Source: Narthecium ossifragum | Lineage: Eukaryota; Streptophyta; Magnoliopsida; Dioscoreales; Nartheciaceae | Direction of reading: 5' to 3' | Assembly (NCBI GenBank): GCA_963920575.1 | Contig: OY986969.1 | Location: 11,920,615-11,984,614, forward strand | Length of the DNA stretch: 64,000 bases | Part shown: positions 1 to 64,000 of the stretch, in pieces | Position numbering within the stretch: the stretch's first letter is position 1 | Layout: the number at the start of each line of letters is the position of its first letter | The notes under the pieces: model-generated | Seen by the model: the letters and a program-made list of their open reading frames with translations, nothing else | What the model was told of the DNA's origin: nothing | Database searches by the model: none | Program-made: the position numbers and the translations under genes

Positions 1-726
1 CTGGGAAGAAAAGATCGATCTTCTTTCCATAAAGATCGATCTTTGTTAACCGACTTTGCATAATTAAGGGCTCAGATTTAATTCGAGGATGGGAAACTTA
101 TGGGCTATAAATAGGGTTCTTTTAGGGATTAAGGGGGGCGAATTCTAGAGGTTTTTGGCTGCTCTTTTCTATTTATTTGATATTTCTAGGGTTCTTCTTT
201 CTTCTTTAAAGGATTGGATTGTTCTTGATGGCCTTGCGTGGCTAAACCTTAATTCTTGGTCGAGGATACTGAAACCTCGGAATCAATGAAACTGTGAGAT
301 CTAATCTATTTTTATTGTTTAGTTTATACTTGAGTATTGAATGTTCGTCTGAGATTAAATATTCTTGATTGTCTTGTCTAATTGCTAGGAGGCCTACTAG
401 TTTATTATTCATTGCGATCTACTGCTAAGTTGGAGATCAAATCCGTAATTGTTTGATCCCTCTAATCTGTGAGGCAACTAGGGTTTAATGATCTACTGCG
501 TTTCAGAGATTGTTAGATCTTAGGAAGAACATTCGACTAAATTAAATGCAACCGTTTGTGCTTGTGTTGTTTAGCTTCATCTATCTCCCTATTCTTAAGG
601 CTGCTACTAGATTTAAATCTACAGCGCTTGTCTTAGGTTGTTTAATAGTTAGGGTTGATTAGATCGCTTGTTTCTAATTAACTATGATTGAGGAGAGATT
701 CGAATTTCATTCGAACGGTGAATATT
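1..726 (+). repeat. 5' LTR of element A, missing both ends here
   Basis: Nearly identical to 5804-6540 of the 3' LTR. The match stops after GGTGAATATT. The last 279 bases of the LTR and the primer binding site are absent, so a deletion has fused LTR to leader. It carries two GATCGATC palindromes (13 and 34) 21 bp apart, where the 3' LTR has three such units. Bases 727-832 are AT-rich leader without a recognisable primer binding site. Confidence 0.85.
106..113 (+). promoter_or_regulatory. TATA box of element A 5' LTR
   Basis: TATAAATA, about 65 bases downstream of the second GATCGATC palindrome. The same box is at 5920-5927 in the 3' LTR. Confidence 0.7.
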
Positions 727-832
727 GTGATCTAATTGATTTTTGTGCTTATTGTGATCTTTATTTTCATAAAAAAAGAGTTTACACAAATTTTCTTAAT
801 TTGTTTTTCTCAGTTTACCAGAATCTTCTTGA

Positions 833-2823
833 TTGTTTATGAGTATAGCTCGATCTTTTAATCAAGGTGATTTACAGTACGATCCAGAGATAGAAAGAAC
901 TTTGCGCAGATTAAGGAAGGAAGCTCGGAGAAACTCCGAGGAGAACGATTCGGATCTTGATTTTCCATTTGCTAGTGATTCGGTATTAGAAGAGGAGGAA
1001 CTCATGGGTGGAAATCAGACTTTGAAAGAACTTGCATCCCCAGATTTGAATCAACAACCCTTGTGCATTACATTCCCTATTTTGGATGTTGCTACTACTT
1101 TTGAATTGAAATATGGATTAATACATCTCTTACCCACTTTTCATGGACTTTCAGGTGAAGATCCTCACAAGCATTTAAAAGAGCTTCATGTTGTGTGCAC
1201 AAGTATGAAACCCATGGGGGTGACTGAAGATCAAATCAAATTGAGAGCCTTCCCGTTTTCTTTGAAGGATTCGGTTAAGGATTGGCTTTATTATTTACCA
1301 TCTGGGAGTATTACCACATGGAACGAGATGAAGAGGTTGTTTTTGGAGAAATATTTTTCAGCTTCAAGGGCGGCCAACATTCGAAAAGAGATATGTGGTG
1401 TAAGGCAATATAACGGGGAGCTCTACACGAGTATTGGGAATGTTTCAAGAAATTATGTGCAAACTGTCCCCATCATCAAATTAGTGAGCAATTATTTATC
1501 CAATATTTTTATGAGGGCTTACTAACCACTGACAGGAGTATGATTGATGCCGCTAGTGGAGGAGCTTTGGTGGATAAAATGCCTGAAGCCGCAAGGAACT
1601 TGATTGCAAATATGGCGGCTAATTCTCAACAATTTAACACTAGACTTGATTCTTATTCAAAACATGGTAATGAGGTAAATGTTTCATCTCTTGAACAACA
1701 AATTGCGAGTCTAACTTCTCTTGTTCGTCAATTGGCTGTAGGTAATATGCAAACAGCGAAGGTTTGTGGGATTTGTTCGATGGCAGGACATCCAACCGAC
1801 ATGTGCCCAACTCTTCAAGAGGAGCCCAGTGAACAAGTGAATGCAACGGGTAGTTTCCCTGGACTACCGCAAAGGAAGTATGATTCATATTCAAACACGT
1901 ATAATCCGGGATGGAGGGATCACCCCAATCTCAACTATGGAAATCCGCAAGAGACGAATGCCAGTATTCAAGGTTTGGAACATCAGGTGGGCCAGATGGC
2001 GACTGCAATTAGCAAGCTAGAGGCACAAAGTTTGGAAAAATTACCCTCTCGAACGGTAATAAATCCAAGAGAAAATGCAAGTGCGATCATTTTGAGAAGT
2101 GGTAAAGAAGTTGAGATTCCAGCAAAGGAAGCCACTGCATCGTCACCACAAGGAAAAGAGCAAAACATTGTTGCGAACAAAGACTTTCGCGACGACGACG
2201 ACGTATCTAAACATAAGTTTCCACCTCTTTCTGATTATAAACCAGTGCCTCCTTTTCCTCAGGCTTTAGTTGAATCTAGAAGATATGAGAAGAATTCAGA
2301 TCTTTATGAGACTTTTCGCCGATGCGAGGTAATTATTCCACTCTTAGATGCTATTAAACAAGTACCTCGTTATGCTAAATTCTTGAAAGAATTGTGCACA
2401 ATTAAGAGGAAGCAGAAAATTAAAGGATGTGAGAAGGTGAGAGTTGGTGAAAATGTTTCTGCAATTCTTCAAAGAAAAATTCCTGTAAAGTGTAAAGATC
2501 CAGGTATGTTTACTATCCCATGTACAATTAGTAACACCAAATTTGAGAAGACCATGTTAGATTTAGGAGCTTCTATCAATGTCATGCCATATTCTATATA
2601 TTCTTCTTTAAAACTTGGGCTTTTGAACGAAACTGGTGTTGTGATTCAATTGGCTGACAGATCTAATGCCTATCCTAAAGGTGTAGTTGAAGATATTCTT
2701 GTGCACGTCAATGATTTAGTTTTCCCTGCTAATTTTTATGTGCTTGATATGAAGAATGATGATCATACTACTCCTATTTTGTTGGGAAGACCATTCTGAA
2801 AGACATCCAATACTAAGATAGAT
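833..2823 (+). pseudogene. gag-protease of element A, frameshifted and with a premature stop
   Basis: Encodes the structural Gag and aspartic protease of an Athila-type element. The capsid region (about 1130-1420) shows the family's FHGLSGEDP and WLYYLPSGS stretches. It then changes frame near 1425 and resumes in the frame from 1540 (LVDKMPEAARNLIAN). A zinc knuckle CX2CX4HX4C (CGICSMAGHPTDMC) lies near 1770-1815. The protease near 2560-2800 has the active-site motif LDLGASIN and ends at ILLGRPF. A TGA at 2797-2799 cuts the frame where relatives read through, and recognisable sequence continues beyond it. The family is certain; the product is not functional as it stands. Confidence 0.85.
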
Positions 2824-3549
2824 ATGCGTAGTGGAACATTTACTATGGAATTTGATGGTGAAATTGTTAAGTTTGAAATATATGATGCCAAGACGTATCC
2901 TACTAATGATTGTCATGTTTATTCTATTGATGTGAGGGGATTGAAAACTACAATTAGAGATGCTTCGGGGAAGTGTCTAGAGAAGGCAGATGAAGAAGCT
3001 GTCCAGTCTTGGCCAGATAATCGCGAGGAAGATTCGGTCGACTGCCGAGAATACCAGGTGCATTTATTCGATGAACCTCCTCTGGCTGAAGTTGAAAGCA
3101 TTCCTGTTACGTCGCGAGATATATTTCCTGTGACTATTTCATCTTCATTAGTGGTTAAAAAGGAGATGACCTTAGTAGAGATTTTCATATCTCGACGGAT
3201 TTATTTTCGATCATGTGATCTTGACATCCTTGACAATCCGAACGATGACATTTTTAATAGGTCAATGGATGATTCGATTATATTTGAGCATAATGTTGAC
3301 TCCTTTCTTCCTGATCACCATGATGACATGTATTTTTGTTTGAGAGATCTAGCTATCTTGTTTACTGGTGTGGGTATGGAAAAGCTAACTCTCATTTTTG
3401 AAAAATACCATTTGGACTCTTATGCTAAATTAACCTTGGTGATACTATTGAGGTCAAATATTCAGATTATGCCACCCAGTGATTTTGCATCCCATCATGC
3501 TATAGAACGTCCACCGAGGGCACGATTTAAAATTCTCTATATGGTATAG
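2824..3549 (+). CDS. Unrecognised ORF in the place of polymerase in element A
   Basis: A 241-codon frame starting just after the protease. Its first 35 residues are the usual post-protease tail of Athila polyproteins, so it was probably read as part of the polyprotein before the stop at 2797. The remainder is acidic (runs such as DNPNDDIFN) and shows none of the RT, RNase H or integrase motifs. It ends in an ordinary stop and is followed by typical Athila 3' sequence. It may be a fusion left by deletion of pol, or a segment kept by a non-autonomous family. I do not recognise it. Confidence 0.5.
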   Translation: MRSGTFTMEFDGEIVKFEIYDAKTYPTNDCHVYSIDVRGLKTTIRDASGKCLEKADEEAVQSWPDNREEDSVDCREYQVHLFDEPPLAEVESIPVTSRDIFPVTISSSLVVKKEMTLVEIFISRRIYFRSCDLDILDNPNDDIFNRSMDDSIIFEHNVDSFLPDHHDDMYFCLRDLAILFTGVGMEKLTLIFEKYHLDSYAKLTLVILLRSNIQIMPPSDFASHHAIERPPRARFKILYMV

Positions 3550-5234
3550 AGTGGTTTAGTTTGTTTTATTTGCTTTCTTGTGTGCTTGAGCGTGCTTGAA
3601 TTATTTTTAGGTTGTGTGCTTACATGTTGCTTTTGTTTTTGCTTTGCTTTGCTTTTGTTTTTAGGTGATCGAGCATCCCCTATCATACCTGAAGAATTCG
3701 CCTAGCCATTGTTGTTATGAAAATTCGACCACCCTGAGGAGCCTTGGGCAAGATTTCAGTTATTCTGTCAGTTGAAATTCAAAGTTTGGCAACTCCCACA
3801 GTATTCAAGGAAGAAGTATGAATTCGAGCCAATGACAATAAACAAAGGCGCTGCTTGGGAGGCAACCCAAGGGGAGTTTGTTCCTTTCTCTTTTTATTTT
3901 CGCATTTCCATTTTAGTTATTTTTGCATTTTCTTTGCTTTCCACCAATGTCAGTTTCATGTGTGGGGGAGGAGATTTAGGTTGCATTTGCCATGAGCGAG
4001 AACTACTTAAGCTTAACATATTCATAACATGATTGAATGAGTGATTTTGCGATTTAGAATTAATTAGTTGAGTTATTTTCCTTGAGATAGTAGTGACTAA
4101 ATGAGTAGACAAAAGCTGGTGAGATATTGAGCCTTTAGACTGACACATTCATATCAGTCTCACTATTTTCTTTCATGAGAGATATTCTTCCATGGATTTG
4201 TTTCTTTAGAACTTGCTTTGATTCTATTCAAGGTCACATTGACACATGCAGACATGAACATGATTAAGGCCCTCTTTGTTATAAGCTACATAAGCCAAAT
4301 AGCTTACCTTGCAATTACTTTTTCCTTTTGCTAAACACATTTTAACTTTATTGACTTCATTGTTAACCTACATTACAAGCTTTAAACCTAAAAAACAATG
4401 CCGTTACCCAAGCCATAGAACTAGTGGAGCATCGTGCATCATTATGATATGTATGGGTGTGCAAGTTTCAAATGTGGGGGTGTTTGGATTTGTGGTATGG
4501 CTATTGGAACATGGATCGTGTTTTTATTCGCAATTCATGAGTTCTACTGTCTCTGAAAAAAAAAGAAAAAAAAACCAGAAAAGGAAAAGAAAGAAAAGAA
4601 AAAAAAAGAAGGAAAAAAATGAAGGAGGAAACTATTTCTCATGGTACAAAATGTGGTTTTGAATCCTCCTAATACTCCAAAAAAGGGGTATGGTTATGTA
4701 TGATTTCTATAAAGAAATGTTACATGGTGTGAGTGCTTTAAAGGCGTATTGAAGAAGTTCTTGAATGGAGTGATTGGTTATACATGTATTATTGATGCAT
4801 TTTTGCTTCATTAGTTCCATTGGTTTTTTGAGCTACATTCCCAAATATTTCTCACCTTGACCCTAAACCCCGTTACAACCCTTGAAAGTCATTATGATCC
4901 ATGAGCATGTGATTCTAGTGTTGGAGAATGAGAAGATATGCAAGCTTATGATAGATCATTTTTATTGGAATGAATTTGAGTGAAACACATACCCTTCAAA
5001 CACATGAGAGTCGAGTGTTTATTTTCGTGAGGGTCTACTTATTTGGTTTGCTCCATATTCAAGTGAAAATGCTTACTAATTGATATCAAGCTGTTCAGAA
5101 ATGATTGTTCATGATATGTTATGAGTTGCGAAGAGCTTGATTGTTCTTTGTTGATGGCGTTGTAACCTTGATATGTTGAGTAGAGTGAATTTTAGTCTTG
5201 CCCGAGGACGAGCAAAAGCAAGTGTGGGGGAATT
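3550..5234 (+). other. 3' internal region and polypurine tract of element A
   Basis: No credible gene. It contains Athila-type untranslated motifs such as GGAGGCAACCCAA near 3860, a purine-rich low-complexity run at 4555-4625, and the conserved sequence before the polypurine tract (CCGAGGACGAGCAAAAGC, about 5200). The polypurine tract AGTGTGGGGGAATT is at 5221-5234, directly against the LTR. Confidence 0.75.
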
Positions 5235-6819
5235 TGATGATGATGCATAATGTTATATTTTTATCCCTTAATACTTAGTCTCCTGTACTTATTTGGTACC
5301 TAAATACACTCATTATTCTTATATTTTGATTTAGGATACAATTGAAGTCCTTAAGTTCGAAAAGAAGCTGCAAAGAGTATTTGGATCAAATTTAAAAATT
5401 AAACTGTACATGCTGATGAAGAACTAGATGATGTTTCATATATGGTTGGAAAGCTCTTGAAGTCTAGTTTCTGGAGAATTTTACGGTTTGTGATTTGGAG
5501 CTTCCTAGAGAAAGTTAAAGTGCTTTTACTAGAACTAGCGCAGGACAGAATATCAGAAGAAATATGCATAGAATAAGAGATCGATCTTCTTCCCATACAC
5601 GATCAATACCTTATGCACCCAGAGATGAAAAAGACCCACGGTCGACCGCCGCATCGACCGTCAGCCTCTGTCAAAAATATACGCTCGCAGGGTCGATGCG
5701 AGGATCGACCGTGAGGCTGAATCTGAAGTCCGGAATAAAGGGATTGATCTTCTTTCCAAAAGAGATCGATCCGAGTCGTGGCGCAACCACAATCTGGGAA
5801 AAAAAGATCGATCTGCTTTTCATAAAGATCGATATGCTTTTCATAAAGATCGATCTTTGTTAACCGACTTTGCATAATTAAGGGCTCAGATTTAATCCGA
5901 GGATGGGAAACTTATGGGCTATAAATAGTGTTCTTTTTAGGGATTAAGGGAGGCGAATTCTAGAGGTTTTTGGCTGCTCCTTTCTATTTATTTGATATTT
6001 CTAGGGTTCTTCTTTCTTCTTTAAAGGATTGGATTGTTCTTGTTGGCCTTGCATGGCTAAACCTTAATTCTTGGTCGAGGAGACTGAAACCTCGAAATCA
6101 ATGAAACTGTGAGATCTAATCTATTTTTATTGTTCAGTTTATACTTGAGTATTGAATGTTCTTCTGAGATTAAATATTCATGATTGTCTTATCTAATTGC
6201 TAGGAGGTCTACTTGTTTATTATTCATTACGGTCTACTGCTAGGTTGGAGATCAAATCCGTAATTGTTTGATCCCTCTAATCTGCGAGGCAACTAGGGTT
6301 TAATGATCTGTTGCGTTTCAGAGATTGTTAGATCTTAAGAAGAACATTCGACTAAATTAAATGCAACCGCTTGTACTTGTGTTGTTTAGCTTCATCGATC
6401 TCCCTATTTTTAAGGCTGCTACTAGATTAAATCTACAGCGCTTGTCTTAGGTTGTTTAGTAGTTAGGGTTGATTAGATCGCTTGTTTCTAATTAACTATG
6501 ATTGAGGAGAGATTCGAATTTCATTCGAACGGTGAATATTCAAGGTGTTGATTGATTGATACTTGCATCAATGATCAGTTGTTGGATTCCGATAGTGGAT
6601 GTTGACTCAGACCAAGGTTTGTTCTCTTGATTCAATTCGATTCTCCGCTTTAGATTGTTTCTTTATTGTGTTCGTTCTACTCAAAACCCCCCATCTTTGT
6701 TCACATAGCACAAAACTTATATTAGACGCTCTTCGTGGGATCGACTCGTACTCGCACTACTACATTTATTTTGAAGAGTATTGGTTTTATTTTTGCTTGC
6801 TTGCGATAGCACGCCGCCA
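5235..6819 (+). repeat. 3' LTR of element A
   Basis: 1585 bp, from TGATGATGATGC after the polypurine tract to ACGCCGCCA. Both ends agree with the solo LTR at 50963-53453, which has a perfect target-site duplication. Palindromes GATCGATC or near variants lie at 5579, 5601, 5742, 5764, 5806, 5827 and 5848. TATAAATA is at 5920-5927, about 65 bases downstream of the last. The first base of the Tat host is 6820. Confidence 0.9.
5920..5927 (+). promoter_or_regulatory. TATA box of element A 3' LTR
   Basis: TATAAATA in the same context as at 106-113. Confidence 0.7.
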
Positions 6820-9800
6820 TATGTCTTTGGCGCGAAAGAACTCCATTGGTTCTTTGTTCTTTTAGGGTGTTGTCTTTTCCTTTCTTTCTTCATCGTCGCG
6901 ACGCTTAAGCTTTCTTCTTCCTCCCGTGACTTCTGAGACACCAGAGACTTCTTCTTCTTCTTCTCCGTCAAGCATTTCAGTTTCCACCATGGGTCGCGAA
7001 ATCAAAGCCACTGAGATTGTGCATAAGGAATCCTTCCAAGGCCTACGCAGAGTTTAATGAAGTTTTGAGATCAGATGAAGCGAGAGGGACATATCTGGTC
7101 AGGACGGCTGATTCTTCTTCCAAGTTCTTTTCCTTGGGTCCTTGCTCCATCTCTGATCTTTTCCCTTCTCTTTCCGCCGATCTTCAAGTTATTGTTCATA
7201 GTTTTCCACTTTGTGGTGATCTACCTTTATCTCAAGAATTTAATCTTTCAACCCTTTCTTCCAAAAATCCTATTACGCCATGGCCTTTGACCGATGACAA
7301 GTTCATCGAGTGGCATAATATAGAATGGTTAATCATCTTGAGTCAAAGAAGATTTTTTCTGATGCTGACATTTTGGATTTCTTAGACTTGAGCACTAGGG
7401 TTCCTGCTCAAGAGCCCAATTTGCGTCTCTCGTCGTTCCTTTTTTGGTCGATAGAGTATAACAATTTTGTTTTTCCTTGTGGCACTCTTTCGATTACCCT
7501 TTTAGACATCGCTCTTTTGACCGGTTTTTCTCCTATCGGCGATCTTGTATCGGCCAATATGGAGCTTTCTTCTAGGGAGATTGTTTTTTATTCTGATAAA
7601 AACTATGGTGTTTTTATCAATACATATGTCAAACTTGAAGAGATCGATGAGCCACCAAATGCTCGAGAACGATTAGCGTTCATATATTACTGGCTTTGTA
7701 AATTCATTTTTTGTCTTCCCGCTAAGAGACCGTTAGGGGTTACATCGATCTCGCCCAAGCTATCGCTTCTCGAAAGCAAGTTTTGTCACTTTCCACTTTT
7801 GTTCTTTTGGCCATATACAGAGGCATCTACCTTACTCTTGAGCAATTGAGAGATGGTGGAAGTCTTACTGGTTTTGGCCCTCTTTGGATCATCCAATTAT
7901 GGCTTAGAGCCTATTTTCCTAGACTCCATTTACCTCCATCTTCTTCATCGGTCAGAACTAAAGGCCATTTGTATCTTTCTTCATCGTTCATTCCCAAATC
8001 CCTCCAGCATACTTTTGATTATTTTTATACTTTATCCAATTTTTCTTCCTATCATCCTTTCAACCATAATTCTCATCCAGCTACTATTCATCCACTCCTC
8101 GATCTGTCGGCCAATTTGGACGATGAGGATAAAAGATTGGCCTGGGCCCGTTTCTTGGTCCGCCGGGACTTACACTTTGACATGTCGTGGGGTAAGGCCA
8201 ACAACAAGTGCGGAGTAGAAGTCTATGCTCCAAACTTTGTCGCCCGCCAGTTTGGACTGAAGCAAGCTTGTCCAGTTCCTCCCTACTTTAGCTTCAATGT
8301 AATCGCTAAAGGTCGATGTGTTTTTCATAGCATCGATAGGGTAGTTACTGTGGAGAAGATAGACATAGCGCTTTGTAAGCGATTTAAGCTTACACATTTT
8401 GAACCAGTGGTCGACGTCGATCCCGTCATCACCGATGTTTGGAACTCGACCATCAAAGAGCGTCTCTTCTTCCAAGACAAGAATGCTGTCTTCAACAATT
8501 TTGTTTCTCCCAAGAAATTGGGATGTAAAAAGAACGTTCTGGAACATGCTGAGGCAGAGGATAGACCTCATAAGAAAAGGAAAGTTGGCGCTTCCACTGG
8601 AAAGGGCGGAGAATCGCCCAAAAAGAGACGTGGAAAGTCTACTGAAGAGACTTCGTCTCGTAAGAAGAAAAGGGTATCAACTGGTGAATCCAGGATATCT
8701 CCATTTGCCGAGAGGCCTTTGGTCGAGGAGACAATGGCCGAGGAAGTATTGGCCGAAGATGTAGTGGTCGAGGAAGTAGCGGCCAAGGAACCTGAGAAAC
8801 AAATTCGCTCATCCTCAGCAGTAGAAGAGGACGTAGGCTCGCCAGATAGCAGGCAAAGTGGTCAGTCTGCTTCGGCTTTCAAGTAAGTATTCTTGTTCAC
8901 TATCTTATGTTTCTCCATCTTTATATTTCAAACTCACTCTTCCTAGTTTTGCAAAGAGAGATCAGACTTCTCTACTCCTTCCCACGTCTTATCTCTTTCT
9001 AGTTCTCCCTCCAATTTGGGCGAGACAGCTCAGGAAGTTGAGAAGGATCATCCTACAGCTGTAGAAGTTGATCGGGAGGAAGGACTCTCAAGGAATCCTC
9101 TTCCAGTTGCGAAACAAGTACGTTTCAAGAAAAGGATAAAACACTGTGTTCAGAGGAACACCAAAGTAATTAAGTTTATTTTTCTTTCATACTTTGGTTT
9201 ATCGTCCTTATCTCATTTCAATATTTGCAGGACTCCCGTAAAGAGAAAATCATCATTTCATCGTCCGAAGAAGAACAACGGGATGATGTCAACGTCGAAG
9301 ATCTTTTCGACGTACTTAACTTTACTCCAACAAGACCAGGTTTGTCATCTATTAGGCAGATGCTTGTTTATGGTCCGTATAGTCTTTTGAGGTTCCTTGG
9401 TGATGTTCAACTTTCATCTGAAACAACTTCTACTGGTGTACCGACCTTACAACCCATGGTCGAGACATCGCCCGTTATAGGGTTATCGGCCATTGGTGCT
9501 GAACGCAGTGCCGATGTGCCCCCCAATGTTGCAACAACAGACATTCCTGTCACCACGCCTGCTACAATCCCGATAACATCACCAAGGATAATGGGCAAGA
9601 GCGCTTTAGTAGTTTTGCCTACTAAAGTTGCGCCGACATCGGTCAACACCCCCCAAGCCGGTCCATCCACTTTTGCTTCAGATGAGGTATGAATTCACTT
9701 TTAGCTAGTCAAATTTGTTTTTATAATCGCTATCGATCATGACCTTTAATCATTCGTGAATTTTGGACGATATGGCTGACTTGGTCAACTACGTCCATTC

Positions 9801-10466
9801 ACTTAATGAATCATGGCGAGCTCAACTTTCTAGAAAGCAAACAACTCCTGATCCTGCGTCTATCCAAAGGGGTCAACATCATGATATCAGATGGGCTTTG
9901 GCCAACTGCATGATCATTTTGGACAAGCCGCCAGAGGAAGACTTTTTAACATCAGACTATGATACTCTTGAAAGATCGACAGCTTTCTTCTTGACGATCG
10001 ACCCTGAAGTGTTAGGTCTCTCGGCCCAGGAACTAGACGATATCCAAAGCTTAAAGTTGACAATTGAAAGCTTGGATGCGGAAAGGAAGAATTTAGTATG
10101 AATAAGCTGTCGACGAACTTGGATGCCATCGGCGAGAGAGAATCAGATATTTCCAGAGTTGATGCTCAAATCAAAGAGCTAGAAGCGCAAATTCTTCAGC
10201 TCAAGACTCAAAGGAATTATCTTGTCAAAGAGAGTAGGCAAATAGGCCAAGAAAGCAGTAAAGATATCGAAGAGTACAATGCACTTGAAGCTGACAACTC
10301 CAAAGATCGCCAAATTGAGATATGTTAGTCCTAATAGTGTTTTTGATGATGTTTTGATGATGCCAATATGTTCCTAAATGTTGAAATATATATGTGATAA
10401 AATATATGTTGATAACAAGCTTTAACTTTCATATTTGAGCTATTATTGAGTTGACGGTCGATGCGT

Positions 10467-10670
10467 GGATGCATCCGTGGGATTGGCGGATGCATCCGTG
10501 GGATTGACGGATGCATCCGTGCATCATCCGTGGATCATCCATGGATCGACCGTGAAGAGTGACGGATGCATCCGTGCATCATCCGGGGATCATCCATGGA
10601 TCGACCGTGAAGAGTGGCGGATGCATCCATGGGACTGGCGGATGCATCCATGGGACTGGCGGATGCATCC
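10467..10670. repeat. Phased palindrome array in copia LTR (21-bp and 55-bp periods)
   Basis: The 10-bp palindrome GGATGCATCC occurs at 10467, 10488, 10509, 10564, 10619, 10640 and 10661. The steps are 21, 21, 55, 55, 21 and 21 bp. Further GGTCGACC and GATCGATC-like sites follow at 10735-10885. Confidence 0.9.
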
Positions 10671-11197
10671 GTGGATCGACCGTGCAGCATTTATGAAGAA
10701 AAGTGAAGAAGCGACGGTTGATCGGAGCATCGACCGTGGGAAGCCTTTTTCTTGACAGAGCCTGACGGATGATGTGACGATCGATGTCACGGTCGACCGT
10801 GAGGCGTGACGGACGATGCATGGATCGATCGTGGCTCAAAAAGGCTGACTTTTTGTACATGACGAACGATGCATGGATCGACTGTCAGCAAGGAAACTAG
10901 CCGTTAAAGAGCCGTTGCAGAAACAGAAAATAGCCGTTGGAAGCTATTGTTTGAGGCCCTAAAGCTCAAGTATATATGAGAAGATGCAACAAACTTGGGG
11001 TAAGACTAAGGGAGATATTAGTTTACATTGTTACAAGTTTTAGTCTTCTTTTGAGAGCTTAAACCTTTGTAAAACTACTTCAAGTGTAAAGTAGACTTTG
11101 AGAGAAATATCCAAGAGAGAGCTTGGAGTGATTTGTAAGGTTCTTAAGCACCCGAAAGCTTGAGGGGGAGCTCCAGCAGTTGTTGGAGGATTTGTAT

Positions 11198-13571
11198 TGT
11201 GAGGACCTGCCCCTCTACCCCTGTGGCTCGTTGTAGACCGCAAGGGCAATTTGGTAAATTGCACCTTGTTGGTTTGTTTCACACCCGCGTGTGCACACAC
11301 TGGCCTTGTATGTGTTAGTGTTTGTTTAGAATGGCTAGGTGAACCCGGGATCGAAAGATTCGGACTTGGGCTTGAGTTCTTGCCCAAGTTTAGCTTTCAG
11401 CACACAAAGGATCGATCCTCTCTGGCTAAGGGATCGATCCTCTTCGTGCCAGAAAGCCTTGTGAAATCGTCATGAAGGATCGATCCTCCCTTGAGGAAGG
11501 ATCGATCATTCATAAGTCGGTGGCTTTTTCTGCTTCGCGAGGACGGCCGTCGTTGGCCGTCGCTGGCCGTCGCTCTCTCCTGTCAGAGAGGGAAGACTTC
11601 CCCTCCCCTTCCCTCACTTTTTCCCCTCTTTCCCGGCTGTCCCCTCCCCCTTTCCCCTCCTTTCTTCCCCTCCTCTTCCTCTTTCTCCTCTCTTTCTTCT
11701 TCCTTCCTTCTTTCTTTCCCGAAGCTCTGTTCTTCCCCTGTTTTCCGGCAGCCACCTTGCTCTCCTCCGTTCTCCCTCCTCCGGCCATCTTTTCCGGCGT
11801 TCTATGGATCGTTAGATTCGTGACAATGAGAGGAAGATCCCTGAAGTGGTTTGGAGGCTTGTTGGTGATCAAATCGCGGGGAATCAGCCGAGGAAAGCGC
11901 AGCTAGGTAGGGTTATACCTACTGTGTTCTTTTCAGGTTTTCTTGAGATCTAGCCGTTGGATCTTGTTGATCCTTGCTTTGTTGGTTTCCTTATGCCTTG
12001 TAGAATAACTGATTTAAGTTTCATGTTAATCAGTTGAGATTTGAGTTGGGTTTATGGATGATTAGTCTCGGATTTCTGGTTTTCTGCTGTTCTTGAGAAA
12101 CAGCCGGCTTGCGATGAGTTTTCCGGCCGGCGATTACATAATCTTGGCTTTTGATAAACATAAGAGTTGTAGAGCTATTCGTTAGCTTTCCATTACATCT
12201 TGTTTCATATTTTTTCGATTTATGTACGATTTCTTATGAAATGTTTGCTGAAGGGCTGCGTTGCAGCAATTAATGGGTAAGTTAGTTTGATTAACGATTT
12301 TGATTAGCGTTTTCATGTTAATCCAACCGTTGGATGATTATAAATTTTGGATATGATGATCCTGGTATATACACCTACTGGTGACTAAGTTAGATCTTGA
12401 ATCGGATGTCATTTGGACGTCGGATCGATGGGATCAATTAGCCCCTAAGTAGTGGTTTTTGGGTGTTTGAATATAATATTATATTGTTACTGTTCATTGA
12501 GAGGTTTTCGGGGTTGCTTCCCGTTGCAGGAGTTCGCGGTTGATGGTCGTGGTACCGTCGTAATGCCGGGACCCGCTGCGGATCAGCTGGTAGCGGTCGG
12601 TAGCACCGCTGCAGCGGTCCGGTAGACTTATATGATGCTTGACATACTGTTGTATGCTTTACTTCTTATCTGTGTATGTCATAGCATGCATTCCTCTGTT
12701 GTGCATTAGTTGCATTGGTTAGGGCGTGGGTGATCTTTGGGTCGCCGTCCCGAGGCTGGAAGCTCGGACTTAGCCCTACGACCGGGGTTGGGTAGTTTGG
12801 ACCCGGTTTGAATTGTAGTGTCTAGTCAAACTTGATGATAAGCTTAGATGACTGGTACACTATTGTGTTTGATGTGTAGAGGTCGTGTCGGCCTTGAGTC
12901 GGATGCTGAGGTGTAGCCGGTGTCCCACTGTGCGGACCCTGGGGTAGAGGAGTTGCCTACCCAGCGGTGCCTTTTTCCCGCCTGCAGTGCCGTTCCCTGC
13001 AGTTGCGCTGTCGCCAGTGTTGTTCCTGCTACTGAGTGCTGCTCCTGGGCCTCAGGGACACGCGGTGGGGTTATGGGACCGCTGTATACACCCAGATCCT
13101 ACTTAAAGGCGACACTATTGCGTTTCTCTCTTCCTTCTGTGTGTCGTAGTGTAGATCCCTACTGAGCTTAGTGCTCACTCCTACCCGAGCAGCGTTTTGC
13201 AGGTGCAGGCGTCAGTTCTTCTTCCTTGGCCCCTACCGGGCAGTTGGTCGGTGGTGTGGCGACGCCTGGTGGACTTTGAGAGGTGGTGATCGTTTACTGC
13301 TTTTACCCTTATGTTAGATAGTCTCCTACGGGAGTGATGTTGTATTTTGAATCTTCCCCTCTCCGAGGATTTGTATAATTAACACTTTGAGTTTTAAATC
13401 TGTGGTTTGAGGCTTCATTATTATATTGTCTTTTAATTGGCGGCGTTTTTGGTGAACTGTTAGGGAGACCAATAGGTTAGAGGGAACCCTCGCCAGCTTT
13501 TCTTCCTCGTTTGTTAGGTTTCGGTTCGCGTCGCCCGGCCCGGTTGGGCTTTCGCGGGTCGGGGCGCGACA
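11198..13571 (+). repeat. 5' LTR of Tekay-like element
   Basis: 2374 bp, very similar along its length to 18060-20423. GATCGATC pairs lie at 11410/11432 and 11478/11500, both 22 bp apart. A pyrimidine-rich tract covers 11590-11790. Apparent ORFs inside it occur in both LTR copies and are not genes. Confidence 0.92.
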
Positions 13572-13574
13572 GCT

Positions 13575-13586
13575 TGGTATCAGAGC
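13575..13586 (+). other. Primer binding site, initiator Met tRNA
   Basis: TGGTATCAGAGC, three bases after the LTR end. It is complementary to the 3' end of plant initiator methionine tRNA. Confidence 0.9.
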
Positions 13587-13773
13587 ATAGGTTGTAGATC
13601 CCAGGGTTTAGGATTAGGATTCGGTTGAGATTGAGCGTGGAATGGGTTAGTTCTATGTCTAGAACATCCGTGCATGCTCCTTTTGATGTGTTATGCTTTT
13701 CCACTTTATGTCGTGCTGCTTTGTCTTGGGTTTCGAACGAGTGTACGCTCGTTTGTTGTTGGTGATTGCGCAA

Positions 13774-14689
13774 ATGTCGGGAGCTCGAGGCCGACCTTCG
13801 GTTGATGGTCGGGGTGGGGCACGACTTGGTCGACCCGCCCGACCAGACAGAGTAGCACCTGTCAGGGAGGTGAGTGCTAGACGGACTGAGCCATCACCAG
13901 CGACGGTTTCGGTCGCACGGGAGGAGACCCTTCTCGCCGAGGAGGGGGTTCTCGCTCCGGTCGACGGGCGGACCGCTGTGGTGGTCTTGCTGGAGTTTCA
14001 GCAGTATGCCACCCGGTTCACGCATTTGGTCCGTTTTGCGGGGGCAGTAGCAGCAGATCCAGTGGCCAGTGCACGTTAGTTTGAGCACAGGCTTCGATCA
14101 GAGATCAGACGACGGACCAGTTCTTACCACTTCCAGGCGTACTCAGCAGTTCTAGACTGCGCCTTGGCAGTAGAGGCGCAGTTGCGAGATGAGAGGTGCC
14201 GGGCAGTTCCACCGGCATCCTCTACCAGCACACCGCAGAGACCCCAGTTCAGAGGGGGATTCGGCAGAGGTGCCAGGCCAGTTTCTCCTGACAGCCGGGC
14301 CGTCTAGGAAGGCTCCGTCAGGGGGAGGCCAGGGTCAGCAGCTTGATTGCGCGTCAGTCATGTGCTTCTCGTGCGGGCAGCTGGGACACTACCATAGGGA
14401 CTGCCACTTGCGAGGAGCGCGGGGCGCTGTGCCGCAGGGGAGTCGAGGCGGAGGTCCAGTGCTTGGTAGGGGAGCAGTGGCGAGAGCGGGTCAGGGCCTG
14501 GACCGGGCCACTCCAGGGGTGGAGGCGGCCAGCGGGGGCGTGTGTTTGCTTTTCCGGTGCGGGAGCAGCCAGACATCGTTCAGCTTCTCCAGTCGCCACA
14601 GCAGTACCAGTAGTACCAGCAGCTGCAGCAGTATCAGCAGGCAGCGGCAGAGCCATCCATGCTCAGAGGGTTGGAGACGAGTTGGCTAG
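13774..14689 (+). pseudogene. gag of Tekay-like element with deleted capsid core
   Basis: Starts at ATG 13774 (MSGARGRPS). The N-terminal region runs about 100 codons to a TAG at 14077-14079. The frame then continues with the C-terminal gag stretch (FEHRLRSEIRRR, ALAVEAQLRDE). The central capsid domain is missing, so the break near 14077 marks an internal deletion. After a frame change near 14300, a zinc knuckle CFSCGQLGHYHRDC is at about 14361-14402. Relatives carry roughly 150 more residues here. No functional Gag can be made. Confidence 0.8.
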
Positions 14690-17600
14690 AGGTGGCACAG
14701 TCTGTAGACTCACCGATCGGCGGCACAGTCAGGGTAGACCGGGTCTGCCGATCTTGTTCTTTGGAGGTTGGAGGCCTCCGTGTCTGTCTAGACCTGCGGG
14801 TGCTAGACATGACGGGCTTCGATGTGATACTCGGTATGGACTGGTTAGCAGCATACCGAGCTATCATCGACTGTGGTCGCCGGAGGGTGGTCGCTTGGAC
14901 ACCCGATGGGACCTAGTTTGTGTTGTTGGGGGATCGGTTCTCAGCCGATTCCTTCGCTTGTGGTGTAGGGAGGCGTGGCAGCGAGCTTTCAGCCTTGCTG
15001 GCCAGCCTGTCCCTGTTTGGGTCAGAGGGAGTGCAGCAGAGCAGTTTCCCCAGGATCGTGTGCGACTACACCGACGTGTTTCCCGAGGTGTTGCCAGGGC
15101 TTCCACCGCCCAGAGAGGTCGATTTTGAGATCGACCTGGTACCGGGTACCGCACCGATCTCTCTCCCAGCTTTCAGGATGGCACCAGCAGAGCAGAGTGA
15201 GTTGAGGACTCAGCTAGACGAGCTTATCAGCAGAGGTTTCATCCGTCCCAGCATGTCTCCCTGGGGGGCGCCAGTGTTGTTCGCAAAGAAGAAGGATGGT
15301 AACCTTCGACTTTGCATAGACTACAGGCGGCTCAACAGGGTGACAGTGAAGAACCGGTATCCGATGCCGAGGATCGACGACCTGTTTGACCAGTTGCGAG
15401 GATCTTCAGTGTTCTCGAAGATCGATCTCCGCACCGTCTACCACCAGTTGAGGGTTCGGGATTGCGACATCCCGAAGACGGCTTTTCGGACTCGGTACGG
15501 CCTGTACGAGTTCGTGGTGATGCCGTTTGGGCTGGCGAACACACCAGCAGCGTTCATGGATCTCATGCAGAGGATCTTCCGGCCTTTCCTAGATGAGTTC
15601 GTGGTGGTGTTCGTTGACGACATCCTTATCTACTCCCAGTCAGAGGCGGAGCACGAGCGATACTTGGTGACAGTGTTGCAGCTACTTCGGGAGCATCGGC
15701 TTTATGCCAAGGCTTCTAAGTGCGAGTTCTGGCTTGCACAGGTGGGATTACTTGGACACGTGGTGTCGGCAGCAGGGATCTCAGTTGACCCGGCCAAGGT
15801 CGAGGCAGTGGTACAGTGGCAGAGACCGAGGACAGTGTTTGAGGTCCGTAGTTTCTTAGGCCTGGCGGGTTACTACAGACGGTTCATGCGGGACTTCTCC
15901 AAAGTTGCCGGACCGTTGACCAGACTGACACAGAAGGCCGTCCCGTTCGTGTGGGATGATGCTTGTGAGCGAGCCTTCGTGGAGCTGAGGACGAGGTTGA
16001 CCAGTGCGCCGGTGCTAATCGTCCCCGAGCGAGGTGTTGGTTACAGCGTTTACTGCGACGCCAGCGGAGAGGGTTTGGGATGTGTCCTCATGCAGGAGGG
16101 CCACGTAGTTTCCTATGGTTCTCGTCAACTGAAGAACCATGAGAGGAACTACCCGACTCACGACTTGGAGCTAACAGCGGTGGTCTTCACCCTGAAGACC
16201 TGGCGGCACTATCTCTATGGCGAGAAGTTCTCAGTCTTCTCGGACCATAAGAGTTTGTGGCACGTTTTCTCCCAACGTGACCTCAACCTGAGGCAGCGAC
16301 GCTGGATGGAGCTACTGGAGGACTACGACTTTGCGTTGCATTACCATCCTGGTAAGGCAAACGTCGTAGCAGACGCGCTGAGCAGACAGGTGAGAGACAC
16401 CAGAGCAGCAGTTGCAGGGTTGTCAGCTCGGCAGTGGCAGGCTCTAGAGACGGCGGGCCAGTTGGGGCTCGAGTTTGAGGATCGGGGATCCAGCAGCTTC
16501 CTCTACGTAGTGCAGAGTATGCCAGCAGTTCTAGCCAGAGTGTTGGACTCACAGTACAGTGACCCAGAGCTCGAGGAGTTACGCACAGCAGTGGGCACGG
16601 AGGGCGCAGACGGAGACTGGACAGTATCGCCAGACAGAGGGCTACGGTTCAGAGGCAGAGTAGCGGTTTCAGCAGATCCAGTTCTTCGAGACGACGTCCT
16701 ACGAGAGTTCCACCACTCTCGCTTTGCAGTTCATCCCGGTGGCACCAAGATGTACCAGGATCTTCGGCGACAGTTCTGGTGGCGCAGGATGAAAAGGGCA
16801 GTGACGTAGTTCGTATCGCGCTGCCTTACCTGTCAGAAGGTCAAGGCAGAGCACCAGCGGACTCCGGGGTTACTTCAGCCGCTTCCACTAACTGAGTGGA
16901 AGTGGGAGCACATCACGATGGACTTCGTGACCGGGCTACCGAGATCCCCTAGGGGGAATGACGCGATTTGGGTCATCGTTGATCGATTGACCAAATCGGC
17001 GCACTTCCTGCCTATGCGGGTGACATACTCGACGGACAGGTTAGGCAGCTTGTACGTCAGAGAGGTGGTCAGACTACACGGAGTTCCAGTTTCTATCGTG
17101 TCAGACCGTGACCCCAGGTTCACCAGCAGGTTCTGGCGCGACTTTCAGGAGGCAGTTGGCACAGTCCTGACTTTCAGTACGGCTTTCCATCAGCAGACAG
17201 ACGGGCAGTTAGAGCGGACGATCCAGATCTTGGAGGACATGCTGAGAGCATGTGTCCTCGACGCAGGAGGCAGCTGGGAGGAGCACGTTCCCTTGGTGGA
17301 GTTCGCCTACAACAACAGCTACCAGTCCAGTCTTGGAGTAGCATCTTTCGAGGTGTTGTATGGTAGGCCGTGTCGTTCCTCAGTGTGCTGGACAGAGGTT
17401 GGAGAGGCTTCACTCACCGGCCTAGACATCGTCAGGCAGTTGTCAGAGAGGTTAGTGCAGATCAGGCAGAGGCTTCTGACGGCTCAGAGCCGGCAGAAGA
17501 GTTATGCAGATCAGAGGCGACGACCGTTGGAGTTTGCAGTCGGCGAACGAGTGTTCTTGCGAGCTTCGCCGTACCGAGGTTCTGTCAGGTTTGGCAGAGG

Positions 17601-17985
17601 TGGTAAGTTGGCGCCGAGATTTGTCGGGCCATTTGAGATTTTAGAGAGGGTTGGCGAGGTAGCTTACCGCCTGGATCTTCCTCAGCACATGTCTGCTGTG
17701 CATCCGACTTTCCATGTGTCGATGCTGAGGAAGTATCACCCAGACCCGTCTCATATCATCAGAGTGGATGACATTGAGCTTGAGGCAGACGCTAGCTTTG
17801 TTGAGCAGCCGGTTCAGGTACTTGACCGAAGGGATCAGGTCTTGCGGGGCAAGACGATTCCCTTGGTCAAGGTACTGTGGAGGCACAGAGGCACCGAGGA
17901 GGTCACTTGGGAGCGCGAGGCGCGTATGCGGCAAGAGTTTCCGCAGTTGTTTTCTTCTCCAGGTACTTCTTGTCCTGTCCTCTAG
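14659..17985 (+). pseudogene. pol of Tekay-like element: protease remnant, RT, RNase H, integrase, chromodomain-like tail
   Basis: One frame runs through the whole stretch, broken only by TAG at 14914-14916 and 16807-16809. The protease keeps its C-terminal half (FDVILGMDWLA), but the Asp-Ser/Thr-Gly active site is absent. RT lies at about 15130-15700 with FVDDILIYS as catalytic motif. RNase H lies at about 16045-16400 ([15 protein letters not shown]). Integrase has the HHCC zinc finger around 16710-16840, split by the second stop, and a D,D,E core ([23 protein letters not shown]). The tail [14 protein letters not shown] matches the chromodomain-like end of Tekay elements. Both stops can be explained by CAG to TAG changes. 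Confidence 0.9.
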
Positions 17986-18059
17986 TGTAGCTGTTTTTGT
18001 TGTTCCGAGCCCTACCCTTATCGAATCTCGGGACGAGATTTCCTTTAAGGGTATTAGGA

Positions 18060-20423
18060 TGTGAGGACCTGCCCCTCTGCCCCTGTGGCTCGTTGTAGAC
18101 CGCAAGGACAATTTGGTAAATTGCACCTTGTTGGTTTGTTTCACACCCGCGTGTGCACACACTGGCCTTGTATGTGTTAGTGTTTGTTTAGAATAGCTAG
18201 GTGGACCCGGGATCGAAAGATCCGGACTTGGGCTTGAGTTCTTGCCCAAGTTTAGCTTTCAGCACACAAAGGATCGATCCTCTCTAGCTAAGGGATTGAT
18301 CCTCTTCTTGCCAGAAAGCCTTATGAAATCGTCATGAAGGATCGATCCACCCTTGAGGAAGGATCGATCATTCATAAGTCGGTGGCTTTTTCTGCTTCGC
18401 GAGGACGGCCGCCGTTGGCCGTCGCTCTCTCCTGTCAGAGAGGGAAGACTTCCCCTCCCCTTCCCTCACTTTTTCCCCTCTTTCCCGGCTGTCCCCTCCC
18501 CCTTTCCCCTCCTTTCTTCCCCTCCTCTTCCTCTTTCTCCTCTCTTTCTTCTTCCTTCCTTCTTTCTTTCCCGAAGCTCTGTTCTTCCCCTGTTTTCCGG
18601 CAGCCACCTTGCTCTCCTCCGTTCTCCCTCCTCCGGCCATATTTTCCGGCGTTCTAAGGCTCGTTGGATTCGTGACAACGAGAGGAAGATCCCTGAAGTG
18701 ATTTGGAGGCTTGTTAGTGATCAAATCACGGGGAATCAGCCGAGGAAAGCGCAGCTAGGTAGGGTTATATCTACTGTGTTCTTTTCGGGTTTTCTTGAGA
18801 TCTAGCGGTTGGATCTTGTTGATCCTTGCTTTGTTGGTTTCCTTATGCCTTGTAGAATAACTGATTTAAGTTTCATATTAATCAGTTGAGATTTGAGTAG
18901 GTTTTATGGATGATTAGTCTCGGATTTCTGGTTTTCTGCTGTTCTTGAGAAACAGCCGGCTTGCGGCGAGTTTTCCGGCCGGCGAGTACATAATCTTGGC
19001 TTTTCATAAACATAAGAGTTGTAGAGCTATTCGTTAGCTTTCCATTCCATCTTGTTTCATATTTTTCCAAGTTATGTACGATTTCGTATGAATTGTTTGC
19101 TGAAGGGATGCGTTGCAGCAATTAATGGGTAAGTTAGTTTGATTAACGATTTTGATTAGCGTTTTCCCGTTAATCCAACCGTTGGATGATTATGAATTTT
19201 GGATAGAATGATGCTGGTATATAAACCTACTGGTGGCTAAGTTGGATCTTGAATCCGACGTCGTTTGGATATCGGATCGATGGGATCAATTAGCCCCTAA
19301 GTAGTTGTTTTTGGGTGTTTGAATATAATATTATATTGTTACTGTTCATTGAGTGGTTTTTGGGGTTGCTTCCCGTTGCAGGAGTTCGCGGTTGACGGTT
19401 GTGGTATCGTCGTAATGCCGGGACCCGCTGCGGATCAGCTGGCAGCGGTCGGTAGCACCGCTGCAGCGGTCCGGTAGACTTATATGATGCTTGACATACT
19501 GCTGCATGCTTTACTTCTTATCTGTGTATGTCATAGCATGCATTCCTCTGTTGTGCATTAGTTGCATTGGTTAGGGCGTGGGTGATCTTTGGGTCGCCGT
19601 CTCGAGGCTGGAAGCTCGGACTTAGCCCTAGGACCGGGGTTGGGTAGTTTGGACCCGGTTTGAATTGTAGTGTCCAGTCAAACTTGATGATAGGCTTAGA
19701 TGACTGGTACACTATTGTGTTTGATGTGTAGAGGTCATGTCGGCCTTGAGTCGGATGCTGAGGTGTAGGCGGTGTCCCACTGTGCGGACCCTGGGGTAGA
19801 GGAGTTGCCTACCCAGCGGTGCCTTTTTCCCGCCTGCAGTGCCGTTCCCTGCAGTTGCGCTGTCGCCAGTGCTGTTCCTGCTACTGAGTGCTGCTCCTGG
19901 GCCTCAGGGACACGCGGTGGGGTTATGGGACCCCTGTATACACCCAGATCCTACTTAAGGGCGACACTGTTGCGTTTCCCTCTTCCTTCTGTGTGTCGTA
20001 GTGTAGATCCCTACTGAGCTTAGTGCTCACTCCTACCCGGGCAGCGTTTTGCAGGTGCAAGCGTCAGTTCTTCTTCCTTGGCCCCTACCTGGCAGTTGGT
20101 CGGCGGTGCGGCGGCGCCTGGTGGACTTTGAGAGGTGGTGATCGTTTACTGCTTTTACCCTTATGTTAGATAGTCTCCTACAGGAGTGATGTTGTATTTT
20201 GAATCTTCCCCTCTCCGAGGATTTGTATAATTAACACTTTGAGTTTTAAATCTGTGGTTTGAGGCTTCATTATTATATTGTCTTTTAATTGGGGGCGTTT
20301 TTGGTGAACTGTTAGGGAGACCAATAGGTTAGAGGGAACCCTCGCCAGCTTTTCTTCCGCGTTTGTTAGGTTTCGGTTCGCGTCACCCGGCCCGGTTGGG
20401 CTTTCGCGGGTCGGGGCGCGACA
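18060..20423 (+). repeat. 3' LTR of Tekay-like element
   Basis: 2364 bp, TGTGAGGACC to GCGCGACA, followed by TSD TGTAT at 20424-20428. The bases before it (TTTAAGGGTATTAGGA) are a weak polypurine tract. Bases 17986-18059 hold no gene. Confidence 0.92.
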
Positions 20424-21369
20424 TGTATGGTTGCCAAGCACCCGGAAGCTTGGTGGGAAAACTTGTAAGGCAGAATTACAAGTAGTGGAACCTCAAGGAG
20501 GCCCTTGAGAGAGTGGACGTCGGCAAGGTTTGCCGAACCATTATAAAATCTGGTGCAAGTATCTTAACTCTTTCTCTTATCCTTCATTGCATGCTTTATT
20601 TATAGTTTTCATATCTAAACAAGCATACTAGTCTTCTAGCTTTCTATCTTGGTTTTCATCTATTGTATTTCCGTAAAAGAGTCCAATTCACCACCCTGAA
20701 CACGCTGAGTTGGTGAAGAACAAGTATCGGCTTAAAGAAGTCAAAGAAAACATTGCTCATATCTCTCAACATCTCTCCATGAGGAGATAGATAACTTGAA
20801 ATGTTGAATTGTTTGGCCGATAACTTTGTAATGAACAGATATTTTGTTAATTGCTATCGTCCATTCTGAGGACGTCTTTCTTCTATGCTTTTGTTTTACA
20901 TTGATGGATAATACTTTTTAAGGTATCGACTATTTATCATTGATCGATGTAACCCACCATCAATAGTCCTTAGTTGGTATGACCCATTTGGCAATACTTG
21001 ATCGACCAAATATGGTCCTTCCCAATTGGGCGACCACTTTCCATCTTTAGGGTCATTCCGATCTACAGGTAGGATCGTTTTCCAAACTAAGTCTCCTTCT
21101 TGAAAGCCTTTTGATACTACTCTCTTATTATAGATATCGGCCACTTTCAACTTTTGTGTCTCGATGTTTTCTAAGGCAATAGCTCGTTGTTCATCGAGCT
21201 CCAAAAGATTGCACATCAATGCTTCTTCATATTCTTCACTAGTTGAGTGATCTTGTTCTAAAACTCTGGGCGATAGAACATTTATCTTAGCAGGTAGAAC
21301 CGTCTCTTGACCATATACCAATTGGTAAGGCGTAACCTTAGTGCGGTCGACAACTGAAATTTGCCCATA

Positions 21370-22030
21370 TTGGCCTTCACTCCAAATGAGAGGTTCGAGT
21401 CTGCTGCCGAAATTGGCAATGAATTGGATAAGCGGTGGTCGTTCGTAGGCTCACTCACCTCTACCTCTTTTCGATCTCACTCTTATATACAACATACCTC
21501 TTGTTTAGGGTCTTTGTTGTTGGAATAGAGGTCATCACCCCATCTCCACTCGCACTCGACAGCCAATCCAGTAAGTCAGCTATCTTTCGCAAGGGCAAGA
21601 CGACCGGTTCCGGTTGACAGGGAGAAGCACGAAACTCCTCTCCCTTTCCGTTTTGGGGCTCTCCCAAGGACCGAGAAATAAGAACCTATGGGCAACTCGC
21701 CAAGAACCTCTTTCTCTATTTCATTGTTGCTAACTCCGCATTATGATGTTCATGACCAAGACCCAGCTCTCTCTCTCCATTCCCAGATCGAGACCTAGGA
21801 GCAAGAGTGGCAGCAACTTGAGCAGTAGATCTAAATCCAGTGCAAGTTTCAGATCCTATAGTAGCATATTAGGATCTAGGACCTAGCCAGCTAACTTCTA
21901 TTGCCCACACGTAGTAGCAAGAGCAGCAGATCCATTTCCCTCAGCAGTTCGAGATCGAGATCCGAGCCCTTGACGTTTCTTTAGTTGTCGATTTAGCAGT
22001 TGATTAGGACGGTTAGCTACCTCTGCTCCT
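21370..22030. other. Unidentified segment interrupting the Tat integrase
   Basis: The conserved integrase sequence is interrupted between RQWHEE (near 22040-22060, minus) and VTPYQLVYG (near 21310-21340, minus). The intervening bases have no LTR-like ends, no clear inverted repeats and no recognisable protein. The edges are estimates to within about 50 bases. Confidence 0.45.
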
Positions 22031-22511
22031 GCTTGCTAAAAGGTGACTACTATACAATACAATGTTCCGGAATTCTTCATGCCATTGCCTTGGGTTATCG
22101 TCCATTATCTTTTTTATGATTGACTTGATGGTTTTATTGGACGCTTCAGCTTGTCTATTAATTAGATTGGGCATAATAAGGTGTAGAATTGACCATATTA
22201 ATTTTAGGGTTAATATCATTTCGGTACCCTCTAGTTTCACGAATTATCAATTTGGTCCCCATATTTTAAAACGTATCCAAATGGGGTCTATAGTTACCAA
22301 ACTTTTCAATTTAGTGCAATTATGGTAACGACGTTTGCCTGATTTAACGTCAAACCGGCCACGATACTCAATTTACTCAATTTTGACTAATTTTGTAAAT
22401 TTTGACTTTCGCTGACGTAGGAAGGTAGGAAGAGAGAGAGATATACGCTGACGTAGGATAGTGGTTTGACTTTCGCTAACGTAGGAGAAAGAGAGCACCC
22501 GCCGGGGTCGG

Positions 22512-22819
22512 GGCAGGAGTTTCGCCTGGGCGGCTGTGCTCCCGTCTAGCGACGCCTTCCGGATCCCGGCCTTCTTGAGCTCCTCCCCCCACACCTCCAC
22601 CTTCACCTCCCCCGTCCGCTTTGGCCCGCCCACGGCCACGATGTTCTTGATCTCCGTCCCCAGCAGCTGCCTCTCCACCGCGTGCCACCACTCCTCCTCC
22701 GCCCCCGCCCTCCCCTCGGCGTCATCCCCCAGCGCGTCGAACACCGCCGAGTAATAATGTAAGGCCTCGACGAACCTCCCTAGGAAGTCCCCCACGTAGC
22801 TCATGTCCTGCTCCGCCAT
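22512..22819 (-). pseudogene. Captured GRAS-family (SCARECROW-like) gene fragment
   Basis: On the minus strand the frame reads MAEQDMSYVGDFLGRFVEAL, then HYYSAVFDALG, LLGTEIKNIVAVGGPKR and VWGEELKKAG. This is the later half of the GRAS domain of transcription regulators, closest in my recollection to the SCARECROW-like branches. About 100 residues remain of a domain that normally has about 370. Direct copies of a GAGCACCC-CCGGGGTCGGGGC motif flank it (22493 and 22855), which may mark how the piece was joined. It is not a complete gene. Confidence 0.75.
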
Positions 22820-22904
22820 GGTGATCAGCTTCGGCCGCAGTGGTGGGGAGAGAGAGAGCACCCACCGGGGTCGGGGCGGACGCCGTTCGTGGGGAACCCA
22901 GTGG

Positions 22905-23075
22905 CGGGCGACGAACCTTCGGCGCGCTCGACCCCGTCCAGGTGACAATGATGGCCAAGCACCTCGACACCATCTACGTCTCCGGCTGGCAATGCTCCTC
23001 CACCCACACCTCCACCAACGAGCCCGGCCCCGACCTCGCCGTCTACCCCTACGACACCGTCCCCAACAAGGAAGG
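22905..23075 (+). pseudogene. ICL: Captured isocitrate lyase gene fragment
   Basis: The plus-strand frame reads [18 protein letters not shown], then [18 protein letters not shown] and YPYDTVPNK. This is a conserved stretch of plant isocitrate lyase, the glyoxylate-cycle enzyme that cleaves isocitrate in glyoxysomes. About 55 residues of a protein of about 575 are present. The catalytic KKCGH loop is not included. It lies opposite in orientation to the GRAS fragment. Confidence 0.88.
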
Positions 23076-24438
23076 ACCGCCACTGGTTGAACGAGGGAGT
23101 CCGAGGGAGAGAGATGGGTTGCTGCTGGCGTGATCGATGGCGAGAGAGATGGGTTGCTGCTCGGATTTGAGAGAAAGAGAGCTCGATAGCTCGGGAGTCT
23201 GAGGAAGAGAGATGGTTCGCTAGGCCGGAGCTCCAGGAGGTGAGGTCGGAGTGCCGGGAGGGAAGGATGAGAGAGGAGTTCGAGAGAGAGGCGGCGGCTG
23301 CCGGCGCGATCGAGGAGAGGAGTTCGAGAGAGAGCTCGGGGGGAGAAGGAGGGGAAGCCACACGGGCGTGGGGAGAGCCGGAGAGGAGGAGGTCTCGGCC
23401 CTCGAGGGAGCCGGAGAGGAGGAGGTCTGAGTGGAGGGCCGGGAGGCAGAGCGCCGGGAGGGGAGGGGAGGCTGATTTAACGCCAAACCGGTCAAAATTG
23501 ACCAAAAATTGGTCAAAATCGTGCAAAACCGGTTACTAGCCGGTCACTAGCCGGTTTGGCGTTAAATCAGCAAACGGCGTTACCATACTTGTACCAAATT
23601 GAAAAGTTTGGTAACTATTGACCCCGTTTTGATACGTTTTAAAATATGGGGACCAAATTGATAATTCGTGAAACTAGAGGGTACCGAAATGATATTAACC
23701 CTTAATTTTATATTCAGCCAAAAAATTCTTTATCTTAGAACTTACAAACATTGTCCCTTGATCGGACACGATTGTTTGTGGGATGGTAAATCTACATATG
23801 ATATTCTCCCAGATAAAATTTATAACTTGATCATCAGAAACTATTTTTAATGGGATAGCCTCTACCCATTTGGTAAAATAGTCTGTCGCCACAATTACAA
23901 ACTTGTGCAACATGGACGATGGAGGATATATCTTTCCTATAATATCTATCACCCAACATCTGAATGGCCATGGCTTTACAATGATCGATAATTCACTCGC
24001 AGGTGCTCGCTGTAATGGGTCATGCCTTTGGCATGATTCACATACTTTTACATACATGACACATTCCTCCCCCATGCGCGACCAATAATAGCCACTGCGC
24101 ATTATAAGCCAGCGCATTTTTATGCCGGATTGATGTGCCCCACAGACACCATTATGTATCTCGGGCATTGTCAATTTAGCTTCATCAGGACTCAAGCATC
24201 GCTATAAAATCTCATCTGGGCGACGTTTATATAAAATATTATTTTGTAGAAAGTAATGTATCGCCTTAAGATGGATTTTTCTATCGACTTTGGGCGATGG
24301 ATTTTGCAAAAAAGCAACGATTGGGGATCGCTCTAGGGCAGACTGTATCGTACCATAGCTAAAATTGGCCATGCCCCCTAAGTGTTTTAACACTTTATAT
24401 CCAGATGCTATTTGGGCCAGGGTATTAGCTTCATCATT

Positions 24439-25115
24439 CTATAATCTTGGGGCAAAAGGTAACTCAAAATCATTAAAGTGATTTAATAACTGCAGAGCGA
24501 TTTGATGAAATAAAATTAATATGTCGCTCTGGCACTTATAATGACCAAGTAGATGATTTATCACCAATTGTGAATCACCTTTAATTCGCACATTGGACAC
24601 CTCTAAGTCCAATAACATTTCGAGGCCGATGATCAACGCTTCATATTCAGCCTGATTATTGGTGCTTAATTGTGCTAGTGTATATGCAAATTTGTACTGG
24701 CGGCCAATGGGTGATAGGATTGTAATCCCAAGGCCTGCTCCATTGACGGTTTTAGAACCATCAAAGTACATCGTCCATGGAATGAGCGATATAATGTTGA
24801 TCTCTCGCTCTAATTCCTTTGGTATATCTACACAAGGATAATCAGCTAAGAAATCGGCCAATATTTGGCATTTAACAGCCTTTTGAGAGACAAATTTAAT
24901 GTCAAACTCAGCTAAAGTTAACCCCCAGTAACCAATACGCTGATGTAAGATTGGTCGAGAAAACAAGAATTTCATTACATTATATTTAGAAACCAAGTAA
25001 ACAGTTACAGGCTTTAAATAAGCTCTTAACTTGGTACATATAAAATACAAGGCCAAACATAATTTTTCTATGGCCGAGTACTTTTGCTCATAAGGTAGTA
25101 ACTGCCTAATTTAAG
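24439..25115 (-). pseudogene. RT tail and archaeal-type RNase H of Tat element
   Basis: The minus-strand frame begins in the RT connection region (ALYFICTKLRAYL, GYWGLTLAEFDI). It continues into a second RNase H with catalytic residues in MYFDGSKTVNGAG, NNQAEYEALI and KGDSQLVI. This extra archaeal-type RNase H marks the Tat lineage. The upstream end joins directly to the N-terminal RT segment at about 25100-25115, where the RT core should be. The RNase H part itself has no stop. Confidence 0.85.
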
Positions 25116-25576
25116 TTTCTAAAGTCTATACTGACTCTAAGTTTGCCATTTTTCTTCTTGACTGACACTATATTTGAAAGCCATTCTACATATCTGGCCG
25201 TTCTAATAAAATTTGCGTTTAACAATCGTTCAATTTCCTTTTTTACTTCTGGGATTATATTGGGAGCAAAATGCCTTGGCGCTTACTTGTATGGCTTAAA
25301 ATTTGGTCAAGTGGGAAGTTCATGCTCGACCATGGTTTTGTCTAAGCCATGCATTTCCTTATAATCCCAAGCAAAGAAATCTTTATATGAACGTAAAATG
25401 GCGATGAGTTCGTACGTTACATCTTGGTCGAGAAGCTTGCTAATGAAGGTTGGACGATGTTCCTCGCCGTTGCCCAGATTGATTTCTTCCAAGGGATCTT
25501 GAGCTAGCATGTTTTCACGTTTGCCATAAGGGACTTTTTCGTCGTCCTCTTGCGGAATCTCTTTTAAGCAATCCAA
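25115..25576 (-). pseudogene. N-terminal reverse transcriptase remnant of Tat element; catalytic core deleted
   Basis: The minus strand encodes the pre-RT stretch DFFAWDYKEMHGLDK, then EVKKEIERLLNANFIRTARY and KKKNGKLRVSIDFRNLN. After that the sequence jumps to the RNase H connection. The section holding the YVDD-type active site is gone, a loss of perhaps 0.8-1 kb. One in-frame stop (TAA in KPY-K-stop-APRHF, near 25285) is where relatives have Gln, consistent with C to T decay. Confidence 0.85.
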
Positions 25577-25677
25577 ATCGTTCGTGTCTTATGCTGCAAA
25601 CGCTTCTACCTGATAAGCCATCAACTTGGCTCTTAAGGCCGTTACAGCGGCCCAATTTCTCTCAGGGTGTGAACCCA

Positions 25678-26527
25678 TTACTTTAAATTTGAGGCCGATG
25701 ATCGTCCTGCTCTTGGTGCAAAGACCACTGAGGTTGGTCTTGCAGGATCAAATAATTCCGCCACACGCTCCTTCAGCATGACACCATTCTCTGACACTAC
25801 CTTCAGTGTATCGTTGATCTGGATGAACTGTAATGGGCCATAGTTGCAATCATAAAATAAAAGCTTCAACAGCGTGAGTATCGATACTGTAAGGCATGTT
25901 GTCAGCTATAATGGACTCAACATTTCCTTCGGCATTCCATAAAAACAAGCATTGATGAAGGGAGGATGGAACACACTGGCTGCCATGAATCCAGTATCGA
26001 CCAAGCAAAACATTGTAGCTGGTCGTCGAATCCATAACGAAGAACGTTGTCATCCTTGTAACGCTTCCAACCTTATTATGCAAGGGAAGAATCCCCTTTG
26101 TAGGAGCTGGGTCCCCACTAAACCCTGTTAGCGTGATGTCCATGGGAATGAGATTGCTATCGGTCTTGCCCAGCTTCTTCATCATTTTAGTAGGGATGAC
26201 ATTGACTGCGGCTCCTGTATCGATCAGAACCCTGCTCACAGGAATACCATTGATCTCGGCCTTAATGTGTAAGGGTCGTAGGTGGCGTATCATTGCTTCT
26301 GGCGGTCGATTGAACACAACCTTGTCCTTAACTTGATGATCTTCCATGTGCGACTTGGTCGATGATTGAGGCCAATCTTGAACTGCTTTGCCTTTGGACT
26401 TGGCTACAACATGGACAACCTCTGGGCTTTCTTGTCCATCCCATGATGGCCATTGCTGATCAGTTTGCTTGTGTTCTCCTTGTGCCTCTGTTGCTTCTAC
26501 GTCCCAACCAGTTGGAATGATTGGCAC
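25678..26527 (-). pseudogene. Aspartic protease region of Tat element
   Basis: The minus-strand frame 26527-25850 contains the active site VLIDTGAAVNVIP and the flap-side motif YNVLLGRYWIH, as in Tat proteases. It ends in a stop after HAVEAFIL. Recognisable sequence continues in another frame at 25869-25678 (YGPLQFIQINDTLKVV), so a frameshift lies near 25860. Bases 25577-25677 are degraded linker between protease and RT. Confidence 0.85.
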
Positions 26528-26558
26528 ATCGTCGGCTTGTTGAACATATTTTGCTACG

Positions 26559-27188
26559 TCACCCTTGTGAACCCATTTTTTTTATAAGAGGGTCGCCATA
26601 GCAAACTAGATAATCGAACTTACCACTTGGTTGACCTTGAGTATTCACAGCTGGGTTGCCTGCCTTGTAGAGCTCCATTAGCAGCTTCTTCTGGGAGATG
26701 TTCCTTCTCGCCGCTTCTTCATGGACCTTGATGGGAACCTCCACTTCTATCCATTCAACGTCTTCGACCATGGGGTCTTCCTCCGCATCGCCCCAACCAG
26801 TTGGGGCAAATGTTGCTGATGCAGATGGAACAATCTGGACGACGACTTCTGTCTTTTTGACGAGACGCTTCACCTTCACATCTCCATAAATCCGCAGGTA
26901 ATCATATCGGCCACTTGGCTGGCCACCTGGTCCTACTGCAAGATTGCCTTCCTCATATAGCTGTCGCAGGAATTGCTTTGTATACATACCTCTCCTCTGA
27001 GCCTCTTCTGCAACATCTATCTTCTCTTCGACCTTGATGTATTCATCTTCATCGTCAAGTGCCAAACTTACTGGGGCTGATTCAACGGTCTCATCGACCA
27101 AGATGACTGACGCTACTCCCTCATCGGCCATATCTGATATCTCTGAGTCACTTTCCACTCGACACTGTTGTCGAAGGCGACTTGGCAA
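26559..27188 (-). pseudogene. Tat gag-pol linker with an internally duplicated domain
   Basis: A 209-codon minus-strand frame between gag and protease. It contains two copies of a module of about 45 residues. Copy 1 reads EEAQRRGMYTKQFLRQLYEE then GGQPSGRYDYLRIYGD. Copy 2 reads EEAARRNISQKKLLMELYKA then QGQPSGKFDYLVCYGD. The copies are separated by an acidic linker. I do not recognise the domain. No stop occurs inside the frame. Confidence 0.65.
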
Positions 27189-27371
27189 GATGCAATTGTT
27201 GACGATAACAGACGGGAGCGTTCCGAATCGAATTACTTGGTTCCCTCCGATCTCATCATCATCGTCTTTGTTTGGACGATGAAACTTACTCTTAGAAGAC
27301 TCTCTTGCCTTGGAGACAGCAGCATCATCCTCAAACTCCTCGGGCTCTTCAGTCTGATCCGGATCAGTTTC

Positions 27372-28020
27372 CTAAGCTTGCTTGGCCCTCATCATCTGGC
27401 CATACTTCTTTTGATGTCGCCGGTACTGGGTCCTTGTCATAACCTCTACTGAAACTGATCGACGAGTGTAGCAGTTGTAGTTGTACCACCTTTCTGGCTT
27501 GTATGGCTGAGGCACAAAGTTCCTTGGGTAAGCATGAGGTTGACCTCGATTCCACTGCCATGGTTGTGGGCGATGAAACTTAGTCCCGGAGAACGGCGTC
27601 ATTGGACGACTAAGGTCCCAGTGACATCTTGGGCAGACATGTGGAAGCGCTGGCTCCTTCCCTTTGTCTTGGCTGAGTCGGGCGAATACATCTGGACGAC
27701 TATCGTCCTGAGTCTCGTCGATGACAATCTTGAACTTTGGCAACTTTAAGTTTACCACATCAGTCAGTACCATTCCCACTGGAGCAACTTTGGGGAATGG
27801 GTTGGCATCAACTCACATGTGTTTGGTTGGAAAACCAATCCTATCGGAGTCAATCGCATCCTACAAAATATTACGGAAGATCAAACATTGATTAGTGTGA
27901 TTTGACCAAGCATTATACCATTTACAATATCTTTTGCCCTTGATTTGATCAGGGCTTGGCATAGCATGTCCATCGTTCAGTTTGATTTGTTTATCTTTCA
28001 ACAATTGATCAAAGATTTGA
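27372..28020 (-). pseudogene. C-terminal gag of Tat element with zinc-finger-like region
   Basis: Minus strand. At 28020-27850 the frame reads ADQIFDQLLKDKQIKL then CKWYNAWSNHTNQCLIF, the short Cys/His motif seen in Tat Gag proteins. One stop follows, where Gln is expected. The frame at 27779-27372 continues with basic Pro/Tyr-rich sequence and HVCPRCHW, and ends near 27372. The upstream gag was separated from this part by the solo LTR at 28026-29737. Confidence 0.75.
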
Positions 28021-28025
28021 TCGGC

Positions 28026-29737
28026 TGATAGGACTTGAAAAGTGTCGTTCCTTAATAAGTCTACTCAAAATTATAAATTTATAATTAAACTACTAACTAA
28101 CTACTTTAGGGGTAGCTAGCTAGCAGTGAGTCCGAGTCGAATCCACAGGGAATGCGTAGGAAAATAATTAAACTACTAAACTCAATTTAAGTATTCCTAC
28201 CAATAAGTTGATAAAAGATTCAGAATTGGAATTAAACTAACATTATACTAAAAGATTAATAAATATGAGAAAAAGGTATCAGGGAATTCTTAATCAATAA
28301 CTAAGGATCTACCAGGTCTTCCTAAGATTAGGACATGTTAATCACACTGAATGGCTTTCCTAATAGTTGATAAGTGAATGGCTAATTCTCCTTATCACCC
28401 AATAAGTTCTGGTTAGGATTTCTTGTTGGCAAGAAGAATTATCTAAATGTCAGTGACCGAATGATTAGTTACGTTTACTGCGAAGGAACTCTCTTATCAG
28501 GATGAGTTCATCGCAAATAGTATTACGGATATGGATTTAGGTGTAAGATCAAGATGGGTTAGCATCTCGATGGCCAAATCTACAAAAGTAGGATGTACGA
28601 AGGATTAGAGATAGAATGTAGTGGGACTAGCACTATACAATCCCTAACCACGAAGAAGATTTCATTCGAGATACCATGGGACTAGCATGATCCTCTTATT
28701 TGGATGAATCCAATCCAAGCCCCAGCACACACAAGCTCCGGAATCAAGTGCAAACAAGAACAATCCATACATCTATCAAGAAATCGACACCAAGGTATGA
28801 AGAAAATAGAAATCAATCCATATAAGCCAATCAATAATGTATACAAACCCTAGATCTAAGAAATCCCTAATATAAATCTTAGTTACATCATAAGAATTCC
28901 TTGGTAAAAGTTTAGCTACTCATCTTTAGGGCTTGATCCATAGATGAAGGTTGATGAAGCTCTTCCGCCATGGATCTCCTCCAAAAGATCTCTAAAGAAA
29001 AGTTAAAAAGAAGAAAGAAACTGTTCTCCCTCTTCAAGAGAGAAGAAAGACCCTGAAAAACCTAAAAGATGCCTATTTATAGCCCAGGTATCACCCTTAA
29101 CTCGGATTAGATCTGAACAGTTGATTTTCTTCACTGCGAAGGTAGGATCGATCCCTCCAGAGGTGTCGGATCGATCCTACTCATCAAAATCTTCAATTTC
29201 TAGCTTTTCCCGAGTCCGATCGATCGGACTATAGGTGTCGGATCGATCGGATTCAGTAGGATGGATGGAGGGATCGATCTGGCTATGAACCTCTGAAAAA
29301 TATGCCTTCTGTGAGTCTGCTGCATAGTCCAATCGATCCTACTCTAGGTGTCGGATCGATCGGACTTTCCAGCGTATTTACTGTTCTGCCATCCAGACTG
29401 CGCCATCGGTACTAAAATTGCCGTAACTTCCTCTAGGAAACTCTGAATCACGAATCGTAAAATTTTCCTGAAACTAGACTTCAAGAGCTTGCCAACCATA
29501 TATGGCACATCATCTGATTCTTCCTGAACAGGTATAGTTTATTCTTCAAAGCTAATCCATCTTCATTCCTTTCCTCCTAGCAGGTCTTTATTTGTTCATT
29601 TTAGCACCAATCATGATCTAATCGTCAGTGAAGGCTCTTATACCTGAAATACATCATAGACTATCAAAATAGCATTTCTCGGAGACTAACGAGACCTAGT
29701 TAAAAAGGTGATTTGTGCACTTTTCACGTCTTATCAT
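28026..29737 (-). repeat. Athila-type solo LTR, minus strand, in Tat gag
   Basis: Read on the minus strand it starts TGATAAGACGTG and ends AAGTCCTATCA. The target-site duplication TCGGC is exact at 28021-28025 and 29738-29742. It resembles the H1 3' LTR at 53583. Minus-strand TATAAATA is at 29081-29074. GATCGATC sites lie at 29146/29169, 29218/29241, 29272 and 29331(AATCGATC)/29354. The pairs are 23 bp apart. Confidence 0.93.
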
Positions 29738-29742
29738 CGGCC

Positions 29743-31469
29743 TTTGAAATATCAAATGAAAACTTTCTTATTTGACGTTTACCGTCTTTGACTACTTCTT
29801 TACCCTTAAGCTCTCGCTCAAGCTTGGCAAGTGCTTTACATATATAAAGTTTTTCCTTTAACAACTCGACCATACAAACATCGTCCATATTGTAACACTC
29901 CTCATCGACTTCACTAACTTGATTGACCTCATAGTTAGTGTCTCTATAATAGGTTCTTTTAGAGGACGATTTCATTTGATCTTCTTCTCTTAACAATTGC
30001 TCATAACGTATGACGCTAGTTTGCAATTGGAAAAGATCGATGAAATCCCTATCTTGAAATTTCTTCTTAAGTTCAAAGGCTGATCCACTTTGAGCGATTT
30101 TTACGAATTCCCCCTCGGGCAAAGGAATAAAGAACCTACTTCTCGTTCTTTTAAACCTTTGTAATAATGACTCTGCATTCTCATTTGGCCGTTGCCTCAG
30201 TTGAGCTAAATCGGCAATTGTGATTTCTAGTTCTGTCTTATAGAATTGCAAATGGAAGGCATGTTCCATTTGCTGCCAACTTTGTATAGAATTGGGCGAT
30301 AACTTAATGAACCTGGAATAAGCAACTCCTGACAATGAGTTTGGGAATAACCTAAGTTTCACAAAATAGTTCACTTCCCCACATTGCATGGAGAACTTCC
30401 CTATGTGTTCAATGGTCGATGTCTCGTCCACACCAGAGAACATAGTGAACTCTAGAACTCTATAGTTCCTAGGAAATGGATACATCTGGTCAACCCAATC
30501 AGGATAAGGTTTTCTATAAGTTGGACGAGTGGCTAGTCGTCGTAAACCTATTTGTTCTTATAGAATTTCTGCTACTTGTTCTCGTAGAACATCGGCCTGA
30601 TTGTAAAGAGGATTATTATATACCTGATCATATTGCTCATTTGGTGGTCGAGCACAATATGGTGGTGCTTCATATGGTCGATAGTTATTCTGATAAGTGA
30701 TATCGCCCATTCATTGACCATCACCCATTCTCTGGTTATAAAAATTATTTCCTATTGGCCGATTACCCTGGCCATCTAATTGGCCAAAGTTATTCTGTGG
30801 AAACCATTGGCCCTGGCCACCCAAGTTGTTATTTTGGCAGATATTTTGGCCATTGTTTGGGAAGACAAGGTTTTGGCCGTTAGGAGGAATGTGATCACCT
30901 ACGCTCAGAGGCACTCCACCCATTGTTTGGGAAGACATTGTTTGGCATTCCTCCTGGGGTAAATACCTCACCATTGGGAGGTACCAGGTGTTTGACCGAT
31001 GAAATTCGGTCTTTGGCTATTGTCATTATTCATCGATGGCCGATGATGGGTTGAACTAGTTTGACCAATTTGGCTATTTTGACTGATAAGGTTTTGGCAG
31101 TGCAATGGATTTTGCAACAAAACAAAACCATTATTACCACCGTGCCCTATAATGGTGTTAGGCGGAAAAACACAATTGTTCTGAGTTGTGTTTTGGCCGA
31201 TAGGAATCATTGGCATGGTTGGCCTAACAACATTTTGCCCAGGACTCGCGTGTGGCAAAGTCGCGTTGATAAAGGTCTGTATGGTATCAATAAAAGGCCT
31301 TAAAGCTACGATGATGTGGTTGGCCATTTGCTGATTATTAGCATGCAAAGCTTCATCGACCATAGTTTGGGTAGTGCTAGAAGTTATAACTCCCGGATCG
31401 AGGCCATCTCTGGCCGATGTATTTCCTCGGTCCACAGAGCGATAGACCACCATATCATGATATTCTATG
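29743..31469 (-). pseudogene. N-terminal and core gag of Tat element
   Basis: The minus-strand frame 30485-29743 holds the retrotransposon gag domain (FSGVDETSTIEHIGKF, LAQLRQRPNENAESLLQRF). Upstream, 30974-30711 and 31469-30968 form a Gln/Asn/Gly-rich N-terminal region. Breaks occur near 30490 and 30970. The protein continues across the solo LTR into 42568-42406 (minus), starting MEIDQIEPEG at ATG 42568. It would form the capsid of virus-like particles. It is now disrupted. Confidence 0.8.
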
Positions 31470-32219
31470 TGTGAGGGCCCATCCCTCTGACCTGGCTCGA
31501 CCGCATGGGTCGAGGGCCGTTTTCCTGTTGGTTGGTTACGCGTCGGGTACGATCGGGCGATCATATGGTAGTTTTTGACCCAGGGCATTTTGGTAAATAT
31601 GCCCCATGATGGTCAGTTTCACACCCGCGTTGTACACTGGCCTTGGATTGATGTCTGTGAATGATTAGAACCTTAAGGGTGCATTCAATCGGAAGATCGG
31701 AGCTCGATCGAAAAAGATCGAATTGGACGGCCGAGATCGGTTCTGATCTCTATAAATACCCTGACCCTTTTTCTCTCTTTTCTTTCTTCTTCCCTGTCAT
31801 TGTCTCCTTCTCTCTCTCTCTCTCTCACTTTGATACGAGTCGATCCGACTCGACCAACTGGATCCGAACCCAGAAGAGGAACCAAACTGGTTCAGACTCT
31901 TTCCTAGTTTGACTTGGTCTTACCTAGTTCAAACTAGAGTATTTGATTAGGATTTATTATTATTCTTTTATTGAGTCATAGTTGATATTTGATTGTTAGG
32001 AATTAATTAAGAGTCCCTTTGAGTTAGGAAGTTGAGTTGAGTTTAAAAGCCTTATTACTTGCTAGTTAAGCAAGGGGGTTTTTTAGTTGGATTAGGACTC
32101 TGTCAAGGTCTCTATAAAAGGACCTCATTAGTTTGTATTAGGTTATGCATGGATGAATGATGATGAATAGTTGATAGAATATCTTAGAAGTAGAATATCA
32201 TAGGAGTAGAAGTAATTTA

Positions 32220-32870
32220 GATTCCACCAAAAATCCACCATAGATCCATTTTCTTCCCCGCTGGTCATCTTCTCCGCAGCCGGCACCGCCTCCACTAGAA
32301 TTTCTCTCTCCCCGTCACTTTCTCTCTCCGCCACATCAACGACCCCACGCCCAGTCACCTGCCACGTCACCGTCTTCTTCCTCTCTTCCCTCTCCCGTGC
32401 CCGAGCCTCACGCCGACCACCGTCGTACCCTCTCCGGCCATCCCCGTCCTCGTCCAAGACCTCCATCAACCTCCCCTTGGCACCACGACCCCGTCCAGCC
32501 GCTCCTTCGCCTCCTACGTCCTCTCCGGCGCCTTCCCGGGCAACCCGACCTTCGTCCCCATTGCCGTCAACCCCCTCTCCGATCCCTATCCCACATCCAA
32601 ACCATCCTAAAATCCTTCTGCGACCTCCCTAAACCGATCCCAACCTTCCTAAGCCACTCCCGGAGCCTCCCTCGTCGTCCCCGACGCCGGCCGACCCAAC
32701 CTTCACCGCCGTCTCCCCCAGATCCACCCGATCCGAGCCGTTGGATCGCTTCCCCATTGTCCAACGACCTTTCCTGACAAGATCCCGACCGCCGCCGCCG
32801 CCCCTACGCCGGCGATCCACTCCGACGACTCTCAGCCCTCGGATCCAGGCTGGTTCATCCCAACCAACTG
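32220..32870. other. GC-rich segment inside the Tekay-like solo LTR
   Basis: Markedly C-rich compared with both sides, and dense in codon-like CCG/TCC runs. Several frames are open for about 100 codons on both strands, but none shows a domain I recognise. It may be a captured gene fragment or a simple C-rich leader. Confidence 0.35.
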
Positions 32871-33559
32871 ACTCAGCCACATTCAACCAATTGAACCTAG
32901 TCAACCTGATCCAGATCAATTCAGACTTGACCCAGTCAAGTCCCATCCAATCAGGCTCAGTCAGATCTGATCCAGCTAGCCAAATCAGCCAATTGGACTC
33001 AAATCAAGTACGATCAGGCCGATTTTAATCGATTGGAGCAGTAGAGACCCGATACGAGAGGATTATGAGTAGACCGCTCGTATCACTCTTCTACCGGCTG
33101 AGCTAGGGCTTGGAGGCGCGATCTTCGAGGAGCGGATCTTGGCGATCGATCTTGGGGGACGCGTGGAGGAGCTGCCCTACTTGATCAAGTAGGTGTTTCT
33201 ACCTCGATCTTGTGATCGGGTTCTTCTAGGATAGGTTTATTGTGTTTTCGATGTAGGAGTACTTGGTAGAATGTTGTGTAGCTTATTGCATAACTGTTAT
33301 AGCTTGCTTCGAGTATTCCTACCGTTTGATTTTTGTATTTTATCGGACGATTCTCGTATTATCGCCGTTTTGTCGGTTTTCGGCCATTAAGACCTAGGTT
33401 TGAGATTTAACCATCAAAATCATGTTTTATTCGTACCAATAGCTTCCCCATTATTTATTACGCATGCCTGCAAAGTTTCATTGTTTTTTAATAAGATTTG
33501 ATCATTCAAATCCAAGAAATTGGATTTTTCGGCACTGTTCTAAGGAACTGTGCATCAGG

Positions 33560-33905
33560 CTTGATTGTCGACCGTCGGATCGACCGTCAAGCGTTGATAC
33601 GCTTCTTTCTGGCCTGACGGTCGACCGTCGGATCAACCGTCACATTGAACGTCAGGCTTTGCCTCGTTTTGGGTCTCCCATGGTCGATGTTCCGATCGAC
33701 CGCGGGCTCCTTCTCCACTTTCCATTCCGCCTCACGGTTGATCGTCGGATCGATCGTCAGACTCTGTCTCGTTTTGGGCCTCCCATAGTCGATGTATCGA
33801 TCGACCATGGCCCTTATGTTTTTCCCTCGTTTGGCCCCACGGTCAGCCGTCGGATCGACCGTGGCCTCACGATCGACCGTCGGATCGACCGTGAGCCCCT
33901 GAGTA
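33560..33905. repeat. Cluster of GTCGAC/GATCGACC palindromic sites in the Tekay-like solo LTR
   Basis: Repeated units built on ACGGTCGACCGT and GGATCGACCGT, with about 14 sites in 345 bases. It is the same vocabulary as the copia LTR arrays at 10450-10880 and 35030-35360. Confidence 0.7.
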
Positions 33906-34909
33906 GTGTTTCTGGTTTCCTTTGATTGGTTTTCATTCATGATAGATATCCAATCATGTTAGGAAGCATACAGATTGTTTTCACAGGATATTAATGGATT
34001 TTTGTCGAGATTGGGAATTGAATCGGGAGTTTAACCTCTTTGATGAATTTACGGTTTTTACTCGCATTTAAATACTTGGTTGGATAGTAGTTTAAATGCT
34101 TATTGCTTTCCTAACCGTTAGCTAGCTATGAGCGTTAGCTAACGTGGTATTATGGAACTTTAGCCTATTGCCGGCGAGTGCCGAGGGCTATTGTAACACT
34201 GTTGAACCTACAATTGATGTTGCAGCTTATAGAGACATCTGGGATAGATGTTTGCATAGGTTCATGCACTGTAGGCATTAGAGGCATATCCGGTTAGGCG
34301 GGTGATGGGTTGATCGTCAATCCGAGACTCTCGGATAGCTCGGAGAGCCTTAGGACCGTGGTTGGGTTGTAAGGATAAGGGCGTGATTGTAAACATTGGA
34401 ATTTCATGTTATTGAGGATGTGCTATAGTTGGCTATGATCTTTGCTTGAGGTTTAGAGGTCGTGGTGTCTTCCCAAGGCCGAGTGCTAAGGATGGTTGTC
34501 GATGTCCCTGACATGGTCCCTAGGCAGTGGTTTCCTGCTGGGTAACGGTGAACCTACTAGTTCTGGTTCTTGTTCCTCCCAGCTTGTTGGTTGATGTTCC
34601 CAGCGTGGTCGGTCGAGAAGAGTAGGATCCCTTGGGGAGTCGATAGGGGTCGTGGGACCCTGTGTCATTCCTTAGGCTTGAGTGGGGAGACATCACGGTT
34701 GTTGTTTTCCTCCTTTCAGTGTGTCATAGAGTAGAACCCTACTGGGCTTATCGCTCACTCCTACCCGGGCTGCGTTTGCAGGTGCAGGCGCCAGTTCTTC
34801 CTCAGTAGAGCCGGCGGGATCAGCTTTTGGCGGCGCGACTACTTCCAGAGGCGTTTGAGGTTGCTGCAGGATGAATGTTGTACTTTTGATAGTTTTGTAA
34901 ATTATAAAC

Positions 34910-35937
34910 TGTTAGCCCAGATATTGTTTTGATGATGTCAATATATGTTTGATGATAATATAATGATTTAATATTATTATCCCTTAATTTTCAAAGCATT
35001 AAAATCATATTTAATGAGTTTTTGTACTGACGGTTGATGTGACAGACGATGCATGGATCGACCGTGGTATATGGTGGTTGATGGAAGGATCGACCGCGGA
35101 AGCTAAACATGAGAATATAGGCGACGACCGATGTGATGGTCGATGGACCGATCGACCGTGGCCTATGTGACTTGGTTCGAAGGAGCGACGGTCGATCGGT
35201 GCATCGACCCTGGGAAGCGGTTTTCGCAACAGAGCCTGACGGACGATGTCACGATCGATGGGACAGTCGACCGTGAGGTGTGACGGTCGATAGGTGGATC
35301 GACCTTGGCTCAACAAAAGCCTGGTGGTCGATGTCACGGACAATGCGACGGTCGACCGTGAGCCCAGAAAAGAGCCGTTAAAGAGCCATTGCAGGAGTAA
35401 GAAATAGCCGTTGGGAGGCTATTTGGAAGGGTTGGAAGCTCAGCTATAAAAGAGAAAGTCCAGCAAACTTGCCAAGGACTTAGAGGGAGCTAAGGGATTA
35501 TTGTAATCATATTCTAGCAAGTTTCTATCTTTTATTAGTGAGCTAAACCTTTGTGAAACTACTTCAAGTGTGAAGTAGACATTGAGAGAAATATCCAAGA
35601 GAGAGCTTGGAGAGATTGTAAGGTTGCCAAGCACCCATAAGCTTGGTGGATAGGTTGCCAAGCACCCGGAAGCTTGGTAGAAAAGCTTGTAAGAGGTCTT
35701 GCAAGTAGTGGAATCTCAAGGAGTGCCTTGAGAGAGTGGACGTAGGCAAGGTTTGCCGAACCACTATAAAATCTGGTGCAATCTCTCCATCTCTCATCTC
35801 TTATCATCCTTGCTTTAATATAGATTTACTTCTCTTTCATTGCAAGCATATTATTTGATTAGACTCCTCCTACTCAGATTTCCTTAATTGTTTTTATTGT
35901 TTAAAGCCTAAGATAAGATCCCCATGTTAGAGCTTCA
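34910..35937 (+). repeat. 5' LTR of copia element
   Basis: 1028 bp. It holds a GTCGAT/GATCGACC palindrome cluster at 35030-35360, a TATAAAAG box at about 35444, and a pair of CCAAGCACCC repeats near 35628 and 35658. Confidence 0.92.
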
Positions 35938-35939
35938 AT

Positions 35940-35951
35940 TGGTATCAGAGC
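35940..35951 (+). other. Primer binding site of copia element
   Basis: TGGTATCAGAGC, two bases after the LTR, for initiator Met tRNA. Confidence 0.88.
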
Positions 35952-35978
35952 TAGGTCTCTAATTTTGTGGTGTAACAG

Positions 35979-38900
35979 TGATAAGTCACTAATTATTCAT
36001 AAATAAACCCCTTAAATTACCTTTGTTAGGCCTAGAGTAGGTGTATTTGATATCCTATTGTTTGATTTCAGATTTAAGTAGGATTTGAGAAGAAATACAA
36101 GAAATTCGGTCAAAAATCACTAAATTCTGCAAAAAGACTGCTTCGTCGACTGTTTGGAAATAAATCACCAGAAATTCTACACAATTCCAAATATTCTGAA
36201 ATACTGAGAGATAAAAGACGACGTCAAGATCTACAACTTTCATGTTGAAGACTTTCTGAGATTCTCTATAGATTGGCGCCAGTTTTGAAGCAAAGTCAGA
36301 AGTATGAAAGCTGAAATTTGAGAAAGGCTGAAATTAATTGATGACGTGGCAGACCCAGTCCGACTTGAGCGATGGATCGGATTTGAGACCGATCGATCTC
36401 TCTGATGACATCAGCAGCCCGGAATTTAGGGAAATTAGAGTTTAAGTCCAAATATAACTCCTAATTCCGGGGTTGAGGGTTTCTATTACATAAGGGGGTT
36501 ATTCCAACCGAAAGTTATCATCTTTTGGTCCACTTTTGAAGGAGAAGGCTAGGGTTTTGAAGATGGAGATCTTTCCGCGGGGATCGACGGCTTCCTTCCC
36601 AACACCTTTGGATTTTATTCAGAAGATGACTAGCTAATTCTTAACTTAGGGATCTCATGAAACCCTTGTGTAGCTTTTGATTTTCTTTGGTTTGATTCTT
36701 ATAAACTTCTTCTCAACATGATTTTATAAATATGTTTTTAATGATTAGAGATTTGAGGGAATAGAGTTCCTTTGAAGTATTTTCAGTCGTATAAGCTTTC
36801 TGTGATTGTTTATACAGATTTATGACATAGTTTTCATGTGATTTATGGTTTGCTTTTGAGATAGGCTATGCTATGCTAGGATAGGTTGTGCCAAGATCAT
36901 TAGGAGTAGTATAACTTAAAGTAATCGTAGGATCGAAGACAACCTATGTGAGGACCTGCCCCTCTTTTTCCTTTTGCTGGTTGTTGACCAAAGGGCAATT
37001 TGGGAAATTGCGCCTTGGCGGTCGTTTCACACTGGGTTTGCACACACAGACCTTGGTTGATGCTTGTGTTTGCTTAGAAAGGTTAGGTGGACCCGAGGTC
37101 GGAAGTTCTGGGCTTGGGCCTGAGTCTCAGCCCAAGGTTGCCGTTCTGGGCAAGGGAGATCGATCTGCATGGGATGGAGATCGATCTCTCTGTGCCTGGA
37201 AGTCGTTGGCGGTGGCGTTCGAAGGATGGCCACGGTGATGGCCGTCGCTTCCCCTGTCAGGGGAGGGGAGACTTTTGCTCCCCTCCTTCGCCTTTCCCCC
37301 GCCTTCGCCGGCTTTCCCCGGCCTTATCCTCTTCTCCTTCCCTTCTCCTTGGCTGCGATTTTCCTTCTTCTTCCTCACGAGAGCTCTGTTTTGTTCCCCT
37401 GTTTCGGCAGCCCTTTTACCTCCTCCGTTCTCCCTCCTCCGGCCACCGTTCTCGGAGCTTGAAGGCTCGTTGGAACCGTGACGGCGTGAGGAAGATCCTA
37501 GGCTAGGCTTCGTGGATCGAAGCAGCTTTGTGGAGGTAGGGTTCTCACTCAAAGACTCCGGCTGTGTTAAGGGTTTGAAATCCGGTTTTGATTTCGACGG
37601 ATCTCCTTATGTAATTGATATTTTCCGGTTTGGAAGCCTTGAGTAGCTTCGTGGCACTTGAGTCTACTAGCCCACCTAGTTTGGTGAGGTGTGGTTGGGG
37701 TTTCCGGCGGTATTTCTTTGCCGTCCGGCCGCCGGTGCACCCAATCCAGATCGATCTCATGGGATGAGATCGATCTCGTTTGGGGTGGCCCGCCCCGCCC
37801 GAGCGAGAGCGATCTCCCTGGGAGGCAGATCGATCTCTTGGCGGTCGGCTGGGGGTCTCTTGCGTCACCTACGAGATCGATCTTCATATGGGTGGAGATC
37901 GATCCCGCGGGGGTGACCAGGTCGGGTACCTATCGCCTCGAGACAGATCGATCTCACTGCTACATGAGATCGATCTCCTTCGATGCAGGGAAGTTTTTAT
38001 TGGTTTTAAGTGCCATTTTGCCCTCGGGGCCTACCATGTTTTCCTACCCTGCTTATTTGCTTGTTATTATCGCTTTGTGGTTGAACCGAGAGGGTGATGC
38101 CTCTCGGGATGTGTAGAATAAATGGGCTAACGGTATGCCCTTACCGCTTTGTGGTGAACCGAAGGAAGTCATGATTCTCGGGAGTGTTTAGAATAAATGG
38201 GCCGAAGGTGTGCCCCTGTTGTGTTGGTTGTTACTGCTTTCCTTTTTCATATTCTGCCCTGCTTCCTGTGCATTAGACATGCTAGATTAGACTGGGTGGG
38301 GTTGACCCGTGGATTTCGGTGATCAAAGGCTAAGTGGTGGATGCTGTTACCCGACTTGTGTCCCCATGCTGGTGGCCAGCACGGGTAAGGGTGTCCTACA
38401 CGTATCGTCTGGCCCACCCTGTGTCAAGGACCGTCGGAGGTAGCCCAGTCCTTGAGCAGTGGCTATCGGAGGGACGTACGTTGGACAGGAACCCTTGAGG
38501 AGGGAAACATCGATGGGATCGATGGACTCCCTGGCTAGACTTAGTCTTTGGTCGGAAGTTAGGGGTCGTGTTGTCTTTGCTGCTTGGAGTACTGAGAGAT
38601 GGTAGTCTTAACCACGGTCGTTCCGCCAAGTGTGGAGATCCCGCTTGGAGAAGGGTGTCCTACTAGTAGCGTCATGTCCACCCTGCGACAGGGATTGTCG
38701 GAGTTGCCCACCCCTGAGCAGTGGTTGTCGGAGGGGCGTACTTGGGACAAGAGCCCTTCGGGTTACTGACGGGATTTATGGGATCCTTGGCAAGCCTCAG
38801 TACTTGGCACATAGCTTGTTCTTTTGGGTTGGTCTTCTTAGCGAGAGTGGTAGAGTAGGACCCTGCTGAGCTGTTGCTCATTCCTACCTGGACTGTGTCG

Positions 38901-39709
38901 TTTGTAGGTGCGGGTCCCATCTCCTCTCCAGTGCTTCCCCCTCGGTCGTCTCGTGGCAGCGCGCCGGCTCCTGGCCATGTCTGAGGGTCAGGATGGTTTT
39001 GTTTGTGCCTTTGCGGAGACCCCGGTGGGTTTTGTAGCTTTTTGGGGACTGTTGTTGATCCCTTGTAATCTTGTTGTATTTAGAACTCTGTTTAACTCTA
39101 TTATATCTGTGTTGTAATAGATGTTAATAGATGTTGTTAAGCTTGCTTCCGCCTTGTTCCTGTTGTCAGCTGTTTCCGCCTGCTGTGTGTTAGTTTCAAC
39201 TGTTTTCGCCAGTTGAGACTAGTAGTTGTAGGTTTTTCCCCCTCGTGTCCCGGCCCGGTTTGGCGTCCGCTGGTCGGGGCGCGACAACCTATGCCAAGAA
39301 AGATGGGCTATGCGGTTAGGAACATAAATCTTATTTTAGGGATTCATGTGAGCTTGTAGCCATATGATCCATAATGTTGAGAGAAGTGAGCAAGAGGATA
39401 ACTAGAGGAGATTGAAGGTGAAGCTAGGGTGGATTGAGTAATTCCTAAGTAATTCATAACTTGGTTCAAATCTTGATCACTTTACTTGCTTTCTTAGGTA
39501 ATTATTAGATAATTTTACATTCAATTCTGATTATTCCGCATAGGATTTCGAGTTTTGAGTATTGATTTCAGTTTCCATCCTTTTCCCTGTGGATCGACTC
39601 CGGATTTGACCACTAGTCTACGTAGTAGTATTAGTGATTGAATATGGATATAAATATAAGATTTGATTGAGGTTAGCAACGTTTTAACGACAACGTTTGC
39701 GAGCGATCA
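35979..39709 (+). repeat. Athila-like solo LTR in the copia leader, split by a Tekay-like LTR
   Basis: Starts TGATAAGTCACT and ends GAGCGATCA. Target-site duplication AACAG is exact at 35974-35978 and 39710-39714. Subtracting the nested LTR leaves about 1386 bp. The ATTCATAAATAAACCCC start and the GTGGATCGACTCCGGATTTG end region are typical of plant Athila-like LTRs. Family assignment is tentative. One GATCGATC is at 36391. Confidence 0.85.
36947..39286 (+). repeat. Tekay-like solo LTR, innermost element of the nest
   Basis: TGTGAGGACC to GCGCGACA, 2340 bp, with exact target-site duplication ACCTA at 36942-36946 and 39287-39291. It is related to but distinct from the LTRs at 11198 and 18060. 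GATCGATC sites lie at 37158/37179, 37749/37768, 37828, 37875/37897 and 37946/37968, with pair spacing of 19-22 bp. Confidence 0.94.
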
Positions 39710-39816
39710 AACAGCCCTTAGAGGATCCTAAATCAATATGAAAATCTTAAAGGGACAATCTACCAATAGGTCACCCATATTTTAATGGATTTAATTACAC
39801 CTATTGGAAAACCAAA

Positions 39817-40803
39817 ATGGAAATCTTGATTCAATCCATGAATTATGATGCATGGTTGATAATAGAAGATGGAGATTCTATCCCTTCAAAGATCATTGAC
39901 GGAAAAGAAGTTCCAAAATCTAAGAATGAATTTACTTCTGCTGATTTTAGGAAACTTCAAGTAAATGCCAAAGCAAAAAATTTTCTATTTTGTGCCCTTA
40001 GCCCTGATGAATTTAATAGAATTTCTGCATGTAAAACGGCTAAGGAAATATGGGAAAAACTTGAAGTTACCTATGCGGGAACAAGCCGTGTCAAGGAGTC
40101 TAAGATTAGCATGCTTGTTAATGATTATGAGTTATTTTCCATGAAGGATGATGAGAATATAAATGAAATGTTTATTCGCTTTACCAATATCATAAATGTT
40201 CTTGATTCTCTTGGTAAAAGCTATACTAATGATGAGATGGTAAGAAAGATCCTTAGGTGCCTACCTAAGACATGGGATCCCAAGGTGACAGCAATCGAAG
40301 AAGCTAAAGATTTAACTATGCTGTCCCTTGATGAGCTAATGGGTTCTCTCATGACATATGAGATGAACATGGAAAGGAGCAATGATGGAGAAAGGAAGAA
40401 AAAGAAAACCATTGCTTTCAAGTCAACATACAAGGATTCATCCGACTCAAGCGATGAAGATGATGATGAGGAGATGCAAAAGATCAGAAGAAGAATTCAA
40501 CGAATCATCAAGAATCAAGGAAAGAAAAATCACAAAGGTGAAAAAGGAAACTCTTCTTCTTACTTAAATAAAATTACTTGTTATGAGTGTAGGAAGCCCG
40601 GAGATTACATGTCGGATTGTCCAAAGCTCAAGAAATCTTCAAAGAAGAAGAAGAAGGCCAACGAAGAAAGTGACTCGAGCTCCACCTCCGAAGAAGAAGA
40701 AGAAGCAGAAGAAAAAGAAACTGCAAATCTTTGTTTAACTGCATTCGGAGTAAAAGAAGATAAAATTGACAAGTGGAGGCACAAGGTATTTAAAGGAGGA
40801 TAA
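39817..40803 (+). CDS. Copia gag (UBN2-type) with altered zinc knuckle
   Basis: 328 codons from ATG 39817. Recognisable gag sequence starts slightly upstream (YFNGFNYTYWKTK), but no upstream ATG is in frame, so the true N-terminus may be lost. The UBN2-type capsid region spans about residues 30-200 (KTAKEIWEKLEVTYAG, DEMVRKILRCLPKTWDPK). An acidic and basic low-complexity stretch follows. The zinc knuckle reads CYECRKPGDYMSDC, with Asp where the family's His should be, so zinc binding is doubtful. The frame ends at FKGG with no pol. It would be the particle protein of a non-autonomous element. Confidence 0.85.
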   Translation: MEILIQSMNYDAWLIIEDGDSIPSKIIDGKEVPKSKNEFTSADFRKLQVNAKAKNFLFCALSPDEFNRISACKTAKEIWEKLEVTYAGTSRVKESKISMLVNDYELFSMKDDENINEMFIRFTNIINVLDSLGKSYTNDEMVRKILRCLPKTWDPKVTAIEEAKDLTMLSLDELMGSLMTYEMNMERSNDGERKKKKTIAFKSTYKDSSDSSDEDDDEEMQKIRRRIQRIIKNQGKKNHKGEKGNSSSYLNKITCYECRKPGDYMSDCPKLKKSSKKKKKANEESDSSSTSEEEEEAEEKETANLCLTAFGVKEDKIDKWRHKVFKGG

Positions 40804-41449
40804 CAATTTGGTTTAAAAGGTAATGAAGGTATGTCTTAATTTTCGATATATGTCTCCTGCATTACATCTTCTTATTCCATTTTTTTAAAAAGTAATTTCA
40901 GGTTTAAAAATAGTTTAAGAAAGTCTTTTGTGTGAAGAGTTGATTACTTTTTACAAATGACCGTTTTGATTGTAAATCTTCATTTGGTATATTGTTTTGA
41001 GATGATTTTAAAACTTTCTATTTGAAATGTTTTTGTTGTTTTAACTTGATTCTACTTCCCTCTCTACCAAATCTTTTTGATAATGTCAAAGAGGGAGAAA
41101 TATTGTGATATCAGTTTTTGAAAGTTCTTAAAACCTTATATTCTAAATACTTAAAATCTTTTGATGTTTAAAGGAGTTACTTGTAATTTCATGAGAATAG
41201 AATTCATACTCAAATATCATGTCTCATGTTTCTATACAAATAGGTACATATGTCATATTTTGCACTTTCACATCTTTTGACCTAAACTCAAGGCTGAGAT
41301 ATCTATTCAGTAATATATGACTTGCATGCCTCACTGAAATTCACTTTAGAACATATTTTAAGAGATAAATGGATGCACAAATTAAGAGGGAGCTTTCAAG
41401 GTTTCGTCATCACAATTTAAAAGGTTGCCATCATCAAAAAGAGGGAGAT
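40804..41449 (+). other. 3' untranslated region and polypurine tract of copia element
   Basis: AT-rich, with no gene. It includes AAAGAGGGAGAAA near 41088 and ends in the polypurine tract against the LTR. Confidence 0.75.
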
Positions 41450-42150
41450 TGTTAGCCCAGATATTGTTTTGATGATGTCAATATATGTTTGATGTGACGG
41501 TCGATAGGTGGATCGACCGTGGCTCAAGGAAAGCCTGGCGGTCGATGTTACGGACGATGCGACGGTCGACCATGAGCCCAGAAAAGAGCCGTTAAAGAGC
41601 CGTTGCAGGAGTAAGAAATAGCCGTTGGGAGGCTATTTGGAAGGGTTGGAAGCTCAGCTATAAAAGAGAAAGTCCAGCAAACTTGCCAAGGACTTAGAGG
41701 GAGCTACGGGATTATTGTAATCATATTTTAGCAAGTTTCTATCTTTTATTAGTGAGCTAAACCTTTGTAAAAGTACTTCAAGTATGAAGTAGACATTGAG
41801 AGAAATATCCAAGAGAGAGCTTGGAGAGATTATAAGGGTGCCAAGCACCCGTAAGCTTGGTGGATAGGTTACCAAGCACCCGAAAGCTTGGTGGAAAAGC
41901 TTGTAAGAGGTCTTGCAAGTAGTGGAACCTCAAGGAGTTCCTTGAGAGAGTGGACGTAGGCAAGGTTTGCCGAACCACTATAAAATCTGGTGCAATCTCT
42001 CTATCTCTCATCTCTTATCATCCTTGCTTTAATATAGATTTACTTCTCTTTCATTGCAAGCATATTATTTGATTAGACTCCTCCTACTCAGATTTCCTAA
42101 TTGTTTTTATTGTTTAAAGCCTAAGATAAGACCCCCATCTTAGAGCTTCA
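41450..42150 (+). repeat. 3' LTR of copia element, with 327-bp internal deletion
   Basis: 701 bp. It matches the 5' LTR except that bases corresponding to 34954-35280 are missing, between TTTGATG and TGACGGTCG. The deletion removes most of the palindrome cluster. The TATA region and downstream sequence are kept. Confidence 0.92.
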
Positions 42151-42583
42151 TAAACATCTTTCGAGGACTTTTGGGATTATATGTATAATATCTTTCCCTT
42201 GGAGGAGTTTGATAAGAAATTGTATCAGATGTTTAAACAGTACAACTTGATGTTTTTATAAATTGAGTTACAACTTTATCTCTGGAGTTTAAATTGTTTA
42301 AGTTTATCTCTGTTTTCCACAAATGTATCGCTCCAGTTGGATGTGAATAGTGATAGGACCCCTCACGCCCCGTCCTAGATGGATTTTCTGGGTCGGGGTG
42401 TGACACTATATGTGGTTGCTCTAAGGGCGGAGGGTTAATAGGCTCACTTCCACTAACATTTGGAATTGGTTGACCATCGCCGTGATCGGCGTTTCCACCA
42501 CTACTGTTAGTATCAAACCCAGTCCTAATGATGACCATACCTTCTGGTTCAATTTGATCTATTTCCATTAAGGCTTGACACAA

Positions 42584-42602
42584 GGTCCCACCGGGCGTGC
42601 CA
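42584..42602 (-). other. Primer binding site of Tat element
   Basis: Minus strand TGGCACGCCCGGTGGGACC, five bases inside the LTR. This is the usual Tat-type primer binding site form. Confidence 0.8.
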
Positions 42603-42607
42603 AAAAA

Positions 42608-43708
42608 TGTTAGCGAAGAAATCTAACTGTTGACCGGTCAAATAGTCAAGATCAAAATCTACCCCACACTTAAGAATCAGATGATTGTAGTTAAGTTCTA
42701 CTCTTTAAACTACGTTCGAACAGAGGTGTCAAGTTTAATGGTAACCTAGATTAGACCTAATTTAATAATCTGATTAATGACTAATTATCTAGATTAACTT
42801 AAAATAATCTAAACTTATATATTGAAAGTCTAAATTATCTAATATTATGAAATTAATTAAAGAAAGCGATAAAGATTATCCTAAGTTACTAAATCAAGAG
42901 AAAACTTGACACCTAAATTAGCCATCTAAAACAAATCAAGAAGAAAGAATAAGTATCTAAACTTAAATTAGCCATCTAAAACAGTAATCTAAACTACATT
43001 AAGCAGAAAAGATTAACTAAGTATTGAAGAAACGAAGCCATTCTATTGAATTAAATCAACTTACAGGAACAGAAAACATCTTGAAAAAATAATAAAGAAA
43101 TCCAGGCGAGCAGGCTCTGTGTTTAGTTTGTGAGAGAGATTACAGAGTGAAAGAGAAAGGTATTTATATTAGAGCAGTTCCACTGCCTTGTCCAGCACAT
43201 TCTCCCTCGTCTCCTATCTTTCACTCTTAATACACCGCGTGTCCCATGTTCTCCGATATTTCCTCATTTCTTCATTCCTTACTCTGGCCGATGACGGTTG
43301 CGTCTTGGTGATGAGCTTATGGCCGATGACGGTTGCGTCTGGTCAGTGAGCTTGTCTATGTTGTAATGTCATCTTTCTTGATTGGTGTTCTTTTCTCGTC
43401 CATTTCCTCATCATGGTTAGCTGACAATCTTTTGTCTTTAAATGGCAATTGTCTTTGGCCGATAACCTTCTTGCATAGATAATATCATCGTTCTTAGTTA
43501 ACAATTCTTTTGCTTTTAGATCGTCATCGCTCTTGACTGATAGTTTCTTTATGTAGAAGTGATCGTCATTCTTGATCGAGGATTTCAGTCTTTGGGCGAT
43601 GATCTTATCTTTGAGCGATATTGCTCAATTGGGTTTGAAAGTCTGTCGGTCATATTTATTATGCTGACATGTTAATCATTGATTGGTTAGCCATTATATT
43701 GGCTAACA
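42608..43708 (-). repeat. 5' LTR of Tat element
   Basis: On the minus strand from TGTTAGCCAATAT (43708) to CGCTAACA (42608), 1101 bp, next to the primer binding site. It is AT-rich, with imperfect short repeats built on GCCGATGACGG, GATCGTCAT and TGGCCGATAAC at 43288-43630. The partner LTR lies left of the window. Confidence 0.85.
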
Positions 43709-43919
43709 ATATAAATTATAAAAACTCAGCAAATAAGCTCCTCTTGGTCATGTTCAAAGATGATCTTATCTTTGAGTGATATTGCTCAATTGGGTTTGAA
43801 AGTCTGTCGGTCATATTTATTATGCTGACATGTTAATCATTGATTGGTTAGCCATTATATTGGCTAACAATATAAATTATAAAAACTTAGCAAATAAGCT
43901 GCTCTTGGTCATGTTTAGA
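43598..43919. repeat. 161-bp tandem duplication across the Tat LTR edge
   Basis: Copy 1 is 43598-43758 and copy 2 is 43759-43919, with only a few differences. The unit contains the outer end of the Tat LTR and about 46 bases of the host flank, so it arose after the Tat insertion. Confidence 0.9.
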
Positions 43920-43941
43920 GTGCACTTTCATGCACTCATCA
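43709..43941 (-). repeat. Start of a minus-strand Athila LTR hosting the Tat element
   Basis: On the minus strand it begins TGATGAGTGCATGAAAGTGC at 43941, the same start as the Athila LTR at 59866. It is interrupted by the Tat element after fewer than 100 bases of its own sequence. The rest must lie left of the window. Its edge interrupts the protease frame of element H1 at 43942. Confidence 0.8.
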
Positions 43942-43942
43942 A

Positions 43943-46900
43943 AAACTGAAACCAACCGCCATGACTTTGCAATTAGCTGACCGATCTATTAAGACCCCAA
44001 GAGGGAGTCTTGAAGATGTTTTAGTTAAGGTTGATCGGTGTGTCTTCCCGATGGATTTTGTAGTTCTAGAGATGGAACCAGGGGTTCAAACTAAGAAGTC
44101 CGTCCCAATAATTCTTGGCCGACCCTTCTTAGCTATGGCCAATGCTTGCATTAATTGTAGGGATGTCATCATGATAGTCACCTTTGGCAATATGGAGCTT
44201 CGTCTAAACATATTTCATGTATCTAAGAATCATGCATATGATGATGATTGTTTTATGATTAATGCATTACTTAATGATGATGAAGTGAATAATTGTGTTG
44301 ATGATGCAATGTTTGAATTGTTGATGAGTGATGATGCTCTGTGTGAGGGTTTGGATAATGCTTGTGATGCTTCTATTGTGATTAATGATGATGTTTCTAA
44401 ACGAGATTTGCCAGATTTGCATGGAGATTTTCCAAATACAAATGTGGATTTTTCGGATATGAATGAGAAAAATGGTGATTTCAATGAATTTTCATCGGTT
44501 TCAAGCTTGACAATGATGAGGTTTTAAAGGATTTTAATGATCTTGATCTGGTTAGTGATGTTTGTGAAATTTCTTGGCATAAAACTCTCATCGAGCCTTT
44601 ACCTCCCACTTCCTCAACTTCGGCTTTACCTTCTTTGGTCACACCACCATTTTTAGAGTTAAAAACAATGCCCTCCAATTTGACCTGAGCATACTCTAGT
44701 GATTATCTCTTTTGCCTTAACCAATGGTCAAGAATCTCAACTGCTTGAGGTTCTCAAATTACATAAAAGAGCCTATACGATGGTCCATTGGTGATCTTAG
44801 AGGCATAGACCCCTCAATTTGCATGCATCACATACTATTAGAGGATGAAACCAAATGTGTGAGGGAGATGCAACGCCGCCTTAATCCTCTTATGAAAGAA
44901 GTAGTAATGAAAGAGGTGACTAAACTCTTAGATGCAAGAATAATATACTCTATCTCGGATTCCAAATGGATTAGCCCAACCCAAGTAGTCCCTAAGAAAT
45001 ATGGGATCACAGCGGTTAAAAACGACAAGGGGGAGAACATCCCAACTCGACAAACCACGGGGTGGATGGCGTGCATTGATTATAGGCGTCTGAATACTTT
45101 GACTCGTAAAGACCATTTTCCATTGCCATTTATTGACCTAATTTTGGAAAGACTGGCATGCCAATTATAGTATTGTTTCCTTGATGGTTATTCCGGGTAC
45201 AATCAGGTGGCCATAGATCCCAATGACCAAGAGAAAACAACATTCACATTTCCTTATGGAACTTTTGCTTATTGAGGAATGCCTTTTGGCCTTTGCAATG
45301 CTCCGGCCATGTTCCAACGTTGTATGCTTTTTATCTTTGGGGACATGATTGAACAATTCTTAGAAATATTCATGGATGATTTCTCTGTTTCTAGCCAAAC
45401 TTTTGAATCATGCCTTGCGAATTTATCCAAAGTTTTGGCTAGATGAGAAGAGACTAATCTTGTTTTGAGTTGGGAGAAAAGCCATTTCATGGTTAGTGAG
45501 GGGATCGTTCTTGGACATGTGATTTCGAGTAGAGGGATTGAGGTAGATAGAGCCAAACTGGAACTCATTTCTAAACTTCCTCCTCCTTCGGTTAGCCAAA
45601 TTCGATCATTTTATCGCCGATTCATTAAAGATTTTAGTAAGAATTCCCGGCTGCTCTGTGCTTTACTTGTGATGGATGTCCCATTTGTGTTTGACGATTT
45701 ATGTCTTCAATGTTTTAACATCCTTCGTGATTCACTTTCTTCGGCACCTATTGTCCATCCTCTGGCTTATGATCACCCTTTCGAAATCATGTGTGATGCT
45801 TTCGATCATGCTGTGGGTGCCGTTCTTGGGCAAACAATCGATAAACTTCATCGGGTCATTTATTATGCTAGCAAAACGTTAAATGAAGCCCAAGTGAACT
45901 ACACTACCACCGAGAAAGAACTGCTAGCTGTGATTTTGGCCCTACAAAAATTTTGATCTTACCTTCATGAATCCGAGGTAGTCATCTTTACTGATCATTC
46001 TGCCCTTCGATATCTTGTCACCAAGAAAGAACTCAAACCTCGATTCATTCGGTGGCTTATGCTTCCTCAAGAGTTCGATCTTGAGTTAAGAAATAAAAAG
46101 GGAGCCTTGAATGTCGTTGCAGGCCACCTATCTAGACTTCCTTTAGATGTGCTCAATGATTCATCTCCAATTAACGATGCATTTCCCGATGAACATCTCT
46201 TAGTTGTTAATCAAACTCTGAAGCCTTGGTTTGCACATATTGTGAATTATCTTGTTTTTGGATTCACTCCTTCCCATTAGACTAAACAACACCTAGACAA
46301 ATTCTTTTCACGAGTCAAATCCTATGTTTGGAATGATCCTATCCTTTTCAAGCATTGTCCGGACCAGATTAAGAGATGTTGTGTGCCTGAATCGGAAATT
46401 ATTCCAATCTTGACGGCATGCCATTCTCATGTGTGTGGAGGACACTTTTCGGGCCGTAGAACCGCAACCAAGATCTTTCATTCCGGGTTCTATTGGCCCT
46501 CAATTTTTCACGATGCCCATAGTTTCTCTAAAGCTTGCATGTGTTTTCTACAACTTGCCAGTATTTGTTGCCGAAATGAAATGCCTCAAACTCCGATCAT
46601 TGAATGCGAAGTTTTTGATGTTTGGGGTATCGATTCCATGGGCCCTTTTCCACCCTTGAATGGTCACATTTGCATCTTATTGGCCGTCGACTATGTATCA
46701 AAGTTGATTGAAGCCATAACCACTAGGACCAATGATCATCAAGTTGTAGTCAAATTGGTTCATTCGAATATTTTCTCTCGTTTTGGTAATCCTAGAACAA
46801 TAATAAGCGATGGTGGGTCCCATTTTATGAATAGGTATTGTCATACCACTCTTGATAAGTATAACATTTCCCATAAGATTGCCACTCCATACCATCCTCA

Positions 46901-47513
46901 GACTAGTGGGCAAGTGGAAGTATCAAATCGAGAAATCAAGCGTATCCTTGAAAAAGTGGTGTGTTCGGACCAGAAAGATTGGTCCATGCGCCTAGATGAG
47001 GCCTTGTGGACGTATCGTACAGCCTACAAAACACCCATAGGAATGTCACTGTACTGGTTGGTCTATGGTAAGCATTGTCTCTTACTAGTGAAACTCATGG
47101 ACAAAGTTTGGTTAAATATTCAAAAAGTTAATTGGTTACCCACAGGCTGGAGCGCTCGCTCGCTTCAACTCAATGAGTTAGAGGAAGTACAAAATGAGGC
47201 ATTTAACAATGCTATTATTTATAAGGCTCGAACAAAAGCTTACCATGACAAGTACATCACTCATAGAACTTTTAATGTTGGTGACAAAGTGTGGCTCTTT
47301 AATGCTAGACTTCGGCTTTTTCCTGGGAAACTTAAGTTTAGATGGAATGGTCCATTTGAAGTCACTCAAGTTTTCCCTCATGGTGCCATTGAGATACACA
47401 ATCCCAAATCCGGTTCTACTTTCAAAGTGAATGGCCAAAGGTTGAAACCCTATGTGGAAAATCCTCTTACCTTAGAAGCCCGAACAATTTTGCATGAACC
47501 GGATAATGAGTAA
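43943..47513 (+). pseudogene. Athila H1 polyprotein: protease end, RT, RNase H, integrase
   Basis: The protease remainder ends IILGRPFLAM (about 44100-44140). A poorly conserved stretch with frame breaks follows to 44720. RT starts near 44724 ([31 protein letters not shown]), with the catalytic motif FMDDFSV near 45370. RNase H is near 45785 (MCDAFDHAVGAVLGQ). The integrase zinc finger is near 46415-46570, then the D,D,E core (DVWGIDSMGPF, IISDGGSHF, GQVEVSNREIKRI). Stops interrupt at about 44525, 45168, 45274, 45444, 45954 and 46278; several fit CGA to TGA. The last frame (46383-47513) carries an almost complete integrase of 376 codons. Confidence 0.9.
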
Positions 47514-48438
47514 GTGAGCCTGCATTGTGTCGAGCTAGAGACGTTAAACCAAGCGCTTGGTGGGAGGCAACCCATCTTTGCTTTGATTTTTTACTAGTTG
47601 TTTGCAATTTCTTCTTTGCATGCTTGTTTGTTTTTTCAATTAGTTGCATGTTTGATTTTGGTGTGTTTTTAAGTTGGTTTTGATTTGCTTAATTGTGATG
47701 CCGTGAGTGACGTTGACTAATTTTTGTGTTGACTGGTTGGATTGGAGTGTTCTTCCTTAAGTTTCGATGCCCTAGGGAGGTTAATATTAATGTATAAGAA
47801 GTCAGAGGCTTACTTCCCACGTTTTAGCATAGTTTTTGTGTTTTGGTGCAAATGATCGATCTTTCAGGGATGCAAAGATCGATCTTTCTTTGCATCACAT
47901 GTATCCAGAACTTGGGTATTAAGAAGATCGATCTTCATATACCTTGATGATCGATCATTTATGTGTGCCCATTGAGACAGAGCGCTGTGTTAAAAAATGA
48001 TCGATCTTAGTTAAATTGATGATCGATCAGTTTCGAGAATACCACGAGGCAGGGACTGGGGTTAGAAATGATCGATCCTTCCATGGAGGAAGATCGATCA
48101 TTTTTGTGTCCCAGTTGTGATAGAGAGAGGGTTTTTTGGGAATCAATCATCAATACCTATATGATCGATCATCAATACCTATATCAACTCCCTTTCAAAG
48201 CAGAACGACCACAGGAGTATGATCGATCTTTTGAATCAACAAGATCAATCTTGTTCACTGATACACGTCATCAAGCCATATATTCGATCACTTGCGATGC
48301 TGCCACATGGTAAATGATCGATCTTCACATCAAAGGAAGATCAATCATTTGCGAGGAGCGTTAAAAAAATATAAAGGCCAATGACCGACTTAGGGCTTTA
48401 AACCCTAAGATCGATCATTTTTCCCTTTATCTCCTTCG
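47514..48438 (+). other. H1 3' internal region with GATCGATC pair array and a TATA-like box
   Basis: After integrase there is an Athila GTGGGAGGCAACCCA motif (47560), then an array of GATCGATC or one-off variants at 47854/47877, 47926/47949, 47999/48021, 48070/48092, 48162, 48221/48243 and 48316/48339. Pairs are 22-23 bp apart. A single site lies at 48409. TATAAAG is at 48370-48376. No gene is seen here. Confidence 0.8.
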
Positions 48439-48801
48439 ATGACCCCACCGCCTTTCTTCTTCTCCGCCTCCGACCGGCACGCCACCACCTCCTACGCCCG
48501 GATCTTTTCGCCTTCGACCTCCTTTCCACTCCATGACCACCGTCCGACTTTACTCCTCCTTCAATCACCACTCAATAATCAGTTAATCTCCCACATTTCC
48601 CTCATATCCCATCCCAACCTCTCGCCAGCGATGTTATCTTCTCCGACCAGGCGTTCCCCTTCCACTTCCACTTTTGCCACCCTACCGCCACGTCCAATGG
48701 GCCGCACGACGGCAGCTGCGTCCGAGTCCCGTTCGTGCACTACTTCTTACTCCGATTCCAACTCCATTCGGCGTCCCTTTCTTGGTTGGTCTCCTACATG
48801 A
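48439..48801 (+). CDS. Unrecognised Ser/Thr/Pro-rich ORF after the palindrome array (doubtful)
   Basis: 120 codons from ATG 48439. It is the first ORF after the TATA-like box. Composition is Ser/Pro/Thr-rich and base content is C-rich unlike its surroundings. It occupies the position where some Athila elements carry an envelope-like ORF, but no membrane segment is evident. Several frames are open here, so it may be a chance ORF or a captured fragment. Confidence 0.3.
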   Translation: MTPPPFFFSASDRHATTSYARIFSPSTSFPLHDHRPTLLLLQSPLNNQLISHISLISHPNLSPAMLSSPTRRSPSTSTFATLPPRPMGRTTAAASESRSCTTSYSDSNSIRRPFLGWSPT

Positions 48802-48977
48802 ACTCCAATTTGGATTTCCTCTATTTATTTCAAGGAGTCCCTTATGCTGCCCGGTCAATCATCCATCTTCATCCTCTGTGAGTCTGTTCCAACGCCGGTT
48901 GTGCCCACTTCTCGCCGCGACTCGTCGCAAGTCTCCCCTTGCTGCCGACACTCGCTCCCCTTGACCTTTTTACCAAT

Positions 48978-49469
48978 ATGTCACGCTCTAGTCAGTCATC
49001 CTATTCATCTGCCGGCAGTCCACCCGGTTCCTCGAGGTCCGATTTCACACTAGGATCTCCATTGTCGCAAGCATCGTGGTTCTCCAGCGATGCTGATTCG
49101 ATAAGCACGACTGACTCCCTGGCACCACCATCCCCACCGATCGTATTATGTTTCCCTCCTCGGGCCCAGTCAGAGTCTACTACGCTGGCTGGTTTCTCGG
49201 ACGCCTACCCTTATGGTGTGGAATTCTACGGGCCATTACCACCTGCGGATATCCTTGCTCGTATCATCCATGACATTCAGCATGACCCACATCTTGATGA
49301 TCCATGGGTTTCATTCCAGAGTCCTGGTGGGTCAACGATTATCGCACCACCACGCTCCATCATTGATCCCGCTTTCCTGTGGCCTCCTGAGTCACCATAC
49401 GAGTCCGATAATCCAGACCGCCCGTCAACTCTGTCGCCTCCTGACAGTTCTTCATCCTCTCCCTCCTGA
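48978..49469 (+). CDS. Unrecognised Ser/Pro-rich ORF in the envelope position of H1
   Basis: 163 codons from ATG 48978 (MSRSSQSSYSSAGSPPGSSR). It is Ser/Pro-rich and has a more ordered middle stretch (YGVEFYGPLPPADILARIIH, DPHLDDPWVSF), which looks more like real protein than random sequence. No membrane helix or signal peptide is seen, so it does not look like a classical envelope. It may belong to the Athila family or be a captured host segment. Function is unknown. Confidence 0.45.
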   Translation: MSRSSQSSYSSAGSPPGSSRSDFTLGSPLSQASWFSSDADSISTTDSLAPPSPPIVLCFPPRAQSESTTLAGFSDAYPYGVEFYGPLPPADILARIIHDIQHDPHLDDPWVSFQSPGGSTIIAPPRSIIDPAFLWPPESPYESDNPDRPSTLSPPDSSSSSPS

Positions 49470-50957
49470 AGCTCGAATTCTGTGGAGGAGGACATTGAGG
49501 CTGAGTTGGACGAGGATTGATGAGTTTTGCTAACTTTGTTAGCTTAGGATTCGTTTAATAGATGCATAGGGCTTTAGGATGTAGGGTTACTTTAAGTTTT
49601 ATTTTCCTTTTGTGGGTTGCCCTAAAATTACTCGTATAGTCGTAGTTTATCTTTTTATGGAGTACATGTTGTATCTACATACAGTAGATGCCAATGAAAA
49701 ATTTGTAGCCCTTGTGCTTATTGACTAAATAAAGGAGATGTTGCCCAATTTTTCTCTTAATTACATGCTTATTATATTCTGTAATTAATTGCAATCACAG
49801 GGTATTTCTTCTACTATCTTTCAGGATATCTATACTTTGGTATGCATATGGCTACGATGCATTACGATATCATGAACATACTTGGTTTCCACGATTAACA
49901 TTGATCAATAAATACAGTTTTACTTATCACCATATACTTAGAAGCGTCCTCAGGTTATCTCTATCCCTTAACCTATTTCAGTGCTTGAGGACAATCTCGC
50001 TTAAGTTTGGGGCCGCGGTAGCATTCATAAATTTCATGCTTACATTTTTTTTTGATAACCGATATTATACATCCCTTGACATATCTCAAAATAATGAAAT
50101 TAAGATATGAGTTGATGAAGATCTTTGTTTTAGAAATTTATCTTATGAATTATTCCGAAACTTATATGTCATATAAGGGATAGTAAATTTGGCTATGCAT
50201 GACATTATTTCTATACTTTAACACTTTTACCATGATTTAAGGATAACTTGACATATCCTAATGCACATGCGCACTTTCACATGTTAAGAAGTTGATATTA
50301 GAGTCTGAGCATGATACTATGATAGATTTATAATTCTATGTCATGTTACAGAAAATACATGAACACATGCAAGTATCTAAATATGCAAAATGTATGTATA
50401 AAAAAATATAGGATTTTCAACTTAGTAACCGGGCAGTATGCCTAACCAGTGTCGTGTTCACGTAAAACAGTTGGAATTCTTGAAAATAAAAAATTTTCAA
50501 CTTAGTAACCGGGTAGTATACCTAACCAGCGTGGTGTTCGGGTAAAACAGTTGAAATTCCTTTAGAAAAAGAAAAAAAAATAAAAACAGAGATTGCTATG
50601 TGATATGTGGAAAAATATGTGCTGGTATAGGATTATGATCTTGAATAGTTGAAGTGTTTAGAAATAATTGATACTCTGAAGCATGTGGAATTGTACTCAC
50701 ACACAGGAGTGTTAAAGTTGTTTTTAGTCATGATTAAATATGTTAAAGTGTTGGAAATACGTTATGACATGTTTTGACCTACTATGCTTTTATATGACTA
50801 CTAATTGATGGGTATATTCATGGATAGTATTTCTATGTCATGCATTAGAGTTGATGAATATTATAATGGATTTCTAATAGCATATTCAAGGGAATGTAGC
50901 GATGTTTGTGGTTGTCATTTCTGAAAACCCTCAGGAGACTATAACTCCTTCACTGGG
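49470..50957 (+). other. H1 3' untranslated region with an 80-bp tandem repeat
   Basis: AT-rich, no gene. Near 49990-50015 is an Athila-like TTGAGGACAATCTCGCTTAAG stretch. An 80-bp unit (ATTTTCAACTTAGTAACCGG and onward) is repeated at 50413-50492 and 50493-50565. Confidence 0.65.
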
Positions 50958-52006
50958 GTAACTGGTGTGCTGTCGTGAGCAACCAAAAATAAAACCAATA
51001 CTATTCAAAATAAATGTAGTAGTGCGAGTACGAGTCGATGCCACAAGGAGTGTCTAATATAAGTTTTGTGCTATGTGAACAAGATGGGGGGTTTTGAGTA
51101 AAACGAAAACAAAATAGAAATAATCTAAGGCGATGAAACGAGTTGAATCAAGAGAACAAACTTTGGTCTAAGTCAACATCAACCATCGGAATCCAACAAC
51201 TGATCATCGATGCAAGTATATATCAATTCATATTATGAATATTCACTGTTCGAATTAAATTCGAATCTCTCCTCAATCATAGTTAATTAGAAACAAGCGA
51301 TCTAATCAACCCTAACTACTAAACAACCTAAGACACGCGCTGTAGATTTAATCTAGTAGCAGCCTTAAGAATAGGGAGATCGATGAAGCTAAACAACACA
51401 AGCACAAGCGGTTGCATTTAATTTAGTCCAATGTTCTTCCTAAGATCTAACAATCTCTGAAACGCAGTAGATCATTAAACCCTAGTTGCCTCGGAGATTA
51501 GAGGGATTAAACAATTACGGATTTGATATCCAACCTAGCAGTAGATTGCGATTAATAATATACTAGTAGGCCTTCTAGCAATTAAGCAAGACAAGCATGA
51601 ATATAATCACAGAATAACATTCAATATTCAAGTATAAACTGAACAATAAAAATAGATTAGATCTCACAGTTTCATTAATTCCAAGATTTTAGTTTCCTTA
51701 ACCAAGAATCAAGATTTAGCCACGCAGGGCCATCAAGAACAATCCTCCAAAAGATTCCATAAAGTTAGAGAAAACCTAGGAAAAATATAAAAGTGTCCAA
51801 AATAGCAGCGAAAAGTATCCAGAAATTCTCCCTCAAACCCTAGAAAGAGTTCTATTTATAGCCAAAAGCCTCTCCATCCTCGGATTAGATCTGAGCAGTT
51901 GATCTTCTTTACTGGCAGCAAAGGATCGATCCTTCCAAGGAGGAGAATCGATCCTTTGGTCTTCAGCGGCTGGTAACGCCTCGTGGAAGATCGATCCTAC
52001 CATAGG

Positions 52007-52813
52007 TGTGAGGCCCGCTGGGTCTACCGTGGGACAAGATGCCTGCGCCTGGAGGGCGGGGCTGAGTCGGGTAGCCGGGTAAGCAATCCCACAACGCCTG
52101 GGTATGGTCCGGGGTTCGATATAAGTATATAGTAAGCTCTTAATATACACAATGCGTTTTAAAGCAGTGCTGGCAGTGATCCGCCAGAAAACTCCAAGGT
52201 TAAGCGTGCTTTGCCTTGGAGCGGTCCCGGGATGGGTGATCTACTGGGAAGTTTTCCCAGATTTCTGCGGTGAGCCAAAAGCGGACAATATTGTGTCGAG
52301 TGGGGCCCTCGGGCGGATCCTGATCAGACTGGGAGCCCGCGGGGCGGGGCTCAGTGGAGGGCCGGGGCGTTACAGTATGGTATCAGAGCCGGTTTCCAGC
52401 CGAAAATTGTGCCAGCGAGGACACTGGGCCTCTAAGGGGGGTGGATTGTGAGGCCCGCTGGGTCTACCGTGGGACAAGATGCCTGCGCCTGGAGGGCGGG
52501 GCTGAGTCGGGTAGTCGGGTAAGCAATCCCACAACGCCTGGGTATGGTCCGGGGTTTGATATAAGTATATAGTAAACCCTTAATAGACACAACGCGTTTT
52601 AAAGCCGTGCTGGTAGTGATCCGTCAGAAAACTCCAAGGTTAAGCGTGCTTGCCTTGGAGTAGTCACACGATGGGTGACCTATTGGGAAGTTTTCCCAGA
52701 TTTCTAAGGTGAGCCAAAAGCGGACAATATTGTGTCGGGTGGATCCCTCGGGTGGATCCTGGTCGGTCCGGGAGCCCGCGGGGCGGGGCCCAGTGGAGGG
52801 CCGGGGCGTTACA
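52007..52813 (+). mobile_element. Cassandra-type TRIM with 5S rRNA-like sequence in its LTRs
   Basis: 807 bp: LTR 52007-52374 (368 bp), 72-bp internal region, LTR 52447-52813 (367 bp). LTRs start TGTGAGGCCC and end GGGGCGTTACA. Target-site duplication ATAGG is exact at 52002-52006 and 52814-52818. The primer binding site TGGTATCAGAGC is at 52378-52389, and a polypurine tract CTAAGGGGGGTGGA lies just before the 3' LTR. Each LTR carries 5S rRNA-like sequence. It codes for nothing and must use other elements' enzymes. Confidence 0.95.
52178..52260 (+). other. 5S rRNA-like region in the 5' LTR of Cassandra
   Basis: AACTCCAAGGTTAAGCGTGC and GATGGGTGATCTACTGGGAA correspond to the internal promoter half of plant 5S rRNA. 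The other copy is at 52619-52697. In this family the sequence is thought to be read by RNA polymerase III. It is not a 5S gene. Confidence 0.88.
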
Positions 52814-53570
52814 ATAGGTGTAGGATCGATCCTTTGCATCAAAATCTTCAATTTCTGGCTACGCCCGAGGAAGATTGATCCTTCCAGGGGTGTAGGATCG
52901 ATCCTTTACATCAAAAGCTTCAATTTTTGGCTACGCCCGAGGAAGATCGATCCTTCCAGGGGTGTAGGATCGATCCTTTGCATCGCCGATTTCCTCAATC
53001 TTCTCGAGTGAAAGGAGGATCGATCCTTCTGTGGTCATCTGAAAAGTATGCGTTCTGTCATGTCTGTCTGTATAAGAGGATCGATCCTTTTAGGGAGAAG
53101 AATCGATCTTTCTTTCCTGAGTATTTATTGTTTTGCCATCCAGATTGCGCCATTGGTACTAAAATTGTCGTAACTTTTTCTAGAAAATTCGGAATCATAA
53201 ACCCTAAAATTCTCCAGAAACTAGACTTCAAGAGCTTTTCAACCATATATGGCACATCATCTGATTCTTCATCAGCAGGTATAGTTTAATCTTTAAAGTT
53301 GATGCATATACTCTTTTCAGCTTCTTTTCGAACATAAGGACTTCAATTGCATCTTAAATCAAAATATAAGAATAATGAGTGTATTTAGGTACCAAATAAG
53401 CACAGGAGGCTAAATATTAAGGGGTAAAAATATGACATTATGCATCATCATCAGTAACCCAGGGGTTTAAAGGCTTGTTGCACATGCTAAGTGCAATCGT
53501 GAGACCTACGAAAGTAGCTAGTTACATTTATTTTTATCCTTTGCTTTGCTCGAGGACTAGCAAAGGTCAA

Positions 53571-53582
53571 GTTGGGGGGTGT
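53571..53582 (+). other. Polypurine tract of Athila H1
   Basis: AGTTGGGGGGTG, directly before TGATAAG. It is preceded by the Athila-conserved CTCGAGGACTAGCAAAGG. Confidence 0.85.
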
Positions 53583-54766
53583 GATAAGACTTGAAAAGTA
53601 CACAAATCACTTTTGTAATTTCGCTTTGATAGTCTCCAAGCAGTGCTTCACTGACTACCTTTACCCTATTTTAGGTACAACAGACCTCTGTACGAGTTAG
53701 ATCAAGTTTGGAGTCAAAACGAACACATTTGGGCAAAACCAGGATAAAATGATCGATCATCTATAAGGGGAAAGATCGATCTCTTCAAGACATCAAGAAG
53801 AAATCCAAGCTGAAGCATAATGATCGATCCTCACATGAGGTAATGATCGATCATTTGCTTACACTAACCTGACAGAGAGCACCAATTCAACGAATCGATC
53901 TTCACAGCATATCCAGATCGATCTTATACACACGTCAACGGTGGCAGAGAGCAAGGCTTAGAAAGATCGATCTTTCTTAATGGAATAATCGATCATCCAT
54001 GGGGCGTGACCAACAATAAAAGTAAATGATCGATCATCTTCTACAAGGATGATCGATCCTTTACGGGGCGCATCCAACAATAGAAGAAGAAATGATCGAT
54101 CTTCTCCCTATGGAGATTGATCTTTCCTTTGCCAGTGAAGAAAATCAAAGGCCCAGATCTAATCTAAGTTAAAGATGTTTCCTAGGCTATAAATAGGAAG
54201 TTTCTAGGGTTTTAGAGGGGGCCTCTCTCTTGGAACTTTTTCTGAGTTTTTTTTTCCTCTTTTAAAACTTGTCGTTGGAGATTCTTTTGGAGGAGATCCA
54301 TGGCGGAAAAGCTTCATCAACTTTCATCCATGGATCAAACCCTAAAGATGAGTAGCTAAACCCCTCGGCATGGAATTCTTATGATGTAAGTAGGGTTTTT
54401 ATTAGGGATTTCTAAGATCTAGTGTTTGTATACCTTCTTGAATGGTTTGTATGGATTGATCTTAATCTCTTTATAAATTTGGTGTTGATTTATTATTGGA
54501 TGTTTGGATTGTTCTTATATGCATTAGATCTATAGCTTATGCATGTTAGTGCTTGGATTGGACTCATCTAATAGGAGAATCATGCTAAAACCATGGAATC
54601 TCACATTATGATGAATTCGTTTCCATGATTAGGGGTTGTATAGACCTAGAACCACTATACTCTATTCGAGGTGCTAGAACCATTTTGATTTTACACCTAA
54701 ATCCATATTATGATTATTTATTCGAGATGAATCAGTACTAATCAGAAGGTTCATTAGCGGTGAACC
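53583..54766 (+). repeat. 3' LTR of Athila H1, truncated
   Basis: Starts TGATAAGACTTG after the polypurine tract and is homologous to the solo LTR at 28026-29737. TATAAATA is at 54188-54195. GATCGATC or one-off variants lie at 53751/53774, 53822/53845, 53893/53916, 53965/53987, 54028/54051 and 54094/54115, 21-23 bp apart. The match ends near 54766, where Tekay-like gag sequence begins. Confidence 0.88.
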
Positions 54767-55060
54767 TAGGATGGAGCGTCGCGAGTTTGACCCGGAGGGG
54801 GTCATCCTCGCTGAACAGAAGGTCGAGCAGACGAGTGACCTCCTCTAGCCACTCGTTCGCCGCTGCAGGATCCCCGCTCCGACCGCTGAACCTAGGCGGG
54901 TCCAGTTGTCGAAAGTCGAGAATCTCTGACGCTAAGGTCCGCCAGCAACGAGAGGAAGAACTCCCCTGCCGTGGGAGGAAGCTTCCTCCACCCCGCTGCC
55001 GCCTACTGAGATTGCCTCTGGTTTTAGTATAGGTGCATGGTGCTGACGACCCTCAGCCTT
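54766..55060 (-). pseudogene. gag fragment of second Tekay-like element
   Basis: The minus strand contains ILDFRQLDPPRFSGRSGDPA followed by ANEWLEEVTRLLDLL, the start of the Tekay capsid domain. Several frame changes and stops occur, and upstream Ser/Arg-rich sequence is degraded. It ends abruptly against the H1 LTR. Confidence 0.7.
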
Positions 55061-55353
55061 TGACCCTCGGCCTCTGTGGCCCGCCGGACGACGTTCTCAT
55101 TAAGCGACGCGTCCTAGCCCCTTGCGAGAGAACCGTCGTGTTGCCTTGCCATCTACAAAAGTACCAGAGACACGAGAATCCGTTCGTGAAGACCAAAACA
55201 AGTATCAACCAATAAAGGAAAAGCATGTCACAGACGAGTGCAAACGAAACATGCAGGGATGTTATAACCCTAGAACTATCCCAACCCACACTCAAACTTT
55301 AACCGTAAGCCTAATCCTATCCCTGGGACCTACAACCTACTCTGATACCAAGT

Positions 55354-57766
55354 TGTCACACCCTGACCCAGAGAACCCATCCGGTCCGGGGCGTGAGGGT
55401 TCCTAATATATTCAATCCACCTGTGGCACATTTATAATATAATAATGCAACTAACTTAACAATTAATATGGGGTCAAAATTAATATCTCTAATATGATTC
55501 AAGATTCTGATACAAGACTAACTCCAAAACACCATATTATAACTATCTCAAAATTCCTTGCAGAAGAAAATTATACATTTATCATCCCAAAAAGAAGTAA
55601 CTGGATCCCGAGTCCAAAAGCTCCTCCAGAAGCCGACGCGCCACCATGCGTCTGTCCAGTGGGTGTTACAGAAGAAGAGCTGACGCCTGCACCTGCAAAA
55701 CGCAGCCCTGGTAGGAGTGAGTAATAAGCTCAGCAGGATTCTATACTATGATACTCACAAAGGAAGGGAAACAGTAAATTCCCAGATTCCATCTCATCTC
55801 TAGGGGAAACACACGTCACATACACCGCCTACCCCAGGGCACACACGCTGATGACCTCTGGTACCGTCAACAATCGTCCCTCTCAACCAAGCGCACTGGA
55901 GCTGAAAAAACAGGGGTAGGACCCCGGGCGATACGTGACTCCCCCTAACAATGAAACTGAGACTGAGCCTGGAACTTAAGACGACCTCTATACATCAATC
56001 AACATACTTACAATCGACTAGACATTAACCTCAAATCATCAAATTTGTTATAACAGATTAAAACCCTAGACCTTGCTACCCAGCCTCGATACTAAGGCTA
56101 GATCTGAGCTGCCCGAGCCCCCGGATCGGTATTAACCCATCACCCATGCCTAGCCTAAGAATGCATCTAGTCCAAACAATTTATGTATGATCATACACAC
56201 ATATAAGGGTTCAGGCATGCAACAATATCCCATGCATTATATAGGGTAAGGTACATCACATAGCTTGCCAAGGGTAAACATAGCATTGGTCTAGAGTAAG
56301 CTGATAAAAAGGCACTTAAGCCTACAACGAGATACAACCCCAGCTGAACAATTGAATAACCAAAGCAGCAATTATAATAATATTTTAGTCAAAGCTGAGG
56401 GTGTACTTAAGGCCCATTTATTCTACACACCCCAAGGGAGGTGGGACTCCCCTGGTTCAACCACAAGCCATGCACGGGCTTACACAGATATAATAATATA
56501 TATCTAAGATAAGATTAAAATAACCGAGTTAATGAAATTAAACCAATTCTACAGCAACCCTCGAAAACTCCTATCTTCAATCTAGCTGTCCGATCAACAT
56601 GAAACTTTGTATACCTACTCAAGGGAATACCCCAAATCACATATCCAAAAGCTAAGTCGATCGGATAGACGAAATCATATCAAAACCTATAATTTCGGTA
56701 AAACTCGAGATTCTGTAAATGATGCATAAATCTATCAAAAACAACTCAAATTGAAAACCAGCTTAATTAAATAACGAAAAACCAGATTCTGTAAATGATG
56801 CATAAATCCCATGCATAAATCTTCCAAAGATCACTGGGGTCATCTCTTCAGAAAACTAGCTCAATTAAATAACGAAAAACCACTTAATTCTTCAAATTAA
56901 ACTGACTATCCTGTTTCAGCACAGACAGACGATTTAATTCACCAGAAATTCTACATAGCTCGAAAAATCATGAAGCCATTGGGGAATGAAAGCTAACTCA
57001 GAGATCTACAACTTTAATGTAGAAGATCAACTAAAAAACATGGTATGTTCAACTCATAAATTATGTTAGAACACCACTGTTTCAATTAACCCAAAAAATC
57101 GGAAAATAGCATGATGAAAACTTGCTTAAATCCACATCAAATCCAAACCAAATCCTACCAAACTTAAAGGAGGTGATAATAAAGCTACCAAGCATAAGCT
57201 AGCATAGTTTAATTGAAGAACAATCAATTAAACAACAAAAGAACAACAAAACAAGGCTAAATGATGAATCGTACCTTACTATGCTAATCCATGTTTAATT
57301 CCCAATTAAAGCGTCCAAGGAGGGTGTAGATTTCTTCCTCTAGCTCCTGAAAAGCTCCCCAAACAATTGCAACAAACCCAAACCCCGGATCAGAGGAGAG
57401 AAGAAGAGGGAAGAAGAAAAAAGGGAAACAGGGGGAAGGTCGCTGGTCTTATTTAGACCCGAGTCTGACCGATCGGCCTATGTCGGTTCGGCGTCCTTAT
57501 CCGTACACATAAAAAGTGGTCCTTATCCGAACCCAACGGTTATGGGTTGACAGCTGTCCCAAAGACAGCTTCCGCACACCCAAACTCCGATCATTCGATC
57601 CCAAGTTCGCCTAAGGTTCTAATAAGCACATATAGCAATCATAGAGCTATGTGTGCACTACGTAGGTGTGAAACCAATTCCCAAGTTGCAATTTACCAAA
57701 TTGCTCTTGGGGTCCAGATCGCGCTCGACACGGAAACAAGACAACATGGTAGGGCCCCGACCTACA
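55354..57766 (-). repeat. LTR of second Tekay-like element
   Basis: 2413 bp. The left end is fixed by the primer binding site and the right end by the TG start at 57766. No second copy lies in the window. There is no gene inside it. Confidence 0.78.
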
Positions 57767-57845
57767 CGGTCAAGCCAGGTTAGAGGAATGGGTCAATAGG
57801 TCTCGGCGGCGGGACCCTCTACTCATCGTTACCCAGGTTATGGTG

Positions 57846-58812
57846 TTAGGGATATTCGAGTGGACCTCTAGGATGATATAGACCTAGTTGTCCTCTGGGA
57901 TTAGTTGGTCCCCAGGTGTGGGCAAATTGATCAGGTGGCACTCCTGATTGCCCTACTTGTCCTGTGGGATAAGTGATTTGATGAGGATGGTTTCTTGGGT
58001 AGTTCATATGGCTAGGTTGCCCCCTAGGGTAAGCCGTTGGCGGTTGTAATCCTCCGAGCTGGCCTGGTTGGCCATGTTGCCCACTTGAGGCTCCTATCGG
58101 ACCGGCTTGCCTCGAAGGGTAGCCAATCGGGTTAGGGTCTGAGAACTCATCATAGCCTCGAGTTACCACATTGTAGGCTACGGGCGTCCAAAGCCTTTGC
58201 CCTTTGACATTCTCTATAGGTCTATTTGATGCACCTGGATCCACGTATGCTTGAGGGGAAAGATTTGAGGTCAGGTTCGGGTACCCGAGAGGAGGTTGTT
58301 GGTTACTCGAGCTTGGGATATCGGGCCCTCGAGGGATGGCCCTTGGGTCATTCAGCGGAGGGACCTCTTGAATCACCCTGTTAGCTTGGAGTTGGGTTCT
58401 ATCAGTTATGAAGACACCCATCTCAAAGATGGTTTGACGGATGTGCTCCCATAATTGTTTTTGGTATCATATGACTTTTTCTGGAGTTGGGTTCTATCAG
58501 TTATGAAGACACCCATCTCAAAGATGGTTTGACGGATGTGCTCCCATAATTGTTTTTGGGATCATATGGCTTTTTCTATTTCTCCCATGACCTCTTGTAT
58601 GCCCTGGGCCATCAATTCCCTAGCATCAGAATGAGCTGTTTGGAGTTTGGCCAAAATGGTCGGTCTAGGTTCTCCTTGAGCTTAGCGACGGTGATTTCTT
58701 GATGCCGATCATCGCCGTGCTTATTAGTTGTTGAGGATGAACCTCGTGGGTTTTGGTCCGGTTGTTGACCGTATGGGCAATATTGATCATGAGCATCAAC
58801 GATTGTGGACCT
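57846..58812 (-). pseudogene. N-terminal gag region of the second Tat-type element
   Basis: The minus-strand frame 58421-57846 (191 codons) is Pro/Gly/Gln-rich (GYPSRQAGPIGASSGQHG, NYPRNHPHQITYP), like the N-terminal linker of Tat Gag. Upstream, 58812-58430 continues in other frames and includes an in-frame length duplication. No zinc motif or capsid core is present. Assignment rests on composition, position and the adjoining primer binding site. Confidence 0.55.
58388..58597. repeat. 105-bp tandem duplication in second Tat gag
   Basis: The segment starting GGAGTTGGGTTCTATCAG at 58388 is repeated at 58493, 105 bp (35 codons) later, with few differences. Confidence 0.88.
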
Positions 58813-59012
58813 AAGTGACATTTTTGGCCTCCCACTGTGGTCACCAAAAATCGTGTTGGTCAAAAATTGTACCCGAGATAGATACGTGGTCGCCAGATAC
58901 GTGAGGTGTGCCAACCGTAGTGAAGGGTAATCAAAAGGGTGTGTAGATTCCGCCCGGCCTCAATTAAGATGACTTTAAGAGAAAAAAACTTAGGTCTAAG
59001 TGTAGGTAGATT

Positions 59013-59065
59013 TTGTAACGCCCTGGCCCTCCACTGGGCCCCGGCCCGTGGGCTCCCGGTCCGAC
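59013..59065 (-). repeat. Short LTR-end module shared with Cassandra
   Basis: On the minus strand GGGAGCCCACGGGCC, then CCAGTGGAGGGCC and GGGCGTTACA, very like the last 50 bases of the Cassandra LTRs (ending 52374 and 52813). The sequence beyond it is not Cassandra. It may be an LTR 3' end of another family or a Cassandra remnant. Confidence 0.5.
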
Positions 59066-59865
59066 ACCGGCATGAATGCACATCTCCCCCTGAAACGTCA
59101 TTACACAGCCGAAAAACAACAAAACAAGCAACAATCATTAAAGCGAAAACATATCACATGATCGCAAACAACCATGCAATGATGTTCTAGACCTAGAACT
59201 ATCCCATTCCACACTGAAAACCTTAACCGCAAGCCTAATCCTATCCATGGGACCTACAGCCTGCTCTGATACCAAACTGTCACGCCCTGACCCAGAAAAC
59301 CCATTTAGATCGAGACGGGAGCCACCTAAACCTATTTACATCATCAATAGGCGCGCAAATATGTAACTACTACGAAGTTAAACAATTTAATCATCAAGCT
59401 CATAAAAATTTTGGCAAAATCCCCTTTATAAGTATAACACAAGAAACCTGTACATTTGATAATTTTACAACTTTACAACTTCGAATCTGACAAATTACAA
59501 TTAGTACAAATGATTAATCATTACATTCCTTAAATGTCTATATTAAAGAATGTTACAACATTTCTCCTATACAATTGAATTAATAATCATACAATTCTGT
59601 ATCTCAGATATTTCAGATTATACATCAATTTATACATCATTGATTAAAACTGTAAATTAACTGGAGAAGAACTCTTCGAAGTTCTAAGTCCTCGATCACC
59701 TCGAAATATCGCGCCATCTTCTAGGAGAACACCTGAAAGAAGAAACTGCATCGACCTGCATCGCCGATGCAGCCCAGGTAGGGTGAGCAACAATGCCCAG
59801 TAGGATTCTACTCTACGTCGCACACAAAGGAAGAGAAACTGCAACTGTGTCGTTCTCCGCCTAAG
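59066..59865 (-). mobile_element. Leader, primer binding site and LTR part of a third Tekay-like element
   Basis: Minus strand: LTR 59865-59278 (right part cut by the next element), ending GGGTCAGGGCGTGACA; primer binding site TGGTATCAGAGC at 59274-59263; and a leader resembling 55250-55340. Inside the LTR, GTCGTAGTG-like and CTCACCCTACCTGGGCTGC sequences match the other Tekay-like LTRs. Confidence 0.78.
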
Positions 59866-61269
59866 TGATGAGTGCATGAAAGTGCACTCTGAACTACCTT
59901 ATAACCATCTCAATTGCTAGATTATTATTCTTAATCAGCATCTTTATTACTATTTTTATATCTATATGTTGCTTCACATGGTTGTTTGGAAAATGCAGGA
60001 AATTGGAGCTAAAAGAAGCTGAAAAGAGTATATGGATCAACTTCAAAAATTAATCTGTACCTGCTCATGAAGAACCAGATGATGTGCCATATATGGTTAG
60101 AAAGCTCTTGAAGTCTAGATTCTGGAAAATTTTACGGTTCGTGATTCCGAGTTTCCTAGAGGAAGTTACGGCAATTTTAGTACCGATGGCGCAGTCTGAA
60201 TGGCAGCACAGTAAATAAGCTGGAAGTCCGAGCGATCCTTCGATCGATCGGACTACGCAGAAACGTGACAGAACCTATTTTTTTTGGCTGAACGAAGTTC
60301 GATCGATCGGGCTCGGGCGAAGCCAGGAATTGATGTTTTTAATGAGACGGATCGATCCAACCCCTAAAGTCCGATCGATCCTACGTTTCCAGTGAATTAA
60401 ATCAACGGTTTTGATTTAACCCGAGTTTAGGCATATAAATAGGATACTTAGGGTTATCAAAAGGAGACTTTTGGGAGGACTTTTTGGCAGCGTTTGGAGG
60501 CGAGGAGAAGGGTTCCAGGCTTGGTTTTCTTTTCTTATTTCTTCTTTATTTCTTCATTAGTTTTGTTGCCCTCATGGTGAATATGAGTGGCTAGTTTCTT
60601 TTCTAAGGTACCGATGTAGCCCTAACTGAATCATTCTATGTTATTGGATCATGATTATTTTATCAGTTTATTTTCCTTGTTTCATTCATTATTATAACTG
60701 AGATCTTAAATACCTTTATCTGGCCAATAAAAGTATTATAGATTGTTTTATGTGAGATTGGGCGAGGGTTCATTCCCTAATCTTGCAGGATCTATGAATG
60801 AATGAGTTTATGTCGAGGCCGGGTTCAAGCTAAGAGTATTCTTGGTTCATAATTGTTCTTCAGAGCTTAATGGATTCTTGATTAACACTTAGTTATGGGT
60901 TCATTAGCTAGGGTTAATTGAGGGTACTTGGTGAAGACCGCGGCCGAACGGATCATCATACCGGAAGAACGAGCCCTTGGAATTAAACTGAGATCTTGAT
61001 TGATTCAATGCATAGAATGAGGATGTTATGGTGAAATCGAAACCTTAGTATCAATCCATCATATTTCTATCGTTTTCTTATTTCGTTATTAGGTCATCTA
61101 TTTTCGAGACTTCATATTTCTTCTTTTCTCTTCCATATTTTCTTTCTTTTCTGTTCTTTAGCATTTTACTCTATTAATCTCTACAAATCTCTATGGGTAC
61201 GATACTCGTCTTGCTACTATACTGATTGCACCGATTCGTATACTTGCGAGATATAAAATTTATTCATCA
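59866..61269 (+). repeat. 5' LTR of Athila element E
   Basis: 1404 bp, TGATGAGTGCATG to TTATTCATCA. TATAAATA is at 60434-60441. GATCGATC sites lie at 60242, 60301, 60350 and 60373; the last pair is 23 bp apart and ends 53 bases before the TATA box. Confidence 0.9.
60434..60441 (+). promoter_or_regulatory. TATA box of element E
   Basis: TATAAATA in the same arrangement as in the other Athila-type LTRs. Confidence 0.7.
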
Positions 61270-61275
61270 AGTTTT

Positions 61276-61293
61276 TGGCGCCGTTGTCGGGGA
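61276..61293 (+). other. Primer binding site of element E
   Basis: TGGCGCCGTTGTCGGGGA, six bases after the LTR. It is the Asp tRNA type used by Athila elements. Confidence 0.9.
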
Positions 61294-61318
61294 TTTGATT
61301 AGAGTTTATTTGTAGTGA

Positions 61319-64000
61319 ATGCAAGGTCGCCGATCACGGAAAGAAAAGTTGTTGCCCTTGAACGATAAAGTAGATCAAATTGGTTGGAAGAAAAGATCTA
61401 ACAAAGACAGCCTCTCCACATCAGATCTAGGAGTTCAAGAAGAGGAACAAGAGGAGATGGCGCTTAATAACAATTTACGTCATTTGGAGGAGTACGCGAG
61501 GCCTACTATTTCTACCTCACCTTCGTGCATTGCGTTACCTGCTGAGGCTAGAAATTATGAACTTAAAAATCTACATTTTTCTATGCTTCCTGAATTTCAT
61601 GGTTTACCTTCTGAAGATGCACTAACGTTTGTGAAAGATTATTATGCTACTATTCAGACTTTTCCTCTAGGTGGCATTACTGAAGATCAATTGACGATGC
61701 GTTGTTTTCCTTACACCTTGAAGGATAAAGCGAAGAGATGGTTGATGTCGTTGCCTTCTGGATCACTCACTACTTGGGATGCAATTTATAACAAGTTCGT
61801 TAGTAAATTTTATTCTCATGCCATGACTACTAACTTGAGAAGGCAAATTCCAAATTTTCAGCAATCTGATGGAGAACCATTCCATGAAGCATGGGATAGA
61901 TTTAAAATGCTTTTGATGCAATGTCCACATCATAATTATTCTTTAGAAAATCAGATGCAATATTTTTATGATGGACTAAATCTTTCTTGTCAGACTATGG
62001 CAGATAATGCTGCAGGTGGAGCGATGTTCAAAAGGACACCACCGGAGGCATATGAAATCTATGAGATGCTAGGATCAAACTCGCAACAGAGGGACACGAG
62101 GAATAAGGCGAGAGGCATCTATGAGCTGAACCAAAATGATGACATGGCAAGGCAGATTGCAACCCTTAACAAGAAGATAGACGCGATGATGTCCACACAA
62201 GCAAAACCGGTTGAGGTTTGTTCAATTTGCAATATTGTTGGTCATAGGTTTGATTCATGTCCTTCTGGTAGTGAATTTCCTGAATATGTGCAAGAGCAAG
62301 CTAATTTGATGAATGCTTATAATCCGAGACCTAGATTTGACCCTTATGCAAATACTTACAATCCTGACTGGAGGGAGCATCCGAATTTTTCATGGAAAAA
62401 TACTGCTAATGCTAGTATGCCTACTGCTAATCAGTCTAACCCACCTGTTAAGTCGTCTTTGGAAGCGACTATGTTAGCTTTTATGCAGAAAATAGATTCA
62501 AAGATGGAAAAACAAGATTCAGCCATTGCTCGACAAGAGTCGGCCATTGCTCAACATGATGCGGTACTAAAGAATGTTGCAGCATCCATTGGGAAGTTAG
62601 AAGTTCAAGTGGGACAACTTGCTGATGCGGTACTAGCCCATGTCCCAGGCAAATTCCCAAGCCAACCTGAGCAAGCGAAAGCAGTTACAGTTCTTCGTTC
62701 AGGTAAAATTATTGATAATAAGATTAATGCTAAAGTTGTTGATGAGTGTAATGATGATGCAAGTGAGGAAGTTGAAACGGAGGAACGCTCGAAAGGACCA
62801 CCACCGGCCACATCTGCTTCTGAGCATGGAAAGAGAGCAAATTCAGTTCCGGAGGTTTATCACAACTCTCCTCCACCATATGTGCCGCCGGTTCCTTTTT
62901 CAGGCCGTCTAAAGAAAGCCAAAATGGATAAGTCATATTCTGAAATTTATGATATTTTATCTAAGGTTAATGTGAACTTACCATTACTCGATGTGATCAG
63001 GAACATGCCAGCATTTCCAAAGTTCTTCAAGGAACTAAGTACTTCAAAGCGTAAGTATGAACCTCATGAAAAAGTGATGGTTTCAGAGACGGTAAGCGCG
63101 GTTCTACAAAGGAAGCTTCCACCCAAGCTTAAGGATCCAGGGAGTTTTAACATTACTATTACTGTTGGTGATACAAAAATAGGAGAGGCAATGCTTGATT
63201 TAGGAGCCAGTGTTAATTTGATGCCTTCCTCTGTTTTTCTTCAGTTAGGTGTGGGTGAATTAAAACCTACTACAATGTCTCTACAACTTGCGGATCGTTC
63301 AATTAAATATCCATTAGGCATTGTAGAAGACATCTTAGTACAAGTTGATAAATTAATTATCCCTGCTGATTTTGTGATATTGGATATGGATGATGCACCC
63401 TTGCATGATAGAAATTTACCGATTTTGTTGGGACGTCCATTTATGGCCACAGCCAAGACTATGATTAATGTGCAGGATGGTAAGCTCAGCATGACAGTTT
63501 TAGGTGAAACTGTTGAATTTAAAGTTTTTGAATCTATGTCCTACCCTTCAAACTCTTTTGATTGTTTCTCGATAGATGTTTTAGATTCATTGGTGTTTTC
63601 TAGTTTCATGCAGGAGCAAGTGAAGACTACTCTAGAAGCGGCATTGACGATGGAAAAGGAGGAGTTACAGAATTACGAGGGAGCAAAGGAGGTTATAGCA
63701 GCCCTTGAGGCATTGCAGCCATGTTTCCCTGATGAATCTCGGTTAAACATGCTAAACGAATCCTATTCTAAAATGGTTTCATCAATAGTTTCCCCACCAA
63801 AGCTTGAGTTAAAACCTCTTCCTAGTAATCTGAAATATGCATATCTTGGTGAGAATGAAACCCTTCCTGTGATTATTGCTTCTGACATTACTCCATTGGA
63901 AGAGGAAAAATTATTGAGAGTTCTTAGGGAGCATAAAACTGCAATAGGTTGGACAATTGCAGATATTAAAGGAGTAAGTCCTACTATGTGCATGCATCGC
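61319..64000 (+). CDS. Athila gag-protease-(pol) polyprotein, open to the window edge
   Basis: 894 codons without a stop from ATG 61319, which follows TAG and TGA in the same frame, so this is the first possible start. A basic and acidic N-terminus comes first. The capsid domain is at about residues 90-250 (FHGLPSEDALTFVKDYY, WLMSLPSGSLTTWDAI). A zinc knuckle CSICNIVGHRFDSC lies near residue 302. A coiled-coil-like repeat (DSAIARQESAIAQHDAV) and a Pro-rich linker follow. The protease active site LDLGASVN is near residue 627, with ILLGRPFMAT near 705. The pre-RT region (WTIADIKGVSP) begins at the edge. RT and integrase should follow outside the window. Confidence 0.92.
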   Translation, partial: MQGRRSRKEKLLPLNDKVDQIGWKKRSNKDSLSTSDLGVQEEEQEEMALNNNLRHLEEYARPTISTSPSCIALPAEARNYELKNLHFSMLPEFHGLPSEDALTFVKDYYATIQTFPLGGITEDQLTMRCFPYTLKDKAKRWLMSLPSGSLTTWDAIYNKFVSKFYSHAMTTNLRRQIPNFQQSDGEPFHEAWDRFKMLLMQCPHHNYSLENQMQYFYDGLNLSCQTMADNAAGGAMFKRTPPEAYEIYEMLGSNSQQRDTRNKARGIYELNQNDDMARQIATLNKKIDAMMSTQAKPVEVCSICNIVGHRFDSCPSGSEFPEYVQEQANLMNAYNPRPRFDPYANTYNPDWREHPNFSWKNTANASMPTANQSNPPVKSSLEATMLAFMQKIDSKMEKQDSAIARQESAIAQHDAVLKNVAASIGKLEVQVGQLADAVLAHVPGKFPSQPEQAKAVTVLRSGKIIDNKINAKVVDECNDDASEEVETEERSKGPPPATSASEHGKRANSVPEVYHNSPPPYVPPVPFSGRLKKAKMDKSYSEIYDILSKVNVNLPLLDVIRNMPAFPKFFKELSTSKRKYEPHEKVMVSETVSAVLQRKLPPKLKDPGSFNITITVGDTKIGEAMLDLGASVNLMPSSVFLQLGVGELKPTTMSLQLADRSIKYPLGIVEDILVQVDKLIIPADFVILDMDDAPLHDRNLPILLGRPFMATAKTMINVQDGKLSMTVLGETVEFKVFESMSYPSNSFDCFSIDVLDSLVFSSFMQEQVKTTLEAALTMEKEELQNYEGAKEVIAALEALQPCFPDESRLNMLNESYSKMVSSIVSPPKLELKPLPSNLKYAYLGENETLPVIIASDITPLEEEKLLRVLREHKTAIGWTIADIKGVSPTMCMHR

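Follow-up and report, generated by a model that had tools for sequence, protein, structure and literature searches.

Paired TCGA-centred palindromes form dyad arrays in gypsy and copia LTRs of Narthecium ossifragum

Introduction

Why should one short palindrome, GATCGATC, return in pairs of nearly constant spacing in the LTRs of different retrotransposon lineages, and what might read it? To our knowledge, plant LTR promoters have mostly been treated one lineage at a time, with motifs particular to each. The window analysed here is a stretch of 64,000 nt from Narthecium ossifragum (contig OY986969.1, positions 11,920,615 to 11,984,614 of the forward strand). A sequence-only reading of it had proposed that the pairs are sites of a dimeric protein on one face of the helix, obtained by convergence or exchange between LTRs that were otherwise unalignable.

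Results

The window contains 66 exact GATCGATC sites, whereas in 100 dinucleotide shuffles the average was 1.19 and the highest count 5. The pairing that had been claimed, at 19-23 and mostly 21-23 bp, is real in the window, as the exact spacings of up to 25 bp are 19 (n=1), 21 (n=2), 22 (n=7) and 23 bp (n=9). All 31 coordinates given for it were correct, 29 as exact sites and two as one-base-off sites (5827, GATCGATA; 51946, AATCGATC), which the claim had allowed for. At a distance of 19-24 bp, 38 of the 66 sites have an exact partner; for 15 the partner is one base off and for 2 it is two bases off, while 11 stand alone. Two of these partnerless sites (51989 and 52824) lie 23 bp apart once the intervening TRIM-like insertion is discounted. 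One-base-off partners number 30 at 21-23 bp versus 12 at 27-29 bp. The pairs themselves come back at about 72 bp, a recurrence that the earlier description did not contain, and tandem repeats are found at 52817-52984, where the unit is 72 bp long, and at 5803-5856, where it is 21 bp long.

Besides these sites, which we call type 1, the window holds a sister dyad (type 2) of the form GGTCGA-N8-TCGACC, the half-sites of which are 12 bp apart, one helical turn below the 22-23 bp class. Spacings between RTCGAY pairs in the window are exactly 12 bp in 13 cases, 22 bp in 11 and 23 bp in 11, with none at 13-17 bp. Type 2 dyads frequently read CGGTCGA...TCGACCG, and this CGG-CCG extension is absent from the type 1 core. 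The arrays (Table 1) lie in gypsy LTRs that adjoin gypsy gag, RT and integrase, and in a copia element that carries a type 2 array together with the primer-binding site TGGTATCAGAG and a copia-type gag.

Table 1. Dyads, arrays and an associated insertion in the window (positions counted from its first letter)
Position	Strand	Feature	Details
13..41	+	type 1 dyad, Athila-type LTR	pair 13/34; TATAAATA at 106
5579..5855	+	mixed array, Athila-type LTR	type 1 at 5579, 5742/5764, 5806/5827/5848; TATAAATA at 5920
5640, 5691	+	two type 2 dyads	between type 1 sites of the 5579..5855 array
10440..10900	+	type 2 and GATGCATC (21-bp spacing) array, copia-like LTR	TATATAT at 10971
11410..11507	+	type 1 array, two dyads, Tekay-like (chromovirus) 5' LTR	about 212 bp into LTR
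15117..15136	+	lone type 2 dyad in coding part of Tekay-like element	possibly chance
18272..18369	+	3' LTR counterpart of 11410 array	one of four sites one base off (18294)
29146..29361	-	type 1 array	dyads 29146/29169, 29218/29241, 29331/29354; single 29272; TATAAATA minus strand 29074
33567..33900	.	type 2 array, Tekay-like LTR	homologous to copia array, reverse orientation
35020..35370	+	type 2 array, copia 5' LTR (about 34910-35937)	primer-binding site 35940; TATAAAA 35445
37158..37186	+	type 1 dyad, second Tekay-like LTR family	place homologous to 11410
37749..37975	+	type 1 array, four dyads (37749, 37807, 37875, 37946)	downstream of 37158 dyad
41499..41580	+	type 2 array remnant, copia 3' LTR	greater part of array missing
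47854..48416	+	type 1 array, 12 exact sites	downstream of gypsy integrase; period about 72 in first part
51924..53108	-	type 1 array, Athila-type LTR	split by TRIM-like insertion; TATAAATA minus strand 51853
52009..52813	.	TRIM-like insertion inside dyad	7-bp target duplication 52002-52008, 52814-52820
53751..54122	+	type 1 array, six dyads, Athila-type LTR	TATAAATA at 54188
60230..60380	+	type 1 array, Athila-type LTR	TATAAATA 60434; primer-binding site 61276; gag from 61319

The spacing rule holds far beyond the window. In 379 Mb, with the reversed pattern as control, the count by spacing that had been proposed as a check gave 76,202 GATCGATC pairs at 19-23 bp against 13 for the control, while 10-18 bp yielded 1,261 (control 55) and 24-38 bp 7,408 (control 72); per single distance this amounts to about 15,240, 140 and 494 pairs, respectively, and since many arrays are related copies, the counts do not represent independent events. 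The pattern GGTCGA-N4..14-TCGACC occurs 30,784 times genome-wide versus 735 for its control, with a gap of exactly 8 in all but one of the 60 distinct places listed. Of 50 places listed with GATCGATC pairs at 10-18 bp, 22 have a spacing of 12 bp and 15 one of 18 bp, and the frequent 18-bp pairs count against a helical rule, which does not predict them. An independent 200-kb sample was also drawn from contigs 1-8, as 20 segments of 10 kb with round coordinates. No other 8-bp palindrome is as common there as GATCGATC, which occurs 131 times, compared with 59 for the second in rank and an average of 4.2 over all 256 palindromes. Its spacings peak at 22 (15), 23 (24), 49 (10) and 72 bp (18), and nine of the 20 segments are without any GATCGATC site. 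RTCGAY pairs in this sample are 12 bp apart in 17 cases, 22 bp in 21 and 23 bp in 26, with 4 at 13-17 bp.

With respect to the promoter, 12 of 28 arrays have a TATA box 15-160 bp past one of their ends, compared with 3.3 (sd 1.7) for random placement; at this distance the other 16, including all four Tekay-like arrays of the window, have none. The arrays upstream of TATA comprise Athila-type and copia ones and the array at 47.8 kb, in which 11 of the 12 sites precede TATAAAG at 48370 and one (48409) follows it. The claimed distance of about 45-75 bp between TATAAATA and the nearest site in Athila-type LTRs is borne out in five of six LTR copies (53-64 bp to an exact GATCGATC); in the sixth, with TATAAATA at 54188, the exact site is at 86 bp and a one-base-off partner is closer. 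Each GATCGATC site has a central CpG, and the observed/expected ratio of CpG is 0.95-1.69 in eight window arrays versus 0.77 in the whole window.

The GATCGATC unit looks like a dyad, i.e. an inverted repeat, more than a mere pair, with flanks that are complementary and co-vary. The sequence-only reading described neither this dyad structure nor the 12-bp sister class. When hairpin energies of true pairs were compared with those of partners swapped within the same array or locus, the true pairs stood out both in the window (z -3.1, p 0.0008, 28 pairs) and in the 200-kb sample (z -3.3, p 0.0008, 38 pairs), and of the 19 short hairpins that rank strongest in the window, 16 include GATCGATC, while five shuffles yielded none that strong. 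At outer flank position 1 all four Watson-Crick types are present in both data sets. Within arrays the signal is due to the outer flanks together with the energy of the whole hairpin, whereas inner-flank complementarity alone is not pair-specific within arrays (p 0.064 in the window, 0.11 in the 200-kb sample). When a single flanking base is considered, mirror partners (10 of 39 informative pairs) are about as frequent as direct ones (8), and direct flank similarity is also high in the 200-kb sample when compared with global swaps (z 4.0 and 5.5; within loci 0.3 and 1.7). Among the places listed genome-wide at 19-23 bp, spacers are clearly complementary, with z 11.1 for 86 distinct places and 9.2 once near-copies are merged to 50. 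The signal is less clear at 24-38 bp, where z is 3.3 with near-copies merged (33 places) and 1.9 when all 46 distinct places are used.

Regarding descent, the description as otherwise unalignable has to be dropped. The two families of Tekay-like LTRs align around their first pair, and the Athila-type LTRs can be aligned with each other at the TATA-proximal pair as well as to the left and right of the array. It follows that the GATCGATC motif was inherited among the Athila-type LTRs, where convergence had been considered. The homologous first pair of the two Tekay-like families (at 11410 and at 37158) has the same two cores in each, while the adjacent flank bases change together, from G/C to A/T in the 37158 dyad. 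Within one Tekay-like element, the LTRs of which (18060-20423, 3'; 11198-13571, 5') are 96% identical, substitutions inside dyads look uncompensated by eye. As to the proposed exchange between unrelated elements, it is traceable for the sister (GGTCGACC-type) array, since copia and gypsy LTRs share more than the motif there, in opposite orientation. It is not traceable for GATCGATC arrays between Tekay-like and Athila-type LTRs, where alignments in the right and the wrong orientation score similarly (mean difference 3.7, largest 10, in 23 between-lineage comparisons that included the 47.8-kb array).

Discussion

We give even chances to the explanation that the arrays are U3, promoter-upstream, enhancer-like sets of dyad sites for a putative host DNA-binding protein. 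The functional unit would be a dyad of two TCGA-centred palindromic half-sites, placed about one turn (12 bp, GGTCGA-N8-TCGACC) or about two turns (22-23 bp, GATCGATC...GATCGATC) apart, with dyads recurring at roughly 50-72 bp. A host protein may bind each dyad as a dimer or a dimer of dimers and thereby activate transcription or counter silencing; core and spacing would then be under selection, and tandem duplication together with palindrome-mediated strand switching could renew the flanks while preserving mirror symmetry. The two spacing classes differ by about one helical turn, which fits binding of a dimeric protein at the DNA level. Of the original proposal, the spaced self-complementary site stands genome-wide, with part of the arrays just upstream of TATA, but "same face" is only approximate because 22-23 bp correspond to 2.1-2.2 turns. 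Recognition by a dimeric protein likewise agrees with the helical spacing and with the lack of an RNA-type bias described below, with the modification that the unit looks like a dyad. A point against this explanation is that complementary but arbitrary flank letters would not be selected by a sequence-specific protein alone.

These flank letters are an argument for secondary structure as the functional unit, either as a DNA cruciform before the promoter or as an RNA hairpin formed by the part of the transcript that comes from the 3' LTR, and the spacers listed genome-wide at 19-23 bp are complementary as well. We nevertheless consider this unlikely, as neither structure needs GATCGATC as core or a spacing of 12 or 22-23 bp, and for the RNA hairpin a preference for the sense strand is absent: among 280 flank pairs G.U mismatches (24) are about as frequent as A.C mismatches (29), and the sense strand folds lower in 15 of 28 cases, with means of -19.81 (sense) and -19.90 (antisense). 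It is similarly improbable, in our view, that the arrays are a neutral by-product. In that case palindromes would favour tandem duplication and strand switching while the element is replicated or reverse-transcribed, and the arrays would grow and perfect themselves without function, hitch-hiking on successful LTRs. The 72-bp recurrence, the two tandem repeats, the absence of most of the array from the copia 3' LTR and the seemingly uncompensated dyad substitutions would all suit such a process, but it leaves unexplained that the same core and spacings occur in LTRs with nothing else alignable and that at homologous places the cores are nearly constant while the flanks change.

Other readings name a different binder or none. 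Plant GATA transcription factors recognise GATC, in preference to GATA, and reporter expression rises with each added GATC in the available parts of PMC11525189 and PMC6508505; GATCGATC can be regarded as two packed GATC, and 36 of the 66 sites hold one or more of the six 6-mers that were strongest in the published GATC study. We assign this reading little probability too, because only 20 of the 66 sites fit the GATA-factor motif YVGATCBR in either half, several arrays precede a TATA box whereas the published effect, as far as that text goes, is minimal upstream of the TSS, and neither the dyads, the fixed spacing nor the GGTCGACC class are accounted for. That the arrays are VANC-type anti-silencing targets seems very unlikely. 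The anatomy is the same, with dense, fast-renewed short motifs in non-coding regions (PMC5735166, available part), and the central CpG of each site would fit, but VANC motifs are described there as family-specific and of one orientation, whereas the core found here is symmetric and GATCGATC dyads occur in both Athila-type and Tekay-like LTRs. No VANC-named Pfam match was found for the 23 distinct frames among 35 window frames of at least 150 aa, and Pfam may hold no VANC model. An assembly artefact can practically be dismissed: the proximity-ligation junction of GATC-cut libraries is identical to GATCGATC (PMC5288721, available part), but junctions would not pair at 22-23 bp, turn up at corresponding positions in homologous LTRs, produce the excess of one-base-off partners or explain the GGTCGACC class.

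Returning to the dyad sites for a putative host protein, a wider version appears possible, though we hold it with clearly less confidence. A single host or element-borne protein would read the one- and two-turn TCGA-centred dyads and drive copia and gypsy elements alike, and the arrays would be exchangeable, orientation-independent enhancer cassettes that cross superfamilies and retain their mirror symmetry through palindrome-mediated strand switching, forming a genome-wide cis-regulatory network of about 100,000 dyads (76,202 plus 30,784) in a 379-Mb genome. The same paired palindromic site and spacing marks different gypsy lineages, and the sister site crosses copia and gypsy by sequence transfer; if a host protein reads the arrays, tens of thousands of copies would be under one regulator. 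Co-option of host transcription by retrotransposons and their escape from silencing would then become directly testable, and genes near such LTRs that are wired to the same factor could be identified. For the search for this protein, the dyad rule (12 or 22-23 bp) provides a precise probe.

Relation to known systems

VANDAL elements are DNA transposons, and Del is the lineage referred to here as Tekay. According to the available part of PMC5735166, the VANC-bound motifs of VANDAL elements are similarly short, build up in non-coding regions as tandem repeats form and diverge jointly, but they are element-specific and oriented, and their element-encoded binding protein is known. The GATC motif of GATA factors shares the GATC core and an effect that rises with copy number, but acts downstream of the TSS, and the available text of PMC11525189 describes no dyad or spacing rule for it. 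The Tekay-like arrays of the window sit where Del LTRs have, in their 5' part, a poorly conserved, length-variable and CpG-rich stretch (PMC4029996, available part); that text differs in describing no palindromes or dyads, the stem "palindrom" occurring 0 times in its main text.

The closest known case, judged from the available part of PMC2829016, is the palindromic repeated motif (RM) upstream of the Sirevirus TATA box. In these copia elements RM boxes are high-copy palindromes with dyad symmetry, which for the most part occupy the upper half of the LTR, upstream of TATA, and form CpG islands. They bear a CGG-CCG signature; of the dyads described here, those of type 2 often show these letters and the type 1 core does not. 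The arrays described here are likewise high-copy palindromes with dyad symmetry within the LTR, and 12 of the 28 share the position before the TATA box. The core of the grape RM consensus CGGTCGACCG equals the type 2 half-site core, and the Tnd-1 RM is centred on ATCGAT (same source and part). In that comparison, which was made among copia elements, RMs are Sirevirus-specific and absent from classic elements, and the RM table gives single palindromes. Further marks of a Sirevirus are multiple PPTs and a conserved integrase signal. In N. ossifragum, by contrast, the sites are paired at fixed spacings one helical turn apart, and one core is common to Athila-type and Tekay-like gypsy elements and another to copia and gypsy.

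Pairing and spacing of the palindrome

The 8-bp palindrome GATCGATC occurs 66 times in the window, as compared with a mean of 1.19 and a maximum of 5 copies in 100 dinucleotide shuffles. The distances between its copies have their maxima at 22 and 23 bp, followed by 49 and 71-72 bp, which indicates that the sites pair up and that the pairs repeat about every 72 bp; this recurrence is clearest at 47854-48099. Of the 66 exact sites, 55 are accompanied at 19-24 bp by a second site with no more than two mismatches, and two further exact sites constitute one pair that is split by an inserted element. The sequence-only reading had described such pairs with starts 19-23 bp apart, and its site coordinates proved correct, two of them being one-base-off sites, a latitude it had allowed.

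That reading had also suggested counting the spacing over the whole genome, and the count bears it out: the 379-Mb assembly containing the window holds at least 76,202 pairs at 19-23 bp, against 13 for the control, in which the pattern is read backwards. At least 1,261 pairs (control 55) lie at 10-18 bp and at least 7,408 (control 72) at 24-38 bp, so that each distance is represented by about 15,240, 140 and 494 pairs, respectively; these numbers are lower bounds, many of the places are related copies, and LTR and non-LTR sequence is counted together. In a sample of 20 stretches of 10 kb (200 kb), taken at round coordinates on contigs 1-8 of the same assembly, GATCGATC is the most frequent 8-bp palindrome, with 131 copies and a runner-up at 59. 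It is absent from nine of the 20 stretches and reaches up to 25 copies in others, and the sites are thus concentrated in part of the genome.

A sister class is apparent when the shorter core RTCGAY is considered. In the window, 13 RTCGAY pairs lie at exactly 12 bp, 22 at 22-23 bp and none at 13-17 bp, and the sample gave 17, 47 and 4 pairs. The 12-bp class is GGTCGA-N8-TCGACC, mostly in the form GGTCGAT-N6-ATCGACC, and is referred to here as the type 2 dyad, the GATCGATC pair at 22-23 bp being type 1. All eight type 2 dyads of the window have a gap of 8 although 4-14 was allowed, two of the eight being copies from the paired LTRs of a single element. With gaps of 2-30 allowed, 14 of 16 in the sample have this gap, and the other two have a gap of 20, which is 12 more. 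Genome-wide, at least 30,784 such dyads with gaps of 4-14 were counted against 735 in the control, and all but one of the 60 distinct places listed had a gap of exactly 8. GATCGATC itself can be paired at 12 bp, as in 22 of the 50 places listed for the 10-18 bp range, where ten different spacers are represented. Going from 12 to 22-23 bp adds one turn of B-DNA, and we infer a rule of the kind that is imposed by protein binding. In a copia-like LTR (window 10467-10674), the palindrome GATGCATC, a third core, recurs at the nearly identical spacing of 21 bp. Pairs of GATCGATC at 18 bp were also observed (15 of the same 50 listed places, 12 distinct spacers), and this spacing is outside the one-turn/two-turn rule.

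Dyad symmetry of the flanks

The flanks of paired sites, read outward from the cores, tend to be complementary, with letters that vary from pair to pair; at the first outer position all four Watson-Crick pairs are present in both the window and the sample. A hairpin scan at a score of at least 11 yielded 19 hairpins in the window and had no hit in any of 5 shuffles. GATCGATC is contained in 16 of these, and the other three are GGATGCATCC repeats.

The pair-specificity of this complementarity was assessed by exchanging right halves among pairs, either within arrays or loci or globally. The 34 window pairs were reduced to 28 by removal of the near-copies 5806, 5827, 18272, 18340 and 52873 and the isolated pair 36371, and within-array swaps pooled 13 with 5742, 37158 with 37749-37946, and 60350 with the 29-kb array. 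The sample set consisted of exact pairs alone and comprised 38 pairs after near-copies were merged. The fold energy of the true window pairs was -22.6, compared with -20.7 for within-array swaps (z -3.1, p 0.0008) and -17.9 for global swaps (z -6.5). Very similar values were obtained in the sample, with -23.4 for true pairs, -21.3 for within-locus swaps (z -3.3, p 0.0008) and -18.8 for global swaps (z -6.7). The outer flanks were complementary above within-array or within-locus swaps (window z 1.9, p 0.037; sample z 2.7, p 0.003), and the inner flanks alone did not reach significance in the same comparison (window p 0.064, sample p 0.11). Against global swaps, the spacers of genome-wide pairs 19-23 bp apart (86 distinct among 100 listed rows) showed an inner-five complementarity of 0.577 versus 0.309 (z 11.1), and z remained 9.2 after near-copies were merged (n=50). 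For the spacers of pairs 24-38 bp apart (50 listed places), z was 3.3 for 33 merged and 1.9 for 46 distinct spacers. At G000:C1:8276171-8276210 (contig 1 of the same assembly), a GATCGATC pair at 32 bp has a 24-bp spacer that is a 9-bp perfect inverted repeat with a 6-bp loop; mirror symmetry is retained at this unusual spacing.

Position of the arrays in LTRs

Six Athila-type LTR copies have a pair shortly upstream of the TATA-type sequence TATAAATA, the nearest exact GATCGATC being 53-64 bp away in five of them and 86 bp in the sixth. The TATA-proximal stretch is alignable in all six, with near-invariant cores, altered inner sequence and a spacing of 21-23 bp. Both copia-like arrays precede a TATA-like box, and in the array at 47854..48416, which lies in a putative LTR, 11 of 12 sites are found before TATAAAG and one after. 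Taking window and sample together, 12 of 28 arrays have a TATA box 15-160 bp past one end, compared with 3.3 (sd 1.7) for random placement, an excess that is inflated by related array copies; four arrays have the box at 53 bp, four at 64 bp, and one each at 63, 75, 78 and 86 bp. In the other 16 arrays, no TATA box was found 15-160 bp past either end. In two diverged families of Tekay-like LTRs, the first pair is found about 212 bp from the start of the LTR. Comparing 11410 with 37158, the eight core bases are equal at both sites and the adjacent flank bases have jointly changed from G/C to A/T; a third copy (18272) has one core base altered. The CpG observed/expected ratio is 0.95-1.69 in eight window arrays versus 0.77 in the whole window.

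The lineage names Athila and Tekay are those of the sequence-only reading. Pfam places an integrase with a Tf2-1-type SH3 domain and a weak chromodomain below the cut-off in the Tekay-like elements, and a copia gag underlies the copia label. For the Athila gag, the best-scoring listed protein is from Prunus (59%), and the most similar listed one reaches 81% over 60% of the query.

Neighboring elements

The TRIM-like element of the window sits inside a GATCGATC dyad, and joining its two flanks restores a 23-bp pair. Its first repeat is followed by TGGTATCAGAG, and its repeats contain a stretch that presumably resembles the 3' part of 5S rRNA (Cassandra-like); Rfam at its gathering threshold did not report 5S rRNA in this element. 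The Tekay-like element is inserted in a copia-like LTR, whose halves lie at 10.7-11.2 and 20.4-20.6 kb. The frame with the weak plant mobile domain (PMD) may be a captured PMD gene, and the proteins listed as nearest to the GRAS fragment are SCL23-like proteins of monocots (grasses, banana and yam).

Features neighboring the arrays (window positions)
Feature	Position	Strand	Remarks
Weak plant mobile domain frame	7726-8886		PF10536, 31.5 bits, below the cut-off of 34.9; downstream of Athila-type LTR
Tekay-like element	11199-20423		both LTRs; TGTAT on both sides
GRAS (SCL23-like) gene fragment	22373-23476	minus	between retrotransposons
Tandem duplication	43598-43915		161-bp unit, 98% matches
TRIM-like element	52009-52813		two ~375-bp direct repeats, 92% identical; 7-bp target duplication ATAGGTG

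Descent and probable transfer of the arrays

The sequence-only reading left open whether unrelated elements had converged on one module or exchanged it. Among the Athila-type LTRs the arrays are inherited, as the sequence is alignable on both sides of the array. Sharing is traceable for type 2 arrays between copia and gypsy elements: in those of the copia LTRs, one Tekay-like LTR and one Athila-type LTR, the common sequence extends past the motif. The copia arrays align in opposite orientation with the Tekay-like array (72-82% over 55-110 bp, E 1e-11 to 5e-9) and with the Athila-type array (76-77% over 62-72 bp, E 6e-8 and 8e-7), and identity outside the cores amounts to 66/95, 85/121, 33/45 and 32/43 bases in the type 2 alignments. 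By this common sequence, array cassettes probably passed between superfamilies, their orientation to the promoter differing. Between the Tekay-like and Athila-type type 2 arrays, the two orientations scored nearly equally (29.0 and 28.5), and copia and Athila-type LTRs have one 43-bp match outside the arrays (E 3e-5). A transfer of type 1 arrays between Tekay-like and Athila-type LTRs could not be traced by alignment, and these arrays would go back either to convergence or to a transfer so ancient that its trace is lost.

Around window 41450-41520, the copia 3' LTR lacks about 325 bp of the 5' LTR, including the greater part of the type 2 array, and arrays may be prone to deletion. Viral contigs gave three pattern matches; judged solely by their composition and local sequence, none of them resembles a plant LTR. 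The two protein queries yielded no confirmed relatives there.

Origin of the pairs and candidate binders

We favor a host activator that binds the dyads cooperatively. A putative host DNA-binding protein would occupy each dyad in this manner and activate LTR transcription, and selection would act on core and spacing. Palindrome-mediated strand switching together with local duplication would best account for the mirror symmetry of otherwise arbitrary flank letters, and would also invert cassettes. Direct duplication as the only origin of the pairs was rejected: under within-array swaps in the window, direct flank similarity shows no pair-specificity (z -1.3 for either side), and under within-locus swaps in the sample it shows a weak one at most (z 0.3 and 1.7), whereas the outer inverted complementarity does show it. 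However, of 39 informative pairs, 10 have the mirror partner and 8 the direct partner at the single adjacent base, and direct flank similarity in the sample likewise stands well above global swaps (z 4.0 and 5.5), so that tandem duplication probably contributes; a 21-bp tandem unit is found at 5803-5856. An RNA hairpin or microRNA-like element should leave a strand signature, which is absent: G.U (24) and A.C (29) mismatches are about equally frequent among 280 flank pairs of LTR-sense stems, and sense and antisense folds have means of -19.81 and -19.90, the sense fold being lower in 15 of 28. Rfam at gathering threshold gave no match within the arrays. Its sole match in the window is snoR71 (RF00097, 47.6 bits, 61832-61937 minus), within an Athila-type gag frame of the opposite strand, and possibly reflects capture of a snoRNA by a retrotransposon or derivation of the family from retrotransposon sequence.

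As to the identity of the favored dyad-binding protein, no named candidates whose core matches were found other than plant GATA factors, which prefer GATC (PMC6508505, PMC11525189). The published GATA motif, however, fits just 20 of the 66 GATCGATC sites, and PMC11525189 describes the GATC effect as minimal upstream of the start site. Anti-silencing of the VANC type is an attractive analogy, but it is element-specific.

Comparison with known systems

In the full-text literature searched for LTRs, palindromes, proteins and motifs, from which most subscription papers are excluded, no description of GATCGATC pairs in LTRs was found in the titles and passages covered. A variable 5' CpG island is known in Del LTRs (PMC4029996). 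The nearest known counterpart is the Sirevirus LTR palindromic repeated motif, described in PMC2829016 as dyad-symmetric, present in high copy upstream of the TATA box and forming CpG islands; one grape motif is given there as CGGTCGACCG, and in a comparison of copia elements the motif is termed Sirevirus-specific. As far as the searched literature shows, new are the pairing rule with its two helical spacings, the use of one core by distinct gypsy lineages, mirror flanks that co-vary, the extent of the phenomenon across the genome, and a cassette whose sharing between copia and gypsy elements can be traced.
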